DNA of 64,000 bases, taken from contig NZ_CP017688.1 in the NCBI RefSeq assembly GCF_001831475.1, positions 1,240,001 through 1,304,000 of the forward strand. The letters are read 5' to 3'. Under the pieces are notes generated by a model. It was not told where the DNA came from, ran no database searches, and worked only from the letters and a program-made list of their open reading frames with translations. The DNA comes from Flavobacterium crassostreae. Its GTDB lineage: Bacteria; Bacteroidota; Bacteroidia; Flavobacteriales; Flavobacteriaceae. The translations under genes and the position numbers were made by a program. Below, piece by piece: positions 1 through 64,000 of this stretch. Position 1 is the stretch's first letter. Every line of letters begins with the position of its first letter.

Positions 1-1
1 A

Positions 2-502
2 CCCTATCTGCATAGTTCTAAAATAGTGCGAAAGCATTTTGAAAATGAAAAAGATTTTAACGAACTCTACTACATTCCGTTTTACAGGTATTTGAAATAT
101 GAAACTAAAATCGGGTTTCGAGAAACCTTTTTTACAGCCATTCAAAAAAAATCAAGACTGTTAGAAAACGGAGGCTACTACTCCTTAGGGAAAACCAAAG
201 GGAATATGAAAAACAATATTGTGAACCTAAACCCGCTGCCACACAATACCTATTACCAAGAAATAAAAGGGTTATGCAAGGCCCATAACATTCGTTTTAT
301 TGCCATCATGACACCAATGTGTGAGAATGTAACGGGCATGAATTATTTTGACAAAGTACATAAAGCCTATCCAGAGATTCACAATTATGAAAATGCGGTG
401 GTAGAGAACCGCTATTTTTCTTCTTGTGGACACCTCAATGATGTTGGGGCAAGGCTTTTTAGCAGCATTATACTAAATGATTTTTTTAAAAACCAAAAAT
501 GA
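2..502 (+). CDS. SGNH/GDSL-type hydrolase-like protein, C-terminal part (cut by window edge)
   Basis: The reading frame is open to the left edge, so only the C-terminal part is visible; the GTG at 26 is probably internal. After a region with no recognisable motif there is an alternating helix/strand pattern (IRFIAIMTPMCENV) and a C-terminal GHLNDVGARLFS block, which resembles the last conserved block of SGNH hydrolases and the transferases that acylate polysaccharides. The His is present, but the Asp usual three residues before it is a Ser here. It overlaps the next glycosyltransferase by 4 nt (ATGA), so it belongs to the polysaccharide operon. A role in glycan acyl modification is inferred from family and context. 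Confidence 0.55.
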   Translation, partial: PYLHSSKIVRKHFENEKDFNELYYIPFYRYLKYETKIGFRETFFTAIQKKSRLLENGGYYSLGKTKGNMKNNIVNLNPLPHNTYYQEIKGLCKAHNIRFIAIMTPMCENVTGMNYFDKVHKAYPEIHNYENAVVENRYFSSCGHLNDVGARLFSSIILNDFFKNQK

Positions 503-1644
503 AAATAGCCTTTCTTACTCCAGAATACCCACACGCTCTCACGGGCAATTCCGGCGGCATAGGTACTAGCATCAAGAACCTAGCTACAGGGCTTGTAGCG
601 GCTGGATGCCAAGTGCGTATTTTGGTGCACGGCCAAGCACAAGATGCGGTTTTTGAGGAGGATGGTATCGTGGTTCAGCGCATTAAAAACATCAAGATTA
701 AAGGAGTTTCTTGGTTTTTTACCCAAAAAAAAATTCAAAAAATCATTAATCAATTGCACCAAAACAACCAAATTGATCTAGTAGAAGCGCCAGATTGGAC
801 TGGTATGACCTCTTTTATACGTCCCAAAAAATGCCCAATAGCGATTCGGTTGAATGGCACCGATACCTATTTCTGTAATTTAGACCAACGCAAGGTAAAA
901 TGGAAAAATAAATTTCATGAAAAACGGGCCTTACAAAAGGCAAATGCACTGCTCTCTGTGAGCGAGTTTACCGCCCATAAAACCAATGCTGTTTTTGGTC
1001 TTCATAAAAAGTTTACCATTATACCTAACTCCATTGATGTAGCTGCTTTTGATCCAAACCAAAATAGCACTGTTGTGCCCAATTCGGTTTTGTATTTTGG
1101 GAGCCTTATCCGAAAAAAAGGATTGCTAGAACTGCCTTTAATTTTTAATAAATTAGTCCAAATCAACCCAGAGGCACAATTGATTTTGGTAGGTAAAGAT
1201 GTGCCCGATATTATTTCGGGTTCCAATTCCACCTGGAAAATGGTGCAACAGCTCTTTACGCCAGAAGCATTGTTGCGTGTCCATTATTTGGGAGCGGTAC
1301 CGCATTGTGAAATTCAAACCCACATAAATGCCGCAACAGTTTGTGTTTTTCCGTCTTTTGCCGAGGCGTTGCCAGTCTCGTGGATAGAAGCCATGGCGTT
1401 GCAAAAACCCATTGTAGCTTCGGATATTGGTTGGGCTACAGAGGTTATTGAAGATGGCATAAACGGGTTTTTGGTGCACCCAAAAGCACATTCGCGTTAC
1501 GCCACTAAGATAAATATGCTGCTTGAAAACGTCGCTTTGCAGCAAAAAATAGCTTTGGCCGCCAGAGAAAAAGCAATAACAAAATTTGGTATTGCCGTTG
1601 TGGCAAAGCAAAGCATGGCTTTTTATAAAACCCTAATTCCATAA
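499..1644 (+). CDS. glycosyltransferase family 4 (GT-B fold)
   Basis: 381 residues, the usual size of a retaining GT4 enzyme. The N-terminal Rossmann half begins MKIAFLTPEYPHALTGNSGG, with the glycine-rich acceptor-side loop. The C-terminal half carries the nucleotide-sugar signature: VLYFGSLIRKKGLLELP, then VFPSFAEALPVSWIEAMA with the paired Glu residues of the EX7E motif, then VIEDGINGFLV. The ATG overlaps the stop of the preceding gene (ATGA), suggesting translational coupling. It acts in the cytoplasm on a lipid-linked glycan; donor and acceptor sugars cannot be read from the sequence. It ends in TAA at 1642-1644, in the same frame as the following gene. Confidence 0.9.
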   Translation: MKIAFLTPEYPHALTGNSGGIGTSIKNLATGLVAAGCQVRILVHGQAQDAVFEEDGIVVQRIKNIKIKGVSWFFTQKKIQKIINQLHQNNQIDLVEAPDWTGMTSFIRPKKCPIAIRLNGTDTYFCNLDQRKVKWKNKFHEKRALQKANALLSVSEFTAHKTNAVFGLHKKFTIIPNSIDVAAFDPNQNSTVVPNSVLYFGSLIRKKGLLELPLIFNKLVQINPEAQLILVGKDVPDIISGSNSTWKMVQQLFTPEALLRVHYLGAVPHCEIQTHINAATVCVFPSFAEALPVSWIEAMALQKPIVASDIGWATEVIEDGINGFLVHPKAHSRYATKINMLLENVALQQKIALAAREKAITKFGIAVVAKQSMAFYKTLIP

Positions 1645-1647
1645 AAT

Positions 1648-3183
1648 TTGCTTTTTATATACCATACAGATACCGCTATTTCGAGGGTCGAAAACGCATT
1701 AGGAGAACAAGTTGATTTTGATACTACGGCTACTGTCTCAAGCGGGTTACAACAAATAGCCCGTAAAAATCCGCAAGCTACTTTGGTATGGTGTCGGGTT
1801 GCTTATGCGCCTTATTTAAATATTGCGGCTTTACCAACCGTATTTCACCACCCTAAATTACTGCTCTCTTTTGACCCAAATAGTTCCTCTTTTTTGGGAG
1901 ATTGTATTGGTTATGTAGACGAATCGTTGTTTGTGAATGTAAATAAAAAAGTACGGTTCCCTACTTGGCAAATGAGTAGTGCTGTAGGGATGGTTCATGC
2001 TTCGGTGTTACTAAAGCTAAGCGAGATTGCTTGTCAGCAGGATTTGGACTATTATTTAAATTCGGTAGCAAAGGTAGCCATGCCCAAAGGCTTGCTGTGC
2101 TATTCAGAGCCTAAATTACTTTTGGACCAGAACCATAGCAAAGACCTAAAAAAGTCCCTGTTTGTTTTGTTTCGATTTGTACAACAACATTACAAAACCC
2201 GTTGGGTATTTTTGCTGTTTCTGAATTTGTTGTGGTACGAAAACAAACTACCTTTTTTACCTTTTTTTCTTTCGTTTTTTTATAAAAAGAGAACAAGAAC
2301 TAAGATAGATTTAGAGGATATAAATGGTGTTTCAAACAAAAATGAGGTTCAGCAGAAAACCATCGATGTTATTATTCCTACCATTGGCAGAAAAAAATAT
2401 TTACACCAGGTTTTAAAGGATTTAGCAAAGCAAACAATAGTGCCACAAAAAGTGGTGGTTGTAGAGCAAAACCCGATGGATACTAGTGTTTCGGAATTAG
2501 ATTATTTGACAACAGAAAGCTGGCCATTTAAAATAAAACATATTTTTACGCACCAAGCAGGAGCTTGTAATGCCAGAAATCTAGCCTTGCAAGAGGTAGA
2601 AAGCGAATGGGTTTTTATGGCCGATGATGACATTGTTTTTGAGGCTGATTTTTTGGAGAATAGTTTTCTTGCGATAGAAAAGTATGGGGTGAGTGCTGTT
2701 TCGGCTAATTGTTTAAGAGAAAACGAAAAAAACAGTTTCAATACCGTAGTGCAATGGCAAAGTTTTGGTGCGGGTTGCAGTATTGTTAGAAGTCACGTTC
2801 TAAAAAAAAGTGCATTCCGGATGGGGTATGAGTTTGGTTATGGTGAGGATACGGACTTTGGGATGCAAATTAGAAACCAAGGGACGGATGTATTGTATTT
2901 GCCAGAACCTAGGATTTTGCATCTAAAAGCACCGGTAGGCGGCTTTAGAACCAAACCCATACTAGCCTGGCAGAAGGATCAAATCCAGCCCAAACCGTCT
3001 CCTACGGTAATGCTATTTCAAATAAACCACAAAACAAAACAGCAAAATCTTGGCTATAAGACCATTTTGTTTTTTAAATATTACCAACACCAATCCATTA
3101 AAAATCCCTATACTTACTTTTTGGTTTTTAAAAAACAATGGAACAAAAGTCTTTATTGGGCTGCTAAATTAAACCGTTTATAA
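1648..3183 (+). CDS. two-part protein with C-terminal glycosyltransferase family 2 domain, probable TTG start
   Basis: 511 residues from a TTG start. No ATG occurs in frame until about residue 108, and an in-frame TAA (end of the preceding gene) lies only 3 nt upstream, so the TTG at 1648 is the best start. Residues 1 to about 230 form a domain I do not recognise, with a hydrophobic stretch near 185-212. A GT-A fold GT2 domain follows: TIDVIIPTIGRKKYLHQVL at about 238, the metal-binding FMADDDIVF with Asp326-328, and GYGEDTDFGMQIR late in the domain. One nucleotide separates it from the next GT2 gene. The role is assembly of the surface polysaccharide repeat unit; the specificity is unknown. 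Confidence 0.85.
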   Translation: MLFIYHTDTAISRVENALGEQVDFDTTATVSSGLQQIARKNPQATLVWCRVAYAPYLNIAALPTVFHHPKLLLSFDPNSSSFLGDCIGYVDESLFVNVNKKVRFPTWQMSSAVGMVHASVLLKLSEIACQQDLDYYLNSVAKVAMPKGLLCYSEPKLLLDQNHSKDLKKSLFVLFRFVQQHYKTRWVFLLFLNLLWYENKLPFLPFFLSFFYKKRTRTKIDLEDINGVSNKNEVQQKTIDVIIPTIGRKKYLHQVLKDLAKQTIVPQKVVVVEQNPMDTSVSELDYLTTESWPFKIKHIFTHQAGACNARNLALQEVESEWVFMADDDIVFEADFLENSFLAIEKYGVSAVSANCLRENEKNSFNTVVQWQSFGAGCSIVRSHVLKKSAFRMGYEFGYGEDTDFGMQIRNQGTDVLYLPEPRILHLKAPVGGFRTKPILAWQKDQIQPKPSPTVMLFQINHKTKQQNLGYKTILFFKYYQHQSIKNPYTYFLVFKKQWNKSLYWAAKLNRL

Positions 3184-3184
3184 A

Positions 3185-4183
3185 ATGAAATTTGCCTTAA
3201 TTATATGTACCTATATGCGTCCAGAACCTTTGCTGAGGTTGCTAGAGTCGGTACAGAAGCAAACGCTATATCCAGACAGAATTTTAATAATAGATGGCTC
3301 TACCGATGTTGCAACGGAGGCAATTTTGCAGCAGCATACCTTTAATAATTTAGACTATTTTAAGGTCACTGCACAAGATCGTGGCCTAACCAAACAACGG
3401 AATTATGGTATAGCACGCGTAGCAAATGGCATAGATGTGGTTTGTTTTCTAGACGATGATACCGTGCTCGAAGAGGATTATTTGGAGCAAATACGAAGCA
3501 CCTATCAGCAATATCCAGATGCTGTAGGCGTAGGTGGGTATATTAGTAATGAAATCAAAAGTGAATTTGTAGGCTATGATTATCAGCCTTCCAGGGATGA
3601 ATATTATTTTGACGGTTGGAAACAAAAAGAAGGAAGCCGTTTTGTGATGCGTAAAAAACTGGGTCTCGATAGTGATTGTCCACCTGGATATTCGTCTATG
3701 TATTCTCACGGGCGCAGTGTGGGCTTTTTACCTCCGAGTGGCAAAGTGTACCCCGTCGAAATGTTGATGGGAGGCGTTTCTTCTTTTCAGAAAACCGTTT
3801 TCAATACTCAGGTTTTTTCTACTTATTTTGAAGGATATGGATTGTATGAAGATGCCGATTTTACGCTAAGAGTCTCTAAAATGGGGCAACTGTATTTGAA
3901 TACTGCTGCTAAATTAAAACATTATCATGATGCAGCTGGTAGGCCAAATCCATATCATTATGGCAAAATGGTGGTACGCAATGGTTGGTATGTATGGCGT
4001 ACCAAAAATCCCAAACCAACAATCCAACACCAATTAAAGTGGCACGCCATCACGATTTTATTGACTCTCATTCGGTTTACAAATGTACTCACAAGCAGTT
4101 CCAAAAAAGAAGCCCTTACGGAAGCTCTTGGCAGAACCGTAGGTTGGTGGAGTTTGTTGTTAAATAAACCAAGAAGGAACTGA
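3185..4183 (+). CDS. glycosyltransferase family 2 (GT-A fold)
   Basis: 332 residues. The GT2 domain starts at once (ALIICTYMRPEPLLRLLESV), with the nucleotide-binding Asp in ILIIDGS, the metal-binding FLDDDTVLEEDYL (Asp90-92) and the acceptor-site YGLYEDADFTLRVSK. The C-terminus (ITILLTLIRFTNVLT) is an amphipathic or membrane-associated helix, as in many rhamnosyl- and galactosyl-type GT2 enzymes. It starts one base after the upstream stop, so it is in the same operon. A 34-nt gap follows, the largest so far in this cluster. Confidence 0.9.
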   Translation: MKFALIICTYMRPEPLLRLLESVQKQTLYPDRILIIDGSTDVATEAILQQHTFNNLDYFKVTAQDRGLTKQRNYGIARVANGIDVVCFLDDDTVLEEDYLEQIRSTYQQYPDAVGVGGYISNEIKSEFVGYDYQPSRDEYYFDGWKQKEGSRFVMRKKLGLDSDCPPGYSSMYSHGRSVGFLPPSGKVYPVEMLMGGVSSFQKTVFNTQVFSTYFEGYGLYEDADFTLRVSKMGQLYLNTAAKLKHYHDAAGRPNPYHYGKMVVRNGWYVWRTKNPKPTIQHQLKWHAITILLTLIRFTNVLTSSSKKEALTEALGRTVGWWSLLLNKPRRN

Positions 4184-4217
4184 TTTTGCGTTTATTAAAA
4201 AAATAAAGAAGGTAAAT

Positions 4218-5177
4218 ATGCTGATTACAATATTAAATATTCCGAATTATTGCTCTTCTTATTATTTGTACGGGTTGAGCCAAGAGTATACAATTCATTA
4301 TGTATTGGATACTCGTTTTAAGAAATACAACAATACCCCGCTATTAATTTTTAGAGTAAATGATAAAATTGCGGTTATTGATAATAGAGATCCTATGGGG
4401 GTAATTCAAGAACTTTACGAACAATCGAGTGTGTATTTTGTTACAAACAAGCATAAAGAACTGGAGTCTTATAAACAGATTAATGTAAAGCCCCTCTTTC
4501 CACATTATCCAATTAATATTTTACCACTCTATACGAGACTTTTTGGATTGAATTTATTTCGTTTTTTTAAACCCAAAGAATTGGCTCGGGAAGTATATAC
4601 ACAATTTAGACGCCCATCGTTTAGAAATCATAAATATTCGGACACTAAAGATACTTTTGTTTTTTTTAGTGCAAATATTTGGAAAAAAGAACCAGTAACC
4701 AATGAAATTAGAGCGGCCTTTATTAAATATTGTAAGCAAGATATAAGATTGCACTTTAAAGGCGGATTTGTACCTAGGTCGGATGGAAATAATTATGGAT
4801 ACGATGCGGTTGTGAATACTGAAAAATATTCTGCAAAAACGTTTTCTAGATTAAGTTCCAAATCTCTTATAGGTTTCAACAATCCGGCAGTTTGCGATGC
4901 CGTTAGTTGGAGACTTGCAGAATATCTTAACTTTGGAGTTTTTGTTTTGTCTTTTCCTTTCAAAATTGATTTTCCAATCAATTTACATCCCATGCATAAT
5001 ATACATGTTGTATCTTCAACCCAAGAATATGAAACGGTGGTCAATAAAATTTTAGAACAAAAGACGTATCATGATACGATTGCGCGCAATGGCAAAAAGT
5101 ATTTTGACGAATTTTGTACACCAAGAGCACAAGCTAAATATATTGTTGAATTGATTTGTAGCCAATGCAATTTTTAA
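4218..5177 (+). CDS. putative glycosyltransferase-like protein, family not recognised
   Basis: 319 residues, more AT-rich in appearance than its neighbours. The N-terminus (MLITILNIPNYCSSYYLYGL) and a block near residues 150-165 (DTFVFFSANIWKKEP) alternate like a GT-B fold. The C-terminal third (SLIGFNNPAVCDAVSWRLAE, then YLNFGVFVLSFPFKIDFP) resembles the sugar-nucleotide-binding part of Glyco_trans_1_2-type proteins, where an Asn/Arg and a small-residue turn precede a strand. No DXD or EX7E motif is evident. It overlaps the next GT4 gene by 13 nt, which places it firmly in the polysaccharide operon. Glycosyltransferase activity is inference from fold pattern and context. Confidence 0.6.
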   Translation: MLITILNIPNYCSSYYLYGLSQEYTIHYVLDTRFKKYNNTPLLIFRVNDKIAVIDNRDPMGVIQELYEQSSVYFVTNKHKELESYKQINVKPLFPHYPINILPLYTRLFGLNLFRFFKPKELAREVYTQFRRPSFRNHKYSDTKDTFVFFSANIWKKEPVTNEIRAAFIKYCKQDIRLHFKGGFVPRSDGNNYGYDAVVNTEKYSAKTFSRLSSKSLIGFNNPAVCDAVSWRLAEYLNFGVFVLSFPFKIDFPINLHPMHNIHVVSSTQEYETVVNKILEQKTYHDTIARNGKKYFDEFCTPRAQAKYIVELICSQCNF

Positions 5178-6280
5178 TTATCACGAGTGTTCCGCATATA
5201 AAAGAAGCGCATCAGTATTTTGCGTATGCACCCTATGTTCAGGAAATGAACCTTTGGGCAAAACAAGTAGACCAAATCCAGATTCTAGCTCCTTTGTCCA
5301 GTAAAAAAAGATCCGCAATAGATACCAACTACCAGCACCATTGCATTAAAATTCAGCCTGTTTATAGTTTTGATGTAACGACCATAAAATCGGCTATAAG
5401 AGCTTTTTTTTGTATTCCGATTAATTGTTTACGCCTATTTAGAGCCATGCAAAAAGCAGATCACATCCATTTGCGTTGTCCCGGAAATATTGGATTGTTG
5501 GGATGTATAATGCAGCTTTTTTTTCCGAATACGCCTAAAACGGCTAAATATGCCGCTAATTGGGATCCCAAAGCAAAGCAACCTTGGACCTATATGCTGC
5601 AGCAAAAAATACTTCAAAATACTTTTTGGACCAAAAACATGCAGGTTTTAATTTATGGCGCCTGGGATGGGCAAACCAACAATTGCAAATCCTTTTTTAC
5701 GGCAAGTTATTTTGAAAACGAAAAGGAGGATTTAAAGATTAAAGATCTGAGATCTAAGGTGGGTTTTGTTTTTGTAGGAGCTTTGACAAAAGGAAAAAAC
5801 CCTTTGTATGCCATCCAATTAGTCGCAGAAATGTTCTATAAAGGCTTTGATGTAAGCTTAGATTTATATGGCGAGGGCATAGAACGAAGTAATTTAGAAA
5901 ACTATATTTTAGAAAATAAATTAGAGCCAATAATAACTCTAAAAGGAAATCAAAACAAAGCAACCTTAAAAAAAGCCTACCAACAAAGCCATTTTACACT
6001 GCTTCCTTCGCAAAGTGAAGGTTGGCCCAAGGCAATTGCCGAGGCTATGTTTTGGGGCTCTGTGCCTGTGGTTACTGCTGTTTCCTGCGTTACGGATATG
6101 TTAGATAACGAAAAAAGAGGGGAGTTGTTGGCCATGGATTGGAATCTAGATATTCTGAAACTAACGGCTGTTCTACAAAACAACATGGCCTATAAGATAA
6201 AGCAAAAAAAAGCTTTTGATTGGTCCCAGCAATACACGCTGGATTTTTTTGAAGCTGAAATAAAAAAAATACTATTTTAA
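5165..6280 (+). CDS. glycosyltransferase family 4
   Basis: 371 residues. The N-terminal half is atypical, without a clear glycine loop. The C-terminal half is clearly GT4: VGFVFVGALTKGKNPLYAIQ, the VSLDLYGEGIERSNLE strand-turn, then FTLLPSQSEGWPKAIAEAMF with the EX7E glutamates, then a Pro-Val-Val strand. The start lies inside the previous gene (13-nt overlap) and the stop TAA shares its last A with the next ATG, so translation is probably coupled on both sides. It is a sugar transferase of the surface polysaccharide; the sugar is unknown. Confidence 0.85.
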   Translation: MQFLIITSVPHIKEAHQYFAYAPYVQEMNLWAKQVDQIQILAPLSSKKRSAIDTNYQHHCIKIQPVYSFDVTTIKSAIRAFFCIPINCLRLFRAMQKADHIHLRCPGNIGLLGCIMQLFFPNTPKTAKYAANWDPKAKQPWTYMLQQKILQNTFWTKNMQVLIYGAWDGQTNNCKSFFTASYFENEKEDLKIKDLRSKVGFVFVGALTKGKNPLYAIQLVAEMFYKGFDVSLDLYGEGIERSNLENYILENKLEPIITLKGNQNKATLKKAYQQSHFTLLPSQSEGWPKAIAEAMFWGSVPVVTAVSCVTDMLDNEKRGELLAMDWNLDILKLTAVLQNNMAYKIKQKKAFDWSQQYTLDFFEAEIKKILF

Positions 6281-7362
6281 TGCGTATTGTACAAATCATA
6301 GACTCTCTAGAGGCGGGTGGAGCAGAGCGTATAGCAGTTCAGTATGCCAATGCGTTGTCGGACAAAATTGCTTTTTCAGGATTGGTGGTTACCCGAAAAG
6401 AAGGTCCTCTGCTAAAAACGATTGCAAAGAATTGCTCGTATTTGTTTTTAGCCAAAAAAAAGGCCATGGATTGGAAGGCAATTTTGAAATTACGAAACTA
6501 TATACGCCACAACAAAGTAGCAATGGTACATGCGCACGGTACTTCTTTTTTTACGGCAGTTTTATTAAAAATAAGTTGTCCTTCTATAAAAATAATTTGG
6601 CACGAGCACTATGGTGCGCGCCAAGACCAATCTACACTAAATAATTTAAGAATAGTATTTTGTTCTTTATTTTTTAGGGCAATTTTTGTGGTAAACAAGC
6701 CCTTGGTTGGTTGGGTAAAACAAAAACTCTTTTGTAAAAAAGTGTTTTATATCCCTAATTTTGCTGTTTTAGATTTAGAGAAAACACCTTCAACCGTTTT
6801 AAAAGGAACCAAAGGCAAACGGATTGTGTGTGTAGCCAATCTCAAAGATCCCAAAAATCATTTGGCACTTCTGGTGGCTTTTGAGTCTTTAGAACTAAGT
6901 GCCTTAGGGTGGAGTTTGCATTTTGTTGGCAAAGATTACCAAGACAACTATTCGGATACACTAAAGGATTTTCTGGTGACCAATAATTTATCAGAATCGG
7001 TATTTTTGTATGGACTCAAAAAAGACATTTCGTCCATTTTGGCACAAGCCACAATAGGTGTTTTGGCATCCACCTCTGAGGGCTTTCCGGTTAGTTTGTT
7101 AGAGTATGGACTCATTGGATTGCCTACTTTATGTGCCAATGTAGGGGCTTGTTCGGAGATAATAAAAAACACTACAACCGGCTTGCTTTTTGACCCTAAC
7201 AACACCGAAGATTTAAAAAACCAATTGCATAAAATTATTTCGGACGTCCGTTCCCGAAACCAATTTGGGGTATCTTTGCAACAACTAGTGCTTAAGGAAT
7301 ACAGTCCGGAGACGGTTTTAAAACAATTAATTGCTAGATACGAAGAGATACAAAATGACTAA
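6280..7362 (+). CDS. glycosyltransferase family 4
   Basis: 360 residues. The N-terminus MRIVQIIDSLEAGGAERIAV is the classic GT4 acceptor-domain start with the GGAER loop. HAHGTSFFTAVLLK and HEHYGARQDQS follow. The C-terminal domain has RIVCVANLKDPKNHLALL, then IGVLASTSEGFPVSLLEYG with the EX7E glutamates and TTGLLFDPNN. Its ATG overlaps the upstream stop by one base, and its own stop overlaps the start of the downstream polymerase gene by 8 nt. Confidence 0.9.
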   Translation: MRIVQIIDSLEAGGAERIAVQYANALSDKIAFSGLVVTRKEGPLLKTIAKNCSYLFLAKKKAMDWKAILKLRNYIRHNKVAMVHAHGTSFFTAVLLKISCPSIKIIWHEHYGARQDQSTLNNLRIVFCSLFFRAIFVVNKPLVGWVKQKLFCKKVFYIPNFAVLDLEKTPSTVLKGTKGKRIVCVANLKDPKNHLALLVAFESLELSALGWSLHFVGKDYQDNYSDTLKDFLVTNNLSESVFLYGLKKDISSILAQATIGVLASTSEGFPVSLLEYGLIGLPTLCANVGACSEIIKNTTTGLLFDPNNTEDLKNQLHKIISDVRSRNQFGVSLQQLVLKEYSPETVLKQLIARYEEIQND

Positions 7363-8704
7363 GCAAGAAATTACCTATATCCAATTAGTACTTTTTCATG
7401 CAGGAATTGGTTTCCTGATTTTTCTATTTCCGTTTGTGTCCAAAATTTACGGCTATTCTATTTTTGTTTTCGGGCTTTACTATGTAATAAAAACCCACAA
7501 CCGAAACAATGAAGTGCTATTAGTTGCTGCATATATTGTGGGCAGCGAAGTCTTTTTGCGCATGACAGGAGGAAATCCGTTGTATGAAATTTCTAAATAC
7601 GGAGTGATTGCTTTTATGTTGCTAGGCATGCGCTATGCTGGGTTTTCAAAAGGGGCTTTCCCATACTGGATTTTTTTATTACTATTAATTCCGGGAGTGA
7701 TTATGGCAACGTACTCTTTAAACTATGACTCCGATATTAGAAAAACCATTGCATTCAATATATCCGGTCCGGTATGTTTGGGGATCGCCTCTTTGTATAC
7801 CTTTAGAAGAAACGTTACGTTTAAACAAATCAACAACATTCTTTTGAGCATTGGGCTTCCCATTGTATCGTGTATGGTGTATTTGACTTTTTATACTCCA
7901 AATGTTCAGGATGTAATCACCAGTACCCAATCTAATTTTGAAACCTCTGGCGGGTTTGGTCCCAACCAAGTAGCTACTTTTTTGGGTTTTGGAATGTTTG
8001 TGTTTTTTTCTCGAATGATTTTAGAATCTAAAACCAAACTCCTGGTTGCCATTAATCTCATTGTGGCACTAAATATGAGTTATCGTGGGATAGTCACTTT
8101 TTCTAGAGGAGGCATGATTACTGGTTTTTTGATGGTGGTTTTGTTGTTCTTTTTTTTGTATTACAAAACAAACAGCAACGGAAAACTAAAATTGAGTTTT
8201 TTAGCGCTTTTGTTAGCAGTAGCCACAATGGCTGTTTGGAGCTATACTTCTTTGCAAACCGATGGATTAATCAACAAACGTTATGCCAATCAAGATGCCG
8301 CAGGTAGAGCCAAAGAAAGCCAATTTACTGGAAGAGAAGATATCGCTCAAAATGAGTTGAATACTTTTTTAAAAAACCCACTATTTGGCGTAGGTGCTGG
8401 AGTTGCCGCAGAGCTCAGAGAAAAAGAAATCGGAATAAAAGTGCTCTCCCATGACGAAATTACCAGAATGTTGGCAGAGCATGGCTTGTTAGGTCTCCTT
8501 GGATTAGGAATTCTTTTTTTGACCCCGCTAATTTTATATTTTGAAAACAAGTTCAATCTCTATTTGTTTTGCTTTGTGGTGTTTTGGTTTTTGACCATCA
8601 ACCATGCTGCCATGCGAACTGCAGTTCCTGCTTTTGTATATTCTTTATCCTTACTCCGGGTACAATTGGTGCCTTCTTTAAATAAGGATACCAGCTTAAA
8701 ATAG
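7355..8704 (+). CDS. O-antigen polymerase/ligase family membrane protein (Wzy/WaaL type)
   Basis: 449 residues from the ATG at 7355; an upstream in-frame TTG at 7331 would only lengthen the overlap with the previous gene. About eleven hydrophobic helices are visible. The conserved C-terminal block of the O-antigen ligase superfamily is present: FTGREDIAQNELNTFLKNPL, then FGVGAGVAAE, then SHDEITRMLAEHGLLGLLG, with the His and Glu seen in Wzy_C proteins. It should act at the periplasmic face of the inner membrane, polymerising or ligating the lipid-linked repeat units made by the neighbouring glycosyltransferases. Polymerase and ligase cannot be told apart by sequence alone, but the position favours Wzy. 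Confidence 0.8.
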   Translation: MTKQEITYIQLVLFHAGIGFLIFLFPFVSKIYGYSIFVFGLYYVIKTHNRNNEVLLVAAYIVGSEVFLRMTGGNPLYEISKYGVIAFMLLGMRYAGFSKGAFPYWIFLLLLIPGVIMATYSLNYDSDIRKTIAFNISGPVCLGIASLYTFRRNVTFKQINNILLSIGLPIVSCMVYLTFYTPNVQDVITSTQSNFETSGGFGPNQVATFLGFGMFVFFSRMILESKTKLLVAINLIVALNMSYRGIVTFSRGGMITGFLMVVLLFFFLYYKTNSNGKLKLSFLALLLAVATMAVWSYTSLQTDGLINKRYANQDAAGRAKESQFTGREDIAQNELNTFLKNPLFGVGAGVAAELREKEIGIKVLSHDEITRMLAEHGLLGLLGLGILFLTPLILYFENKFNLYLFCFVVFWFLTINHAAMRTAVPAFVYSLSLLRVQLVPSLNKDTSLK

Positions 8705-8771
8705 CTTTTTAATAATTAGCGCATAAATTTAAATCCAAAACACTAAATTGCCACAAAAGTACCGTACCATA

Positions 8772-10163
8772 ATGACCAAAAAGAAAATTTATTTTGAAAT
8801 ATCCGAAAGAAAAATGCTACTTCGTTTGATAGATGTTCTTGTAGTTTTAACTTCTTTATATAGCGTAGGTGTTTTTTTTGATCTAAAATATTTGACCGCC
8901 TCAGTGACTACCATTCCTTGGGTTGGCATGCTAATTATTTATATAAATGTATTTGGGGCCATTTTTGAGATGTATAATTTGCAAGTAGCCAGTAATGAGT
9001 TTCAGGTTTTAAAAAGTACTTTAATTACGGTTTCTACAGTAGTGGTAGTGTATTTATTGACACCAATTTTATCTCCTCTATTGCCAAACAACAGAGTGCA
9101 GATCGTGGCTTTTTATTTGGTCATTTTGATCGCATTATTTATATGGAGGCTTTTTTATGTCCGATTTTTGGCATCGGCACTTTTTTTTCAGAGAGCAATA
9201 CTAATATGTGATAACGATCAGGTCGAAGAGTTAGTAGTTGGTTTAGAAAACATAGATCCGCATTATAAAATTGTAGGCTATGTAAGTGCCGACACTCCTG
9301 AAGAAATCGCTCTAAAGACCCATTATGTAGCCCACATCCAAAAAGAAGATTTATGCTCTTATGTAAGCCAAAATGCGGTATCCGAAATTGTAATAGGCGC
9401 CCGTAAAACCGAAGTTATCACCAATGAATTGTATTGGCAATTATTACAATTGCTAAAGTCAGGCAGTCTAATTAGAGAGTATACACAGGTCTATGAAAGC
9501 AAAACCCAGCGCATTCCGGTACAATTTGTAGACAAAGATTTTTATCGGTTTTTTCCTTTTAGCCGCAGCAATCAAAACAAATTATACCTCTCCATTGTTC
9601 GGGTGTTGGAGTTGGTTTGCTCCATTTTAGGGTTAGTACTTATGGGCATGCTTATTCCGTTAGTTTTGCTCGGAAATCTTTTGGGCAATAGAGGCAAATT
9701 GTTCTACACCCAAGAGCGCGTAGGCAAAGACGGCAAAGTGTTTAAGATAATAAAATTTAGAAGCATGATAAAAAATGCCGAAACAGGCAAAGCTGTTTTT
9801 GCAACCAGCAACGACAAAAGAGTAAATACATTTGGAAAATTTTTGAGAAAATCAAGAATTGATGAATTTCCGCAATTTATCAACATACTAAAAGGAGATA
9901 TGGCTATAATTGGCCCGCGTCCGGAGCGTCCTTATTTTGTGGCAGAAATTGCAAAAAGAATGGCCTTTTATGAAACCAGACACATCATCAAACCAGGGCT
10001 TACTGGCTGGGCTCAAGTAAATTATAGCTACGGAGAGAGTATAGAGGATAGCTTGGTCAAACTGCAATATGATTTATATTATATCAAGCATCGGAGTTTT
10101 TATCTAGACTTAAATATTACCATAAAAACCATAACTACCATTGTTTTGTACCGAGGACAATAA
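8772..10163 (+). CDS. exopolysaccharide polyprenyl glycosylphosphotransferase (WcaJ/PglC-type initiating enzyme)
   Basis: 463 residues from ATG 8772 (a TTG at 8748 is also in frame). The N-terminal half has four or five hydrophobic helices (about residues 15-135), then a Rossmann-like cytosolic region. The C-terminal third is a Bacterial sugar transferase domain: a membrane hairpin, LFYTQERVGKDGKVFKIIKF, RSMIKNAETGK, SRIDEFPQFINILKGDMAI, IGPRPERP and KPGLTGWAQVNYSYGES. The Asp-Glu pair is the catalytic dyad of the family. It transfers a hexose-1-phosphate to undecaprenyl phosphate and so starts repeat-unit synthesis. As the last gene of the locus it is convergent with the DUF4105 gene. Confidence 0.92.
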   Translation: MTKKKIYFEISERKMLLRLIDVLVVLTSLYSVGVFFDLKYLTASVTTIPWVGMLIIYINVFGAIFEMYNLQVASNEFQVLKSTLITVSTVVVVYLLTPILSPLLPNNRVQIVAFYLVILIALFIWRLFYVRFLASALFFQRAILICDNDQVEELVVGLENIDPHYKIVGYVSADTPEEIALKTHYVAHIQKEDLCSYVSQNAVSEIVIGARKTEVITNELYWQLLQLLKSGSLIREYTQVYESKTQRIPVQFVDKDFYRFFPFSRSNQNKLYLSIVRVLELVCSILGLVLMGMLIPLVLLGNLLGNRGKLFYTQERVGKDGKVFKIIKFRSMIKNAETGKAVFATSNDKRVNTFGKFLRKSRIDEFPQFINILKGDMAIIGPRPERPYFVAEIAKRMAFYETRHIIKPGLTGWAQVNYSYGESIEDSLVKLQYDLYYIKHRSFYLDLNITIKTITTIVLYRGQ

Positions 10164-10191
10164 TTTTTTTAGAACCCTACTGTCGTTAAAA

Positions 10192-11334
10192 TTAGATGCT
10201 AATTGGAGTTTTTTTGTAGTTCTGAAAAACCAATCTAATAAAAATAATGGCATTGGTAATAACCAAGGGCAAGACAATAACAAAATGTATTTTGTCTGCC
10301 ACCAATGCCACATATACCAATAGGCAACATACGTTCGCTAAGGCAGCTTTATAAATATAAGAGCTATTTTTAGTAGTATAAAAATACCATAGTACAAATA
10401 ATAATGGATTAAACAACAGTATGTTATAATTATATGCTAGCTCCTGGTGGTCTGAATAAAAACCTGCAAATACAAAAAACACGCCCAATAGAGCCATGAT
10501 AAGCAAGTAGGCTTGGTTAATTATTTTGGAATTAATTAGAATAACAAAAATAAGAAAAGCAACATACGTATAGGCGTTATTCCACCACGAAACGGGGATT
10601 TGTTGCTCAAAATCCAATACAGTTGTAGTAGTACCCTTGATTAGGGACTGTTTTTGATAGGATAGTTGTTCTAAACTTTTTAATAATTCAAAAGGCAAAA
10701 ACAACTGCGTTGCTAATCGGTCCACTTTTTCTCCAAAAATAATGCTTGTGCCTAACTTTTCGTAAAAATGATGCTCAAAATATGGGAACAAGATAGCTCG
10801 ATAAGAAATTTCGGTATCGGTTTTCTTAACAATGGCTTTGGTTTTTAGTGTTTTATTGATAAGGTCTACCACCATAGAGGTGCAGTTCTTGTCTATAAAT
10901 TTATAGGTATAATAGCTGTCTCCCGAAGACAAAGAATGGGTTAGGTTGTCTAGCAGCTCTTGTTTGAGCGGAACAGAAAGATTTAGTTCTTGTTCGTAGA
11001 CGGCTCTTTTTTCGAGGGTATATTCGCTTATAAAAGTGTCGTAAGGATGGGTTACGGCAAAATATTGTAAGTCTCCTTTTATGAATTTTAGCACAAAATT
11101 AGGAGTATTAAAATCAAATGCACCATAGTTGTACACTACATCCATAAAATTTACGGGATCTTTGATACGTAGGGCTGTATGACCAAATAGAGAGTAAGAG
11201 GCATTGCCGGTTCCGCAGGTAATTACACTAACACGGGCTTGATCCGAAAGAAGCTGTTTTTGAGCAGATAATGGATTGATGCAGAGTATAAAAAAAAGTA
11301 GAAAGAGGGCTTTTTGTGCCATAGTGTTTTTCAT
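10192..11334 (-). CDS. DUF4105 (Lnb N-terminal periplasmic domain-like) membrane protein
   Basis: 380 residues. A signal peptide (residues 1-24, ending LSAQ) leads into a soluble domain with the DUF4105 hallmarks: VITCGTGNASYSLFGHTALR and, later, FIDKNCTSMVVDLINKTL. The Cys, His and Asn/Cys resemble a papain/NlpC-like catalytic site and the N-terminal domain of Lnb, the lipoprotein N-acyltransferase. About five transmembrane helices follow (residues 240-370). It lies 24 nt downstream of the PorV/PorQ-family gene on the same strand, so the two are probably cotranscribed. An envelope acyl-transfer or amidase activity is possible but not proven by sequence. Confidence 0.8.
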   Translation of the reverse strand: MKNTMAQKALFLLFFILCINPLSAQKQLLSDQARVSVITCGTGNASYSLFGHTALRIKDPVNFMDVVYNYGAFDFNTPNFVLKFIKGDLQYFAVTHPYDTFISEYTLEKRAVYEQELNLSVPLKQELLDNLTHSLSSGDSYYTYKFIDKNCTSMVVDLINKTLKTKAIVKKTDTEISYRAILFPYFEHHFYEKLGTSIIFGEKVDRLATQLFLPFELLKSLEQLSYQKQSLIKGTTTTVLDFEQQIPVSWWNNAYTYVAFLIFVILINSKIINQAYLLIMALLGVFFVFAGFYSDHQELAYNYNILLFNPLLFVLWYFYTTKNSSYIYKAALANVCCLLVYVALVADKIHFVIVLPLVITNAIIFIRLVFQNYKKTPISI

Positions 11335-11358
11335 CAGAATCTTTGTTTAGCAATAAAA

Positions 11359-12429
11359 TCAATTTTTAAATAAGGACAAATCAACTTTTAGAGAAAATAT
11401 ATTAGAATAAATTGCTGCACTTTGATTGCCGAGATCCGTAAGAGCATAATCTATCTGAACTCCTTTGTATTTAAAACCGAGACCAATATTGGGCTGAAAT
11501 TGGATTTTTTCGGAACGATCTAATTGTAATACATTTTGAAAATTACCAACACCAGCTCTAAGAAACACCAAATCGATATAGCCAAACTCAAAACCCAATG
11601 CAGGGTCGATACTTACTGCATTGGTTGCAACAATATCGTTTGTTCTTGTAAAGCGTAGGTTGGCATTGGCAGCGGCTAAGAGGCTGTAGTCATAATGAAA
11701 TATAAATTTTTTAGACATTCCTATTTGTGCCTTTGGGATGGTGATTTCAGTACTCTCGGGTAGTTCCTGATTTTTGCCAGGGGCGGCGGCGGCTATTTTT
11801 TTGTATTCTTTCTCGTTTATATTCCAGACATTATAAGTAGTGGTAATATCCCGGAGCATCAATCCAAATTGCCATTGATTTTTTTCAAATTGCAAACCAA
11901 CATCAAAACCAAACCCCCAAGAATCTGCAAAATCACCAATAATACGCCTAATTATTTTGGCATTAACGCCATACTGAAAACCAGCAACAGGTAGTTGTCT
12001 GGCGTAAGAAAACGTAAAACCATAATCTGCAGTAGAAAACAAACTAATTCTATTGTAATCAATGGTGCCTTGGCTGTCAATCAACTCTGTAGTATTTAAA
12101 ATATCATCAACTCCAAAACGGATTAACGAAATACCATAAGCGCTTCTGTCATCAATAGTATTGGCATAAGCAATGTAGTCATATTGCGCAATGTTGGCAA
12201 AATAACTGGCATGCATCAAACTAACTTGTTCTTGCTCTAATCTGGTTAGTCCAGCAGGGTTCCAATAGCCAGAATTTACATCTGCAGTACTTGCCACTGC
12301 CGTATTGGCCATGGCTAGAGCTGAGGCATCCACACCGATATTCAAAAACTCATTAGAGTATTTCCTAATGCTTTGACTATACGTGAGTTTGCAGACCAAG
12401 AGCAACACAAAAAAAAGGTAGTTTTTCAA
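11359..12429 (-). CDS. PorV/PorQ-family outer-membrane beta-barrel protein
   Basis: 356 residues with a signal peptide (MKNYLFFVLLLVCKLTYSQ). The conserved N-terminal region of the family follows: the FLNIGVDASALAMANTAVAS block and SGYWNPAGLTRLEQ, then SLMHASYF. The rest is amphipathic strands ending in an aromatic-hydrophobic C-terminus (IFSLKVDLSLFKN). PorV and PorQ act in type IX secretion; this is a family member and need not be the core PorV. No other T9SS gene lies in the window. A TATTTTTG box precedes it. Confidence 0.82.
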   Translation of the reverse strand: MKNYLFFVLLLVCKLTYSQSIRKYSNEFLNIGVDASALAMANTAVASTADVNSGYWNPAGLTRLEQEQVSLMHASYFANIAQYDYIAYANTIDDRSAYGISLIRFGVDDILNTTELIDSQGTIDYNRISLFSTADYGFTFSYARQLPVAGFQYGVNAKIIRRIIGDFADSWGFGFDVGLQFEKNQWQFGLMLRDITTTYNVWNINEKEYKKIAAAAPGKNQELPESTEITIPKAQIGMSKKFIFHYDYSLLAAANANLRFTRTNDIVATNAVSIDPALGFEFGYIDLVFLRAGVGNFQNVLQLDRSEKIQFQPNIGLGFKYKGVQIDYALTDLGNQSAAIYSNIFSLKVDLSLFKN

Positions 12430-12473
12430 TACAAACGTTTTTAGTGACCTAAAAGGAATTATTTAATATTTAT

Positions 12474-12481
12474 CAAAAATA
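12474..12481 (-). promoter_or_regulatory. -7 promoter box before the PorV/PorQ-family gene
   Basis: On the minus strand the sequence reads TATTTTTG, a full match to the Bacteroidetes -7 consensus TAnnTTTG, 44 nt before the ATG. No good TTG -33 element was found at the usual distance. Confidence 0.5.
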
Positions 12482-12587
12482 TAATTTTTTACTGAGCTTA
12501 GGAGCTGCTTTTGTAAATAAATAGAAAACAATCAAAATGTGTTGACAATCTCTGCCAAAAATGAAGGCTCTCTTTAAGTTATTGTAT

Positions 12588-12595
12588 TAAATTTG
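12588..12595 (+). promoter_or_regulatory. -7 promoter box before pssA
   Basis: TAAATTTG is a full match to TAnnTTTG, 27 nt before the pssA ATG. It would drive the overlapping pssA-GH25 pair and is divergent from the PorV/PorQ-family promoter. Confidence 0.6.
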
Positions 12596-12622
12596 CTACA
12601 CCACTTTTTAAACAACAAATAA

Positions 12623-13342
12623 ATGAAAATTAAAAAACACCTTCCTAATCTCATTACGCTACTTAATTTATTGTCGGGCTGTATTGCGCTTGTTTATGCT
12701 ACCAACGCAGATTTTGTAGCTGCTTTTTATTTTGTTTGTTTGGGGATTTTTCTGGATTTTTTTGATGGGTTTTTTGCTCGGTTGTTTGGGGTTTCTAGCC
12801 CATTAGGGTTGCAATTGGATTCGTTAGCAGATATGGTAACTAGTGGAGTGGTGCCAGGTTTTGTTATGTTTTTGATGATGAAAAGCAGCCAGCATGAGTT
12901 GGGGATGCATCCAGCTTGGGCTTATTTAGGCTTTATAATTACTTTGGGATCCTGCTATAGGCTGGCCAATTTTAATATAGACACACGCCAGACAGACTCC
13001 TTTATTGGTTTGCCAACACCAGCCAACACACTTTTTATACTAAGCTTGCCATTAATAATTCAATACCAAGACTCTTTATTGGTTCTAGAATTACTTACCA
13101 ACCAATGGGTTTTACTGTTTATTACGCTATGTAGTGCTTTTATTTTAAATGCCGAAATCCCTTTGTTTTCTCTTAAAATTAAAAAGTTTAATCTAAAAGA
13201 CAATGTTTTGCAACTACTATTCGTGTTGTTGTCTTTGTTGCTTTTAGTGGTGTTTAATTATTTAGGAGTGGCGCTTGTAATTGTATTTTATGTGCTTGTG
13301 TCTGTTGTAAATAATAAGTGGTCCAAAAAAGGAATCTCTTAA
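12623..13342 (+). CDS. pssA: CDP-diacylglycerol--serine O-phosphatidyltransferase
   Basis: 239 residues with about eight transmembrane helices. It shows the complete CDP-alcohol phosphotransferase signature DG-x2-AR-x8-G-x3-D-x3-D: FFDGFFARLFGVSSPLG is followed by LQLDSLADM. It makes phosphatidylserine from CDP-diacylglycerol and serine, the precursor of phosphatidylethanolamine, at the inner membrane. FRLANFN-like and GLPTPANT motifs (here YRLANFNIDTRQ and FIGLPTPANT) are those of the PssA branch, not PgsA. Its TAA shares one base with the start codon of the following lysozyme gene. Confidence 0.93.
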   Translation: MKIKKHLPNLITLLNLLSGCIALVYATNADFVAAFYFVCLGIFLDFFDGFFARLFGVSSPLGLQLDSLADMVTSGVVPGFVMFLMMKSSQHELGMHPAWAYLGFIITLGSCYRLANFNIDTRQTDSFIGLPTPANTLFILSLPLIIQYQDSLLVLELLTNQWVLLFITLCSAFILNAEIPLFSLKIKKFNLKDNVLQLLFVLLSLLLLVVFNYLGVALVIVFYVLVSVVNNKWSKKGIS

Positions 13343-14199
13343 TGAAAAGAAAGCCTGTTAGAAGAAAATCACCAGCAAAAAACACTAAAAAAAACGGTTT
13401 TTTGGGAAGAAAAATCTTTTCGTTTATGGTAGTATTTGCCATAACAATATTGTTGATGGTCGGTATATACCACTATAGAGAAGGACTTAAATACTATCTT
13501 GGTTTTAAATCTCGTGCTGCTTCAAAAGAACAAATAGAAGACAAGCGCCTTTCCGATGTGCGTAACTTTCAGGTGCTGAGCAAGCACCAAAATAACGCCA
13601 TTGGTATTGATGTTTCAGAATACCAAGGGACTATTTCTTGGGATGCCATTGGTGCCTTGGAACAAAAATACCCCATACACTTTGTCTTTATTCGTGCCAC
13701 TGTAGGCAAAGATAGATTGGATCGAAAATTTAAAGATAATTGGCTTGGCGCCAAAGAAAATAAGATAATCTGTGGAGCTTATCATTATTACAGGCCCAAC
13801 GAAAACTCGTTAGAACAAGCGGCGCTTTTTATACAAACAGTGCAATTAAACCAAGGAGATTTGCCTCCGGTACTGGATATAGAACAACTCCCAAAAGAGC
13901 AGTCGGTTGCTAGATTAAAGATAGGACTTCGGCGTTGGTTGCAAGCCATAGAAGCACATTATAAAGTAAAACCAATTATTTATACTGGCGAGAAATATTA
14001 CGAGGATTTTTTGAAAGAAGAATTTGGGGACTATCTTTTTTGGATAGCCAACTATAATTTTTATAGAGAAAAAATCCAAGAAGATTGGCTCTTTTGGCAA
14101 TTTACCGAAAAAGCAAGTCTTCCGGGTATTACCGGTAGCGTGGATGTTAATATATACAACGGAGATTTACAACAACTACAGTTTATCACCATAGAGTAG
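13342..14199 (+). CDS. membrane-anchored glycoside hydrolase family 25 lysozyme-like protein
   Basis: 285 residues from ATG 13342, which shares an A with the pssA stop. A Lys/Arg-rich cytoplasmic start (MKRKPVRRKSPAKNTKK) leads into one transmembrane helix (about 27-46). The GH25 domain follows: NAIGIDVSEYQGTISWDAI with the first catalytic Asp, FVFIRATVGKD, GAYHYYRPNENS, and PPVLDIEQLP with the DXE catalytic pair. The enzyme cleaves the MurNAc-GlcNAc bond of peptidoglycan. The anchor suggests periplasmic wall remodelling, not secretion. The overlap with pssA implies cotranslation of a lipid and a wall enzyme. Confidence 0.88.
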   Translation: MKRKPVRRKSPAKNTKKNGFLGRKIFSFMVVFAITILLMVGIYHYREGLKYYLGFKSRAASKEQIEDKRLSDVRNFQVLSKHQNNAIGIDVSEYQGTISWDAIGALEQKYPIHFVFIRATVGKDRLDRKFKDNWLGAKENKIICGAYHYYRPNENSLEQAALFIQTVQLNQGDLPPVLDIEQLPKEQSVARLKIGLRRWLQAIEAHYKVKPIIYTGEKYYEDFLKEEFGDYLFWIANYNFYREKIQEDWLFWQFTEKASLPGITGSVDVNIYNGDLQQLQFITIE

Positions 14200-14228
14200 C
14201 TAGATAGAATAAAGCAGTAGCATAACGG

Positions 14229-14453
14229 CTATTTTAAGTAAGCAAGAACAAAATGCACAATCAGAAGGATACCAATTAAAAAACCAATAGATTTAGGGTT
14301 GGCAAAATTAACCGTCCATCCAGTCCAGGAGGTTCTTTTGGGCGGAAAAATCCTGGGATCTTCTTTGTTATAATATAAGAAACCCAAAATCCAGTTTTTT
14401 GGATCTTGGTGCCATTTTTTTAAGGTTACTTTGGAAGGTTTTTCGGATTTCAT
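14229..14453 (-). CDS. DUF5808-like small membrane protein
   Basis: 74 residues. DPKNWILGFLYYNKEDPRIF followed by PPKRTSWTGWTVNFANPKS matches the short DUF5808 pattern (Tyr-Pro/Asn-x-Asp-Arg-phe-x-Pro-Lys, then GWT-N-ANP). One C-terminal transmembrane helix follows. It lies 11 nt downstream of lptB on the same strand, so it is the last gene of the kdsD-tatC-lptB group. Its function is unknown. Confidence 0.7.
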   Translation of the reverse strand: MKSEKPSKVTLKKWHQDPKNWILGFLYYNKEDPRIFPPKRTSWTGWTVNFANPKSIGFLIGILLIVHFVLAYLK

Positions 14454-14464
14454 TATTTTTATTT

Positions 14465-15205
14465 TTAAAATTCAATTTTCTTTTTGCGTAACTCAAAGTT
14501 TTGCCCTAGGTACACTCTTCGTACCATTTCATCTTCTACTAATTCTTCAGGGACTCCTGCCTTCAAGATGCCTCCTTCAAACATTAAGTAGGTTTTGTCT
14601 GTGATAGCTAAGGTTTCTTGTACGTTGTGATCGGTAATCAAGATGCCAATATTTTTGTTTTTTAGTTGGGCTACAATTCTTTGGATATCTTCTACAGCCA
14701 CAGGGTCTACGCCTGCAAAAGGCTCATCTAATAAAATAAATTTAGGATCTGTAGCCAAACAACGAGCAATTTCGGTACGGCGGCGTTCTCCACCAGAGAG
14801 CAAATCGCCTCGATTGGTACGGATGTGTTCTAGACTAAACTCTGCAATTAGGCTTTCCATTTTGGCTATCTGTGCTTCTTTGGAGAGCTTGGTTAATTGC
14901 AATACGCTCAAAATATTGTCTTCAATACTTAGTTTTCTAAAAACCGAAGCCTCTTGGGCTAAATACCCAATACCTTGTTGGGCTCTTTTGTACATCGGAT
15001 AATCTGTGATGTTTAAATCATCTAGATAAATATTGCCTGAGTTGGGTTTTACTAATCCCACAATCATATAAAAAGAGGTTGTTTTTCCGGCACCATTAGG
15101 CCCTAAAAGACCTACAATTTCTCCTTGGTTTACCTCCACAGAAATTCCTTTTACAACACTTCGTCCTTTGTATGTTTTGACTAAATTCTCCGCTCTTAAA
15201 ATCAT
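14465..15205 (-). CDS. lptB: LPS export ABC transporter ATP-binding protein LptB
   Basis: 246 residues, the usual LptB length. Walker A is GLLGPNGAGKTTSFYMIVGL. The Q-loop region IGYLAQEASVFRKLSIEDN is the LptB-specific form. The ABC signature LLSGGERRRTEIARCLA, Walker B FILLDEPFAGVDP and switch His ILITDHNVQETL are all intact. LptB powers lipopolysaccharide extraction from the inner membrane by LptFG, which are not in this window. Grouping with kdsD (Kdo synthesis) upstream is consistent. Confidence 0.95.
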   Translation of the reverse strand: MILRAENLVKTYKGRSVVKGISVEVNQGEIVGLLGPNGAGKTTSFYMIVGLVKPNSGNIYLDDLNITDYPMYKRAQQGIGYLAQEASVFRKLSIEDNILSVLQLTKLSKEAQIAKMESLIAEFSLEHIRTNRGDLLSGGERRRTEIARCLATDPKFILLDEPFAGVDPVAVEDIQRIVAQLKNKNIGILITDHNVQETLAITDKTYLMFEGGILKAGVPEELVEDEMVRRVYLGQNFELRKKKIEF

Positions 15206-15301
15206 ATATTTTGTTTAAAATGTTGTGCGGTAAGTTGTCTGCTTCATTGTTTTTTTTGTAAATTAACAAATAAAGCGGGTAACAATCTTTACGGTTAACA
15301 A

Positions 15302-15649
15302 TTATTTAGTTTCCTCTAGTGCTTCCCAGAATTCATAGGCTCTCCGTAAATGAGGCACTACAATGGTTCCGCCCACTAGGGTAGCAATACCCATGGCTTC
15401 CATCATTTCTTCTTTGGTCACGCCTTGTTTGTGGCTGGTTTCAAGATGGTATTTTACGCAATCATCACAACGCAATACTGCCGAGGCAACCAGTCCTAAT
15501 AACTCTTTTGTTTTGACATCTAGCGCTCCAGCAGCATACGCGTTGGTGTCTAGATTAAAAATTCGTTTTACTATTTTGTTGTTGTCTGCTAATAATTTTT
15601 CGTTCATTTTAGAACGGTAATCATTAAATTCTTCAATTACATTGGCCAT
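15302..15649 (-). CDS. carboxymuconolactone decarboxylase / AhpD-like family protein
   Basis: 115 residues. The sequence LRCDDCVKYHLETSHKQG carries the CxxC...H motif of AhpD-type alkylhydroperoxidases, followed by the typical EEMMEAMGIATLVGG helix. Proteins of this kind act as small redox enzymes or thiol-disulfide partners; the substrate is unknown here. It lies 3 nt downstream of tatC and 96 nt upstream of lptB on the same strand. Confidence 0.88.
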   Translation of the reverse strand: MANVIEEFNDYRSKMNEKLLADNNKIVKRIFNLDTNAYAAGALDVKTKELLGLVASAVLRCDDCVKYHLETSHKQGVTKEEMMEAMGIATLVGGTIVVPHLRRAYEFWEALEETK

Positions 15650-15652
15650 TTT

Positions 15653-16459
15653 TTATTCTTTTATTTTTTTAGAAACAAATGCGGAAATAAAAATACTTGC
15701 TTCAAAGATTAATAACATAGGGATTGCCACAATGGTTTGGCTTACTACATCTGGTGGCGTAACAATGGCCGCAATGATGAGTACCAATACAATGGCATAT
15801 TTTCGATTTTTTCTTAAAAAGGAAGGAGTGACCAAGCCTAATTTGGTCAAAAAATAAATAATTATAGGCAATTCAAAAAACAGTCCGCTTGCTAAAACAG
15901 AGGTTTTTACCATGCCAATATAGGAGTTTAATGTAAATTGGTTCAATACCACAGGGCTGACCGTGAAGGTGGCTACAAAGTTAACAGACATCGGAATCAC
16001 AATAAAATACCCAAAAAGCACTCCCAAAAAGAACAGTAAGGAAGAGAAAAAGATAAATACCTTGGCGTTTTTCTTTTCGTTGGCATACAGAGCAGGGCTA
16101 ATAAATTTCCAAACCTCCCAAAGAATATAAGGAAATGCTAAAATAAATCCAGCCAAAACACAAATCCAAATAAACACGTTTACTTGGCCTTCCATTTCTG
16201 TGTTTTGAATAATAAACGGCATCTCTGTGATGCAAATGCTATCTGCAAAACCTAAGGAATGCGATAATTCGCAAAAATAAACATAGGTGAAAAAAGTGGC
16301 TCTGGTTGGGCCAAAAATAATGGTATCAAATAAATAATCACTTATAAAATAAGTAACAAAAGCCATGATTAAAATGGCAACCGTGCTTCTAACTAACAGC
16401 CATCTCAAATCTTCTAGATGGTCTAAAAACGACATTTCGTTTTGGTTTTTCTTTGCCAT
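15653..16459 (-). CDS. tatC: twin-arginine translocase subunit TatC
   Basis: 268 residues with six transmembrane helices. The N-terminal MSFLDHLEDLRWLLVRS is the TatC signature containing the conserved Glu and Arg that contact the twin-arginine signal. The periplasmic loop after helix 1 carries an insertion of about 30 residues (RATFFTYVYFCELSHSLGF and on), typical of Bacteroidetes TatC. It exports folded proteins with TatA, not seen here. The ATG overlaps the kdsD stop by one base. Confidence 0.94.
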   Translation of the reverse strand: MAKKNQNEMSFLDHLEDLRWLLVRSTVAILIMAFVTYFISDYLFDTIIFGPTRATFFTYVYFCELSHSLGFADSICITEMPFIIQNTEMEGQVNVFIWICVLAGFILAFPYILWEVWKFISPALYANEKKNAKVFIFFSSLLFFLGVLFGYFIVIPMSVNFVATFTVSPVVLNQFTLNSYIGMVKTSVLASGLFFELPIIIYFLTKLGLVTPSFLRKNRKYAIVLVLIIAAIVTPPDVVSQTIVAIPMLLIFEASIFISAFVSKKIKE

Positions 16460-17424
16460 TATACTATTCCTTCTTTTAAAATATCATGTAAATGCAAAAC
16501 ACCTTTGTATTGGGTGTCTTCAACAACAATTAATTGGGTGATTGAAAAATCTTCTAAAATATTTAAGGCATCCACAACCATGGCATTAGATGCAATTAAT
16601 TTCGGGTTTTTGGTCATGATATCTTTGGCCGATAAATCGGTAAAATGGTCTCTTTCGTTTAACATTCTGCGGATATCTCCGTCGGTGATTATGCCCAGTA
16701 CTTTTTGGTTTTCTACCACTGCCGTTACACCTAATCTTTTTTCAGAAATTTCAAAAATAACTTGTTTTATGGACGCATCTGGCGTAACCATAGGTTTCAA
16801 GGTTGGATCCAATAGATCTGTAACGCGCAATAATAATTTTTTGCCTAGAGCGCCTCCAGGATGGTAAACCGCAAAATCTTCGGGTTTAAAATCGCGCATT
16901 TCCATAAGGCAAACCCCTAGAGCATCTCCCATCACCAGCTGTGCTGTAGTGCTATTGGTAGGAGCAAGATTGATGGGGCAGGCTTCGGCATCTACGGTAG
17001 TGTTTAGTATAAAATCGGCACCTTTGGCCAAAAACGATGTCATGTTGCCAGTGATGGCAATCAAGGTGTTGCCAAAACGTTTTAATAGCGGAACCAGTAC
17101 TTTGATCTCGGGGCTGTTTCCGCTTTTAGAAATACAAATAATAACGTCTTCTTTTTGCACCATTCCTAAATCGCCATGAATGGCCTCGGCAGCGTGCAAA
17201 AACAAAGATGGCGTGCCAGTGGAGTTAAATGTGGCTACCATTTTTTGTGCAATAATGGCGCTTTTTCCAATTCCGGTGACTACCAATCTGCCTTTAGAAT
17301 GGAAGATTGCTTGCACGGCATTGAAAAAATTTTCGTCTAAAAGAGTTGTTAGTTTGGTAATAGACTCAGCTTCAGATAGTATGGTTTTTCTGGCAATACC
17401 TAATATTTTTTCGTTTGATATCAA
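16459..17424 (-). CDS. kdsD: arabinose-5-phosphate isomerase, KpsF/GutQ (KdsD) family; TTG start
   Basis: 321 residues from TTG 17424 (MISNEKILGIARKT). A longer frame to 17535 would run through the divergent promoters and into recQ, and 321 is the normal length of the family. An SIS sugar-isomerase domain (RLVVTGIGKSAIIAQKMVAT, EAIHGDLGMV, ICISKSGNSPEIKVL) is followed by two CBS domains. It converts ribulose-5-phosphate to arabinose-5-phosphate, the first step to Kdo for lipopolysaccharide, in the cytosol. It is the first gene of the kdsD-tatC-CMD-lptB series. Confidence 0.9.
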   Translation of the reverse strand: MISNEKILGIARKTILSEAESITKLTTLLDENFFNAVQAIFHSKGRLVVTGIGKSAIIAQKMVATFNSTGTPSLFLHAAEAIHGDLGMVQKEDVIICISKSGNSPEIKVLVPLLKRFGNTLIAITGNMTSFLAKGADFILNTTVDAEACPINLAPTNSTTAQLVMGDALGVCLMEMRDFKPEDFAVYHPGGALGKKLLLRVTDLLDPTLKPMVTPDASIKQVIFEISEKRLGVTAVVENQKVLGIITDGDIRRMLNERDHFTDLSAKDIMTKNPKLIASNAMVVDALNILEDFSITQLIVVEDTQYKGVLHLHDILKEGIV

Positions 17425-17463
17425 AACAGAGTGTTTAAAATTTGTAAGTGTAAAAGAAATGTG

Positions 17464-17471
17464 TATCTTTA
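17464..17471 (+). promoter_or_regulatory. -7 promoter box before recQ
   Basis: TATCTTTA matches TAnnTTTG except for the last base, 37 nt before the recQ ATG. It lies 6 nt from the opposing kdsD box, so the two promoters face each other and probably compete for polymerase. Confidence 0.45.
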
Positions 17472-17477
17472 GTAATG

Positions 17478-17485
17478 CAAATTTA
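17478..17485 (-). promoter_or_regulatory. -7 promoter box before kdsD
   Basis: On the minus strand TAAATTTG is a full consensus -7 box, 53 nt before the TTG start at 17424. A start at 17535 would lie upstream of this box, which supports the shorter kdsD. Confidence 0.55.
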
Positions 17486-17508
17486 TACAAAATACCATAC
17501 AATAAAGA

Positions 17509-19704
17509 ATGAATCCAAACGAAATTAATATCCACCAGGAATTAAAGAAATTTTTTGGCTTTAGCCAATTTAAAGGACTGCAAGAAGACGTGATAAAAAG
17601 TTTGCTTAATAAACAAAACACCTTTGTTATTATGCCAACTGGAGGCGGAAAATCCCTATGTTATCAGTTGCCCGCTTTGATACAAGAGGGTACTGCAATT
17701 GTGGTTTCTCCGTTGATTGCCTTGATGAAGAACCAAGTGGATGCCATCCGAAGTTTATCTTCTGAAGCAGGTGTCGCCCATGTTTTAAACTCGTCTTTAA
17801 ATAAGGCAGAGATTACTCAGGTAAAAAAAGACATTACCTCTGGATTGACCAAGTTGCTTTATGTGGCTCCAGAGTCTTTAACCAAAGAAGAAAACGTAAA
17901 TTTTTTAAAAAGCGTTTCTATTTCTTTTGTTGCCATTGATGAGGCACATTGTATCTCCGAGTGGGGGCACGATTTTAGACCAGAATACCGCAATCTTAAA
18001 AGCATTATAAAGCAATTAGGAGATGTGCCTATTATTGGACTAACCGCGACCGCCACCCCAAAAGTGCAAGAAGATATTCTGAAAAACTTAGACATGTGTG
18101 GGGCCAAAACCTTTAAGGCATCCTTCAATAGACCCAATTTATATTATGAGGTGCGCACCAAGACCAAAAATGTAGAATCCGATATCATACGTTTTATAAG
18201 GCAACACAAAGGCAAGTCGGGTATTATATATTGTCTTAGTCGCAAAAAAGTAGAAGCCATCGCAGAGGTGTTGCAGGTTAACGGAATTAGCGCAGTGCCG
18301 TATCATGCGGGTTTAGATGCCAAAACAAGAGCAAAACATCAAGACATGTTTTTGATGGAAGATGTAGATGTAGTGGTAGCAACAATAGCCTTTGGGATGG
18401 GGATTGATAAACCAGATGTACGGTTTGTAATACACCACGATATTCCAAAATCGTTAGAAAGCTACTACCAAGAAACCGGCCGAGCGGGTCGTGATGGAGG
18501 CGAAGGACATTGTTTGGCCTATTACTCCTACAAAGATGTAGAAAAACTAGAAAAATTTATGTCCGGCAAGCCAGTAGCCGAGCAAGAAATAGGCTTTGCT
18601 TTATTGCAAGAAGTAGTGGCTTATGCCGAAACCTCTATGTCAAGAAGAAAGTTTTTATTGCATTATTTTGGCGAAGAATTTGATAGCCAAACCGGTGAAG
18701 GCGCCACCATGGACGACAATGTTAGTAATCCAAAAACTAAAATTGAAGCCCAAGAACAAGTTCTAAAACTCTTAGAAGTAGTACGAGATACTAAGCACCT
18801 ATACAAATCCAAAGAAATTGTTTTTACCTTAATAGGAAGAGTAAATGCCGTTATAAAAGCACACCGTACAGATATACAACCCTTTTTTGGGTCTGGAGTT
18901 TCTTTTGACGAAAAATATTGGATGGCACTCCTACGACAAGTATTGGTTGCAGGCTACCTTACCAAAGATATTGAAACCTATGGTATTGTTAAAATTACAG
19001 ACAAAGGACTGGATTTTATTAAAAAACCCACTTCGTTCTTAATGTCCGAAGACCACCAATATAACGAAACAGTAGACGAAGCCATTGTTACTGCATCCAA
19101 GATTACACTAGCCATTGATGCCGTTTTGATGACCATGCTAAAAGAGTTGCGCAAAAAAGTAGCCAAAAAAATTGGAGTACCGCCATTTGTAGTTTTTCAG
19201 GACCCTTCACTAGAAGATATGGCTCTAAAATATCCAATTTCATTGAGTGAATTAATCAATATACACGGAGTTGGAGAAGGTAAGGCCAAAAAATACGGCA
19301 CCGAGTTTGTCACATTGATCCATAAATATGTTCAAGAAAACGACATCCTTCGGCCAGATGATTTGGTGGTAAAATCTACAGGAACAAATTCTGTAAACAA
19401 ACTCTACATCATTCAGAATATTGACCGAAAATTATCCCTAGAGGATATCGCTAAAGCAAAAGGGTTAACCATGGATTTGTTGATCAAAGAGATGGAACAA
19501 ATAGTATACTCAGGCACCAAGCTAAATATTAAATATTGGATTGATGAAATGCTAGATGAAGACCAACAAGAGGAGATATACGATTATTTTATGGAGTCAG
19601 AATCAGATAAAATAGAAGAAGCTCTAAAAGAATTTGAAGGAGATTATGATATTGACGAACTGCGATTAATGCGAATAAAATTTATAAGCGAAGTAGCTAA
19701 TTAA
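17509..19704 (+). CDS. recQ: ATP-dependent DNA helicase RecQ (zinc site lost)
   Basis: 731 residues. Superfamily 2 motifs are clear: Walker A MPTGGGKSLCYQLPA (Lys48), DEAH box AIDEAHCISEWGHDFRPEY (144-147), GLTATATPKVQEDI, and motif VI QETGRAGRDG. A winged-helix RQC region and an HRDC-like end (LINIHGVGEGKAKKYG) follow, then a long acidic C-terminus. The zinc-binding module after motif VI keeps its shape, but all four cysteines are replaced: TSMSRRKFLLHYFGEEF and TGEGATMDDNV stand where CRR, CG and CDxC are usual. It unwinds DNA in recombination and fork repair. Confidence 0.95.
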   Translation: MNPNEINIHQELKKFFGFSQFKGLQEDVIKSLLNKQNTFVIMPTGGGKSLCYQLPALIQEGTAIVVSPLIALMKNQVDAIRSLSSEAGVAHVLNSSLNKAEITQVKKDITSGLTKLLYVAPESLTKEENVNFLKSVSISFVAIDEAHCISEWGHDFRPEYRNLKSIIKQLGDVPIIGLTATATPKVQEDILKNLDMCGAKTFKASFNRPNLYYEVRTKTKNVESDIIRFIRQHKGKSGIIYCLSRKKVEAIAEVLQVNGISAVPYHAGLDAKTRAKHQDMFLMEDVDVVVATIAFGMGIDKPDVRFVIHHDIPKSLESYYQETGRAGRDGGEGHCLAYYSYKDVEKLEKFMSGKPVAEQEIGFALLQEVVAYAETSMSRRKFLLHYFGEEFDSQTGEGATMDDNVSNPKTKIEAQEQVLKLLEVVRDTKHLYKSKEIVFTLIGRVNAVIKAHRTDIQPFFGSGVSFDEKYWMALLRQVLVAGYLTKDIETYGIVKITDKGLDFIKKPTSFLMSEDHQYNETVDEAIVTASKITLAIDAVLMTMLKELRKKVAKKIGVPPFVVFQDPSLEDMALKYPISLSELINIHGVGEGKAKKYGTEFVTLIHKYVQENDILRPDDLVVKSTGTNSVNKLYIIQNIDRKLSLEDIAKAKGLTMDLLIKEMEQIVYSGTKLNIKYWIDEMLDEDQQEEIYDYFMESESDKIEEALKEFEGDYDIDELRLMRIKFISEVAN

Positions 19705-19726
19705 TCCGTTGGTTTTGAACTGTATA

Positions 19727-19774
19727 AATAGCAATAAGGTCTTAAAGAAATAGCTTTAAGACCTTATTGCTATT
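19727..19774. terminator. bidirectional terminator between recQ and the 81-residue gene
   Basis: A perfect 21-bp inverted repeat (19727-19747 with 19754-19774, 6-nt loop) followed on the plus strand by a T-rich run. Its right arm includes the stop codon of the minus-strand 81-residue gene, so it should serve both convergent genes. Confidence 0.85.
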
Positions 19775-20015
19775 TTTGTTCTACATAAATTTCTGCCCGA
19801 TGGGGTTTCAATGCGTCTCTAACCTGGATCAGATGCTCGTCTGTAACCACCATAAAAGCAACGGCATGCATAGCGCTACGGATTTCAAAACCAGTAATAT
19901 GTAAAGGTAGTTTTTCAAGAGCAATATATTCTTTGAGGTGGATTTCGTGGTGTTCTGCTGTTTTTGCGCCAGCGGGACCTTTAAAATCCCAAATCATTTT
20001 TATTTTTCTAGACAT
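19770..20015 (-). CDS. conserved hypothetical protein, 81 residues
   Basis: A small soluble alpha/beta protein: MSRKIKMIWDFKGPAGAKTA, then three histidines in EHHEIHLKEY, and GFEIRSAMHAVAFMVVTDEH with a ferredoxin-fold-like strand-helix pattern. I do not recognise a family. Coding quality looks good throughout, and the stop lies inside a strong bidirectional terminator. It stands alone between recQ and the FAD-oxidoreductase gene. The clustered His residues could bind a metal, but this is speculation. Confidence 0.65.
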   Translation of the reverse strand: MSRKIKMIWDFKGPAGAKTAEHHEIHLKEYIALEKLPLHITGFEIRSAMHAVAFMVVTDEHLIQVRDALKPHRAEIYVEQK

Positions 20016-20109
20016 TATATTTAAGCTATAAGAGTTTGGAACCAGTAAAGGTACCGTTCTATTTTTAAAAACGACTTTAGATTAAACAATAAATTCCGGT
20101 TCAAAACAC

Positions 20110-20117
20110 TATTTTTG
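20110..20117 (+). promoter_or_regulatory. -7 promoter box before the FAD oxidoreductase gene
   Basis: TATTTTTG is a full match to the -7 consensus. The start codon is 61 nt downstream, giving a fairly long leader for this genome. Confidence 0.5.
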
Positions 20118-20178
20118 CAGTTGTTTTGTTTTTAAATATACTCCAAAACACGATTGCATTTTTAAAAAAAAAGATACC

Positions 20179-21753
20179 ATGCCCCAAGAACTCCTTTTAC
20201 AAGTTACTCCAGAGATTGCCGCAAACCAAGAGCAACTTAAAAACCATATATCCAAACAAATCCAGGTTTCGGCAAATGCGATACAGCAAGTGGTGGTTTT
20301 AAAACGTTCTGTTGACGCACGTCAAAAGGCAATTAAAATCAATTTAAAAGTAGCGGTTTATTTAAAAGGAGATTTTTTTGAAGCAACCAAATTCCAACTG
20401 CCAGATTATCCAAATGTAGCAACAGCACAAGAGGTGGTTGTTGTAGGAGCCGGACCTGCAGGGCTTTTTGCAGCGTTGCAATTAATTGAATTGGGTTTAA
20501 AACCCATTGTGTTGGAGCGAGGCAAAGAAGTACGCGGCCGAAGAAGAGATTTAAAAGCAATCAATGTAGACCATATAGTCCATGAGGATTCTAATTACTG
20601 TTTTGGTGAAGGAGGCGCAGGAACCTATTCGGACGGCAAGCTGTATACACGATCCAAAAAACGAGGAGATGTAACCAGAATATTAGAATTATTAGTAGCC
20701 TACGGAGCCACGCCAGATATTTTGGTAGAGGCGCATCCACATATTGGAACCAATAAATTGCCTCAAATTATCCAAGACATTCGTCAAAAAATACTTGCAT
20801 GTGGTGGACAGGTTTTGTTTGAAACTCGGGTAACGGATATTTTAATCAAAAACAACGAAGTACAAGGCGTTGTAACACATCAAGGCGATACCATTTTGGC
20901 CAACAAGATGATTTTAGCAACAGGGCATTCGGCTCGGGATATATATCAATTATTAGATACCAAAAAAATATTTATAGAAGCAAAACCTTTTGCCTTGGGC
21001 GTACGAGCAGAGCATTCACAAGCTTTGATAGATCAAATACAATACAGTTGTGATTATCGGGGAGAGTTGTTGCCGCCAGCACCCTATAGTATTGTAAAAC
21101 AAGTAGGCGGTAGAGGGATGTATTCTTTTTGTATGTGTCCTGGTGGAGTGATTGCTCCCTGTGCTACCAGCCCAGGAGAGGTGGTTACTAATGGCTGGTC
21201 TCCCTCCAAGCGGGACCAACCAACGGCCAATTCTGGGATTGTGATTGAACTAAGACTAGAAGATTTTAAGCCATTTGCAAAATTTGGAGCCCTAGCAGGG
21301 ATGGAGTTTCAAAAAAGCATAGAACAAAAAGCGTGGCAGCTTGCAGGAGAGAGCCAAAGAGTGCCAGCACAACGCATGATAGATTTTACACAAGGCAAAG
21401 TATCGTCTAGTATTCCTAAAACTTCATACGTTCCAGGAACCACTTCCGTAGAAATGGGACAGGTTTTTCCGGGTTTTTTGACCCAAATATTGCGAGAAGG
21501 TTTTTCTGAGTTTGGTAAATCCATGAAAGGATACCTTACAAACGAAGCTATATTGCATGCGCCAGAATCCAGAACTTCCTCTCCTGTGCGCATTCCTAGA
21601 GATCCAATTTCTTACGAGCATCTTCAAATAAAAGGATTGTATCCTTGTGGAGAAGGTGCAGGATATGCAGGTGGTATAATATCTGCAGCCATTGATGGCG
21701 AAAAATGTGCTTTAATGGTTGGGGAGTGCTTGCGCCAAAAAAACATGCAATAG
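20179..21753 (+). CDS. NAD(P)/FAD-dependent oxidoreductase (COG2509-type)
   Basis: 524 residues. An N-terminal domain of about 85 residues (VSANAIQQVVVLKRSVDARQ) precedes the FAD-binding Rossmann motif VVVVGAGPAGLFAALQLIEL and VLERGKEVRGRRRD. A glycine-rich FAD loop (EGGAGTYSDGKLYTRSKKRG) and the C-terminal FAD motif GLYPCGEGAGYAGGIISAA, then AIDG, follow. Proteins of this family are uncharacterised flavoproteins found in many bacteria. Three Cys lie close together in YSFCMCPGGVIAPC. It has its own promoter and no close partner gene. Confidence 0.85.
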   Translation: MPQELLLQVTPEIAANQEQLKNHISKQIQVSANAIQQVVVLKRSVDARQKAIKINLKVAVYLKGDFFEATKFQLPDYPNVATAQEVVVVGAGPAGLFAALQLIELGLKPIVLERGKEVRGRRRDLKAINVDHIVHEDSNYCFGEGGAGTYSDGKLYTRSKKRGDVTRILELLVAYGATPDILVEAHPHIGTNKLPQIIQDIRQKILACGGQVLFETRVTDILIKNNEVQGVVTHQGDTILANKMILATGHSARDIYQLLDTKKIFIEAKPFALGVRAEHSQALIDQIQYSCDYRGELLPPAPYSIVKQVGGRGMYSFCMCPGGVIAPCATSPGEVVTNGWSPSKRDQPTANSGIVIELRLEDFKPFAKFGALAGMEFQKSIEQKAWQLAGESQRVPAQRMIDFTQGKVSSSIPKTSYVPGTTSVEMGQVFPGFLTQILREGFSEFGKSMKGYLTNEAILHAPESRTSSPVRIPRDPISYEHLQIKGLYPCGEGAGYAGGIISAAIDGEKCALMVGECLRQKNMQ

Positions 21754-21941
21754 TAAAACCAATTTGGTTATTTAAGATTAGAATGCTTTTATAAAGGCAG
21801 TGTAAATTTATATAATAATATAAGGAGTACAAAAAAGCAGTGTAGCATACCTGTTTAAAAAAAATATTTATTGTAAAAACAACAGGGTTTAACAATTCGA
21901 AACAGAACGTTAAAGCCTCCATTTATTCTAGATCTTTTTTG

Positions 21942-21949
21942 TATTTTTG
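21942..21949 (+). promoter_or_regulatory. -7 promoter box before idi
   Basis: TATTTTTG, a full consensus match, 17 nt before the idi ATG. It probably drives idi and perhaps queD-prxQ-manA as well. Confidence 0.55.
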
Positions 21950-21966
21950 TTTGGCTAAAATTAATT

Positions 21967-22494
21967 ATGACACAAGAAAACGTAATACTGGTAAACACAA
22001 AGGATGAGCAAATAGGAATAATGCCTAAGTTAGAAGCCCACGAAAAAGGAGTCTTGCATAGAGCATTTTCGGTATTTATTTTAAACAAGAACAATGAGAT
22101 AATGTTGCAGCAACGTGCGCATCACAAGTACCATTCGCCGTTGTTATGGACCAATACCTGTTGTAGCCACCAGAGAGAAAACGAGACCAATATCCAAGCT
22201 GGCAAGAGGCGTCTTTATGAAGAAATGGGTTTTAGAGCAGATTTAAAAGAATTGTTTCATTTTATATACAAAGCCCCTTTTGATAATGGTTTGACCGAGC
22301 ATGAGTTAGACCATGTGATGTTAGGGTATTATGATGAAGAACCCGTGATTAATCCCGACGAAGTTGAAGCTTGGAAATGGATGGGTATTGAGTCTGTTCA
22401 AGAGGACATTCAAAAAAATCCAGAACAGTACACCGTGTGGTTCAAAATTATATTTGATCAATTTTACCATTACTTAGAAGATCATAAGCTGTAA
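21967..22494 (+). CDS. idi: isopentenyl-diphosphate delta-isomerase, type 1
   Basis: 175 residues, the normal type 1 length. The Nudix-fold domain contains LLWTNTCCSHQRENETN with the catalytic Cys, the metal-binding His residues in HKYHSPL and CCSH, the modified Nudix box RRLYEEMGF, and the catalytic Glu region GLTEHELDHVMLG. It interconverts isopentenyl and dimethylallyl diphosphate in the cytosol, feeding carotenoids, menaquinone and undecaprenyl phosphate. It heads a compact run of metabolic genes on the plus strand. Confidence 0.95.
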   Translation: MTQENVILVNTKDEQIGIMPKLEAHEKGVLHRAFSVFILNKNNEIMLQQRAHHKYHSPLLWTNTCCSHQRENETNIQAGKRRLYEEMGFRADLKELFHFIYKAPFDNGLTEHELDHVMLGYYDEEPVINPDEVEAWKWMGIESVQEDIQKNPEQYTVWFKIIFDQFYHYLEDHKL

Positions 22495-22576
22495 TGTGAG
22501 TTTAGAGCAAGTAAAGCAAACCAAATAGTTTTTTTTAATTTTTTTTAAAAAGAAACCACCCTAAAACCACCCTATT

Positions 22577-22987
22577 ATGAAAGTTACAATAAGCAGAAAA
22601 GCACATTTTAATGCAGCCCATAGATTGTATAGAAAAGATTGGTCTTTAGAAAAAAACGATGCCGTATTTGGCAAGTGCAACAATCCTAATTTTCATGGGC
22701 ATAATTATGATTTGATTGTAAGCGTGACAGGGCCGATTGATCCTGAGACAGGATTTGTTATGGATGTAAAGTTTTTGGCCGAAATAATAAAAGAAGAAGT
22801 AGAGTTGCAATTGGATCATAAAAATTTAAATCTAGATGTTCCGGAATTTCAAGATTTGAATCCAACGGCAGAGAATATTGCAGTAGTAATCTGGAATAAA
22901 ATCAGAAAAAGAATACAAAAAACTTTTGAATTAGAAGTAGTTCTATATGAAACTGCTCGTAATTTTGTAACCTATAAAGGAGAATAA
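22577..22987 (+). CDS. queD: 6-carboxytetrahydropterin synthase (6-pyruvoyl-tetrahydropterin synthase family)
   Basis: 136 residues. The zinc ligands are His15 (FNAAHRL) and His40/His42 (NFHGHNY), with the catalytic Cys34 in FGKCNNPN. ETGFVMDVKFLAEIIKEEV and LDHKNLN, with Asp-His, complete the QueD/PTPS pattern, and the C-terminal Glu is in LYETARNF. It makes 6-carboxytetrahydropterin from dihydroneopterin triphosphate for queuosine. A folate- or biopterin-directed PTPS is the alternative. The next gene overlaps its stop by one base. Confidence 0.9.
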   Translation: MKVTISRKAHFNAAHRLYRKDWSLEKNDAVFGKCNNPNFHGHNYDLIVSVTGPIDPETGFVMDVKFLAEIIKEEVELQLDHKNLNLDVPEFQDLNPTAENIAVVIWNKIRKRIQKTFELEVVLYETARNFVTYKGE

Positions 22988-23445
22988 TGGCATTGAAAAT
23001 AGGAGATAGAGTACCTGATTTTACATCCAAAACAAGTACCAATAGCAATTTTGATAGCAGAGACATAATAGGTCAAAAAGTAGCAGTGATTTATTTTTAT
23101 CCCAAAGATAATACTGCAGTTTGTACCGCACAAGCATGTAGTTTTAGGGATCAATACCAAGATTTTAAAGACTTAGGAGCCGAAGTGATCGGTATTAGTG
23201 CCGACAGTATAGCCTCGCATGAGGAGTTTGCCGCTAGGCATGCATTGCCCTTTGTGCTTTTGTCTGATTCGGATAAAAAAATAAAAACGCTCTTTGGAGT
23301 GCCCTCCGCTTTATTTGGTTTGCTGCCAGGCAGAGTAACCTATGTGGTAGATAAAAACGGATATATAGTACTTATTTTTAATAGTGTTTTAGGTAATAAT
23401 CACATTGTTAAAGCATTAAAGGCAGTGAAAAATTTAGTGTCTTAG
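22987..23445 (+). CDS. thioredoxin-dependent peroxiredoxin, Bcp/PrxQ type
   Basis: 152 residues. The peroxidatic Cys46 is in DNTAVCTAQACSFRD, with the resolving Cys51 five residues later as in two-Cys PrxQ enzymes. The Pro usually before the peroxidatic Cys (TPGCT) is replaced by Ala-Val, which is a little unusual. VAVIYFYPKDNT, VIGISADSIASHEEFAARH and the late GRVTYVVDKNG are standard. It reduces hydroperoxides in the cytosol. Its start overlaps the queD stop by one base. Confidence 0.92.
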   Translation: MALKIGDRVPDFTSKTSTNSNFDSRDIIGQKVAVIYFYPKDNTAVCTAQACSFRDQYQDFKDLGAEVIGISADSIASHEEFAARHALPFVLLSDSDKKIKTLFGVPSALFGLLPGRVTYVVDKNGYIVLIFNSVLGNNHIVKALKAVKNLVS

Positions 23446-23473
23446 GATATTAATTTACTAAAAAACATAAATT

Positions 23474-24442
23474 ATGGATGATAAAATATATCCTTTGCAA
23501 TTTAATCCTATTTTAAAAGAAAGAATTTGGGGTGGTAAAAAGTTAAAAACAGTTCTGGATAAACCAATCACATCAGCCATTACTGGAGAGAGTTGGGAGC
23601 TGTCTACCGTAGAGGGAGATATCAGTTGTGTTGCCAATGGTATTTTGAAAGGAAAGAGATTATCGGATGTAATACAACAAATGCCAGAACAATTGTTAGG
23701 CACCATGGTATATGCGCGTTTTGGTACCCAATTTCCACTACTTTTTAAATATTTAGATGCCCACCAAGATCTGTCTATACAAGTACACCCCAATGATGCC
23801 TTAGCACAAAAAAGGCATAATTCTTTTGGTAAAACAGAAATGTGGTACGTAATGCAGGCCGATCCAGGAGCGAAAATAATTGTAGGATTTAAAGAAGAAG
23901 CCAATTCCAGCCAATATATCCGTCATTTAAAAGACAATAGTTTGTTGTCTATTCTAGACGTTATAGAGGTCCAAAAAGGAGATGCATTTTTCTTAGATTC
24001 GGGAACCATCCACGCCATAGGTTCGGGCTTGCTAATTGCTGAGATACAGCAAACCTCAGACATAACCTACCGACTGTATGATTATGATAGGGTAGATGCT
24101 CAGGGAAACAAAAGAGAATTGCATGTAGACCTAGCCTTAGAGGCTATAAATTATCATAAAGTAGACAGCCGTAAAGTATATCTAAAAGAAGAAAACCAGC
24201 CCAATTCAATTGTGAATTGCCCTTATTTTTCGACAAATTTAATACCACTATCTAGTAGCATGATTGTTAGTAAAACGGCCGCTAGTTTTACGGTATATAT
24301 GTGTTTAGAGGGAGCGTTTTTGTTAGAATATAATCTAAACAGCTATAGTTATAAAAAAGGAGATACCGTATTGATACCCGCCGCAATGGATTATTATACG
24401 ATGACCGGAAAAGCGTCTATATTAGAAATATACATTTCATAG
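23474..24442 (+). CDS. manA: type I (class I) mannose-6-phosphate isomerase
   Basis: 322 residues, the short Bacteroidetes/Firmicutes form. ERIWGGKKLKTVL and SWELSTVEGDIS open the cupin fold. The zinc ligands lie in LSIQVHPNDALA (Gln, His) and KTEMWYVM (Glu), and the later His is in DSGTIHAIGSGLLIAEIQQT, followed by TYRLYDYDR. It interconverts fructose-6-phosphate and mannose-6-phosphate, supplying GDP-mannose-type precursors for glycans. It lies 28 nt after the peroxiredoxin gene in the same direction. Confidence 0.93.
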   Translation: MDDKIYPLQFNPILKERIWGGKKLKTVLDKPITSAITGESWELSTVEGDISCVANGILKGKRLSDVIQQMPEQLLGTMVYARFGTQFPLLFKYLDAHQDLSIQVHPNDALAQKRHNSFGKTEMWYVMQADPGAKIIVGFKEEANSSQYIRHLKDNSLLSILDVIEVQKGDAFFLDSGTIHAIGSGLLIAEIQQTSDITYRLYDYDRVDAQGNKRELHVDLALEAINYHKVDSRKVYLKEENQPNSIVNCPYFSTNLIPLSSSMIVSKTAASFTVYMCLEGAFLLEYNLNSYSYKKGDTVLIPAAMDYYTMTGKASILEIYIS

Positions 24443-24464
24443 TTAGTAATAGAAAGATTATATG

Positions 24465-24472
24465 TACTTTTG
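24465..24472 (+). promoter_or_regulatory. -7 promoter box before the 88-residue gene
   Basis: TACTTTTG is a full -7 consensus match, 25 nt before the ATG at 24498. A start at 24462 would lie upstream of the transcript, so ATG 24498 is preferred. Confidence 0.55.
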
Positions 24473-24497
24473 CAAACGCAAATTAAAATTAAAAAAA

Positions 24498-24764
24498 ATG
24501 GCAAACGTTAAGAATTTAAAAAAAGACATCAACTACGTACTAGGAGATATTATTGAAGCAGTTTATTTGTTTGAAATTTCTACAACAGGAAAACCAACAA
24601 CAGAAACTAATAACTTGATTGATGAGGCTATCGCTGCATTTGATGTTTTAATAGCAAAAGTTAATGCTAAAAATGTAGAAAACAAAAAAGCACACTTTAA
24701 GCAAATCCATACTGAATTGGAACAAACTGCTAATCAATTGATTGCTAAAATCAACGAGTTGTAG
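24498..24764 (+). CDS. small conserved helical protein, 88 residues
   Basis: MANVKNLKKDINYVLGDIIE opens an almost wholly helical, acidic/lysine-rich protein without Cys or any motif I recognise. Heptad-like Ile/Leu spacing (IDEAIAAFDVLIAKVNAKNV, then IHTELEQTANQLIAKINEL) suggests a helical bundle or coiled coil. It has its own promoter between manA and the tRNA pair. Function unknown; the clean codon use suggests a well-expressed real gene. Confidence 0.75.
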   Translation: MANVKNLKKDINYVLGDIIEAVYLFEISTTGKPTTETNNLIDEAIAAFDVLIAKVNAKNVENKKAHFKQIHTELEQTANQLIAKINEL

Positions 24765-24797
24765 TCAAAAAAACGATAAAAAAAATATAGATTTATT

Positions 24798-24827
24798 TTG
24801 TAAAATATAAATTGATCTGTATATTTG
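24798..24827 (+). promoter_or_regulatory. promoter of the first tRNA-Thr gene
   Basis: TTG at 24798-24800, a 19-bp spacer and TATATTTG at 24820-24827 form a complete Bacteroidetes promoter. The mature tRNA begins 15 nt downstream. The second copy keeps exactly the same geometry. Confidence 0.8.
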
Positions 24828-24842
24828 CACCCGTAATGAGAC

Positions 24843-24916
24843 GCCAGCGTAGCTCAGTTGGCTAGAGCAGCTGATTTGTAATCAGCAGGTCGTGGGTTCG
24901 AGTCCCTCCGCCGGCT
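24843..24916 (+). tRNA. tRNA-Thr (anticodon TGT), copy 1
   Basis: 74 nt fold into a cloverleaf: acceptor GCCAGCG with CGCCGGC, D arm GCTC-AGTTGGCTA-GAGC, anticodon stem GCTGA-TTTGTAA-TCAGC with anticodon TGT, T arm GTGGG-TTCGAGT-CCCTC, discriminator T. CCA is not encoded. Position 4:69 is A-C and position 50:64 is T-T, two non-pairing positions. The gene is followed by a hairpin terminator. Confidence 0.95.
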
Positions 24917-24922
24917 CATTCT

Positions 24923-24951
24923 AAAACCATCTAACTTTGTTAGGTGGTTTT
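24923..24951 (+). terminator. terminator of tRNA-Thr copy 1
   Basis: 13-bp stem (24923-24935 with 24939-24951, one G-T pair, 3-nt loop) running into a T tract, 6 nt after the tRNA. Confidence 0.85.
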
Positions 24952-25019
24952 TTGTTTATTGAAACCAAAAAGGATTAAAAATGGATCCAAAAAACAGAAA
25001 TATTATTCCAAAATTTTGT

Positions 25020-25049
25020 TTGTTTTATCCAAATTAATCTATATATTTG
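25020..25049 (+). promoter_or_regulatory. promoter of the second tRNA-Thr gene
   Basis: TTG at 25020-25022, a 19-bp spacer and TATATTTG at 25042-25049. The spacing to the tRNA is identical to copy 1. Confidence 0.8.
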
Positions 25050-25064
25050 CACCCGTAATGAGAC

Positions 25065-25138
25065 GCCAGCGTAGCTCAGTTGGCTAGAGCAGCTGATTTG
25101 TAATCAGCAGGTCGTGGGTTCGAGTCCCTCCGCCGGCT
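25065..25138 (+). tRNA. tRNA-Thr (anticodon TGT), copy 2
   Basis: Identical over its full 74 nt to the copy at 24843, including the A-C at position 4:69 and T-T at 50:64. It has its own promoter and terminator. Confidence 0.95.
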
Positions 25139-25144
25139 CATTCT

Positions 25145-25173
25145 AAAACCATCTAACTTTGTTAGGTGGTTTT
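25145..25173 (+). terminator. terminator of tRNA-Thr copy 2
   Basis: Same 13-bp stem and 3-nt loop as in copy 1 (25145-25157 with 25161-25173), followed by seven T. Confidence 0.85.
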
Positions 25174-25197
25174 TTTGTTTGTTATAGTTTATAAAAA

Positions 25198-25234
25198 AAC
25201 CATCGTCACATGCAATTTGCAAGAAACGATGGTT
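25198..25234 (-). terminator. terminator of the DUF4369 lipoprotein gene
   Basis: On the minus strand AACCATCGT pairs with ACGATGGTT and is followed by a run of seven T. It lies 24 nt after the stop codon at 25259. The loop contains a smaller palindrome, TGCAAATTGCA. Confidence 0.75.
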
Positions 25235-25258
25235 GGTAATGCGTCTTTTTTTTGTAAT

Positions 25259-25963
25259 TTATTTTTTTAAACTTGCAACGTATTGGGTTAGCTTTTTGCC
25301 GTATAAAGATTGCGCAACTTCTGGAGTCATTGCTTTTTGTATGGTGTCTAAATATTTAAGGTTAATATCATAAATTTCAGATAAGGCAATATAAGGAGCA
25401 ATTTCATGGTCTTTATTGTTAATAGCAAAGTTGGTTGCAAACAAGTACTTTCGTTTAATATTTGCTTCTTGTTTTGCGGTAAGGCTATCTGCAGCATTGG
25501 TGTTTTTGTACTTAATGGCTTTAAACTTTTTTTCAATTAAGTCTAAATTAGTGTCTTTAAATCGGGTGTTTATTTTTTGGTATTCTTCTAATAATTCTTG
25601 ATTTTTAGATCCTGTAACGGTAGCCGAAGATATATAAGAATCTAAATTGGTTTCAATATGGATGGTTCCGGGTTCTGCAAAAAAAGCCAAGTTATTATCC
25701 AAAGAATTGGTGGTGCCTCTGTCTAAATAGAGGTACAATACTTCGGGAGACTTTAAATCAAGATTGCTTTCAAAACTCGATTTTCCATCAATCTGAATGG
25801 TGTCAATTGCTACAAGAGTAGTGTCTACAATTCGTTGGATGTATAAGGTTCCTTTTTTTAGCCCTTTAATATTTCCGGTTAGGTGTAAGGCTTCTTTGGA
25901 TTCGTTTTTGTTGCAAGACGACATCAGTGCCAAGCTAACAAATAACAAAATGGATTTTTTCAT
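25259..25963 (-). CDS. DUF4369-type lipoprotein
   Basis: 234 residues from ATG 25963; the frame extends to 26023 but MKKSILLFVSLALMSSCNKN is a clean lipoprotein signal with the lipobox Cys at 17. The mature part starts with a DUF4369-like beta domain (LTGNIKGLKKGTLYIQRIVD, FFAEPGTIHIETNLDSYISS, then ATVTGSKNQELLEEYQ). A Lys-rich helical region follows. In larger relatives this domain precedes a thioredoxin-like domain; here no CxxC follows, so it is a stand-alone form. It is probably attached to the envelope. No partner is visible; the tRNA pair lies downstream. Confidence 0.78.
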   Translation of the reverse strand: MKKSILLFVSLALMSSCNKNESKEALHLTGNIKGLKKGTLYIQRIVDTTLVAIDTIQIDGKSSFESNLDLKSPEVLYLYLDRGTTNSLDNNLAFFAEPGTIHIETNLDSYISSATVTGSKNQELLEEYQKINTRFKDTNLDLIEKKFKAIKYKNTNAADSLTAKQEANIKRKYLFATNFAINNKDHEIAPYIALSEIYDINLKYLDTIQKAMTPEVAQSLYGKKLTQYVASLKK

Positions 25964-26209
25964 GGAGTATATATTTTGTTGCAAAATAAAGAAAATAGTT
26001 GGAAAGATAATACCCAATACCAAGGTAATTTTACAAATAAAAAACCTTTAAATTCTGGAATAAATCTGGTTTAGCTACGTCTTTATTTTTTTTTTGAAAG
26101 GCTAAAAGGAGAGATATTTAAAATTGGTAAGCCTTGTTTTGTATAAGAGTAGCGTGTTTTTTTTCGGGTAGCGCAACACAAAGAAGCAGAGGCGGTAATG
26201 GGTGTAAAA

Positions 26210-26237
26210 AAAAGACACCCAGAATAAGGTGTCTTTT
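26210..26237 (-). terminator. terminator of the TIGR03643 gene
   Basis: AAAAGACACC pairs with GGTGTCTTTT (8-nt loop); on the minus strand it runs into eight T. It lies 11 nt after the stop codon at 26248. Confidence 0.85.
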
Positions 26238-26247
26238 AATATATTGA

Positions 26248-26526
26248 CTAGTCAAATTTATTTTTTATGTAATACTTTCCATCCAAATCTTCGTCAAAGT
26301 CATCAATTTTAATTGGCTTTGGTTTGGGTTTGTGGGCGCTGGCCTTTTTCTTCCACATTTCAAATTTTTCAGCGGGTAGCTTTTTTTTCATTATTTCTAG
26401 AACTTCTTTCTCGGCTAGACCAAATTCTTTTTTAATAATTTCAAAAGGATTTTTTTCTTCTAAAGCCATTGTAACAAGTTTTTCTGTTTGCTCCCAGTTC
26501 AGTTCTTTGCGATTACTCTTTTTCAT
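26248..26526 (-). CDS. TIGR03643/DUF2805 family protein
   Basis: 92 residues. ELNWEQTEKLVTMALEEKNP followed by FEIIKKEFGLAEKEVLEIMK has the helix-turn-helix-like spacing of the TIGR03643 family, and EKFEMWKKKASAHKPKPKPI is its conserved tail. The extra C-terminal stretch is acidic, then ends in lysines. Function is unknown, though the fold could bind nucleic acid. It is monocistronic with its own terminator. Confidence 0.8.
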   Translation of the reverse strand: MKKSNRKELNWEQTEKLVTMALEEKNPFEIIKKEFGLAEKEVLEIMKKKLPAEKFEMWKKKASAHKPKPKPIKIDDFDEDLDGKYYIKNKFD

Positions 26527-26762
26527 TACGTGAAAATTAATTCAGATAGGTTTTAAGGATTAATATGATTGATTTTAAATAAGATACCAATATTAATAAA
26601 AATAATAATTACTTTGGAGTAAAACGGGATTTTTTTTTAAAAATAGTTCCATTTTGCTCTTTTGCTCCCGAAGATATTTTTTTTAAAAGATGTTTTTTAG
26701 AATTATTTGGACCAAGATGTTTTTCTGAAAAGAGAATAGTATATTCTGGTTTTTTAAAGCAT

Positions 26763-26807
26763 AAGAGAGCCAAACCAAATACGATCAAGAGTTGGTTTGG
26801 CTCTCTT
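26763..26807 (-). terminator. hairpin downstream of aqpZ in an otherwise empty 297-bp gap
   Basis: A perfect 16-bp inverted repeat, 26763-26778 with 26792-26807, lies 17 nt beyond the aqpZ stop. No T run follows directly on the minus strand, so it may act as an mRNA-stabilising hairpin instead. The rest of 26527-26823 shows no gene or strong motif. Confidence 0.6.
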
Positions 26808-26823
26808 GGATGGTTGGGAGTGA

Positions 26824-27531
26824 TTATGCTTGGGAGTTATTTTGTAAGAGATTTTTGTAGATAAATCCTGCCGCAATGGCACCTAAGATTGGAGCTGCCC
26901 AAAACAACCAAACTTGCGAAAGCGGCTCTCCACCAACAAACAATGCTTGGGATAAGGATCTTGCAGGATTTACGGAGGTATTGGTTATGGGAATGCTGAT
27001 TAAATGGATTAAAGTAAGTGCTAATCCAATGGCGATTCCTGCAAATTTTCCGTTAGCGAATTTGTCTGTAGCGCCCAGAATAACCAACAAGAAAAATAAG
27101 GTTAGTACAAATTCTGCAAGGAAGGCTGCTTGCATAGAATATCCATCCGGAGAAAATGCACCAAAACCATTGGAGGCAAATGCGCCTGCTTTGGTATTGT
27201 CTATTGCAAAACCTATTTTTCCGGACGCAATAGTATATAAGGTTCCTGCTGCAGCGATGGCGCCAATACATTGTGCAACGATATAACCCAATAGATCTTT
27301 GGCAGAAAATCTTCCGCCTGCCCAGAGTCCAAAAGAAACTGCTGGATTGAAGTGTCCGCCGGAGATATGCCCTACAGCATACGCCATGGTCAAAACGGTT
27401 AGACCAAAGGCAAGAGAAACCCCTGCAAAGCCAATTCCTAAATTTGGAATACCAGCAGCAAATAGTGCGCTACCACAACCACCAAAGACCAACCAAAAAG
27501 TACCAAAAAATTCTGCGAATAGTTTTTTCAT
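26824..27531 (-). CDS. aqpZ: aquaporin Z
   Basis: 235 residues with six transmembrane helices and both NPA boxes: [15 protein letters not shown] and [19 protein letters not shown]. The His before the second half ([20 protein letters not shown]) and the Arg after the second NPA give a water-selective filter, as in AqpZ and not in GlpF. It is a water channel of the inner membrane. It is monocistronic, with a TATCTTTA box on the minus strand at 27560-27567. Confidence 0.93.
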
Positions 27532-27648
27532 AATGTGTATTTAAAAAAGTTAATGGTACTAAAGATATACAAAACTGGCAATAAACCAAGGCTAAAAACA
27601 GAACTAGATGGTTTTTGTAGGTTTTTCACCTTAAAGTGAAGCTACTTT

Positions 27649-28569
27649 TTAGGCGTTGTTTTTGGTTTTAAAATGAAGATTCATAACTACAATTGCCAGG
27701 ATAATCAATCCTACCCCGATCCATTGGATGGTCTGTACTTCTTCTTGCAACAATACAAAAGCCATCATAACGGATACCGGTAATTCTAGGGCAGATACAA
27801 TACTGCCTAAGCCAATTCCGGTCAGCGGAAACCCCGCATTCATAAACATAGGCGGAATAATGGTGCCAAATAGCGCCATGATAATTCCCCATTTGTAGAA
27901 GATGTCATAATTAAAAGGCGTAATTTGTGTGGCTATTGAAAAACCAAATACTACTACGGCACCTCCCAAAAGCATGTATAGACTGCGTTGCGCAGAGGAA
28001 ATTTCCGTAGCAATACGGTTGGCGGTAAACATGGTTGTTGTAAAGGATGCTGCGGCAAATATACCCCACATTATTCCATGCCAATCTAGTTTTTGTTGGT
28101 TTTGGATCAAATTAGTAGCTAGTACTGTTCCTATTAGTACCATAACTACAGCAATTGTTTTTTGTTTTGTGGGTAGTTTTTTTTCTAAAATCATTTCTAG
28201 AAGCACTCCCATCCAAACGGTTTGCATCAACAATACAATACCTATAGAAACCGGAATGTATTTGACGGCCAAATAATAAAACACGCTTGTCATACCCAAA
28301 GAAGTACCCGCTAGCATCAAACGTGCAATGGCTCTAGGACTAGCTTGTAGGGCCGCATTTTTATTTTTTGTTTTTTGAAACCAATTGATAAGCAATACCC
28401 CTAAAATGCCTAATACAAATTGCGAAGTAGTGACCTCTGCGGTTGTAAATAAATTGCCCGTAACTCCAGTATCCTTATACGCAAGTTTTACAAAAGTAGC
28501 CAGCATTCCATAACTGGTAGCGCCTAATGCGACTAATACAACTCCTTTTAATACACTTGTTTTTGCCAT
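27649..28569 (-). CDS. EamA-type drug/metabolite exporter (DMT superfamily)
   Basis: 306 residues with ten transmembrane helices in two EamA halves (about 10-140 and 150-300). The helix 1 region VVLVALGATSYGMLATFVKL is typical. ATG 28569 is preferred over TTG 28587 because a TAACTTTG promoter box overlaps the latter. The transported compound is unknown. Its neighbours aqpZ (downstream, same strand) and the FAD monooxygenase (upstream) give no clear hint. Confidence 0.87.
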   Translation of the reverse strand: MAKTSVLKGVVLVALGATSYGMLATFVKLAYKDTGVTGNLFTTAEVTTSQFVLGILGVLLINWFQKTKNKNAALQASPRAIARLMLAGTSLGMTSVFYYLAVKYIPVSIGIVLLMQTVWMGVLLEMILEKKLPTKQKTIAVVMVLIGTVLATNLIQNQQKLDWHGIMWGIFAAASFTTTMFTANRIATEISSAQRSLYMLLGGAVVVFGFSIATQITPFNYDIFYKWGIIMALFGTIIPPMFMNAGFPLTGIGLGSIVSALELPVSVMMAFVLLQEEVQTIQWIGVGLIILAIVVMNLHFKTKNNA

Positions 28570-28584
28570 TGTTTTGTTTTTAGG

Positions 28585-28592
28585 CAAAGTTA
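28585..28592 (-). promoter_or_regulatory. -7 promoter box before the EamA exporter
   Basis: TAACTTTG on the minus strand is a full consensus match, 15 nt before ATG 28569. Confidence 0.55.
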
Positions 28593-28770
28593 CACTTTCC
28601 GTATTAAGTCAAATTAAAAAAGATTCCAGAAAATGGGACGTTATAAAATTCTATACAAAATTCGTTGCACAAAACAACTTTCAATTTTTGCAACAAGCAT
28701 AAAACAGAAGTAACCTACATTTTAGATCCATAACAATACTTTTTAACAAAGCACTGTAGAATGGCCTATT

Positions 28771-30285
28771 TTATGGCGAGGTATTTTTCGGGATAACGCT
28801 GCATCTGGGTTGGTTGCTTTGGTGCAGTACGGTACTGGTGTGTAAAAATTGTGCTGCTGCTGCAGAATCGGTTACTTTGGTGGCACTTCGTAGGGTCATT
28901 TCGGATTCAAATGGAGTTAAAATACTCTCGCGAATTCCTTGTTTTTTCCAAGAGGAAAAGCAATTAGATTCTTTGGCTATAGTACGCGCCAGCAGTAAAG
29001 CATCTAAGAGTGCTTGGTTTGCTCCTTGGCCTTTAAAAGGACTCATTGGGTGTGCTGCATCTCCAAGTAAGGTTATTGCACCAGCTGTATTCCATGCTTT
29101 AGGATCCAATGTTTCTCGATCATAAACAGGATAACCAGAAATACGCGAGGCTAAGGTTGCTGTTACAATCTGTGGGATGGGATCGTGCCATTGTGTTCGA
29201 ACACGAGCTGCTTCTTGGAGTGCTTTAGGTCCTTGAGCGCTTAGGGCTTTGGCTTCTTTTTCGGAAATAGGAAAGCTAAGTTGCCACATCACAGAGTCTG
29301 CTGTGTAAGGCATAACATAGATTCTTTCTTTGCCATTGGCAGTTTGGAATACCGTAGCAGCATCCAGTAAAGGATTGGTTAGCGCTCCTAGAGCAGACAA
29401 AGGACAAATACCCAATACCACCATACAACCTAAATAACGCAAGGGAGTATCTTTGGCCCCAAATACAAAGTTACGCACGGTGCTGCGGATGCCATCTGCT
29501 CCTACTACAAGATCTGCTTGGGCATGCTTTGTTTTTCCGTCTACATCAAAAGACAGGTTCATAGTCCCAAATTTGTTGGGTTGGAGATCGGTTAATTGGT
29601 GTCCCCATTGCACAGTATCCAGGCTAGGTAGTTGTTCTAAAAGTGCGAATCGTAACGATTGTCTTGCAATATGGATGTTGGATCTTTTGGGAGCTGTTTT
29701 GGTTTTGTTAGGAATCCATTTTCTCATTCCCCATTCGCCAATGATTTTGCCAGAAGTGGTATGAATGACGTGTCTTGTGGAGATAATTCCTTGATCTAAC
29801 GAAAAAATACCGAGCTCCTGTATTGCTTTGCTGGCTTGTTGCAGGGTTAGACCGTAGCCTTGAGATCTTGCGTCAAAGTTGCGATCACGCTCATAGAGTG
29901 TAAATGGGATTCCGCGGTGTAAACAAGCCACCGCAAGAGCCACCCCACCAATACCACCGCCTATAATTGCTAGTTTTGGATAGGTTGTAGTGTCTGCCAT
30001 TATAGGCAACGCAGCGGCAACTAAACCCGAATTAGCGCAATTTAAACATGGGTACAAGTGGCCTTTAGGGTAAATTGGTGCAATGCCTTTTGGCTCTGTT
30101 TTTTCAAATTGCTCCAGTGCTATTTGGTAGTTTTTTTTTGCTTTGGCACTAATGCCTCGGCTTTTTTTGCCATTTCCTTGGCATTCTGGGCATATACGCC
30201 AGTTTGTAGCGGGTTTTTTAAAATGGTTCACGGATTGCTTTGGTTTTGGCTCTTTACTTTTTAAATTATATGAGGGAGTATCCAA
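28771..30285 (-). CDS. FAD-dependent monooxygenase with N-terminal zinc-finger-like extension
   Basis: 504 residues from TTG 30285; GTG in QSVNHF is another possible start, and ATG 30000 would give the bare flavoprotein. Residues 32-83 carry two CxxC pairs (CPECQGNGKKS, Cys32/35, and CLNCANSG, Cys80/83), like half of a DnaJ zinc finger. From 104 on it is a PHBH-type monooxygenase: LAIIGGGIGGVALAVACLHR, the DG motif LVVGADGIRSTVRNF, and the GD motif ITLLGDAAHPMSPFKGQGAN. Such enzymes hydroxylate small aromatics using NAD(P)H. The frame is open through both parts, so a natural fusion is likely. The substrate is unknown. Confidence 0.85.
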   Translation of the reverse strand: MDTPSYNLKSKEPKPKQSVNHFKKPATNWRICPECQGNGKKSRGISAKAKKNYQIALEQFEKTEPKGIAPIYPKGHLYPCLNCANSGLVAAALPIMADTTTYPKLAIIGGGIGGVALAVACLHRGIPFTLYERDRNFDARSQGYGLTLQQASKAIQELGIFSLDQGIISTRHVIHTTSGKIIGEWGMRKWIPNKTKTAPKRSNIHIARQSLRFALLEQLPSLDTVQWGHQLTDLQPNKFGTMNLSFDVDGKTKHAQADLVVGADGIRSTVRNFVFGAKDTPLRYLGCMVVLGICPLSALGALTNPLLDAATVFQTANGKERIYVMPYTADSVMWQLSFPISEKEAKALSAQGPKALQEAARVRTQWHDPIPQIVTATLASRISGYPVYDRETLDPKAWNTAGAITLLGDAAHPMSPFKGQGANQALLDALLLARTIAKESNCFSSWKKQGIRESILTPFESEMTLRSATKVTDSAAAAQFLHTSTVLHQSNQPRCSVIPKNTSP

Positions 30286-30360
30286 CTACAGACTGTAACG
30301 ATATTTTTTGCAGTGGTTTTTTATCTCCAAGTGGTGTTAAAGGGCATAAAGAGACGTGTT

Positions 30361-31035
30361 TTAGGTTAAAAGTTGTTCAAAAAAACCACCAATTTGATTT
30401 TTGGTGTCTATAAAATGAATTTCTAAAATCCACTCTCTTTTATTTCCGTTTGCGTCTGCCAAAAATAGATCGTTTGGATTTTCGGGATGGATATAAAGGG
30501 TGTAATTTTCGGGATCGATGTTTTCGTGCGGAAAATGCCCGATGAGGTGGCCGCCGATAGAGCCGCCATAAACATAGCCGTATTTTTTGGCTAATTCTGT
30601 CAGGTAATGCCAATAGGCTGCACCAGTTAGTTCTTGGTGTTTGTCAAACCAATCTTTTGCTTCTTGCCAAGCTAAGGCAACGGCTGTTTTTAATTTATGT
30701 TTGTCTGGATTGTTTCCAATAACGTAGGTTCTTCCAAAATCTGCTTCCCAGCCTTCGAGAATGGGGCCAAAATCTACAAATAGAATATCGTCTTGTTGTA
30801 AAATTAGGTTAGGTGGGTTTTCGTCATAAGGAAGTAAGGTGTTCGCACCGCTTCGAACAATGCGTTTGTGCCAAAATTTTTTTATTCCGAAAAGCTGGTC
30901 TGCTAATTTAAAAATTTCGTCATTGAGTTCTTTTTCGGATTTTCCGGGTTGAATTAATTGCTCTTGCTCTATAGCAACAAAGAGTTGTTGTGCAATTTTT
31001 TCGGCATGAATCAATTGGGCTTTAGTATCCAACAT
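30361..31035 (-). CDS. M24 (aminopeptidase P/methionine aminopeptidase fold) metallopeptidase
   Basis: 224 residues from ATG 31035; the frame is open to 31128, but that would overlap the upstream lipoprotein gene. Metal ligands of the pita-bread fold are visible: Asp in ILFVDFGPI, Asp in EADFGRTYV, His in GGHLIGHFPHE, Glu in ILEIHFID, and a last Glu in GGFFEQLL. It lacks the N-terminal domain of full aminopeptidase P. Cytosolic; X-Pro or N-terminal substrates are inferred. Its ATG lies 47 nt downstream of the lipoprotein stop. Confidence 0.87.
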   Translation of the reverse strand: MLDTKAQLIHAEKIAQQLFVAIEQEQLIQPGKSEKELNDEIFKLADQLFGIKKFWHKRIVRSGANTLLPYDENPPNLILQQDDILFVDFGPILEGWEADFGRTYVIGNNPDKHKLKTAVALAWQEAKDWFDKHQELTGAAYWHYLTELAKKYGYVYGGSIGGHLIGHFPHENIDPENYTLYIHPENPNDLFLADANGNKREWILEIHFIDTKNQIGGFFEQLLT

Positions 31036-31082
31036 TTTTTTGGGCTTTAGGTTGTGTGTAAAGAGAGAGGCAATATAGGCTT

Positions 31083-31574
31083 TTAATTTTGGGTATAATC
31101 GCCCATTAAACTCCCTCCACCACAGCAATACCAGTTTAAGGCATAGCGGTCATCGGCTTCTTTTTCGATGGCATCTATGGTGATGGTGCGGTTTTTTTTG
31201 GTAATGATTACTGTTACTGGTTTTTTCCAATCGGTGGTTTTTATAAATAGAGTATCGTTTTTTAAGGTTCCGGTTTTATTAAAGCGGCAACATGATTTTC
31301 CTTTTATCTCTTTGGATTGAACCGTAACGTTGTAGTGTTGTTGGTTTTTTAGATCTGTAATTTTAACTTCGATCCAATAAGCACCACCTTGTTTTTTGCC
31401 ATATAAATATTTGCCTTCAAAATGGGTTGTTTTGGCAGTGGTTGTATTTGAGGTGTCTTTTTTAGGGACGGCTACAACATCTGTAGCTGGTATTTTGTGG
31501 TTGTTTGGGGTATTTTTCTGGCAAGAAAACACACAGAATGTGGCTAAAATAAAAATTAGAATTGATTTTGTCAT
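31083..31574 (-). CDS. hypothetical lipoprotein with Cys-Cys pairs
   Basis: 163 residues. The signal MTKSILIFILATFCVFSCQK ends in a lipobox (Cys18). The mature part has a Thr/Lys linker and a beta-rich domain. Two Cys-Cys pairs, KGKSCCRFNKTG and LNWYCCGGGSLMGDY, may form disulfides. I recognise no family. It is 2 nt downstream of a second, similarly sized lipoprotein gene, so they are surely cotranscribed and may act together in the envelope. Confidence 0.65.
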   Translation of the reverse strand: MTKSILIFILATFCVFSCQKNTPNNHKIPATDVVAVPKKDTSNTTTAKTTHFEGKYLYGKKQGGAYWIEVKITDLKNQQHYNVTVQSKEIKGKSCCRFNKTGTLKNDTLFIKTTDWKKPVTVIITKKNRTITIDAIEKEADDRYALNWYCCGGGSLMGDYTQN

Positions 31575-31576
31575 TT

Positions 31577-31987
31577 TTATTTGGTGTTACAGTTTTTATT
31601 TGGGTAAATAGTGTCCATTTTTATAATGCGTATTGTTTGGATATAGCCGTCATAGTCTGCAGCAAAACCTTCTTGTAGTTTAGGGAGCTGGATGCCTTTT
31701 AGGCTACAATATACTTCTTTGTAGCTTGCTTGGTTTTTAGGACCTACTAATTTGGTATATTGAAGGTCCATTTTGCCAGAATTGTCTTCTATCCAATAAT
31801 CTAAGGTGTCATTGCATGGCCTGAAAGAAGATACTTCAAAACCTATGGAAAGTTTGCCCTCTAGTAGGATGGCATTGGTGGTGTCTTGTGTTTTGCTGGT
31901 TTGGTCTTTTGGAGGTGTTTCTGGGCTGTTCTTTTTTTGGCAAGATAGGGTGCAAATTAACAGCAGTAATAGGGCTTTGTTTTTCAT
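31577..31987 (-). CDS. hypothetical lipoprotein
   Basis: 136 residues. MKNKALLLLLICTLSCQKKN is a lipoprotein signal with the Cys at 16, then a Pro/Thr-rich linker. The domain VSSFRPCNDTLDYWIEDNSG, then KEVYCSLKGIQLPKLQEGFA, is compatible with an NlpE-like or OB-like barrel carrying a disulfide, but I cannot assign a family. It is the first gene of a pair with the lipoprotein at 31083. Confidence 0.65.
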   Translation of the reverse strand: MKNKALLLLLICTLSCQKKNSPETPPKDQTSKTQDTTNAILLEGKLSIGFEVSSFRPCNDTLDYWIEDNSGKMDLQYTKLVGPKNQASYKEVYCSLKGIQLPKLQEGFAADYDGYIQTIRIIKMDTIYPNKNCNTK

Positions 31988-32184
31988 TGTTTTGGGGTGT
32001 TGGTTCTTGTTTTTGTAAAGGGGTTTAGCCGTAATTTATGGGTTCGAATGGGTTTTAATCCAATGGTGACAGCGAAATAAGGGTGTTTTTTTTGGACTGT
32101 CAAATATAGGAATAATATGGTGGTTTTGACGGATTTTAAAACAGAGGTTTTGTTTGCCATTAAAAAGATATTGTATAGTTAACT

Positions 32185-32257
32185 AGCCCCGATAGTAGTG
32201 AAAATCCTTTTGTTTTTTTGTTTTTAAAAAAACAAAAGATTGTAGCGGATAGCGGGA
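32185..32257 (+). repeat. dispersed inverted-repeat element, copy A
   Basis: Left end AGCCCCGATAGTAGTG followed by AAAATCC, right end TGTAGCGGATAGCGGGA. Between them is an A/T hairpin (CTTTTGTTTTTTT with AAAAAAACAAAAG). The left end is more diverged than in copy B. It lies in the 371-bp gap between htpG and the lipoprotein gene, which otherwise holds only the htpG terminator. Confidence 0.8.
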
Positions 32258-32298
32258 GGGGATACAATGGTGGAAATTGGTGTTTGTGCTCCAAAAAA

Positions 32299-32330
32299 AA
32301 AGACCTGCAAGTTGGCACTCGCAGGTCTTT
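32299..32330 (-). terminator. htpG terminator
   Basis: AAAGACCTGC pairs with GCAGGTCTTT (12-nt loop). On the minus strand it runs into nine T. It lies 28 nt beyond the htpG stop. Confidence 0.85.
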
Positions 32331-32358
32331 AGGATTCTTTGTTTGTTTTGTAGTGGGG

Positions 32359-34248
32359 TTATTTTATCATTTCAAAACTACGTTTTACAAAAGCGGTTAG
32401 TGCTTCTCCTTTAAGTAGGTTTTGAGACAATTTGGCTAAGTCTAAGGCTTGTTTTACAAGGTGTTCTTGTGCTGCTTTATCTTCGGTTCCAAGGATGGTT
32501 GTTGCTAATGGCGAATTGGTATTTACCACTAGGTTGTACATCTCTGGCATGTTGCCCATCCCGAACATACCGCCACCGCCACCGGATTGGCTCATTTCTT
32601 TCATTCTACGCATAAATTCTGGTTGCGTGAGGATAAATGGTGCTGCTTGGCTGTCCATGGCTTCGAGTTGTACTGTATAGGTTTGTTTTGGAACAATGGT
32701 TTCTAAAACTGTTTTTAGTCCGGTTTGTTCTTCTTCGGATAATTTTGAAAGTGTAGTTTCGTCTTTCTTGATTAGGTTATCAATATGGTCTGAATCTACT
32801 CGTACAAAGGTGATGTCGCTGTTGTCTCCTTCAATTTTTTGAATCAAATGAGAGATAATTGGGGAGTCTAGCAACAATACTTTGTATCCTTTGGCTTGGG
32901 CGGTCTCAATGTATGCGTGTTGTGCTTCTTTGTTTCCGGCGTATAAAATAACCAGTTTGCCGTCTTTGTCGGTTTGGGTATCTTTTAGGTTTTCTTTTAA
33001 TTCTTCGAGGGTGAAGTAGTTGTTGTCTACCGTTGGGTATAAAACAAAGGCGCCTGCTTTTTCGTAGAATTTATCCTCGGATAGCATGCCGTATTCTAGA
33101 ACAATTTTGATATCGTTCCATTTTGCTTCAAAGTCGGCACGGTTTTCTGTAAATAACGATTTTAATTTATCTGCAACTTTACGGGTGATATAGTTCGAAA
33201 TTTTCTTCACAGCACCATCTGCTTGCAATCCAGAACGAGAAACGTTCAAAGGAATGTCTGGAGAGTCTACTACTCCGCGTAGCATCATCAAGAATTCGGG
33301 CACAATTCCTTCGACGTTATCGGTAACGTAAACTTGGTTTTGGTACAACTGAATTTTGTCTTTTTGAATTTGTAAATCGCCGCTTAATTTAGGGAAATAC
33401 AAAATACCAGTAAGGTTAAATGGGTAGTCCACATTTAAATGAATATGGAATAATGGTTCTTCAAATTGCATTGGATACAATTCGTGGTAGAAGGTTTTAT
33501 AGTCTTCTTCTTTTAAATCCGTAGGTTGTTTGGTCCAAGCTGGATTAGGGTTGTTGATAAAGTTGTCTTTTTCAACAGTTTGGTTTACATAGTCTTCGGG
33601 AGCATCTTCTGGTTTAGGAAGTGTTTCTGTTTTGGTTCCAAATTTAATTGGAATAGGCATGAATTTGTTGTACTTATTTAAGAGTCCTGAAATTTTAGAT
33701 TCTTCCAAAAATTCTAAGGAGTCTTCTGCAATGTGCAAGATGATTTCGGTACCGCGAGTTGTTTTGTCTGCTGGTTCCAAAGAAAATTCTGGGCTACCAT
33801 CACAAATCCAGTGTGCTGCAGGCTCGTCTTTGTAGGATTTGGTAATAATTTCGACCTTAGAGGCCACCATAAATGCCGAGTAAAAACCAAGACCAAAGTG
33901 GCCTATAATTCCAGAGTCTTTGGCAGAGTCTTTGTATTTTTCTAAAAACTCTTCGGCTCCAGAGAATGCCAGTTGGTTGATGTACTTTTCGACCTCATCG
34001 GATGTCATTCCAATTCCTTGGTCAATTAGGTGCAGCTTTTTGCCCTCTTTATCTATTTTTACCTCAATAATTGGGTTACCATATTCTACGGTGGCTTCGC
34101 CAATATTGGTAAGGTGTTTTAATTTTAATGTTGCATCTGTCCCGTTAGAAATTAATTCACGTAAAAAAATCTCGTGATCACTGTATAAGAACTTTTTGAT
34201 TAAAGGGAAGATGTTTTCTACTGAAACATTAATTTTTCCTGTTGTCAT
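32359..34248 (-). CDS. htpG: molecular chaperone HtpG (Hsp90 family)
   Basis: 629 residues, full length. The GHKL ATPase domain shows EIFLRELISNGTDATLKLKH (canonical NASDA is NGTDA here), LHLIDQGIGMTSDEVEKYIN and GHFGLGFYSAFMVA. The middle domain has YPMQFEEPLFHIHLNVDYPF, then LPLNVSRSxLQ-like IPLNVSRSGLQ. A C-terminal dimerisation domain follows, with a Met/Gly loop (SGGGGGMFGMGNMPEMYN). It is an ATP-driven cytosolic chaperone. It is monocistronic with a strong terminator. No clean -7 box was found upstream, which leaves open stress-type regulation. Confidence 0.95.
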   Translation of the reverse strand: MTTGKINVSVENIFPLIKKFLYSDHEIFLRELISNGTDATLKLKHLTNIGEATVEYGNPIIEVKIDKEGKKLHLIDQGIGMTSDEVEKYINQLAFSGAEEFLEKYKDSAKDSGIIGHFGLGFYSAFMVASKVEIITKSYKDEPAAHWICDGSPEFSLEPADKTTRGTEIILHIAEDSLEFLEESKISGLLNKYNKFMPIPIKFGTKTETLPKPEDAPEDYVNQTVEKDNFINNPNPAWTKQPTDLKEEDYKTFYHELYPMQFEEPLFHIHLNVDYPFNLTGILYFPKLSGDLQIQKDKIQLYQNQVYVTDNVEGIVPEFLMMLRGVVDSPDIPLNVSRSGLQADGAVKKISNYITRKVADKLKSLFTENRADFEAKWNDIKIVLEYGMLSEDKFYEKAGAFVLYPTVDNNYFTLEELKENLKDTQTDKDGKLVILYAGNKEAQHAYIETAQAKGYKVLLLDSPIISHLIQKIEGDNSDITFVRVDSDHIDNLIKKDETTLSKLSEEEQTGLKTVLETIVPKQTYTVQLEAMDSQAAPFILTQPEFMRRMKEMSQSGGGGGMFGMGNMPEMYNLVVNTNSPLATTILGTEDKAAQEHLVKQALDLAKLSQNLLKGEALTAFVKRSFEMIK

Positions 34249-34389
34249 ATTTAAAGTATTAGGGTTTTACAATCTGAAATCTCTACTTTCAAATAAGATA
34301 CCATTTGTGTGCAAAGTGACAAATTGGCGCAATGTTAATTTTGTAACAAAAATATAGAATAGCGATAGGATATTAAGAAACGGCTATTG

Positions 34390-34397
34390 TATATTTG
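34390..34397 (+). promoter_or_regulatory. -7 promoter box before the lipocalin-like gene
   Basis: TATATTTG, a full consensus match, 31 nt before ATG 34429. Confidence 0.6.
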
Positions 34398-34428
34398 TGG
34401 TAGTTTAACACAAAAAAACGAAATCAAA

Positions 34429-34899
34429 ATGAAAAAAATATTTTTTTTAAGCGTTATTGCCTTAGCACTTTTTTCTTGTAAACCAGCCTCTGTTGCCAAC
34501 ACGCAATTAAACAAAGGGTCTCAAGTGGGCTTAAAAGGTAGTTGGAGTATTGCAGCAGTAGAATACCCAGGGTCGGAGTATATTAAAGTAAATTCGTTTC
34601 AGATTGCAGACTCAAAGTGCTTTGTAGGAAGCACTTGGAAATTTATCTCGAACAACAATAAAGGCGAAATGGCTTTGAGTAGTTACGATTGTCCTGCATT
34701 TAGTTCTCCAATTACTTGGTATATTAACAAAGAGGGACAAATGATTTTAAAAATTTTGAACGCCGATGAAAAAGCCAAAAAAGTAAGAGATGGTTATATT
34801 TTGACTGTAGCAAACCAAACCGAAAATTCTTTTGAATTGGTAGACAAAATTAATGTTGGTGGAAAAATGACAGAAGTTATTTACAAATTTAGAAGATAA
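34429..34899 (+). CDS. lipocalin-family lipoprotein
   Basis: 156 residues from ATG 34429; a longer frame from 34387 would start ahead of the promoter. MKKIFFLSVIALALFSCKPA is a lipoprotein signal. The mature protein begins VGLKGSWSIAAVEYPGSEYI, with the Gly-x-Trp of lipocalins, then FVGSTWKFISNNNKG and alternating strands to the end (TEVIYKFRR). It is an envelope protein that may bind a hydrophobic ligand. It lies 52 nt upstream of the OmpA-family lipoprotein on the same strand, so they are probably one operon. Confidence 0.82.
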   Translation: MKKIFFLSVIALALFSCKPASVANTQLNKGSQVGLKGSWSIAAVEYPGSEYIKVNSFQIADSKCFVGSTWKFISNNNKGEMALSSYDCPAFSSPITWYINKEGQMILKILNADEKAKKVRDGYILTVANQTENSFELVDKINVGGKMTEVIYKFRR

Positions 34900-34951
34900 A
34901 AATTCAGAATACCGATTACATAAAACAATACAAAACAATAAAACAAAAATC

Positions 34952-35647
34952 ATGAAAAAAATTTCTACACTTTCTTTAGCTTTAATAATGGCAATGGGTA
35001 CGTTTTTTACAAGTTGCGATACGTTAAAGAATACCAATAACACACAAAGAGGTGCTGGTATAGGTGTTGCCGGAGGTGCTGTTTTAGGGGCAATTTTGGG
35101 TAACAATATTGGAAACGGTAATAACAGTGCTTTAGGAGCCGTTCTGGGCGGTGTTGTAGGTGGTGTTGCTGGAGGTGTTATTGGAAACAAAATGGACAAA
35201 CAAGCCAGACAAATTGACCAAGCCATACCGGGTGCTGAGGTAGAAAGAGTTGGAGAAGGGATCAAATTAGTTTTGAACGAAAATGCGGTACGTTTTGATA
35301 CGAGCAAATCTACTTTGACGCCAGCTGCAAAAGCAAATTTAGATAAATTAGTGCCTGTATTCAAAGAATATGCAGACACCAACATTACTATTTTTGGATA
35401 TACAGACAGTTCTGGTCCGGCAGAGTATAATTTAAAACTATCTGGTGAAAGAGCTGCTTCGGTAAGAAATTACCTAGTTGCAAAAGGATTGGTTTTAGGA
35501 AGATTTACTGTAACAGGATTAGGAATTGCAGATCCAATTGCATCTAACGAAACTGCAGAAGGAAAAGCAAAAAACCGTCGTGTTGAATTTGCGATCACTG
35601 CCAACGAAAAAATGTTGCAAGATGCGCAGCAAGAATCTAGTAACTAA
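34952..35647 (+). CDS. OmpA-family lipoprotein with glycine zipper
   Basis: 231 residues. The signal ends in the lipobox FFTSC. A glycine-zipper region follows (GAGIGVAGGAVLGAILGNNI, then GALGAVLGGVVGG-type repeats, about residues 32-75), which probably inserts in or lies on the membrane. The C-terminal OmpA domain has ITIFGYTDSSGPAEYNLKLS and ERAASVRNYLVAKG, with the peptidoglycan-binding Asp and Arg (NRRVEF). It tethers the outer membrane to the wall. It has the general form of a YiaD/Pal-like protein. Confidence 0.9.
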   Translation: MKKISTLSLALIMAMGTFFTSCDTLKNTNNTQRGAGIGVAGGAVLGAILGNNIGNGNNSALGAVLGGVVGGVAGGVIGNKMDKQARQIDQAIPGAEVERVGEGIKLVLNENAVRFDTSKSTLTPAAKANLDKLVPVFKEYADTNITIFGYTDSSGPAEYNLKLSGERAASVRNYLVAKGLVLGRFTVTGLGIADPIASNETAEGKAKNRRVEFAITANEKMLQDAQQESSN

Positions 35648-35674
35648 TATATTAGTCTAGTTTTTAGACGCTTT

Positions 35675-35708
35675 AAAAGCTGTTTTATTTTAGTATAAAA
35701 CAGCTTTT
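35675..35708 (+). terminator. terminator after the OmpA-family gene
   Basis: Perfect 14-bp stem (35675-35688 with 35695-35708, 6-nt loop) followed by a T run, 27 nt after the stop. Confidence 0.9.
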
Positions 35709-35756
35709 TTTTGTTTTAATTGTGATGCTTATTCTGGTAATTCCGACAAAGAAATC

Positions 35757-35764
35757 TATCTTTG
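35757..35764 (+). promoter_or_regulatory. -7 promoter box before the ABC ATPase gene
   Basis: TATCTTTG, a full consensus match, 24 nt before ATG 35789; it rules out the upstream in-frame start at 35762. Confidence 0.6.
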
Positions 35765-35788
35765 TACCCTCAAATTTATATTATAAAA

Positions 35789-36733
35789 ATGCTTCAAGTT
35801 AAAGATATCTCTTTTGGTTATAACGAAAAACCAGTGATAAAAAACATCCATTTTACGGTTGAAAAAGGACAGAATATTGCTGTGATAGGAGAGAGTGGTT
35901 GCGGAAAAAGTACGCTGCTAAAACTCATTTATGGCTTATACGATCTTGATGAAGGAGCCATTAGTTGGGGCGACAAAAAAGTAACTGGGCCTAAGTTTAA
36001 TTTGGTGCCAGGCATGCCCTTTATAAAATATCTTGCCCAAGATTTTGACTTGATGCCTTATACTACTGTTGCAGAAAATGTAGGTAAATTTTTGTCCAAT
36101 GGATTTAATGCTCTAAAAAAACTGCGCATTGAACAATTGTTAGAAATGGTGGAGATGACGGAGTTTGCTAATGTGCAGGCTAAAAATTTGAGCGGCGGGC
36201 AGCAACAGCGTGTGGCACTTGCTAGAGTGTTGGCCAATGAGCCCGAAGTTTTATTGCTGGATGAACCCTTTAGTCATATTGATAATTTTAGAAAAAATGC
36301 GTTGCGACGTAATTTGTTTGCATACCTAAAGACCAAAGGTATTACTTGTATTGTAGCCACGCACGATAGTACGGATGCGCTATCGTATGCCGATGAGACT
36401 ATTGTGTTGCAAAATGGGGTATTGGTAGACAAGGCAAATTCGTTTAGTTTGTACAACAATCCTATAAATAAATATGTGGCTTCGTTGTTTGGAGAGGTCA
36501 ATGAGCTTAAATTGTCTCAGTTAATGCCTATAGAGGGTCCGGACGAAACGGTTTTACTTTATCCTAACCAATTAAAGGTGGTCGATAATGGCTTGCTTAA
36601 TGCGGTGGTCAAACAATCGTATTTTAAGGGAGGTTATTATTTGATTAAGGCGGTGTTTGATCGGAAGGTTATTTTTTTTGAGCACGATAGCCCTTTGCAG
36701 AATAATACGGTGGTGTCTTTGATGATTTCTTGA
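35789..36733 (+). CDS. ABC transporter ATP-binding protein, orphan
   Basis: 314 residues. Walker A AVIGESGCGKSTLLKLIYGL, signature KNLSGGQQQRVALARVLANE, Walker B VLLLDEPFSHID and switch His CIVATHDSTDAL are complete. The C-terminal 80 residues form a TOBE/OB-like regulatory domain (LYPNQLKVVDNGLLNAVVKQ), as in ATPases of the sulfate, iron and polyamine importers (CysA/PotA/FbpC type). No permease or binding protein is adjacent, so the transported substrate is unknown. It is followed by inverted-repeat copy B. Confidence 0.88.
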   Translation: MLQVKDISFGYNEKPVIKNIHFTVEKGQNIAVIGESGCGKSTLLKLIYGLYDLDEGAISWGDKKVTGPKFNLVPGMPFIKYLAQDFDLMPYTTVAENVGKFLSNGFNALKKLRIEQLLEMVEMTEFANVQAKNLSGGQQQRVALARVLANEPEVLLLDEPFSHIDNFRKNALRRNLFAYLKTKGITCIVATHDSTDALSYADETIVLQNGVLVDKANSFSLYNNPINKYVASLFGEVNELKLSQLMPIEGPDETVLLYPNQLKVVDNGLLNAVVKQSYFKGGYYLIKAVFDRKVIFFEHDSPLQNNTVVSLMIS

Positions 36734-36750
36734 TATTTGTGCGGTGTTCT

Positions 36751-36839
36751 AGCCCCGATAGTAGCGGCATCCTTTTTGGGGTAGTTGTTTTGTGAATAAC
36801 AAAAACAACTACCCCAAAAAGATATAGCGGATAGCGGGA
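36751..36839 (+). repeat. dispersed inverted-repeat element, copy B
   Basis: The best-preserved copy. Left end AGCCCCGATAGTAGCGG then CATCC, right end ATATAGCGGATAGCGGGA. The centre is a perfect 20-bp inverted repeat (36772-36791 with 36802-36821, 10-nt loop), here beginning CTTTTTGGGG. It lies between the ABC ATPase and the fabH-like gene. Confidence 0.88.
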
Positions 36840-36917
36840 AACAGCTTCAAGAAGGGATTGTGGGTGCTGTTGCCAAAAAAAAACACCGTTTGTAAGGGAT
36901 TGTTTTTAAAGTATGTT

Positions 36918-36925
36918 TAAATTTG
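36918..36925 (+). promoter_or_regulatory. -7 promoter box before the fabH-like gene
   Basis: TAAATTTG, a full consensus match, 28 nt before the ATG at 36954. Confidence 0.5.
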
Positions 36926-36953
36926 GGATCTTATTTTAACTAAAAAAAATATA

Positions 36954-37961
36954 ATGTATCATTCTAAAATAGCTGGATTGGGGTATTACGTACCCTCGAA
37001 TGTGGTGACTAATGAGGATTTGTCCAAAATTATGGACACTAATGATGAGTGGATTCAGGAACGAACCGGAATTCAGGAACGAAGACATATTATAAGAGGG
37101 CAGGACACGACGACTTCGATGGGGGTCAAAGCAGCCAAAATTGCTATGGAACGCGCCGGAGTTGCTAAGGAGGCTATAGATTTTGTGGTTTTTGCTACGC
37201 TAAGCCCAGATTATTATTTTCCGGGACCTGGAGTTTTGGTACAACGGGATTTGGGTTTAAGAACGGTAGGGGCGCTGGATGTTAGAAACCAATGTTCGGG
37301 GTTTTTGTATGCCTTGTCTGTGGCGGACCAATATATTAAAACGGGTATGTACAAAAACATATTGGTGATTGGCTCGGAGGTGCATTCTACAGGTTTGGAT
37401 ATGACCTCTAGAGGCCGTGGGGTATCGGTGATTTTTGGAGATGGTGCAGGTGCAGCGGTGGTGAGTAGAGAAGAGGATTTGTCTAAAGGGATTCTTTCTA
37501 CCCATTTACACGCTGAGGGACAACATGCCGAAGAATTGGCACTTATAGCCCCAGGAATGGGTGCAAGATGGGTGACGGATATTCTTGCGGACAACGATCC
37601 CAATGACGAGAGTTATTTTCCGTACATGAATGGGCAATTTGTGTTCAAAAATGCAGTAGCTCGTTTTGCGGAGGTGATTCACGAAGGCTTGGAAGCCAAT
37701 GGTTTGCAGGTCTCGGATATTGATATGTTGGTTCCGCATCAAGCAAATTTGAGAATTTCGCAGTTTATCCAAAAGAAATTTGGTTTGCAGGATACCCAAG
37801 TGTTTAATAATATTCAAAAATACGGAAATACTACCGCAGCGTCCATCCCAATTGCGTTAACAGAAGCTTGGGAACAAGGCAAAATTAAATCTGGAGATAC
37901 GGTGGTTTTGGCTGCCTTTGGAAGTGGATTTACGTGGGCTAGTGCTATTATTAAATGGTAG
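36954..37961 (+). CDS. fabH: beta-ketoacyl-ACP synthase III (FabH family)
   Basis: 335 residues. The catalytic Cys114 is in DVRNQCSGFLYAL, the His in LVPHQANLRI, and the Asn in IQKYGNTTAASIPIAL: the full Cys-His-Asn triad. DTNDEWIQERTGIQERRHI is the family N-terminal block. It condenses an acyl-CoA starter with malonyl-ACP. It stands alone, not in the usual plsX-fabH pair, so it may be a paralogue with a special starter role; the main FabH may lie elsewhere. It has its own promoter and terminator. Confidence 0.88.
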   Translation: MYHSKIAGLGYYVPSNVVTNEDLSKIMDTNDEWIQERTGIQERRHIIRGQDTTTSMGVKAAKIAMERAGVAKEAIDFVVFATLSPDYYFPGPGVLVQRDLGLRTVGALDVRNQCSGFLYALSVADQYIKTGMYKNILVIGSEVHSTGLDMTSRGRGVSVIFGDGAGAAVVSREEDLSKGILSTHLHAEGQHAEELALIAPGMGARWVTDILADNDPNDESYFPYMNGQFVFKNAVARFAEVIHEGLEANGLQVSDIDMLVPHQANLRISQFIQKKFGLQDTQVFNNIQKYGNTTAASIPIALTEAWEQGKIKSGDTVVLAAFGSGFTWASAIIKW

Positions 37962-37999
37962 CATGGTTGCTAAACTAAACTAGTTGCTCTAAGTATATA

Positions 38000-38036
38000 A
38001 AAACCCGAAGTCTGTAAATTAAAGACTTCGGGTTTT
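38000..38036 (+). terminator. terminator after the fabH-like gene
   Basis: 14-bp stem AAAACCCGAAGTCT with AGACTTCGGGTTTT (9-nt loop), followed by T-rich sequence. Confidence 0.85.
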
Positions 38037-38044
38037 GTTTTGGT

Positions 38045-38069
38045 GCCCCCAAAAGATGCTTTCGGGGCT
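38045..38069 (-). repeat. possible remnant of the dispersed inverted-repeat element (copy E)
   Basis: On the minus strand the sequence begins AGCCCCGAAAGCATC and continues TTTTGGGGGC, recalling the left end and first arm of copies B and D with the middle of the left end missing. The right end is absent. The assignment is tentative. Confidence 0.3.
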
Positions 38070-38149
38070 ATAATAATGGTGTAGATAGGCTGTTTGTAAA
38101 TTTTTTAAAAGCTAAAAATATTTTTTAAGGTCAAATGGGTTAATTAGAA

Positions 38150-38157
38150 TATCTTTG
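38150..38157 (+). promoter_or_regulatory. -7 promoter box before argS
   Basis: TATCTTTG, a full consensus match, 19 nt before the argS ATG. Confidence 0.6.
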
Positions 38158-38176
38158 CATTTCTAAAATTATACTC

Positions 38177-39955
38177 ATGACATTACCAGAAATTCTTACC
38201 CCTTCTATTAAAAAAGCAGTACATGCTTTATTTGACGTAGCTATTGACAAAGTTGAATTTCAAACTACCCGGAAAGAATTTGAAGGCGATATAACGATGG
38301 TTATTTTTCCTTTATTGAAACGCATTAAAGGCAACCCAGTAGAATTAGGAACCAAAATAGGAAATTATTTGGTCGAAAACCTTGATGCAGTGCATGGATT
38401 TAATGTTGTATCTGGATTCTTAAATATCGGGATCTCGGATGCGTACTATCTGGATTTCTTTAACCAAATTAGAACCGATGCCCACTATGGTTTTGTAACT
38501 CCCAATCCTGAGGACAAAGCAATAATGGTAGAATATTCTTCTCCCAATACCAACAAACCACTGCATTTAGGACATGTGCGCAACAACCTTTTGGGGTATT
38601 CTGTTGCTGAAATTCTGAAAGCATCCGGAAAAAAGGTGTACAAAACGCAAATTATCAACGATAGAGGTATTCATATTTGTAAATCCATGCTGGCTTGGCA
38701 AAAGTTTGGCCATGGCGCAACACCAGAAAGTACGGGTTTAAAAGGAGATAAACTAGTTGGGGATTATTATGTAGCTTTTGATAAAACCTATAAAGAAGAA
38801 ATTGCGCAGTTACTGACCGAAGGCAAAACTGAAGAAGAGGCCAAAAAACATGCGTCAATCATTTTAGAAGCACAAGAAATGCTCCTGCAATGGGAAGCTG
38901 GCGATACTACCGTTAAAGCACTTTGGGAAAAAATGAACCAATGGGTGTATGACGGTTTTGCGATTACATACAAAAATTTAGGCGTTGACTTTGATAAATA
39001 CTACTACGAAAGCAATACGTATTTGCTTGGAAAAGATGTGGTTAGTGTTGGTCTCGAAAAAGGAATCTTTGAAAAAGATCCAGACGGTTCTGTTTGGATT
39101 GATTTGACCGACGAAGGTTTGGATCGTAAGATTGTTTTGCGTTCAGACGGAACTGCAGTGTACATGACCCAAGATATTGGTACGGCAATCCAGCGTGTAA
39201 AAGACATGCCAGATGTAGGCGGAATGGTCTACACCGTGGGGAACGAACAAGATTACCATTTTAAAGTATTGTTTTTGATACTCAAAAAATTAGGTTTTGA
39301 CTGGGCTGCAAATTTAGCCCACTTGTCTTATGGTATGGTAGATTTGCCTTCCGGCAAAATGAAAAGCCGCGAAGGAACCGTAGTAGATGCCGATGATTTG
39401 ATGCACGAAATGACCACTACTGCCCAAAAAATAGCCGAAGATTTAGGCAAACTAGAGGGGTATTCAGACCCAGAAAAAGCCAAATTATATAACACCATTG
39501 GTTTGGGAGCTTTGAAGTATTATATCTTAAAGGTAGATCCCAAAAAACGTATTCTCTTTAATCCAGAAGAGTCCGTAGATTTTGCAGGAAATACTGGCCC
39601 ATTTATTCAGTACACCTACGCAAGAATCCAATCGATTATACGCAAAGCCAATTTTGATTTTTCGGATACTTCGGCATTGGTTGCATTACACCCAAAAGAA
39701 AAAGAACTAGTAAAACAAATTGCATTATTCCCGGAGGCAATTCAAAACGCGGCCCAAAATCATAGTCCAGCTCTTTTGGCTAATTATACCTATGATTTGG
39801 TGAAAGAGTACAATTCATTTTACCAAGGGGTTTCTATTTTGGGAGAAGAAGAAAACAACAAAAAAGTATTTAGAGTACAGCTTTCCAAAAAAGTAGCCGA
39901 TACCATTGCAGCCTCTTTTGGACTCTTAGGGATTCAGGTTCCGGAGCGAATGTAA
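38177..39955 (+). CDS. argS: arginine--tRNA ligase
   Basis: 592 residues, the normal length. The N-terminal Add-1 domain (1 to about 110) is followed by the class I HIGH motif in NKPLHLGHVRNNLLGYSVAE, VYKTQIINDRGIHICKSMLA, and the KMSKS-like KMKSREGTVVDADDLMHEM, then LKYYILKVDPKKRILFNPEE. The C-terminal DALR anticodon-binding domain ends in the usual Met (LLGIQVPERM). It charges tRNA-Arg in the cytosol. It is monocistronic, with its own promoter. Confidence 0.96.
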   Translation: MTLPEILTPSIKKAVHALFDVAIDKVEFQTTRKEFEGDITMVIFPLLKRIKGNPVELGTKIGNYLVENLDAVHGFNVVSGFLNIGISDAYYLDFFNQIRTDAHYGFVTPNPEDKAIMVEYSSPNTNKPLHLGHVRNNLLGYSVAEILKASGKKVYKTQIINDRGIHICKSMLAWQKFGHGATPESTGLKGDKLVGDYYVAFDKTYKEEIAQLLTEGKTEEEAKKHASIILEAQEMLLQWEAGDTTVKALWEKMNQWVYDGFAITYKNLGVDFDKYYYESNTYLLGKDVVSVGLEKGIFEKDPDGSVWIDLTDEGLDRKIVLRSDGTAVYMTQDIGTAIQRVKDMPDVGGMVYTVGNEQDYHFKVLFLILKKLGFDWAANLAHLSYGMVDLPSGKMKSREGTVVDADDLMHEMTTTAQKIAEDLGKLEGYSDPEKAKLYNTIGLGALKYYILKVDPKKRILFNPEESVDFAGNTGPFIQYTYARIQSIIRKANFDFSDTSALVALHPKEKELVKQIALFPEAIQNAAQNHSPALLANYTYDLVKEYNSFYQGVSILGEEENNKKVFRVQLSKKVADTIAASFGLLGIQVPERM

Positions 39956-40013
39956 AATCAGAACGGGCTGCTCCTTTGTGACTCAGAACCTTTGTGGCTT
40001 TCTAACTTTATAT

Positions 40014-40021
40014 TATATTTG
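40014..40021 (+). promoter_or_regulatory. -7 promoter box before ffh
   Basis: TATATTTG, a full consensus match, 22 nt before the ffh ATG. Confidence 0.6.
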
Positions 40022-40043
40022 CAATTCCTAAAACAACAATTAC

Positions 40044-41396
40044 ATGTTTGATAATTTAAGCGATAAACTAGACAAAGCCTTTCATATACTTAAAGGGCAC
40101 GGAAAAATAACCGAAGTAAACGTAGCCGAAACTTTAAAAGAGGTTAGACGCGCTTTGCTGGATGCCGATGTGAATTTTAAAATTGCCAAAGATTTTACCA
40201 CTAGGGTAAAAGAAAAAGCAATTGGGCAAGACGTATTGACTACTTTGCAACCAGGGCAGTTATTGGTAAAACTTGTAAAAGACGAGCTTACAGAATTAAT
40301 GGGAGGCGATGTTGCAGGGATTACTCTTTCCGGAACACCCACCGTTATATTAATGTCTGGTTTGCAAGGATCCGGAAAAACTACTTTTTCAGGAAAGTTA
40401 GCAAATTATCTTCAAACCAAAAAAAGTAAAAAACCCTTGTTGGTTGCCTGTGACATTTACCGGCCAGCGGCCATCCAACAATTGTATGTTGTAGGAGACG
40501 CAATAGGTGTAGAGGTGTACTCTGAACCAGAAAACAAAAATCCAGTAGAAATTGCTCAAAATGCCATCAAGCATGCCAAAGCAAACGGATTTAATGTAGT
40601 TATTGTGGATACTGCAGGACGTCTTGCAGTAGATCAAGAAATGATGGACGAAATTGCTCGTGTTCATAAAGCAATACAACCGCAAGAAACCTTATTTGTG
40701 GTGGATGCCATGACGGGTCAAGATGCCGTGAATACCGCAAAAGCCTTTAATGATATTTTAAATTTTGACGGAGTTGTTCTAACAAAATTAGATGGAGATA
40801 CCCGTGGAGGAGCTGCGCTATCGATCAAATCGGTAGTCAATAAACCAATTAAGTTTGTTGGAACCGGCGAAAAAATGGACGCCCTAGACGTGTTCTATCC
40901 TGTACGTATGGCAGAGCGTATCTTGGGTATGGGAGATGTGGTGTCTTTGGTAGAAAGAGCTCAAGAACAATTTGATGAAGATGAGGCTAGAAAAATCCAA
41001 AAGAAAATTGCTAAAAATGAATTTGGATTTGATGATTTCTTATCTCAAATACAGCAAGTAAAAAAGATGGGAAACATGAAAGACTTGGTTGGGATGATTC
41101 CAGGCGCTTCTAAAGCCATGAAAGACGTAGAGATCGAAGACGATGCTTTTAAACACATAGAGGCAATAATTCATTCGATGACGCCATTAGAACGAACCAA
41201 GCCATCGGTGATTGATGTAAAAAGAAAAGCTAGGATTGCAAAAGGCTCTGGTGTAAAAGTAGAGCAAGTTAACCAACTCATGAAGCAATTTGATCAAATG
41301 AGTAAGATGATGAAAATGATGCAAGGACCAGGAGGCAAAAACTTAATGAAAATGATGGGAGGCATGAAAGGAATGCCCGGAGGGATGCCAAGATAA
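40044..41396 (+). CDS. ffh: signal recognition particle protein Ffh
   Basis: 450 residues. The N domain is followed by the SRP GTPase: G1 LMSGLQGSGKTTFSGKLANY, CDIYRPAAIQQL, DTAGRLAVDQEMMDE, TKLDGDTRGGAALSI. The M domain has KMKNMKDLVGMIPG-like helices (MGNMKDLVGMIPGASKAM) and a Met-rich tail (QMSKMMKMMQGPGGKNLMK). It binds signal sequences with 4.5S RNA and targets proteins to FtsY and SecYEG. It is followed by a terminator, so it is monocistronic. Confidence 0.96.
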   Translation: MFDNLSDKLDKAFHILKGHGKITEVNVAETLKEVRRALLDADVNFKIAKDFTTRVKEKAIGQDVLTTLQPGQLLVKLVKDELTELMGGDVAGITLSGTPTVILMSGLQGSGKTTFSGKLANYLQTKKSKKPLLVACDIYRPAAIQQLYVVGDAIGVEVYSEPENKNPVEIAQNAIKHAKANGFNVVIVDTAGRLAVDQEMMDEIARVHKAIQPQETLFVVDAMTGQDAVNTAKAFNDILNFDGVVLTKLDGDTRGGAALSIKSVVNKPIKFVGTGEKMDALDVFYPVRMAERILGMGDVVSLVERAQEQFDEDEARKIQKKIAKNEFGFDDFLSQIQQVKKMGNMKDLVGMIPGASKAMKDVEIEDDAFKHIEAIIHSMTPLERTKPSVIDVKRKARIAKGSGVKVEQVNQLMKQFDQMSKMMKMMQGPGGKNLMKMMGGMKGMPGGMPR

Positions 41397-41403
41397 AAAA
41401 TGT

Positions 41404-41437
41404 AAGGTTTAAGATTTCTAAAGAAATTTTGAACCTT
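41404..41437 (+). terminator. ffh terminator
   Basis: Imperfect 16-bp stem (41404-41419 with 41422-41437, two mismatches or wobbles) followed by AAATTTTT. Confidence 0.65.
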
Positions 41438-41535
41438 AAATTTTTACAACAAATTATACTAACGTATTGTTTTGGTTTTAAAAGGGCCACTATTCTAGAC
41501 CTTTTAAATACCTTAAAGCATTAAATTATACTACT

Positions 41536-42420
41536 ATGCAACTACTAGACGGAAAAAAAACAGCAGAAGACATTAAGGCTGAAATTGCAATCGAAGTGCA
41601 AAAAATGATTACAAACGCAGAGAAGGTACCGCATCTTGCAGCAGTTATTGTAGGTAATGATGGAGCAAGCCTTACTTATGTAGGTAGCAAGGTAAAAGCA
41701 TGCCAAAGAGTAGGTTTTGAATCTACTTTAGTCAAAATGCCTAGTACCACCTCAGAAACAGAGTTGCTAAAAAAAATAAAAGAACTAAACGAAGACAATG
41801 CCATTGATGGGTTTATTGTCCAGCTGCCCTTGCCAGTGCAAATTGATGAGCAAAAAGTACTGATGGCTATTGATCCAAGTAAGGATGTAGATGGGTTCCA
41901 TCCGGAGAATTTTGGAAAAATGGCACTAGATATGACAACTTTTATCCCAGCAACCCCTTTTGGAATATTAGAATTATTAGAACGCTATGGTGTAGAGACA
42001 CAAGGAAAGCATACCGTAGTGATTGGGCGGAGCCATATTGTGGGCCGTCCGATGAGTATTTTGATGGGTAGAAAAGGATTTCCTGGAAATTCTACCGTTA
42101 CTTTGACTCATAGTTATACCAAAAACATTGCACAAATTACTACGCAAGCAGATATTATTATTACCGCACTTGGAGTGCCTAATTATCTTAAAGCAGAGAT
42201 GGTCAAAGATGGCGCAGTGGTTATTGATGTAGGGATTACTAGGGTGAGTGATGATACCAAAGAAAAAGGATATAGAATTACCGGAGATGTAGATTTTGAT
42301 AATGTGAGCAAAAAAGCCAGTTTTATAACACCAGTTCCAGGAGGAGTAGGGCCAATGACTATTGCCATGCTAATGAAAAACACCCTTTTGGCTCGAGAAA
42401 TGAAACGAGATAAAAATTAA
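41536..42420 (+). CDS. folD: bifunctional methylenetetrahydrofolate dehydrogenase/cyclohydrolase FolD
   Basis: 294 residues. The catalytic Lys-containing block is LTYVGSKVKACQRVGFESTL; DGFIVQLPLPVQIDEQKVLM and PSKDVDGFHPENFGKMALDM follow. The NADP-binding part HTVVIGRSHIVGRPMSILMG and the C-terminal TPVPGGVGPMTIAMLMKNT are complete. It interconverts methylene- and formyl-tetrahydrofolate in the cytosol. A hairpin terminator ends it against the convergent lipB gene. Confidence 0.96.
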   Translation: MQLLDGKKTAEDIKAEIAIEVQKMITNAEKVPHLAAVIVGNDGASLTYVGSKVKACQRVGFESTLVKMPSTTSETELLKKIKELNEDNAIDGFIVQLPLPVQIDEQKVLMAIDPSKDVDGFHPENFGKMALDMTTFIPATPFGILELLERYGVETQGKHTVVIGRSHIVGRPMSILMGRKGFPGNSTVTLTHSYTKNIAQITTQADIIITALGVPNYLKAEMVKDGAVVIDVGITRVSDDTKEKGYRITGDVDFDNVSKKASFITPVPGGVGPMTIAMLMKNTLLAREMKRDKN

Positions 42421-42469
42421 GGAAGAGGCTACTGCAATACTCCCAAATGTATTTTGAAATACTAATAAA

Positions 42470-42502
42470 ACACCCCAAAAAGCAACGGTTATTTTGGGGT
42501 GT
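42470..42502. terminator. terminator between folD and lipB
   Basis: 11-bp stem ACACCCCAAAA with TTTTGGGGTGT (11-nt loop), followed by CTTTATT on the plus strand and preceded by A/T-rich sequence, so it may serve both convergent genes. Confidence 0.75.
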
Positions 42503-42577
42503 CTTTATTAAAAGCGAATAGGATGTATTGTAGCCAATACCAATAACTAGTTGCTGTGTAAAATATAAGGGATAGAT

Positions 42578-43279
42578 TTAGGAAACAAATTCACTTTCAA
42601 AAAGTGCTGCAAAATGTTTCAAGATGCTAGCTTTTACTTTGGCTTCATCTACTTTTTCGACACCTAGTTCTACATGTAAAGAAGTAACTGCTTTACCTCT
42701 AATTCCGCAAGGGATAATATGGTCAAAATAGCCCAAATCGGTGTTTACATTTAAGGCAAATCCGTGCATGGTGACCCAACGGGAGGCGCGTACGCCCATG
42801 GCGCATATTTTGCGGGCAAAGGGGGTGCCAACTCCTAACCATACGCCTGTTTCTCCTGGACTACGGCCACATTCTAAACCGTACTCTTGTAGGGTCAAAA
42901 TAATAGATTCTTCCAGAAAACGCAGGTATTTATGGATGTCTGTAAAAAAATTTTCAAGATCCAATATGGGATATCCCACAATTTGACCTGGACCATGGTA
43001 GGTGATGTCTCCACCGCGATTTATTTTATAAAAAGTAGCGCCTTTATCTGCCAATTGTTTTTCAGACAAAAGTAGGTTGCTAAAATCCCCACTCTTGCCC
43101 AGCGTGTAAACATGCGGATGGCTTACAAAAAGAAAGTAATTTGGGGTGGCTAACTCCAATTCTTCTCGTCGGTTTTGCATCTTTAAGGCTACAATGGCTT
43201 TGAACAATTCTTCTTGGTATTCCCAGGTTGTTTTGTAGTCTTTGGTTCCTAAATCTTGGAGTTGTATTTTGTTGTTCAT
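42578..43279 (-). CDS. lipB: lipoyl(octanoyl) transferase LipB
   Basis: 233 residues from ATG 43279 (a TTG 9 nt upstream is also in frame). It shows the family motifs: YTLGKSGDFSNLLL, the lysine- and glycine-rich FYKINRGGDITYHGPGQIVG, GVWLGVGTPFARKICAMGVR, and the catalytic Cys in HIIPCGIRGKAVTSLH. It transfers octanoate from ACP to lipoyl domains, the first step before LipA. lipA lies at 55780 on the same strand. A probable small frameshifted gene lies 25 nt upstream. Confidence 0.95.
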   Translation of the reverse strand: MNNKIQLQDLGTKDYKTTWEYQEELFKAIVALKMQNRREELELATPNYFLFVSHPHVYTLGKSGDFSNLLLSEKQLADKGATFYKINRGGDITYHGPGQIVGYPILDLENFFTDIHKYLRFLEESIILTLQEYGLECGRSPGETGVWLGVGTPFARKICAMGVRASRWVTMHGFALNVNTDLGYFDHIIPCGIRGKAVTSLHVELGVEKVDEAKVKASILKHFAALFESEFVS

Positions 43280-43304
43280 GTGGTTCAAATTCTGCTTTAA
43301 AGCT

Positions 43305-43509
43305 TTAATGCCTATTCTCGGAAAGATTTTCTAGAGGAATGCTTTTCACAAAACGCTTTCGGTCTTGGGCTATTCCTCTGGCATCGATACGGTTTTTGTT
43401 TTTTTGTAAAAGGATAGGCAATAGAATAGGTGGATTTGTTTGAAAAATCACCTAACTTTTTTAAAAATTCATCTTCGGGATCTTCTTGTTTTTTTGGGCA
43501 AAGATACAA
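43305..43509 (-). pseudogene. small basic-tailed protein gene with apparent frameshift, upstream of lipB
   Basis: One frame encodes a polar stretch (PEDEFLKKLGDFSNKSTYSI, then AYPFTK) and another frame continues with KNRIDARGIAQDRKRFVKSI then PLENLSENRH and a TAA at 43305-43307. The two join at a run of seven A on the minus strand (43399-43405): removing one A would give a single reading frame of about 67 codons ending 25 nt before lipB. The start is unclear: a TTG at 43509 lies inside a TATCTTTG box. It could be a decayed gene, a sequencing error or slippage at the A run. Family not recognised. Confidence 0.4.
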
Positions 43510-43572
43510 ACTCTATACGGAATTGCTAAACTCTTGGGGATACTTAATTCTAGATACGAGGTATTGTAAACT

Positions 43573-43634
43573 AGCCCCGATTGGAAGCGGTATCCCACGC
43601 CTTTTTTTGGGCGTGGATAAAGCGGAAAGCGGGA
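43573..43634 (+). repeat. dispersed inverted-repeat element, copy C
   Basis: Left end AGCCCCGATTGGAAGCGG then TATCC, right end ATAAAGCGGAAAGCGGGA. The central hairpin is short and G+C-rich: CCACGCC (43595-43601) with GGCGTGG (43610-43616). It lies 133 nt upstream of lysS, in the 488-bp gap between lipB and lysS. Confidence 0.82.
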
Positions 43635-43714
43635 CAGAATTGGATAAGGTGTGCGGACTTAATGCTCCAGAATCTGCGCTGGCTTGGGTTGCTATTTTAG
43701 CAGAGGCTGTTTTT

Positions 43715-43745
43715 TTGTTATTTTAACACATAAAGACTATCTTTG
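43715..43745 (+). promoter_or_regulatory. lysS promoter
   Basis: TTG at 43715-43717, a 20-bp spacer and TATCTTTG at 43738-43745, 22 nt before the lysS ATG. Confidence 0.7.
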
Positions 43746-43767
43746 TGCTCTTAAAAATCAGAGTAAA

Positions 43768-45471
43768 ATGGCATTATCCGAACAAGAAATTATCCGTAGA
43801 GAAAAACTACAAAACTTACGAAACTTAGGGATTAACCCGTATCCTGCTAATCTTTTTGCTGTAGATCATACTTCCAAACAAATAAAGGAAAGCTTTGAAG
43901 AGGGCAAGAAGGTTGTTGTGGCTGGGCGTTTGATGAGTGTTAGAGACCAAGGTAAGGCCTGTTTTGCGGAACTGCAAGATAGCGAGGGACGTATTCAGTT
44001 GTACGTGAATCGGGATGTATTGTGTGTTGGAGAGGATAAAACGCTTTATAATCAGGTTTTTAAAAAATTAACGGATCTAGGGGATTTTATTGGTATTGAA
44101 GGAGAATTGTTTACCACCAAGGTAGGCGCTCAGTGTATTAGGGTGGATGGGTTTACTTTTTTGAGTAAAACGTTACGTCCGTTGCCGTTGCCAAAAGTGG
44201 ACGAGGATGGAAAGGTACATGATGCTTTTAACGATGCCGAATTGCGTTATAGAATGCGCTACGTAGATTTGACGGTGAACCAAAACGTAAAGCAAACGTT
44301 TGTTAAAAGAACAAAATTGTTCAACGCCATGCGTGGTTTTTTTAACGATGCTGGATATCTTGAGGTCGAAACGCCTATTTTGCAATCCATTCCGGGTGGT
44401 GCAGCGGCGCGTCCGTTTATTACGCATCATAACTCTCTTGATATGCCGTTGTATATGCGTATAGCAAATGAGTTATATTTAAAAAGATTAATCGTAGGTG
44501 GATTTGATGGGGTGTATGAGTTTTCTAAAAATTTCCGTAACGAGGGAATGGATAGAACACACAATCCAGAATTTACTGCCATGGAAATATATGTAGCCTA
44601 CAAGGACTACAACTGGATGATGGAGTTTACGGAGAACTTACTGGAACATTGCGCCATTGGTGTAAATGGTACTAGTGAAGCTACTTTTGGAGAACACAAA
44701 ATCAACTTTAAAGCACCTTATGCTCGTGTGACCATGACGGATTCTATCCAGCATTTTACTGGTTTTGATATTTCTGGCAAAACCGAAGCAGAACTTTTTG
44801 AAGCTGCCAAAGCAATGGGAATTGAAGTAGATGCTACCATGGGGAAAGGGAAATTGATTGACGAAATTTTTGGCGCTAAATGCGAAGGAAATTATATTCA
44901 GCCTACATTTATCACGGACTATCCAAAGGAGATGTCTCCGCTTTGTAAAGAGCACCGGGATAATCCGGAATTAACGGAGCGTTTTGAATTAATGGTTTGT
45001 GGTAAAGAAGTAGCAAATGCTTATTCGGAACTAAATGACCCTATTGATCAAAGAGCTCGTTTTGAGGATCAAATGCGTTTGGCTGAAAAAGGGGATGACG
45101 AGGCCTCTGGAATTATTGATGAAGATTTTTTGAGAGCACTAGAATATGGTATGCCACCAACCTCTGGATTAGGGATTGGAATGGATCGTTTGATGATGTT
45201 TTTGACTAATAATGCTTCGATTCAAGAAGTATTGTTTTTTCCTCAAATGAGACCAGAGAAAAAACAAATCACGGTAGAGCTTGAAGCAGACGAGAAAACA
45301 ATTGTAGCCATTCTAGAGGCCAATGACAACCAAATGGAGTTTGGATTGCTCAAAATAAAATCCGAATTAAGCGGTAAAAAATGGGATAAAGCCATGAAAA
45401 ACCTTTCGGCACTTGGAATGACCGAAGTAGTTGTTGCAGATAATGGCAAGGCATGTAGATTGAAAGGCTAA
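43768..45471 (+). CDS. lysS: lysine--tRNA ligase, class II
   Basis: 567 residues from ATG 43768 (MALSEQEIIRREKLQNLRNL); a longer frame from 43684 would precede the promoter. The OB-fold anticodon domain (VVVAGRLMSVRDQGKACFAE) is followed by class II motifs: motif 1 in YLEVETPILQSIPGGAAARP, motif 2 in EFSKNFRNEGMDRTHNPEFT and motif 3 in SGLGIGMDRLMMFLTNNASI. A C-terminal extension of about 65 residues after motif 3 is found in Bacteroidetes LysS. It charges tRNA-Lys. A terminator follows. Confidence 0.96.
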   Translation: MALSEQEIIRREKLQNLRNLGINPYPANLFAVDHTSKQIKESFEEGKKVVVAGRLMSVRDQGKACFAELQDSEGRIQLYVNRDVLCVGEDKTLYNQVFKKLTDLGDFIGIEGELFTTKVGAQCIRVDGFTFLSKTLRPLPLPKVDEDGKVHDAFNDAELRYRMRYVDLTVNQNVKQTFVKRTKLFNAMRGFFNDAGYLEVETPILQSIPGGAAARPFITHHNSLDMPLYMRIANELYLKRLIVGGFDGVYEFSKNFRNEGMDRTHNPEFTAMEIYVAYKDYNWMMEFTENLLEHCAIGVNGTSEATFGEHKINFKAPYARVTMTDSIQHFTGFDISGKTEAELFEAAKAMGIEVDATMGKGKLIDEIFGAKCEGNYIQPTFITDYPKEMSPLCKEHRDNPELTERFELMVCGKEVANAYSELNDPIDQRARFEDQMRLAEKGDDEASGIIDEDFLRALEYGMPPTSGLGIGMDRLMMFLTNNASIQEVLFFPQMRPEKKQITVELEADEKTIVAILEANDNQMEFGLLKIKSELSGKKWDKAMKNLSALGMTEVVVADNGKACRLKG

Positions 45472-45507
45472 ACCATAATTGCTAAACACTAGCGTTATAA
45501 ATAAAAA

Positions 45508-45540
45508 CAAACCCGACAGCTGTATACGCTGTCGGGTTTG
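45508..45540. terminator. terminator between lysS and the 597-residue gene
   Basis: 13-bp perfect stem CAAACCCGACAGC with GCTGTCGGGTTTG (7-nt loop) and seven T on the plus strand. It lies just beyond the stop of the convergent minus-strand gene as well. Confidence 0.88.
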
Positions 45541-45545
45541 TTTTT

Positions 45546-47339
45546 TTAGACTAATTCAGGAATTGAAATAGTTAGTAACTCTTGTTTGTATAGGGGTAAT
45601 AATTGGGTTTCGGTATTTGCAAATGGGGCATCAGTAAAGAGTGTTTCGTAGTAGTTAATTCCGTCTAAAAGATTGTTCTTGAAAGAGTTCCATTTTTTAA
45701 TTTGCCCTGCGTTGATTGTTTCGGATACGGTTTGAATTTCGTTTTTTAAATAATCCAGGTACATTTTGAGTTCTTTAACAAACATATTGGGGCGGTTTGT
45801 ATTGGTTACAACATTCGCATTTCCGTAAATGTGTTGCACCATTTGTGTCAAAGAAACTTCTTGGTCAAAATAAGCCATGTTAGGCCCCGGACAAATAACA
45901 ACTCCTTGTTCTTGTCCTTTGATTTGTATGTCGTTTTCAAGATAGATGGCATTGGCTAAACCAACACAAAGACAGGATTTGTCTGTGATTTTATTTTTGG
46001 CGTTAGTATACATGGCGTCGCTTAAATTGGCTTTGTTATCTGCTAACTCTTGGAGTTTTATATCTTGGTATTTTTTGGAGGCGGTACAAATTCCTTCGGG
46101 GCCTAATTCTTTACTCAGAGCCAAAAACTTTTTGGGACAAGAGCTTCCTGCTTTGTTTTCTTGAATTCGTTTTTGTTTTAAGGCTTCGTTTGTGGTTCCT
46201 TTTAGGGTATTGAACGGAATTCCTAAAGGAGAAATAGGGCTGAGGTACAAATCTTCTTCGTTAGCTTTGGCTAGTAATTCGCGGGTATGGGGATCCACGG
46301 AGGTTGCTTCTGGAACCAATAAAAATGGAGAGCCCCAGCCAATAGAGTCTACTTGGTAATGAGAGAGCAAAAAGTCGTGTTCTGCGGCGGTTCCTACCCC
46401 TCCTTGAACGGTGATTTTTAATTCTAGTGGATTCTCTGGAACGGGTTTGCCTTTGGTAGTTAGGGCTTTTACCATTAGTTCGTGTGCGGAGGCTATTAAT
46501 TGTTCTTTTTTGGCTTTAAATTCTTCTAGAATAGGTCCTAGCAAATGCCCTTCGGTGGCAAAGGCATGTCCTCCGCAATTTAATCCCGACTCAATCCGGT
46601 ATTCAGAAACCCAAAGCCCTTTTTTGGCCAAAAAATTGCCTTGTATCATCGCAGATCTAAAGTCGCTCACTTTAAGGATTATTTTTTTGCTTAATTGGTT
46701 GTTGTTGTCCGGAAAAAAAACATCAAAATTCTCAAAATAACTGTACAATCTGGGGTTCATGCCTGCCGAAAGAACCACAGAGGAGGTCAAAGTACTGTTG
46801 GCAAAGCCACGTAATGAGGCGTGGGCATCATTGAATTCTGTAGGTAATTGCTCGTTTTTGTTAAAGTTGTCTTTATCTACCTTGGTCATGATGTTAACAT
46901 CAATTGCTCCAGTGGTAAGGTGGTTGTCTATATAGTTTTTGAGCGCTTCTTTGCCTTCTTCAAGCTTGCCTTGTAGACCTTGTTTGACGGCAGATTTATT
47001 AGGTAACATGGCAATATAGTTTTCTAAGACAATTTTGCTTTCGGTTAACTCGGTTTTAAAAGCTTCAAATTTTTGCTTTACAATAGTGTCTACTAAATTA
47101 AGATACGAAGTGACCCGTTCTGCACGATAATCTTGCATTTTTTGGGTAATTTCGTGGTACGGAAGATGAAATTTAGAACTATAAAAAGCACTCATTTTTT
47201 CTATTAAATCATCATCAATAATAGAAATTACTGAAGAAATCCCATATTTAGCCACTCTAATCGGACTGTCAATGGTGTAAGCGAGTCCCATCACCGGAAT
47301 GTGAAAGGTATGTACTGGTTTAGTAATGGTCATAGACAT
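45546..47339 (-). CDS. large conserved hypothetical protein, possible TIM-barrel enzyme
   Basis: 597 residues, soluble, no signal or membrane helix. The start HIPVMGLAYTIDSPIRVAKY, then GISSVISIIDDDLIEKM, recalls the first strand and helix of nitronate-monooxygenase-type FMN barrels. ITVQGGVGTAAEHDFLLSHY and VDSIGWGSPFLLVPEATSVD look like later barrel strands with a phosphate-binding GG. Between them lies a helical insertion (about 60-190). Cysteines at 255, 401, 418, 456, 458 and 483 could bind a metal or cluster. I know no characterised homologue; the barrel assignment is inference. It is monocistronic. Confidence 0.7.
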   Translation of the reverse strand: MSMTITKPVHTFHIPVMGLAYTIDSPIRVAKYGISSVISIIDDDLIEKMSAFYSSKFHLPYHEITQKMQDYRAERVTSYLNLVDTIVKQKFEAFKTELTESKIVLENYIAMLPNKSAVKQGLQGKLEEGKEALKNYIDNHLTTGAIDVNIMTKVDKDNFNKNEQLPTEFNDAHASLRGFANSTLTSSVVLSAGMNPRLYSYFENFDVFFPDNNNQLSKKIILKVSDFRSAMIQGNFLAKKGLWVSEYRIESGLNCGGHAFATEGHLLGPILEEFKAKKEQLIASAHELMVKALTTKGKPVPENPLELKITVQGGVGTAAEHDFLLSHYQVDSIGWGSPFLLVPEATSVDPHTRELLAKANEEDLYLSPISPLGIPFNTLKGTTNEALKQKRIQENKAGSSCPKKFLALSKELGPEGICTASKKYQDIKLQELADNKANLSDAMYTNAKNKITDKSCLCVGLANAIYLENDIQIKGQEQGVVICPGPNMAYFDQEVSLTQMVQHIYGNANVVTNTNRPNMFVKELKMYLDYLKNEIQTVSETINAGQIKKWNSFKNNLLDGINYYETLFTDAPFANTETQLLPLYKQELLTISIPELV

Positions 47340-47531
47340 ATTTTTTAAAAATAATAATCTACAAATATTGCTATTCTATCCCGTTAAAAACCTGATATTT
47401 ATCATTGGGCTTTTTTTTTAACGAATAATTTAGAGCACATCATTTTTTTGTACCGAACTAAAAACCCGCTTGATGGTTTTTGTTTGAATTCTAAAATAAG
47501 TCAAAGCAAACCCTATTTTATGCCAAAAAAA

Positions 47532-47559
47532 TACCGCAACAAAGCTATTTGTTGCGGTA
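47532..47559 (-). terminator. terminator of the rluF-like gene
   Basis: Perfect 12-bp stem TACCGCAACAAA with TTTGTTGCGGTA (4-nt loop); on the minus strand a run of seven T follows. It lies 27 nt beyond the stop at 47586. Confidence 0.9.
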
Positions 47560-47585
47560 AGTAGTATACACTAGCCAGGTGGCGT

Positions 47586-48398
47586 TTAATAATCGTTTTT
47601 ATTTTTAAACCTAGGATCGTTTCTCTGGATAAACTCGGTTTTCCTTCTAGGGATTTCTTCCTTTGGTAAACTTGCTTCTTCTGTTTTGCTTGAAGGAGCT
47701 ATAAGTGCATTGAGCTCTTTTATTTCGGCATCGGTCAAATCACGGTAACGCCCCACCGGAACATCTAGAGAAATGTTTATAATACGGATGCGTTTTAGCG
47801 CAGTAACCTCGTATCCAAGATATTCACACATTCTACGAATTTGGCGGTTTAAACCCTGAGTCAGAATAATTTTAAAAATATATTTACTGATTTGTTCTAC
47901 TTTACATTTTCGGGTAACGGTATCTAGTATGGGCACGCCATTGCCCATCCGTTCTATAAAACGATCTGTAATGGGTTTGTTTACCGTTACGGTATATTCT
48001 TTTTCGTGGTTGTTTCTGGCCCGAAGTATTTTGTTCACAATATCGCCATCATTGGTCATAAAAATCAAGCCTTCACTGGCTTTGTCTAGCCTACCTATTG
48101 GGAAAATTCGTTTAGAATAATTGATGTAATCTACAATATTATTGCGCACCTCTAAATTAGTGGTGCATTCAATACCAATGGGTTTGTAAAAAGCAAGATA
48201 CACCGATTTTTCGTTTTTTTCTCTAATTAAAGTACCATCAATACGCACTTCATCTTTAAAAGAAACTTTGGTTCCAAGCTCTGGTACCACACCGTTTATG
48301 GTTACCCTACCTTCTGCAATGATTTTGTCTGCTTCACGGCGGGAGCAATAGCCTGTTTCTCCTATAAATTTATTAAGACGTTTTAAATTTTCTTCCAT
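47586..48398 (-). CDS. rluF: 23S rRNA pseudouridine synthase, RluF type
   Basis: 270 residues. An S4 RNA-binding domain (RLNKFIGETGYCSRREADKI) is followed by the RsuA/RluB/E/F catalytic domain with the Asp in FPIGRLDKASEGLIFMTNDG. The RluF-specific RFIERMGNGVPILDTVTRKC and LTQGLNRQIRRMCEYLGYEV are present. A basic tail of about 45 residues ends in FIQRNDPRFKNKNDY. It modifies U2604 of 23S rRNA, possibly also tRNA-Tyr as E. coli RluF does. The promoter box lies only 4 nt before the ATG. Confidence 0.9.
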   Translation of the reverse strand: MEENLKRLNKFIGETGYCSRREADKIIAEGRVTINGVVPELGTKVSFKDEVRIDGTLIREKNEKSVYLAFYKPIGIECTTNLEVRNNIVDYINYSKRIFPIGRLDKASEGLIFMTNDGDIVNKILRARNNHEKEYTVTVNKPITDRFIERMGNGVPILDTVTRKCKVEQISKYIFKIILTQGLNRQIRRMCEYLGYEVTALKRIRIINISLDVPVGRYRDLTDAEIKELNALIAPSSKTEEASLPKEEIPRRKTEFIQRNDPRFKNKNDY

Positions 48399-48402
48399 AC
48401 TA

Positions 48403-48410
48403 CAAAAGTA
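48403..48410 (-). promoter_or_regulatory. -7 promoter box immediately before rluF
   Basis: TACTTTTG on the minus strand, a full consensus match, ends 4 nt before the ATG. A transcript from here would have little or no leader. Confidence 0.55.
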
Positions 48411-48475
48411 ATACTAAATTGTGTAATGGTGGAGAGGCTGGATTATTTAATTTGGGCGTTTTGGTAAAAGGAAAT

Positions 48476-49342
48476 TTATTTTTTGGATATAAACGTGTTG
48501 GAGTCAAACAAAAAATGTGCAATTTTTGTATAAAGTGCCGCATCATGCATGCTGTGTCCGAGTCCATTTGTTTCTACCAAAACAGCTTCTTTCCAGTGTT
48601 GTGCTATTTTTTGCGCTTCTTTAAACAAAACAATGCTGTCTGAGATGTCATGTGCTATAAATCCTTTGGTTGTAATTTGAGAGGCAAAATACTTTCCAGA
48701 AAAATCCTTTAGGTTCAAATCAAAATGGGTTTTATAGTGCTTTTCGAGACCTTTGTAGATGGTAGTATTCAAGCCCAGCATCTGGATGTAATTGTGGAGA
48801 ATAACTTTAAAATCACTCGGAGATCCTAAAATCACCATTTTTTGGATAGCGTTGTTTTGGTATGTAGCTTGGTAGTATAAGCAGGTTTTGGCGCCTAACG
48901 AATGCCCTATTATATATTGTGGTTGGTGTTTTTGGGCTACTATATTTATAAAAGAAGCATATTGAGGGATGTTAAATTCTTTTCCGCTAGAGAGTCCATG
49001 AGCGGGTCCATCTAGAGCAATAATGGTGCTGCCCGATTTTTTTAAATAAGGCAAAATGTTTTCCCAACGCGAAGCATTGCTTTCCCAGCCATGAACTAAT
49101 AAAATAACGGTTTGGTTGCCACTCCAGATATAGGTTTGAAAATGGGCGTTGTGGTGGTAATGGGTAGTAGTTTCTGCTTCTTGCAAAATAGCAGGTAGCT
49201 TGTCTTTGGTAAATTTGCCTTCTCGTGGTTCGCTAAAAAGCGCATAAGCAAGTTGCACGGCTTTGTTTGGAGCGATATAGCTCAGTAGATTGATGTAGGC
49301 TCCAATAGATTTGGCAACAATTGTTTTAACTATTTTTTTCAT
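48476..49342 (-). CDS. alpha/beta hydrolase
   Basis: 288 residues. The fold is read from ILLVHGWESNASRWENILPY (oxyanion HGW), ALDGPAHGLSSG, the nucleophile elbow IIGHSLGAKTCL with Ser, and the late NGLGHSMHD with His; the Asp is less clear. The first 60 residues are extra. It is a soluble serine hydrolase of unknown substrate. The upstream gene is separated by a terminator at 49350, so it has its own transcription or partial read-through. Confidence 0.88.
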   Translation of the reverse strand: MKKIVKTIVAKSIGAYINLLSYIAPNKAVQLAYALFSEPREGKFTKDKLPAILQEAETTTHYHHNAHFQTYIWSGNQTVILLVHGWESNASRWENILPYLKKSGSTIIALDGPAHGLSSGKEFNIPQYASFINIVAQKHQPQYIIGHSLGAKTCLYYQATYQNNAIQKMVILGSPSDFKVILHNYIQMLGLNTTIYKGLEKHYKTHFDLNLKDFSGKYFASQITTKGFIAHDISDSIVLFKEAQKIAQHWKEAVLVETNGLGHSMHDAALYTKIAHFLFDSNTFISKK

Positions 49343-49349
49343 AATAAAA

Positions 49350-49378
49350 AAGTCCCGATAGGGTAGGTATCGGGACTT
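49350..49378 (-). terminator. terminator of the zinc-ribbon-like gene
   Basis: 11-bp stem AAGTCCCGATA with TATCGGGACTT (7-nt loop) followed on the minus strand by six T. It is 8 nt upstream of the start of the alpha/beta hydrolase gene. Confidence 0.85.
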
Positions 49379-49386
49379 AAATATAA

Positions 49387-50166
49387 TTAAAATTTAGAAA
49401 ACAATTTTTCCATTTTTTCTTTTTCTTCCTCAGCCAAGGTGCTGTCTACCAAAATTCTTCCAGAATGTTCGTCAGTGATGATTTTTTTTCTTGAAGCAAT
49501 CTCTACTTGGGTTTGTGGTGGAATCGTAAAAAACGATCCTGCAGAAGCGCCTCTTTCAATAGATACTACTGCTAAACCATTACGAACACTGGTTCTTATT
49601 CTGGTATACGCTGCAAGTAATCTGTCTTCAATGGTGCTTTGAAACTCAAGTGATTTTTCGGTCAAGTATGCTTCTTCTTTAGCTGTTTCAGACAAGATGG
49701 CCTCTAACTCCGATTTTTTATGCTTTAAGTGGTTGGATTTTGTTTCTAATCTTTCTTTAGATTGAGAAATAACTTCTTTTTTGTGTTCAATCGAAGCCTT
49801 CATTTCTTTGATTTGCTTTTCGGCTAATTGAATTTCAAGTTCTTGAAATTCTACTTCTTTGGTTAAAGAGTTAAATTCTCGGTTGTTACGAACGGTTTCT
49901 TGTTGTTTCGTATATTTTTTGATGGCTTCTTTGTGCTCATCAATTGCATTCTTTTTTGACTTGATTAGGTCTTCAATTACTTCAAGTTCTCCTTTCAATT
50001 TCTCCGAACGAGTGCTTAAACCAGCAACTTCATCTTCTAGATCTTCCACCTCAAGAGGAAGTTCCCCTCTTACATTTCTAATTTCGTCAATTCTAGAGTC
50101 AATCAATTGTAAATCGTAGATTGCTCTTAACTTGTCCTCAACACTTAATTCTTTCGTATTCGCCAT
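49387..50166 (-). CDS. C4-type zinc-ribbon (PF02591-like) coiled-coil protein without zinc ligands
   Basis: 259 residues. A long antiparallel coiled coil occupies about 20-185 (LPLEVEDLEDEVAGLSTRSE onward). The C-terminal ribbon is recognisable by IPPQTQVEIASRKKIITDEH and SGRILVD, but the four usual Cys are Ser208, Ser211, Asp232 and Ser235. The family has been linked to translation regulation and chromosome-associated roles, not settled. It starts 3 nt after the Nif3-like gene and ends with a terminator, forming a two-gene operon. Confidence 0.85.
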   Translation of the reverse strand: MANTKELSVEDKLRAIYDLQLIDSRIDEIRNVRGELPLEVEDLEDEVAGLSTRSEKLKGELEVIEDLIKSKKNAIDEHKEAIKKYTKQQETVRNNREFNSLTKEVEFQELEIQLAEKQIKEMKASIEHKKEVISQSKERLETKSNHLKHKKSELEAILSETAKEEAYLTEKSLEFQSTIEDRLLAAYTRIRTSVRNGLAVVSIERGASAGSFFTIPPQTQVEIASRKKIITDEHSGRILVDSTLAEEEKEKMEKLFSKF

Positions 50167-50169
50167 ATT

Positions 50170-51264
50170 CTATAAGTACTTAACTGGATTTGTATTTTCT
50201 TCAGATAAAATGATTGCAAAATTAAGGATTTTTTTCCGAAGAAAATCAACAATATAATTTTTTGTATAGCGTTCGCTCTCAAAATGTCCAATATCTGCCA
50301 AAAGTAAGCTATTTTCGGCTTCGTAAAACTGATGGTATTTTAAATCTGCAGTCAAAAAAGCATCGGCTCCAGCCAAAATTGCATTTTTTATGGCATAACT
50401 TCCGGATCCACCCAATACGGCAACTTTTTGTATTTTGGTATCTCTAAGGACAGAATGACGAATGCCCTCGGCGCCCATTTTGTCTTTAACTAACCGCAAA
50501 AAATCTATTTCGGTCATGGGTGCTTCAAATTCGGCTAGCATTCCGAGGCCAATATTTTGATGGGTGTTTTTTAAATCATAAACTTCGTAGGCTACTTCTT
50601 CGTAAATGTGGTTGGTAAATAGTGCTTTTAAAATTTTGGATTCTAAATGTTTTTCAAAGGTAACTTCTATCTTTATCTCTTGGGCTTCTATTAGTTCCAA
50701 ACGGTTTCCGATTACAGGGTTGCTGTTTTCGCCTCCTTTGTAGGTACTAGTGCCTGTGGAGGTAAAGCTGCAGTTTTCGTAATTTCCGATTTGTCCAGCA
50801 CCAGCCTCAAAGAGCGCTTCTCTTACTTTAAGGACATTTTCGGCAATGGTATAGGTGACTAATTTACGGATGTACTGTTGTTTTGGGATTAAAATTTTGG
50901 CATTTTTGAGGCCAAGGGCGTCGCAAAATATTTTGTTAACTCCTTCGGGATGGTTGTCTAGGGCAGTATGAACAGCATAAATGGCAATGTCATTGCGTAT
51001 GGCCTTGGCAATGGCTCGGGCTACATAATTTTGTCCAATTATTTTTTTTAGTCCTGAGAACAAAATAGGATGAAAACAAACGATCAGGTTGCAATCCTTT
51101 ACAATAGCTTCCTCAATTACACTCTCTAAGGCATCATGACAAACCAAAACTCCCGTGGCTGGCACATCTGGATTCCCTACTAATAACCCTACGTTGTCAA
51201 AATCTTCGGCATAGGCCAATGGAGCCATTTGCTCAAGAACGGTAAGTATTTCTTTTATTTTCAT
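50170..51264 (-). CDS. Nif3-like dinuclear metal centre protein (YqfO type)
   Basis: 364 residues, the longer form with a middle PII/CutA-like insert (about 125-235). Metal ligands are in IVCFHPILFSG, AIYAVHTALDNHPEGVN, FLTADLKYHQFYEAE and LLADIGHFESER. Proteins of this family form toroidal hexamers and some act as GTP cyclohydrolase type 2 or lipoate/NAD-related hydrolases; the actual substrate is open. It is divergent from lpxK and cotranscribed with the zinc-ribbon-like gene. Confidence 0.93.
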   Translation of the reverse strand: MKIKEILTVLEQMAPLAYAEDFDNVGLLVGNPDVPATGVLVCHDALESVIEEAIVKDCNLIVCFHPILFSGLKKIIGQNYVARAIAKAIRNDIAIYAVHTALDNHPEGVNKIFCDALGLKNAKILIPKQQYIRKLVTYTIAENVLKVREALFEAGAGQIGNYENCSFTSTGTSTYKGGENSNPVIGNRLELIEAQEIKIEVTFEKHLESKILKALFTNHIYEEVAYEVYDLKNTHQNIGLGMLAEFEAPMTEIDFLRLVKDKMGAEGIRHSVLRDTKIQKVAVLGGSGSYAIKNAILAGADAFLTADLKYHQFYEAENSLLLADIGHFESERYTKNYIVDFLRKKILNFAIILSEENTNPVKYL

Positions 51265-51325
51265 GGTTGCTTTTTTGTGACAAACAAATTAACGAATAAA
51301 CAAATCAATTTTAAAATAAAAAAAT

Positions 51326-51333
51326 TACTTTCG
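51326..51333 (+). promoter_or_regulatory. -7-like promoter box immediately before lpxK
   Basis: TACTTTCG matches TAnnTTTG except one base and ends 4 nt before the lpxK ATG, the same geometry as at rluF. Confidence 0.45.
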
Positions 51334-51337
51334 TGAA

Positions 51338-52366
51338 ATGAAGCTACTCCGACAACTACTTTTTCCGTTTGCCATTATATATGGTTGGATCACCCGTATT
51401 CGTAATTTTTGTTTTGATACCGGGATTTTAAAATCCTATTCTTTTGATTTGCCAGTGATTGCTGTAGGTAATTTGAGTGTTGGTGGAACCGGAAAAACGC
51501 CTCAAATTGAGTATCTAATCCGATTGCTTCAACAGGATTATCGTGTGGCTACTCTAAGCCGGGGTTACAAACGCGAATCCAAAGGTTTTGTGCTTGCGGA
51601 TGCAGATGCAAATGCCAGAATACTTGGCGATGAGCCCTTTCAATACTATCAAAAATTTAAAAAAATTCAGGTAGCGGTAGATGCCAATCGCAAAAACGGC
51701 ATAGAGCAATTGCTATTGCAAAAGCCAAAACCACAGGTGATTTTGTTAGATGATGCCTACCAGCACCGCAAGGTAAAAGCGGGTTTTTATGTGTTGCTTA
51801 CCTCTTATGGAGAGTTGTATTCAGAGGACAGGATGTTGCCTACTGGAAATCTAAGAGAGTATGCCAGTGGTGCCAAACGAGCCCATGTGGTTGTGGTCAC
51901 TAAATGTCCGGTAGGGCTTTCTGAGCAAGAGCAAAATTCTATAAGAGATAAATTAAAGCTAACCAAAGAACAGGCTTTGTTTTTTAGCACCATTGCATAC
52001 CAAGATAGTTTGTGTTCTGAAAAAACAACTCTAATGGTGCAGGATATCATCCAAGAAGACAAAGTGCTTGTAGCCGGAATTGCTAAGCCAGAGCCCTTTT
52101 TTGCGCACCTACAAACGGCAAATTCGGTGCAAATTCGGTATCCAGACCACCATCATTTTACTACAAAAGACATTTTAGAGATTAAAAAACAATCTCAAAA
52201 TAAAATACTAATTACGACCGAGAAAGATTTTATGAGGCTAAAAGATAGTGTTCTAAAGGAGCAATTGTATTATTTGCCCATTAGTAGCGCATTTTTAAAT
52301 AATGAAGAAGCGTTTAGAGCAAAAATAAAAAATTATGTAGCGACCAATGTAACAAAGCCAGCCTAG
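51338..52366 (+). CDS. lpxK: tetraacyldisaccharide 4'-kinase LpxK
   Basis: 342 residues. The N-terminal membrane-associated helix MKLLRQLLFPFAIIYGWITR precedes the Walker A region VIAVGNLSVGGTGKTPQIEY. VATLSRGYKRESKGF, ILGDEPFQYYQKF and LLDDAYQHRKVKAG are the catalytic and substrate-binding blocks, and LITTEKDFMRLKD the late one. It phosphorylates the lipid A precursor at the 4' position at the inner face of the inner membrane. It stands alone on the plus strand. Confidence 0.95.
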   Translation: MKLLRQLLFPFAIIYGWITRIRNFCFDTGILKSYSFDLPVIAVGNLSVGGTGKTPQIEYLIRLLQQDYRVATLSRGYKRESKGFVLADADANARILGDEPFQYYQKFKKIQVAVDANRKNGIEQLLLQKPKPQVILLDDAYQHRKVKAGFYVLLTSYGELYSEDRMLPTGNLREYASGAKRAHVVVVTKCPVGLSEQEQNSIRDKLKLTKEQALFFSTIAYQDSLCSEKTTLMVQDIIQEDKVLVAGIAKPEPFFAHLQTANSVQIRYPDHHHFTTKDILEIKKQSQNKILITTEKDFMRLKDSVLKEQLYYLPISSAFLNNEEAFRAKIKNYVATNVTKPA

Positions 52367-52559
52367 ATGCCAAATGGATAATGCGGTATTTGTTATTATA
52401 AACAGAGTAGTTTTTTAAAAAAAGATAGCCTAATTTGGGTAATACATACTTGCGCCACGATCAAACGTTTTTCGCTGTTTTTGAGATTGCAGAATGCATC
52501 AAGTTTTAAACACGAGAGACTATTTCGGTTAGAGGTGTTTTTAAATAAAGGACCCCGTA

Positions 52560-54728
52560 TTAAGAGAGATTTTGCAAAATAATGCTATAAAAATCTTCGG
52601 GAGTAAATGGTTTGGTAACCACATCATTCATCCCAAAAGAAAGCAGCATTTCTCTATTTTCGTCTAGAGATATTGCCGTAACAGCAATAATCGGGGTGAT
52701 GGTATTGAATTTTCGGATTTCCTTGGTGGCAACAGTGCCATTAATCCCTGGCAAATGCACATCCATGAGTACCAAATCATAGGCATGACGTTTTAGGTGT
52801 TCCATGGCCTCCTCGCCGTTATCAATTATCACTGAATGAACCCCTTTGTTTTTGAGCATTGTTTTGGTGATCATTTGGTTGATTTTGTTGTCTTCCACAA
52901 TGAGAATTTTTTTATTTTGTAAAGCACTATAATCCGTTGCTTTGGTTTGTTGGGTACTATAATTTTTGTTTTCTTCAATATCCAATTCCAAATCAAACGA
53001 AAAGGCAGATCCTGTCCCTAGGGTGCTTTTTAAATGCATTTTTCCGCCCAAAATAGTCACTAGTTTTTTTACAATGGTCAACCCCAGGCCTGTGCCGCCA
53101 TACTTTCGGTTTATTTCTGTGGATCCTTGCGTGAAACTCTCAAATACGGTTTCTAGTTTGTTTTCCGGAATTCCTATTCCGGTGTCTGTTATCACAAAAG
53201 ATAAAAAAGCTTTTTGCGGACTCAATTGTTTTACTTTGGCAGTAACAAACACCTCTCCATCTTGGGTAAATTTGAGTGCATTGTTTATTAAATTCATGAA
53301 TATTTGCGAAATTTTCATCGGATCTCCTCTCAAAATTTCTGGAATTTCTGGATCCATACTAAGCGCAAAGTGGTTGTTGTTTTTTTGGGCCAACTCTTTC
53401 AAAGAGTTTTGAATATCTTCGAGGAGTTTTTTGAGATTAAAACTAATGTTTTCCACTTCGGTTTTATTGGCCTCAATTTTGTTTATTTCTAATATTTCGT
53501 TGATAAATGTGGCTAAATAGTTTGCAGAAAATTTCAGAGAAGAAAGATAGTGCAGTTGGGATTTTTTAGGATTTTCTTCTAACAACAAATGCGTTAATCC
53601 ATTAATGGCATTCAAGGGAGTGCGCAATTCATGGCTTACTGTAGAGAGAAATTCAGATCGGGCCTCGGAGGCTTTTTCTATTTTTTCTTTGGCAAGGAGC
53701 AGCTCGTTATTTTTTTCTTTGAGCAACAAGTTGGATTTGTTTCGGATGATATTATTTTTGTACAAAGACAGGCTTAACAAAGACAAGATAGCAATCAAGG
53801 CTACTGCTAATATATTGATGAGTTTAGAGAATTTACTAGTTCTTTCTTTCTCAGCATTTTGTTTGTTTAATTGTGCCACGCTTTTTAGGCGTTGTTCTTT
53901 TTTAAAATTTTCATAATCATCGATTTCTAATTTTTGATTGTTTAAAATTTCAAAATTTTCTTTTAGATTTAAGTAGAGTTTCAAATACGCAAAAGCCTTG
54001 TTTTTTTCGAGCATTCTTTCGTGAATAGTACTCAGGGCTAACAGTATGTTGAGGCGTTGTTCTAAATTTTGACCACTACTATTTAACTCATAGGCTTTCT
54101 TGAAATAGCTTAGGGCAAAATTAAATCGTTTGTTGGCCGCCTCAATGAGACCCATTTGGTAGTAGGCTTCGGTTTTGGTTTCCAAGTTTTTGGAGGTAGT
54201 AGGCTCAGAAATTACGGTGTTAAAAAAAACAGTGCTTTTTTCGAGAGCTCCTTTTGCTTTATAAATAATTGCTTGCTGCAGCGTAATGGCACGATTATAA
54301 GTAGTTATATTTAGTTTTTTGGCAATAGATAAGCTTTTTTTAAAGCAGGTTTCTGCAACATCATAATTTTGTTGCTTCATTTTGACCAACCCTAAATAAT
54401 AATAGACGATGGAGTAGGTGCTTGAGATGGGTAGGTTTTTGAACAAATAAATACTTTGATTAAAAAAATCGGCTGCATCGTTGTTTTTTTTTAAATCATA
54501 ATATATTTTGCCTAATTGAAATATTTGTACCGCTTTGTGGTAAGAATCTTGTTTGGACTCGCTATAATTAATTGCTTTTTGGGTATAATCAATCGCATTT
54601 TTGTAATGGTTTTTTGCAATGCTAGATTGCGCTAAACCTGTATAAAAAGAGAGGCTATCTAAGGGCTCTTTTTTTTGTGCATGCATCAAGATGCTGAAAA
54701 ACAGGATAAAAGCCCAAAAATAATTCAT
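52560..54728 (-). CDS. hybrid sensor histidine kinase with periplasmic TPR domain
   Basis: 722 residues. A signal peptide (1-17) and about six TPR-type repeats (20-290) are followed by one transmembrane helix (303-324), a coiled-coil linker, HisKA with phospho-acceptor His366 (FLSTVSHELRTPLNAINGL), HATPase (NLINNALKFTQDGE, DTGIGIPENKL, GGTGLGLTIVKKL) and a receiver with Asp656 (LVLMDVHLPGING). The TPR region should face the periplasm and sense a protein or peptide. It ends in a receiver and no DNA-binding regulator is adjacent. It is 6 nt downstream of gap. Confidence 0.93.
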   Translation of the reverse strand: MNYFWAFILFFSILMHAQKKEPLDSLSFYTGLAQSSIAKNHYKNAIDYTQKAINYSESKQDSYHKAVQIFQLGKIYYDLKKNNDAADFFNQSIYLFKNLPISSTYSIVYYYLGLVKMKQQNYDVAETCFKKSLSIAKKLNITTYNRAITLQQAIIYKAKGALEKSTVFFNTVISEPTTSKNLETKTEAYYQMGLIEAANKRFNFALSYFKKAYELNSSGQNLEQRLNILLALSTIHERMLEKNKAFAYLKLYLNLKENFEILNNQKLEIDDYENFKKEQRLKSVAQLNKQNAEKERTSKFSKLINILAVALIAILSLLSLSLYKNNIIRNKSNLLLKEKNNELLLAKEKIEKASEARSEFLSTVSHELRTPLNAINGLTHLLLEENPKKSQLHYLSSLKFSANYLATFINEILEINKIEANKTEVENISFNLKKLLEDIQNSLKELAQKNNNHFALSMDPEIPEILRGDPMKISQIFMNLINNALKFTQDGEVFVTAKVKQLSPQKAFLSFVITDTGIGIPENKLETVFESFTQGSTEINRKYGGTGLGLTIVKKLVTILGGKMHLKSTLGTGSAFSFDLELDIEENKNYSTQQTKATDYSALQNKKILIVEDNKINQMITKTMLKNKGVHSVIIDNGEEAMEHLKRHAYDLVLMDVHLPGINGTVATKEIRKFNTITPIIAVTAISLDENREMLLSFGMNDVVTKPFTPEDFYSIILQNLS

Positions 54729-54734
54729 AGTACT

Positions 54735-55733
54735 CTATTTTGTCCTGGTTAACAGAATTAAGTCAATTAGTCGGGAACAATAACCAATTTCGTTATCGTA
54801 CCAACCCACTACTTTAACCATTTTGTCAATTACAGAGGTTAGTTGGGCATCAAAAACACAAGAATTTTTATTACCTATAATATCTACAGAAACAATAGGA
54901 TCTTCGGTATAGTCCAAAATTCCTTTTAGACTAGTTTGCGAAGCGTTTTTAAAAGCAGCGTTAATCTCGGCAATAGTTACCGCCCGTTTTACATTAAAAG
55001 TAATGTCCGTAAGAGAACCATCGGGCACTGGCACTCGTATGCCACAGCCACCAATTTTGCCGTCTAAATCTGGAAAAATTTTGGTCAATGCCTTAGCAGC
55101 TCCAGTGGTTGTTGGCACAATAGATTGGCTCGCACCACGCGCTCTACGTAAGTCTTTATGCGGTTGGTCATGCAAACTTTGGTCCGTAGTGTAGGAGTGA
55201 ATAGTAGTGATGTAGGCTTGTTCAATACCGCAGAGTTCTTGTATTATCTTAATCATCGGAGCCGCATTGTTGGTAGTACAGCTCGCATTAGAAAGAATGG
55301 TTTCTGAACCGTCCAAAATAGCGTCATTAACCCCCAATACAACCGTTTTGATAGCATCTGTTTCAGAGGGAGCAGATAAAATCACTTTTTTTGCTCCAGC
55401 AATAAGGTGGTTGCGGAGCGCCTCATGGGTTTTATGCTTGCCAGTTGCTTCAATAACATAGTCAATACGGAGTTTTTTCCAGTCTAGATCCAGAATATTC
55501 TTTTCGTGCAAAAAAACAAAATGCTGCTCCTCAATACAAAACCCTTGCGAGTCCGTGTGTACCGTATGCGGCAAAACCCCATGTATGCTATCGTATTTTA
55601 ATAAATGTGCCATGGTTTTGGTATCCGCAATATCATTTATGGCAACAACTTCTATGGTGGGATGGTTCAATAAAAGACGAAATAAATTTCGACCAATTCT
55701 TCCAAAGCCATTTATGGCAACTCTTGTTTTCAA
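54735..55733 (-). CDS. gap: glyceraldehyde-3-phosphate dehydrogenase, type I
   Basis: 332 residues. The NAD-binding start VAINGFGRIGRNLFRLL and AINDIAD-x-binding Asp, the catalytic Cys in LSNASCTTNNAAPMIK, the His in TTIHSYTTDQSLHDQPH, and the sugar-phosphate Thr/Arg (PTTTGAAKAL, RVPVPDGSLTDI) are all present. It is the NAD-dependent glycolytic type by the Asp in the fold. Its genomic place between lipA (46 nt) and the kinase gene (6 nt) is not the usual glycolytic operon, so it may be a second gap gene. Confidence 0.93.
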   Translation of the reverse strand: MKTRVAINGFGRIGRNLFRLLLNHPTIEVVAINDIADTKTMAHLLKYDSIHGVLPHTVHTDSQGFCIEEQHFVFLHEKNILDLDWKKLRIDYVIEATGKHKTHEALRNHLIAGAKKVILSAPSETDAIKTVVLGVNDAILDGSETILSNASCTTNNAAPMIKIIQELCGIEQAYITTIHSYTTDQSLHDQPHKDLRRARGASQSIVPTTTGAAKALTKIFPDLDGKIGGCGIRVPVPDGSLTDITFNVKRAVTIAEINAAFKNASQTSLKGILDYTEDPIVSVDIIGNKNSCVFDAQLTSVIDKMVKVVGWYDNEIGYCSRLIDLILLTRTK

Positions 55734-55779
55734 TTTTTTAAAATTAATCAGTTATTTGGATTAAATAGGGATGCTTATT

Positions 55780-56688
55780 TTATAAAATATGTTTTTGTGC
55801 TTTGTACGAAGAGCGCACAAGCGGTCCGCTTTCCACGTGTCTAAAACCTAACTCCAATCCAAATTTTTCGTAAATAGCAAATTGTTCTGGAGTTATAAAC
55901 TCTTTAACGGGCAAATGTTTTTTACTTGGTTGTAAGTATTGGCCTATAGTCACAACATCCACATTAGCCTCACGCAGGTCTCTCAAGGTCTGAAAAACCT
56001 CTTCCTCAAGCTCTCCCAACCCCAACATAATTCCGGATTTAGTACGGCGGATGCCTTTTTCTTTCAAATAACGCAATACCTCCAAACTACGGTCGTATTT
56101 AGCCTGAATACGCACTTCTCTAGTAAGCCTTCTAACCGTTTCCACATTATGAGAAACCACCTCTGGATTGGCCTGCACAATACGATCAATATTTCTTTCA
56201 ATTCCTTGAAAATCAGGTATTAAAGTCTCCAAGGTAGTAGTAGGGTTCATTCTACGGATGGCTTTTACGGTTTCAATCCATATAATAGACCCACCATCTT
56301 TTAAATCATCCCTATCCACGCTCGTAATTACAGCATGTTTAATGTTCATTATTTTGATAGAACGAGCCACTTTTTCTGGTTCATCCCATTCCACCGTCTC
56401 AGGTCTTCCTGTTTTCACCCCGCAAAACCCGCAAGAACGAGTACACGTATTTCCTAAAATCATAAAAGTAGCCGTTCCTTCGCCCCAGCATTCGCCCATA
56501 TTGGGGCAACTCCCCGAAGTACAAATGGTATTTAAGCTATATTTGTCCACAAGACCTCTGAGTTCCGTATATTTTTTTCCGATAGGCAACTTTACCTTCA
56601 ACCATTTTGGTTTGGTTATTGTTTTTTCCGTTTGATCCGCTGTTGCCACGGCTAAATTATTTTCTAAAACAGTTTTCATAAAATTCAT
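55780..56688 (-). CDS. lipA: lipoyl synthase LipA
   Basis: 302 residues (ATG 56688; ATG 56679 is also possible). The auxiliary Fe-S cluster Cys motif [13 protein letters not shown] and the radical-SAM motif CTRSCGFC are intact, with the LipA Arg-Ser-Ser end [26 protein letters not shown] and [15 protein letters not shown] are typical. It inserts sulfur at C6 and C8 of octanoyl-lipoyl domains, after LipB. A consensus promoter lies directly upstream, and gap and the kinase follow on the same strand. Confidence 0.96.
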
Positions 56689-56699
56689 TTTTCAATATA

Positions 56700-56707
56700 C
56701 AAAGATA
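56700..56707 (-). promoter_or_regulatory. -7 promoter box before lipA
   Basis: TATCTTTG on the minus strand, full consensus, 11 nt before ATG 56688, with a TTG 22 nt further upstream. Confidence 0.65.
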
Positions 56708-56779
56708 CATAATGTGTACCTAAAACACACAATTTGACCCGCCAAGGTTTCAGATAGTTTTTTGTTTTTAGGAGCAATT

Positions 56780-56866
56780 TCCAGCTATCCGCTCTATCTT
56801 TTATACCCCAAAACCGCTCTTTACAGCGGTTTTGGGGCACAAAAGGATGCCGCTACTATCTGGGCT
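56780..56866 (-). repeat. dispersed inverted-repeat element, copy D (reversed)
   Basis: Read on the minus strand: left end AGCCCAGATAGTAGCGG then CATCC, right end AGAGCGGATAGCTGGA. The central inverted repeat is 13 bp, CCCCAAAACCGCT (56806-56818) with AGCGGTTTTGGGG (56825-56837). It lies between lipA and tonB, 74 nt from the tonB stop. Confidence 0.85.
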
Positions 56867-56939
56867 AGGGCATTATCTACAAAACAAACAACCCAAAACA
56901 ATAGCTAAAAGCCATAAAATAGTTGCAAAACCCACCCAT

Positions 56940-57761
56940 TTAGTGGAGCTGCACCGTAATGGGCAAATTATAAGCAGTACGCACCGCCTTAGATCCCACC
57001 ATAGCTGGAGACCATTTCATTTTCATGGCTTTCAAAACTCGGATAGCCTCTTTGTCCAGGCCATACCCCGGATTATTCATAACCTGAATCGCAGTCATAG
57101 AACCATCCTTTTCTATCACAAAAGACACATAGATCCGTATGTTATGCGTGCCATAAATTTCAGGACTCACAAATTGATGCGCTATAAAACGATAAAATGC
57201 CTCTATACCACCCGGAAATTCTGGTAACTTGTCCAACACCGCACCCGATACCAACGTGTTTCCATAGTCCGTAGGAGCAGTAACGGCAGCCGTACCTCCA
57301 GAATCTAGAGACCCTAGAGTTGGGGCCCCGGTGGCATCGGTAGCCGTTGGAGCCATTGCCAGAACCTCTTTATTAAGGGCGCTATCTGGAGTAGCCAAAT
57401 CTGCCTTAACAATAGTAGGGTTGGCAAGTAATTTTGGAGCAGCTACATCAGGTACTTTTGCTACTGCAGCTTTTACTGCAGGCATTTGAGGCGGTGTAGT
57501 AGCTAGAGTTATTGGCGTAATTTGAATAATTTTTTCTATAGGATCCAGTACGGTTTCTATAATAAGAGCAGGATGGTTATAAAACAGTCCAATTGCTTTG
57601 GGAGCGCCAATTAAGGTAGCGCACAACAACACCCCTATACCGAGTGCAAAAAAAGAAGTCTTTGCATTCTCCTTGCGCAATACATACGCCCCGTATTCTT
57701 TGTTTTTGTTTTCAAAAACCAGATCGATCCAGTTGGTTTCGTAAATGCTTGATTTAGACAT
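56940..57761 (-). CDS. tonB: energy transducer TonB
   Basis: 273 residues. A short cytoplasmic start with the Bacteroidetes motif LVFENKNKEYGAYVLRKENA is followed by one transmembrane helix (about 30-52), an Ala/Pro/Thr-rich periplasmic linker (APTLGSLDSGGTAAV and similar) and the TonB C-terminal domain (VSFVIEKDGSMTAIQVMNNP, then AIRVLKAMKMKWSPAMV). It couples the proton gradient (ExbBD, not seen here) to outer-membrane receptors. It is one of several TonB-type proteins expected in such a genome. Confidence 0.93.
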   Translation of the reverse strand: MSKSSIYETNWIDLVFENKNKEYGAYVLRKENAKTSFFALGIGVLLCATLIGAPKAIGLFYNHPALIIETVLDPIEKIIQITPITLATTPPQMPAVKAAVAKVPDVAAPKLLANPTIVKADLATPDSALNKEVLAMAPTATDATGAPTLGSLDSGGTAAVTAPTDYGNTLVSGAVLDKLPEFPGGIEAFYRFIAHQFVSPEIYGTHNIRIYVSFVIEKDGSMTAIQVMNNPGYGLDKEAIRVLKAMKMKWSPAMVGSKAVRTAYNLPITVQLH

Positions 57762-57951
57762 AATTTAAAGATTTAAAGGTTAGGTAGTTCTTAAATCATA
57801 AGCAAATAAGTATTTAAAGCATAACGAAAACCCTAAAAGGATTATTGTTCCAATTTAGTTAATTAGCTTCAATACAAAGAGTCTAAATCACAATAATTTT
57901 AAATAAATCTAATAAAGCGAAGTTTTTTTTACAGAAAAACAAAAAGCACTA

Positions 57952-58503
57952 CTAGCGTTTGCTTTGGATAATCTCTGCCAGTAATTTTTTGGCACGCAGC
58001 AATTTTATCTTCACATTGCTTAAAGGTTCGTTAATAGTAGTGGCAATTTCTTGGTAGCTCATTTCCTGAAAGTACCGCAATTGTATTACCTCTTGGTAAT
58101 GCGGCTGCAGTTCTTTAATACATTGTAATAAACGCGAAAGATTTTGTTGCGTAATCAGTTCGTCTTCAGCAGATGGCGTGGTATCTGCAATATTGTAGGC
58201 TTTTTGGTCCTCTCGGTTTGTGATTTCAACAAATAGATTGGTCTTTTTTTTGCGCATTACATCAATATGCACGTTTTTGGCAATAGTAATTAACCAAGTA
58301 TTGAATTGAAATGCAGTGTTGTACGTGCCGATTTTATCAAAGGCTTTAGAGAACGTTTCAATAGTAATATCCTCGGCAGTGGTTTGGTTTTCGGTACGCT
58401 TGAGCATAAAGGCATATACCTGATTCCAATACTGATTCAATAGAAAGGTAAAGGCAACTTGATCTCCTTTTTTGGCTTTTTCTATTTGTTTGGCTACTTC
58501 CAA
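57952..58503 (-). CDS. ECF-type RNA polymerase sigma factor, probable TTG start
   Basis: 183 residues from TTG 58503 (MEVAKQIEKAKKGDQVAFTF). No ATG is available near the N-terminus; upstream alternatives in frame are also TTG, and the glycosyltransferase gene covers them. Region 2 is AFMLKRTENQTTAEDITIET, then FSKAFDKIGTYN and FNTWLITIAKNVHIDVMRKK. Region 4 is LQPHYQEVIQLRYFQEMSYQ, then EIATTINEPLSNVKIKLLRA. It directs RNA polymerase to an unknown regulon. The start overlaps the upstream glycosyltransferase by 10 nt; no anti-sigma gene is adjacent. Confidence 0.88.
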   Translation of the reverse strand: MEVAKQIEKAKKGDQVAFTFLLNQYWNQVYAFMLKRTENQTTAEDITIETFSKAFDKIGTYNTAFQFNTWLITIAKNVHIDVMRKKKTNLFVEITNREDQKAYNIADTTPSAEDELITQQNLSRLLQCIKELQPHYQEVIQLRYFQEMSYQEIATTINEPLSNVKIKLLRAKKLLAEIIQSKR

Positions 58504-59600
58504 TGGGTTGGTTTTGAGAAGATATTTAGTATAAAAACATGTAATTGGGTAACAATAAGCACCAGTTCTACCACCGGAAACCAATATTTTAAATCTTTTT
58601 CGTCTAATTTTAAACTAGTGTAGCCCACCACAGTCCAGGCGCAAAAATACCGAATTAAAATTAGGCCCAATACTAGCATCCACTGAAACTCAAAAGCCAA
58701 CAATACCACAGCAGTTATCAGAAATAAAAGTTGGGAGCCATAAAATAGCCCAAGCTTAAATTGGTCTCGTTTTTTGTAATGGTTTGCTGTAGTAATATGG
58801 CGTCTTTTTTGGGTTATCCAAGCCTTATAATTTGTTTTGGGTTTTGAATAGGTAAAGCTTTCTTTGGTATAAACAAGGGCAGTATTTTTGGCATTGGCAG
58901 CCTCATTTATAAATAAATCATCATCACCAGACCTTACTTGGATGTGGCTAATAAACCCATTTACATCAAAAAAAACCTCTTTTTTATAGGCAAGGTTTCT
59001 TCCAACGCCCATATAAGGACTACCAACTTTTGCCCACGAAAAATATTGCAGTGCTGTTAGCAGGGTTTCAAAACGAATTATTTTATTCAAAAAAGAGTTG
59101 GCCACTTTTTCGTAACCACCATATCCCAGAACAATGGTTTTTTGCATCGTAAATTGGGCACTCATTGCAGTTATCCAATCTTTAGAATTAGGATAGCAAT
59201 CCGCATCCGTAAAAAGCAAATAGTCTTTTTTGGCGGCTTTTATTCCTAAGGTTAAGGCATATTTTTTATTACCCCAAAAGGCTTCGTTATTGGCTACTTT
59301 TACCAACCGAATATTTGGATATTGCTTTTCTAATTCTTCAAAAACATCCAAAGTATGGTCACTAGAGGCATCATCTATCAAAACAATTTCAAAATCAGGA
59401 TAATCTTGTTGTGCCAAAAGCGGAATAAATTGTGCCACATTTTCCTCTTCATTTTTAGCACATACCACCACCGAAATGGGAAGTTTTTTGGGTACCGTAT
59501 GTTGTTTTTTTGCAAAAGCAAATTTGCCAAAAATAGCGGCATAATAAACTAATTGTATAACAACAATACAAATAAAGAAGTATAGGATGGATATAAGCAT
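58494..59600 (-). CDS. membrane glycosyltransferase family 2
   Basis: 368 residues. An N-terminal transmembrane helix (5-28) is followed by the GT-A domain: ISVVVCAKNEEENVAQFIPL, IVLIDDASSDHTLDVFEEL, LLFTDADCYPNSKDW with the DAD metal motif, GVGRNLAYKKE and VRSGDDDLFINEAAN. Three or four C-terminal transmembrane helices follow the Arg-rich WITQKRRHITTANHYKKRDQ (QxxRW-like in processive enzymes, here QKRRH). It is a cell-surface or lipid glycosyltransferase with unknown acceptor. It overlaps the sigma factor gene, so the two are coupled. Confidence 0.9.
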   Translation of the reverse strand: MLISILYFFICIVVIQLVYYAAIFGKFAFAKKQHTVPKKLPISVVVCAKNEEENVAQFIPLLAQQDYPDFEIVLIDDASSDHTLDVFEELEKQYPNIRLVKVANNEAFWGNKKYALTLGIKAAKKDYLLFTDADCYPNSKDWITAMSAQFTMQKTIVLGYGGYEKVANSFLNKIIRFETLLTALQYFSWAKVGSPYMGVGRNLAYKKEVFFDVNGFISHIQVRSGDDDLFINEAANAKNTALVYTKESFTYSKPKTNYKAWITQKRRHITTANHYKKRDQFKLGLFYGSQLLFLITAVVLLAFEFQWMLVLGLILIRYFCAWTVVGYTSLKLDEKDLKYWFPVVELVLIVTQLHVFILNIFSKPTHWK

Positions 59601-59629
59601 TAGCGTTCAATAAATTTTCAAATAATCTG

Positions 59630-59637
59630 CAAAGATA
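59630..59637 (-). promoter_or_regulatory. -7 promoter box before the membrane glycosyltransferase/sigma pair
   Basis: TATCTTTG on the minus strand, full consensus, 29 nt before the ATG at 59600. It would drive both the glycosyltransferase and the sigma factor. Confidence 0.6.
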
Positions 59638-59843
59638 GGCATACCAACAGTAAAATTAAACCATGCATTTAGAATTAATACTAAAATAATACCCAAATTA
59701 GGCTCTAAAGTATTCTGGAAACTTGTATCCGACTTTATTGAAGCTTCTTTCTTACATTTTTAATTTTTTTTTCTGAAAAAAAACATACCTAAGCCATTCT
59801 AGAAACAAGACAGCCAGAAGTGGTTTTATAACCATATTTGGAT

Positions 59844-60857
59844 CTAGATGATATTGACTTCGGCCTCGATAGCAATACCAAAAGTGTCCAAAATAGTTTG
59901 TTGTATTGTTTTGGATACCTCTAAAATTTCTTGACCTGTTGCTTGCCCATAATTCACTAAAACAAGAGCTTGATTTTTGTGTATTCCGGCGTCGCCAAAA
60001 CGTTTGCCTTTAAAACCTGCTTGCTCAATGAGCCATCCTGCAGGAACTTTTACTTGGGTTGCAGATATTTCAAAAAATTTCATCTCCGGAAATTTAGCCA
60101 AAATAGGTTGGAACGCAGTTTTAGAAAGAATAGGGTTTTTAAAAAAACTACCACTGTTTCCTAATTCTTTTGGATCCGGCAACTTGCTTTTTCGGATTGC
60201 AATTACGGCATTACTGATGTCTTTTAAACTAGGGTTTGTAATGTTTTTTTGCGCCAATTGGTTGGTAATATCTCCATAAGAGGTATTGATCTGGTGGTTT
60301 TTTTTGGTCAATTTAAAAACCACCGATGTAATGATATACTGGTCTTTAGCGGTATTTTTAAAAATGCTTTCACGGTAGCCAAAATGGCATTGCTCTTTAG
60401 TGAAGGTGACTTCTTCTTGGTTTTGGATGGCAATAGCCGTACAGGATACAAAACAATCTTTGATTTCGGTGCCATAAGCGCCAATGTTTTGCACAGGCGT
60501 GGTACCTACGTTTCCAGGAATAAGGGACATATTCTCTAATCCGCCAAAATCTTGGTTGATGGTCCAGAGCACAAATTCATGCCAGTTTTCTCCAGCCTGA
60601 CTCTCTACCCAAACATACGCGTCATTCTGTTGGATTATTTTTTTGCCTTTTAAATCCACATGCACCACCAAAGCATCAATATCTTTGGTTAACAACATAT
60701 TGCTACCTCCGCCAAGTATAAATTTAGGAACCAAGTGGGTTTTTGCCAAAAGCGTTTTTAATTCCATAACAGAGTGTACGGCAACAAACTCTTTGGCCTT
60801 GGCTTCAATGCCAAAAGTATTGTAGTTTTTTAAAGAAAAGTCATGCTGGATTTCCAT
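59844..60857 (-). CDS. murB: UDP-N-acetylmuramate dehydrogenase MurB
   Basis: 337 residues, type I size. FAD-binding elements FILGGGSNMLLTKDIDALVV and NMSLIPGNVGTTPVQNIGAY are present, along with the catalytic Ser in ELGNSGSFFKNPI and the C-terminal Glu of EAEVNII. QAGFKGKRFGDAGIHKNQAL is the substrate-binding block. It reduces UDP-GlcNAc-enolpyruvate to UDP-MurNAc in the cytosol. A promoter box at 60893 lies at the asnB end, so murB can be transcribed separately. Confidence 0.95.
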   Translation of the reverse strand: MEIQHDFSLKNYNTFGIEAKAKEFVAVHSVMELKTLLAKTHLVPKFILGGGSNMLLTKDIDALVVHVDLKGKKIIQQNDAYVWVESQAGENWHEFVLWTINQDFGGLENMSLIPGNVGTTPVQNIGAYGTEIKDCFVSCTAIAIQNQEEVTFTKEQCHFGYRESIFKNTAKDQYIITSVVFKLTKKNHQINTSYGDITNQLAQKNITNPSLKDISNAVIAIRKSKLPDPKELGNSGSFFKNPILSKTAFQPILAKFPEMKFFEISATQVKVPAGWLIEQAGFKGKRFGDAGIHKNQALVLVNYGQATGQEILEVSKTIQQTILDTFGIAIEAEVNII

Positions 60858-60892
60858 AAAATAAGGTGCTTTGTATTAGTGTAAACAGGCCT

Positions 60893-60900
60893 CAAAAGTA
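60893..60900 (-). promoter_or_regulatory. -7 promoter box before murB
   Basis: TACTTTTG on the minus strand, full consensus, 35 nt before the murB ATG and 4 nt beyond the asnB stop codon. Confidence 0.55.
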
Positions 60901-60904
60901 AGAA

Positions 60905-62752
60905 TTAAAATTTAGTTGGATACGTTTTTAACCAAATATGCATCATAAATAAGGGCAGGATGTATGCAGCCATCCGTGGGTCTCCTTTCTGGAAATTACG
61001 AACTAGTTTGCGGCCATCCAAGTGGTTAAAATAAGGCATTTCAAAGAGTTCGCTTGCAGCAAAAGAGCTTAATTCTTGTTTAAAAACAGCACTTTTTATT
61101 AAATAATCTCCCCATGGTGCGCTCAGTCCTATTTTTTTAAAATTCAAAATTTCTGAAGGTAAGCGTTCTTGCATGGCCGTTTTTAGAATGTATTTGCCTT
61201 TTTTGCCCCTAAAAAACCATTGGTCATCCAAGCTTCCGAGTCCGGTGATTAGTCGTTGGTCTAAAAATGGTTCTCTACATTCTATCCCAGCCCCCATAGT
61301 AGTGCGGTCATTTCTGTCTAATAAAGAGTTGAGGTAGGTGTGTTGGTCAAAGTATAAGGCTTGACGTCTTAAATTGTTAGGATATACTTCTTTGGCCTCT
61401 TGATAAATATGGTTTCTGTACTGGTTTTGAGGTGCTCTAAGTAAGCCAAATTGTTTTGCAATATCTGGTGGATAGATGTTACAACCATTATAAAGTACCA
61501 AACCAGCATGAGTTGGTATTTGCGCATAGCGGATTAGTTTTTCGTAACGTGCTTTTTGGGCAAAAAGACCAAAGCTACCCATCTTGGCAATTATACCAAG
61601 TAAGGAAGGATATTGCAAGGGTTTATAGCGCACATAACCTCCCATTAGTTCATCGGCACCTTCGCCGGAGAGCAATACTTTTACCTTGCTTTTGGCTTTT
61701 TGTGCAATGGTCAAAAGGTGCGGTTCATTCAGGTGCATGATTGGTTCGTCTTGAAAATAGGTAGCGTTTAAAAGTTGCTCGTATAACTGGTAGTCTTCTA
61801 ATTGTATGGTCTCAAAAGGATATTCTAGTTGGTCCGATAGCATTTTTGCCAAATGAGATTCGTTGTGTTGCTTCTCTTTAAAGCCAATATTAAAGGTGCT
61901 AATATTTTTAAAATTTTGCGCCTTTAGAGAAGCCAAAATAGAAGAAGAATCCAGGCCTCCACTGAGCAAAACTCCTACAGGAGCATCACTAACCATGCGG
62001 AGTTTTACGGAGGCATCTAAGGTGGAGGTAAACCAGTCTACTGGATTTTGGATGGTAGCTTGGTTTTGGATTTCGTGTTTTAAATCCCACCATTTTTGGA
62101 CCACAACTTTTTGGTTTGGATAAATGTGGATATGGTGGCCAGGAAGTACTTTTTTTACGTTTTGATACAAGGTGTTTTCGCCGGCAACAAAACGGTTAAA
62201 AACATATTCTTCTAGAGAGTCTTGTGCTATTTTTAGAGGTACACCTGCTGCAAATAAGGCTTTTTGCTCTGAGGCAAAATACAGCGTTTGGTTGTAAAAG
62301 CTATAATATAATGGTTTGACTCCCATTCGGTCTCGGGCCAGAACCAATTTTTTTTGTTCGGTATCCCAAATTGCAAACGCAAACATACCGTTGAGGCGGG
62401 GTAGCATTTCTAGCCCATACAATTGGTAGAGAAGCAAGAGCACCTCTGTATCTGAGCTGGTTTTTAATACAAACCCTTTGTTTTTTAATTCGGGATAAAA
62501 ATCTTTAAAATTATATATTTCGCCATTATATACCATTATATAACGTTGGTTCTGGGAAACAAAAGGCTGTTTGGCTGCAGCCGAAAGATCCAAAATAGAC
62601 AAACGTCTGTGGCCTAGTCCAAGATTGTTTTCGATAAAAACCCCCTTGTCATCAGGTCCCCTGTGTTCTAGCGCATCCCGCATTTTGGTAACACAACTAA
62701 GGGACACTTTTTTTTGGGATTGAAGATGTAATATTCCGTTTATTCCGCACAT
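60905..62752 (-). CDS. asnB: asparagine synthase (glutamine-hydrolysing)
   Basis: 615 residues from ATG 62752, chosen because MCGINGILHL puts the glutaminase nucleophile at Cys2. The class II amidotransferase domain (LEHRGPDDKGVFIENNLGLG, FVSQNQRYIMVYNGEIYNFK, TSSDTEVLLLLYQLYG) is followed by the ATP-PPase domain (PVGVLLSGGLDSSSILASLK, LLSGEGADELMGGYVRY). It forms asparagine or amidates a glycan. The start overlaps the GT4 gene by 13 nt. Bacterial polysaccharide loci often carry such asnB genes, so a role in sugar modification is possible here. Confidence 0.92.
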   Translation of the reverse strand: MCGINGILHLQSQKKVSLSCVTKMRDALEHRGPDDKGVFIENNLGLGHRRLSILDLSAAAKQPFVSQNQRYIMVYNGEIYNFKDFYPELKNKGFVLKTSSDTEVLLLLYQLYGLEMLPRLNGMFAFAIWDTEQKKLVLARDRMGVKPLYYSFYNQTLYFASEQKALFAAGVPLKIAQDSLEEYVFNRFVAGENTLYQNVKKVLPGHHIHIYPNQKVVVQKWWDLKHEIQNQATIQNPVDWFTSTLDASVKLRMVSDAPVGVLLSGGLDSSSILASLKAQNFKNISTFNIGFKEKQHNESHLAKMLSDQLEYPFETIQLEDYQLYEQLLNATYFQDEPIMHLNEPHLLTIAQKAKSKVKVLLSGEGADELMGGYVRYKPLQYPSLLGIIAKMGSFGLFAQKARYEKLIRYAQIPTHAGLVLYNGCNIYPPDIAKQFGLLRAPQNQYRNHIYQEAKEVYPNNLRRQALYFDQHTYLNSLLDRNDRTTMGAGIECREPFLDQRLITGLGSLDDQWFFRGKKGKYILKTAMQERLPSEILNFKKIGLSAPWGDYLIKSAVFKQELSSFAASELFEMPYFNHLDGRKLVRNFQKGDPRMAAYILPLFMMHIWLKTYPTKF

Positions 62753-63822
62753 GGTTGTTGGTCTTGATGGCTCCAAAGGAGCTCGTGGTATTTTTGGGCG
62801 ATTAGTGCCATATTGATTTGGTAATTGGCCTGTTGTTGTACTAAATTTAAATTAAAATCGAGAGCCTTGCTACGGTATTCGGGTTGCTTATAGGTATTCA
62901 AAATAGTTTCGGCAAGGGTTTGGTAATCTCCAACGGCAACCAAAGACCCGTTTTGATTGTGGGTGATCCATTGCTGATTGCCGGCAATATCCGACACAAT
63001 TGGGTAGCAGTGGGTAGCCATGGCCTCAAATAAAGAAGCCGAAACTCCTTCGGTATTTGGCATGCTGAGGTAGTAATTTGCTTTTTGTAAATGTTGGGGT
63101 AACTCCGTGTACAACACGCTGCCTAAAAAGCGTACTTTTTGCTGGAGTTGCAGTCTAGAGGTTTGTTTTTTTAAATCGCTCATGCAGCTGCCATCTCCCA
63201 GAATGGTGAGCTCAAAATCAACGCCTTTTTGGTCTAATATTGCAAAGGCTTTCAGAATAACTTCGTGCCCATACTCTGGGGTTAAAGAACGCGTTACTAT
63301 AGCATGTATTTTTTGGGTCGCCAATGCAGTATTAGGTTTAAAGCGTTTTAGATCAATCCCTTTGGGCAGAACCAGTACTTTTTGCATGTTTGCACCAGCG
63401 GCCAGCATAGCAGGAGTCATCACGGATCCCCAAGCGTGTATCAAATGGGCTTTCTGGAAGGTGTATTGCTGCATTATTTTTTTTATAGGATAGCTCAAAG
63501 AGCCAATAGGCCACAAGTCTGTGATGCCTTGTTGGGCTATCACAATACAATTGGCACCCGAGAGTGCTGCCAGAAAACCATAACTTGTGGTGCGTTCGGC
63601 AACCACTAGATCTGGCTGTACGGATCGTACTATTTTTCGGATTTTAAAAATAGCGGTCACAAATTCGAAACCTCGCAACCAGCGGTTTTTAAAGCTATTT
63701 GAGGGTGTTTGGAGCTCCCAACTCTGGATCTCAAAACCGCCAAATTCTTGGAGTCCTTTTTGCCAAGTAATTGCATCAGCGCGATAGGTTTCGCCCAAAA
63801 AAAGTATTTTTCTTTTTTGCAT
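62740..63822 (-). CDS. glycosyltransferase family 4
   Basis: 360 residues. The N-terminal half is MQKRKILFLGETYRADAITW. The C-terminal GT4 half has IHAIVTRSLTPEYGHEVILK, then FELTILGDGSCMSDLKKQ, then SMPNTEGVSASLFEAMATHC with the EX7E glutamates, then IVSDIAGNQQWI. It overlaps asnB by 13 nt and lies 9 nt downstream of the next gene's stop, so the three belong to one operon. It is likely part of a second glycan locus that continues beyond the window. Confidence 0.9.
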   Translation of the reverse strand: MQKRKILFLGETYRADAITWQKGLQEFGGFEIQSWELQTPSNSFKNRWLRGFEFVTAIFKIRKIVRSVQPDLVVAERTTSYGFLAALSGANCIVIAQQGITDLWPIGSLSYPIKKIMQQYTFQKAHLIHAWGSVMTPAMLAAGANMQKVLVLPKGIDLKRFKPNTALATQKIHAIVTRSLTPEYGHEVILKAFAILDQKGVDFELTILGDGSCMSDLKKQTSRLQLQQKVRFLGSVLYTELPQHLQKANYYLSMPNTEGVSASLFEAMATHCYPIVSDIAGNQQWITHNQNGSLVAVGDYQTLAETILNTYKQPEYRSKALDFNLNLVQQQANYQINMALIAQKYHELLWSHQDQQPCAE

Positions 63823-63831
63823 GTTCCTAGA

Positions 63832-64000
63832 TTATACCTCTTGATCTGCAGTTACAGCACGGTTAAGAAATTCATTTAAGGGTTGTAATAAAATTAATTT
63901 TTTACATTTATTGGCTGCAAAATCCTTTTGGGTTATTTCGGTAAAATCAAATTCTTGGAGTACTTCAAAGCTTTTTAGTTTGAGTAAATCCAGGGCTGGA
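63832..64000 (-). CDS. C-terminal end of an unidentified protein (cut by window edge)
   Basis: Fifty-five in-frame residues run from the right edge to the stop at 63832-63834: PALDLLKLKSFEVLQEFDFT, then EITQKDFAANKCKKLILLQP, then LNEFLNRAVTADQEV. No family can be named from this piece. It ends 9 nt before the GT4 gene on the same strand, so it is part of the same operon. Confidence 0.6.
   Translation of the reverse strand, partial: PALDLLKLKSFEVLQEFDFTEITQKDFAANKCKKLILLQPLNEFLNRAVTADQEV

What the first reader, a model, noticed from the sequence alone, without database searches (positions are those of the whole stretch)
32185..56866. Dispersed family of inverted-repeat elements with conserved ends and a different hairpin in every copy
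Seen directly: four intergenic copies (32185-32257, 36751-36839, 43573-43634, 56780-56866 reversed). All start near AGCCCCGATAGTAGCGG-type sequence and end with an AGCGGATAGCGGGA-type sequence. The outer CCCG and CGGG can pair. The centre is always an inverted repeat, but its sequence and length differ (20 bp in B, 13 bp in D, 7 bp GC in C, A/T run in A). Conserved ends plus an individual, self-complementary core is not the pattern of an ordinary terminator or of a simple REP. It fits a mobile or shuffling hairpin unit, a structured RNA end of mRNAs, or a protein-binding DNA hairpin. Similar sequences may be known in related genomes; I cannot check here.
Basis: partly seen in the sequence, partly recalled or inferred. 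Interest (0 to 1): 0.75.

Follow-up and report, generated by a model that had tools for sequence, protein, structure and literature searches.

The report
Flavo-1 hairpins polarise surrounding DNA
The repeated hairpins are copies of a catalogued but unexplained element of flavobacteria (Flavo-1); nearly every copy in this genome sits in a few kilobases of DNA where the strand carrying the element is enriched in G and T, which suggests that it acts on DNA rather than as an RNA and gives a first handle on what it does.

Summary
The four copies belong to a known Rfam family, Flavo-1 (RF01705, function unknown); the genome holds 103 matches.

They are not recent jumpers: 48 of 97 copies not linked to rRNA have a collinear counterpart in the same orientation in the nearest relative found (28 by both flanks, 20 by one). 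The frame is kept with covariation; cores change on both arms or are replaced. They ignore transcription direction (31 with, 40 against, 14 convergent, 16 divergent). One of two subtypes has an outer stem and second hairpin outside the Rfam model.

New: around the copies the element strand is rich in G and T. G exceeds C at 90 of 93 non-redundant copies whatever the gene direction, fading within about 3 kb; ordinary intergenic sites lack this. A gene-balanced measure gives the same sign, more weakly, in four other Flavobacterium genomes and in a pool of eight.

Best reading: a DNA site that folds on one strand and marks local, recurrent single-strandedness of that strand. The footprint is shown; the mechanism is inferred.

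The parts
32184..32292 (+). Flavo-1 copy A (type 1, long 3' tail), antisense to and downstream of the htpG-like gene (32359-34248, -)
   Evidence: Rfam RF01705, 75.4 bits; extended 3' to GCTCC by eye, checked; orthologous copies beside htpG in 8 of 29 other species fetched
36750..36848 (+). Flavo-1 copy B (type 1, long core)
   Evidence: RF01705, 76.3 bits; DNA fold z -7.0, with AGC/GCT outer pairing in the fold
43572..43668 (+). Flavo-1 copy C (type 1, short core, long 3' tail)
   Evidence: RF01705, 50.6 bits; DNA fold alone not better than shuffles
56771..56867 (-). Flavo-1 copy D (type 1)
   Evidence: RF01705, 66.2 bits; DNA fold z -4.9
30000..34000 (+). Strand-polar region around copy A (G>C, T>A on +); bounds approximate
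   Evidence: 1-kb profile; GC skew .232, TA skew .267 in the 60-660 base flanks
35000..38000 (+). Strand-polar region around copy B (G>C on +); genes here are also on +, which adds to it; bounds approximate
   Evidence: GC skew .296
43000..46000 (+). Strand-polar region around copy C (G>C on +); bounds approximate
   Evidence: GC skew .171
56000..57000 (-). Strand-polar region around copy D, sign reversed with the element (C>G on +); TA skew does not follow here
   Evidence: GC skew -.25 on + in 56000-57000.153 and TA -.052 on the element strand

Best explanation
The repeats are Flavo-1 elements (Rfam RF01705). They work as DNA, not as parts of mRNAs: oriented intergenic sites that fold on one strand into a hairpin with conserved internal loops and a replaceable core, in one subtype closed by an outer stem plus a second hairpin (a three-way junction). 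Shown: sharing of about half of the copies at fixed sites with a relative, covariation, indifference to transcription direction, and a strand-polar composition footprint that peaks near the element and fades over about 3 kb on both sides. Inferred: the element strand is recurrently single-stranded around the site, for instance because a protein recognises the folded strand and nicks, unwinds or gaps the opposite strand, so that lesions in the exposed strand become substitutions (mainly A to G and C to T) on that strand only.
For: G>C on the element strand at 90 of 93 non-redundant copies, on each side alone 89 of 93, in every gene arrangement (28/28, 38/40, 9/9, 14/15, 1/1). Local: back near background by 2.5-3 kb, sign flips at reversed copy D. 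Control: 165 intergenic sites, mean |GC skew| .084 against .171 at 97 copies, MWU 4e-17, and no accompanying T>A there. Third codon positions shift strongly in genes of both directions. Own against G062 around shared elements: A>G 4343:1988, C>T 2784:1888. Gene-balanced GC3 effect positive, bootstrap interval above zero, in own, G062, G010, G051, G013 and a pool of eight more genomes, and in two of three genomes of other families. Orientation independent of genes. Few G.U cells, 45 of 1,800, which leans to DNA pairing.
Against: Transversions are asymmetric too (A>T 2479:1253, T>G 2445:1246), which plain deamination does not give; the comparison is not polarised by an outgroup. Raw skew is not evident at 11 matches in named loci nor in 30 copies of ten genomes (15 positive), and is weak in G062 (18 of 30). 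G025's interval includes zero and G036 does not fall with distance. At htpG the with/without contrast is significant for keto and TA but borderline for GC3 (p=.053), near-minus-far is not significant (p=.11), and relatedness is not corrected. No protein, no direct ssDNA evidence. Core length and subtype do not predict the skew.
Confidence: 0.45

Rival explanations
1. Selection or placement, not mutation: a protein or chromosome-folding system favours G/T on the element strand around these sites, or elements are kept only where one strand is already G/T-rich.
For: All net changes drain A and feed G, transversions included, rather than two transitions only. Broad G/T-rich words are enriched.
Against: Own and G062 share the elements but differ in the skew, so a prior property of the site is not enough. 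The shift is largest at third codon positions. No single word dominates.
Confidence: 0.2
2. REP/RAYT-like mobile hairpin: the copies were spread by a Y1 (HUH) transposase that handles single-stranded DNA.
For: Copy number varies from 0 to over 100 in the genus; sites without a copy exist; one Y1 gene is in the genome. Such enzymes act on folded ssDNA (recalled), which would fit the footprint.
Against: Y1 counts do not track copies: G004 has at least 88 copies and no Y1 match, G030 three Y1 matches and no copy. The own Y1 gene has no Rfam-listed copy within 20 kb. Fixed shared sites.
Confidence: 0.15
3. Structured RNA: an independently transcribed small RNA, or an RNA element in transcripts, as the Rfam label says.
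For: Strong covariation; listed as sRNA in Rfam. Several 5' transcribed regions in F. psychrophilum coincide with Flavo-1 hits (passage of PMC9723704).
Against: Same paper: hits lie indistinctly in sense or antisense and many are outside transcribed regions. Orientation indifferent. An RNA does not explain a footprint upstream as well as downstream. Few wobble pairs.
Confidence: 0.12
4. Recombination site that works like an integron attC: a recombinase acts on the folded strand.
For: Conserved loops with a variable self-complementary stem, and strand polarity.
Against: Copies are dispersed single intergenic sites, not cassette arrays. No recombinase was searched for.
Confidence: 0.08

Closest known systems
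Flavo-1 RNA, Rfam RF01705 (Weinberg et al. 2010, PMC2864571, passages read)
   Same: Sequence and structure of the hairpin part: all four window copies and 98 genome copies over the curated score.
   Different: Described as a candidate RNA; here it behaves as a DNA element. The outer stem and second hairpin of type 2, the 3' extension of type 1 and the strand footprint are not in the Rfam model or in the passages read.
REP sequences with RAYT (Y1) transposases (recalled; PMC2817692 seen as listing only)
   Same: Many intergenic imperfect palindromes.
   Different: Core sequences not shared among copies; no flanking or co-varying Y1 gene found; many fixed shared sites.
Integron attC sites (recalled)
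   Same: Conserved bulges and ends with a variable self-complementary stem; function through a folded single strand.
   Different: No cassette arrays; recombinase not searched.
Mitochondrial strand-displacement replication with its OriL stem-loop (recalled; PMC2939890 on strand asymmetry seen as listing only)
   Same: A long-exposed strand accumulates A-to-G and C-to-T.
   Different: Here about 100 local centres, same sign on both sides, no replication link seen.
STAXI motif (PMC2864571, passage)
   Same: The authors raised that it might be a structured single-stranded DNA.
   Different: A repeated pseudoknot near DNA-handling genes; the authors prefer RNA.

Membership tests
Flavo-1 (RF01705) | Covariance-model score at or above the curated cut-off of 42 bits | tested here: met
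   Window copies 50.6-76.3 bits; 98 of 103 genome matches
Flavo-1 (RF01705) | Consensus pairing kept with compensatory changes | tested here: met
   98.3% of cells paired, 21 of 22 pairs with changes on both sides; independent anchor count
Flavo-1 (RF01705) | Function as an RNA (Rfam type Gene; sRNA) | not testable with these tools
   No expression data here; orientation and published transcript mapping argue against it
REP/RAYT system | Y1 transposase gene accompanying the repeats | tested here: not met
   G004, G011, G012, G016 and G025 have copies but no Y1 match at E<=1e-3; G030 has Y1 but no copies. A lost or very divergent Y1 is not excluded
REP/RAYT system | Transposase gene flanked by copies | tested here: not met
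   Own Y1 gene at 232488-232718; nearest listed copies at 180830 and 254584. Flanks of Y1 genes in relatives were not examined
Intrinsic terminator or mRNA 3' element | Fixed orientation downstream of genes | tested here: not met
   31 with, 40 against codirectional pairs, 14 convergent, 16 divergent
Integron attC | Cassette arrays with an integrase gene | tested here: inconclusive
   Copies are single dispersed sites; no integrase search was made
MITE or recent transposon | Unshared insertions with empty sites in close relatives | tested here: inconclusive
   48 of 97 shared with G062; the other 49 own copies were not looked up in G062; htpG site empty in 21 of 30

The most novel reading that the evidence does not exclude
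Flavo-1 is a class of chromosomal DNA site, not an RNA: a one-strand-folding element, a three-way junction in one subtype, at which a dedicated machine repeatedly makes one chosen strand single-stranded over 2-3 kb on each side. The genomes of these bacteria would carry tens to over 100 fixed, oriented single-strand centres, each recorded as a strand-asymmetric substitution footprint.
Probability: 0.3. Interest if true: 0.9.

Novelty: new variant of a known kind. Interest (0 to 1): 0.72.

Why it matters
Flavo-1 has been catalogued since 2010 without a function; three papers in the held library name it, and the passages read give none. A kilobase-scale, strand-polar footprint centred on nearly every copy in a genome is a strong and measurable clue, and turns an open question into direct assays. 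If the single-strand reading is right, local mutation spectra in these bacteria are set at about 100 small DNA elements, with no link to gene direction and none seen to replication strand. If selection is the cause instead, it is still a natural case of composition steered around defined sites.

Tried and rejected
RAYT partner: counts do not match. Replication-strand cause: dnaA at base 169, but only 41 of 97 copies lie on the presumed leading strand (terminus assumed opposite), and 20-kb stretches show no plain two-replichore skew. Transcription cause: footprint present in all gene arrangements. One signal word: none dominates. Endonuclease V loss as reason for the stronger footprint here: uninformative, no match in own and 11 of 13 relatives. 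Core length or subtype as determinant: no association. Whole-gene skew against 80 named loci: mixed, confounded by coding skew and lost synteny. Copies on mobile DNA: no plasmid match, two weak partial matches in one Streptococcus phage, eight viral-contig stretches with one exact pattern and none with the other. A first idea that six copies sit at rRNA operon ends was wrong: in the two loci tested they lie about 700 bases upstream of the 16S gene and point away from it.

One search crashed and was rerun. mis-parsed many cores; its numbers are not used, one search replaces it.
Full report
What is there. The four sequences are real and intergenic by simple ORF calls. A scan against Rfam identifies all four as Flavo-1, RF01705, a motif of Weinberg et al. 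2010 (PMC2864571; passages read) without a stated function. The genome, a Flavobacterium by the company of its argS gene (best named loci 86% identical), is one contig of 3,027,315 bases with 103 matches, 98 over the curated score. Six copies lie in near-identical repeats of about 1.5 kb; in the two loci tested the element lies about 700 bases upstream of a 16S rRNA gene, pointing away from it. Five copies, identical or nearly so, lie between 1,606,816 and 1,621,626.

Distribution. Of 40 genomes (own included) 26 match; within the genus the count runs from 0 to at least 88 under a scoring cap. Less capped counts: G062 117, G013 111 and G051 81, G010 59. In 149 genomes of the class (own included) 60 match, 37 over the cut-off (stricter filters and cap). 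The 14 control genomes gave none.

Structure. In 85 own copies aligned by a model of 15, 98.3% of cells pair and 21 of 22 pairs show changes on both sides; sliding the partner by one to three columns drops pairing to 41-48%. At two variable frame positions an independent anchor count gives Watson-Crick pairs in 62/64 and 60/64 own copies and 59/64 and 55/64 G062 copies, with G.T in 1 and 0, and 1 and 1 (97 own and 95 G062 copies were looked at, the rest did not fit the type-1 anchors). G.U cells are 45 of 1,800. RNA helices usually hold clearly more wobble pairs (recalled, no control run), so this leans to DNA pairing. A simple motif split gives 67 type-1 and 30 type-2 among 97 copies. In type 2 the five bases before AGGGAT have their exact complement downstream of AGCCCGAC-hairpin in 38 of 46 own and G062 copies, against a shuffled mean of 11.7 and maximum 20 (some anchors are wrong, at least one hit among the 38 is false, and several misses look paired by eye). 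Thirteen different true arm sequences occur. So type 2 is a three-way junction whose outer stem P1 and second hairpin P3 lie outside the Rfam model. Type 1 has AGC at the left and GCTCC or GCTTC at the right end, which can form a three-pair P1, seen in the DNA fold of copy B only; this pairing is untested. Folded as DNA, copies A, B and D beat shuffles; C does not.

Age and core turnover. G062 is the nearest relative by htpG (96%, 81 genomes). I held flanks for 95 of its 117 copies. Of 97 own copies without the rRNA-linked six, 49 gave an alignment in the same orientation; with a spacing test 28 are collinear by both flanks, 20 by one, and one fails. The other own copies were not looked up in G062. 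Cores parsed for 47 of the 49 pairs: identity at least .75 in 25.55-.75 in 16, below .55 in 6; shuffled pairs average .62, because many cores are simple A/T hairpins. In the 17 equal-length pairs with identity of at least .6, 14 base pairs differ: 11 changed on both arms and 3 are broken. Beside htpG nine of 30 fetched species hold a copy at the same place and orientation; only two share a core. At 2,914,646 the own core resembles that of the rRNA-linked copies while the G062 core is another.

Not an element of the neighbouring transcripts. Of 103 copies 101 could be placed: 31 in the direction of a codirectional gene pair, 40 against it, 14 between convergent and 16 between divergent genes (ORF calls are simple, and those beside the rRNA-linked copies may be spurious). 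In F. psychrophilum, PMC9723704 (passages) reports that several 5' transcribed regions coincide with Flavo-1 hits, but that hits lie indistinctly in sense or antisense and many are outside transcribed regions.

The strand footprint. On the element strand, flanks of 300 or 600 bases beyond a 60-base exclusion have G>C in 99 of 103 copies, three negative, one tied. Without the rRNA-linked copies and four of the five array copies it is 90 of 93; each side alone 89 of 93; 28/28 same, 38/40 opposite, 9/9 convergent, 14/15 divergent, 1/1 unplaced. The profile peaks near the element, reaches further on the 3' side and is near background by 2.5-3 kb (beyond 1.5 kb it rests on fewer loci). In the window GC skew is .15-.30 at the four copies and its sign follows the reversed copy D, though T>A does not hold there. 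Control: 165 intergenic sites in 20 stretches of 20 kb that I chose because one search lists no copy there have mean |GC skew| .084 against .171, and there G>C does not go with T>A. One stretch, L355, holds a missed copy and a weaker match. At third codon positions within 1 kb, element-strand A/C/G/T is .260/.126/.227/.387 in same-strand genes (control .358/.165/.134/.344) and .217/.105/.303/.375 in opposite genes (control .344/.134/.165/.358). No single short word explains it.

Does it arise at the element? In own-G062 alignments around the 49 pairs (101,716 sites) differences are asymmetric on the element strand: A-to-G 4343 against 1988, C-to-T 2784 against 1888, A-to-T 2479 against 1253, T-to-G 2445 against 1246, C-to-G 1067 against 602, A-to-C 1157 against 684; composition is A .271 C .169 G .230 T .330 in own and .311 .178 .190 .321 in G062 (unpolarised, one mis-paired copy included). 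So the skew differs between lineages that share the elements. A gene-strand-balanced GC3 measure, expected zero without an effect, gives for 0-750 bp: own +.396 (bootstrap .369-.432, 97 copies), G010 +.258 (.204-.304, 30 of 59, best-scoring), G013 +.238 (.182-.294, 9 of 111), G062 +.161 (.124-.204, 95 of 117), G051 +.140 (.012-.210, 12 of 81), eight more genomes pooled +.138 (.073-.227, 24 copies). It falls with distance in five of these six sets; the pool stays level to 1,500 bp. In other families: G036 +.262 (.096-.281, 7 copies, few same-strand codons, no fall), G028 +.064 (.016-.116, 12), G025 +.057 (-.055 to .151, 11). Against: raw skew is not evident at 11 matches in named loci (one, L178, is weak and looks coding), in 30 copies of ten genomes (15 positive), or strongly in G062 (18 of 30); G010 has 24 of 30. 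At htpG the eight other species with a copy have higher near-end third-position keto skew than the 21 without (.189 against .084, p=.0007) and TA3 (p=.0001), but GC3 is borderline (p=.053), far-end TA3 also differs (p=.012), near-minus-far does not (p=.11), and relatedness is not corrected.

How it may work. A and C falling while G and T rise on one strand is the classical mark of a strand that spends time single-stranded, as in animal mitochondria (recalled). The sign is the same on both sides, so two-ended resection of a double-strand break, which would expose opposite strands, fits poorly; a gap or bubble centred on the element fits better. No dependence on replication strand is seen (41 of 97 on the presumed leading strand). 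I propose recognition of the folded element strand with local exposure of that strand. The asymmetric transversions mean that deamination alone is not the whole story, and selection on composition is not excluded. The partner is unknown; Y1 transposase counts do not track copy number.

Known or new. The family is known; its behaviour, as far as I could search, is not. Three held papers contain 'Flavo-1': PMC2864571 lists it, PMC9723704 reports no real clue to function, PMC9029176 lists it without function (passages). RF01705 occurs in four papers (listing; two of them, PMC3765529 and PMC7682815, were not opened). Searches on Flavobacterium with repeats or palindromes, local GC skew with hairpins, and strand asymmetry with inverted repeats (listings) showed nothing on such a footprint in what was listed; longer result lists were cut, and most subscription journals are not held. 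PMC12306157 tabulates REP-type counts for two Flavobacterium species (passage).

Noticed in passing
L065 and L067 (own genome 2596800-2599900 and 1479700-1482800): A Flavo-1 copy lies about 700 bases upstream of a 16S rRNA gene, pointing away; six own copies share this near-identical repeat context (16S tested in two).
   Followed up: partly
L355:2870-3026 (own genome about 202870-203026): A strong copy by model R1 (E 5.6e-11) that the Rfam-based list lacks, and a weaker match at 4679-4746.
   Followed up: no
L042 (own genome 1605300-1625000): Five near-identical copies with shared flanks in a tandem array of related stretches; the genes were not identified.
   Followed up: no
L093:1423-1989 (own genome about 232410-232980): The only Y1-transposase match of the genome lies between two near-identical pairs of ORFs, not beside a listed Flavo-1 copy.
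   Followed up: partly
L435, L448, L441 (G028) and L431, L440 (G025): In other families some cores contain what look like other repeated palindromes (GACAGGCTCAGCCTGA-like and TCACTGAGCGGAG-like), as if the core were a landing pad (by eye).
   Followed up: no
copies at own genome 1276747 (window B) and 1909831: Two distant copies share the inner part of the core while its outer arms differ on both sides and still pair (by eye).
   Followed up: no
L235, L236, L240, L242, L258, L260, L239, L257 beside htpG: The 3' tails of these copies share a GTTCTTATG-like stretch before GCTCC, a possible second conserved part of type 1 (by eye).
   Followed up: no
own genome, 20 stretches of 20 kb (L354-L373): No plain two-replichore GC skew although dnaA is at base 169; the sign changes along the chromosome.
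   Followed up: partly
window 24843-24916 and 25065-25138: Two tRNA genes with equal Rfam scores 150 bases apart.
   Followed up: no
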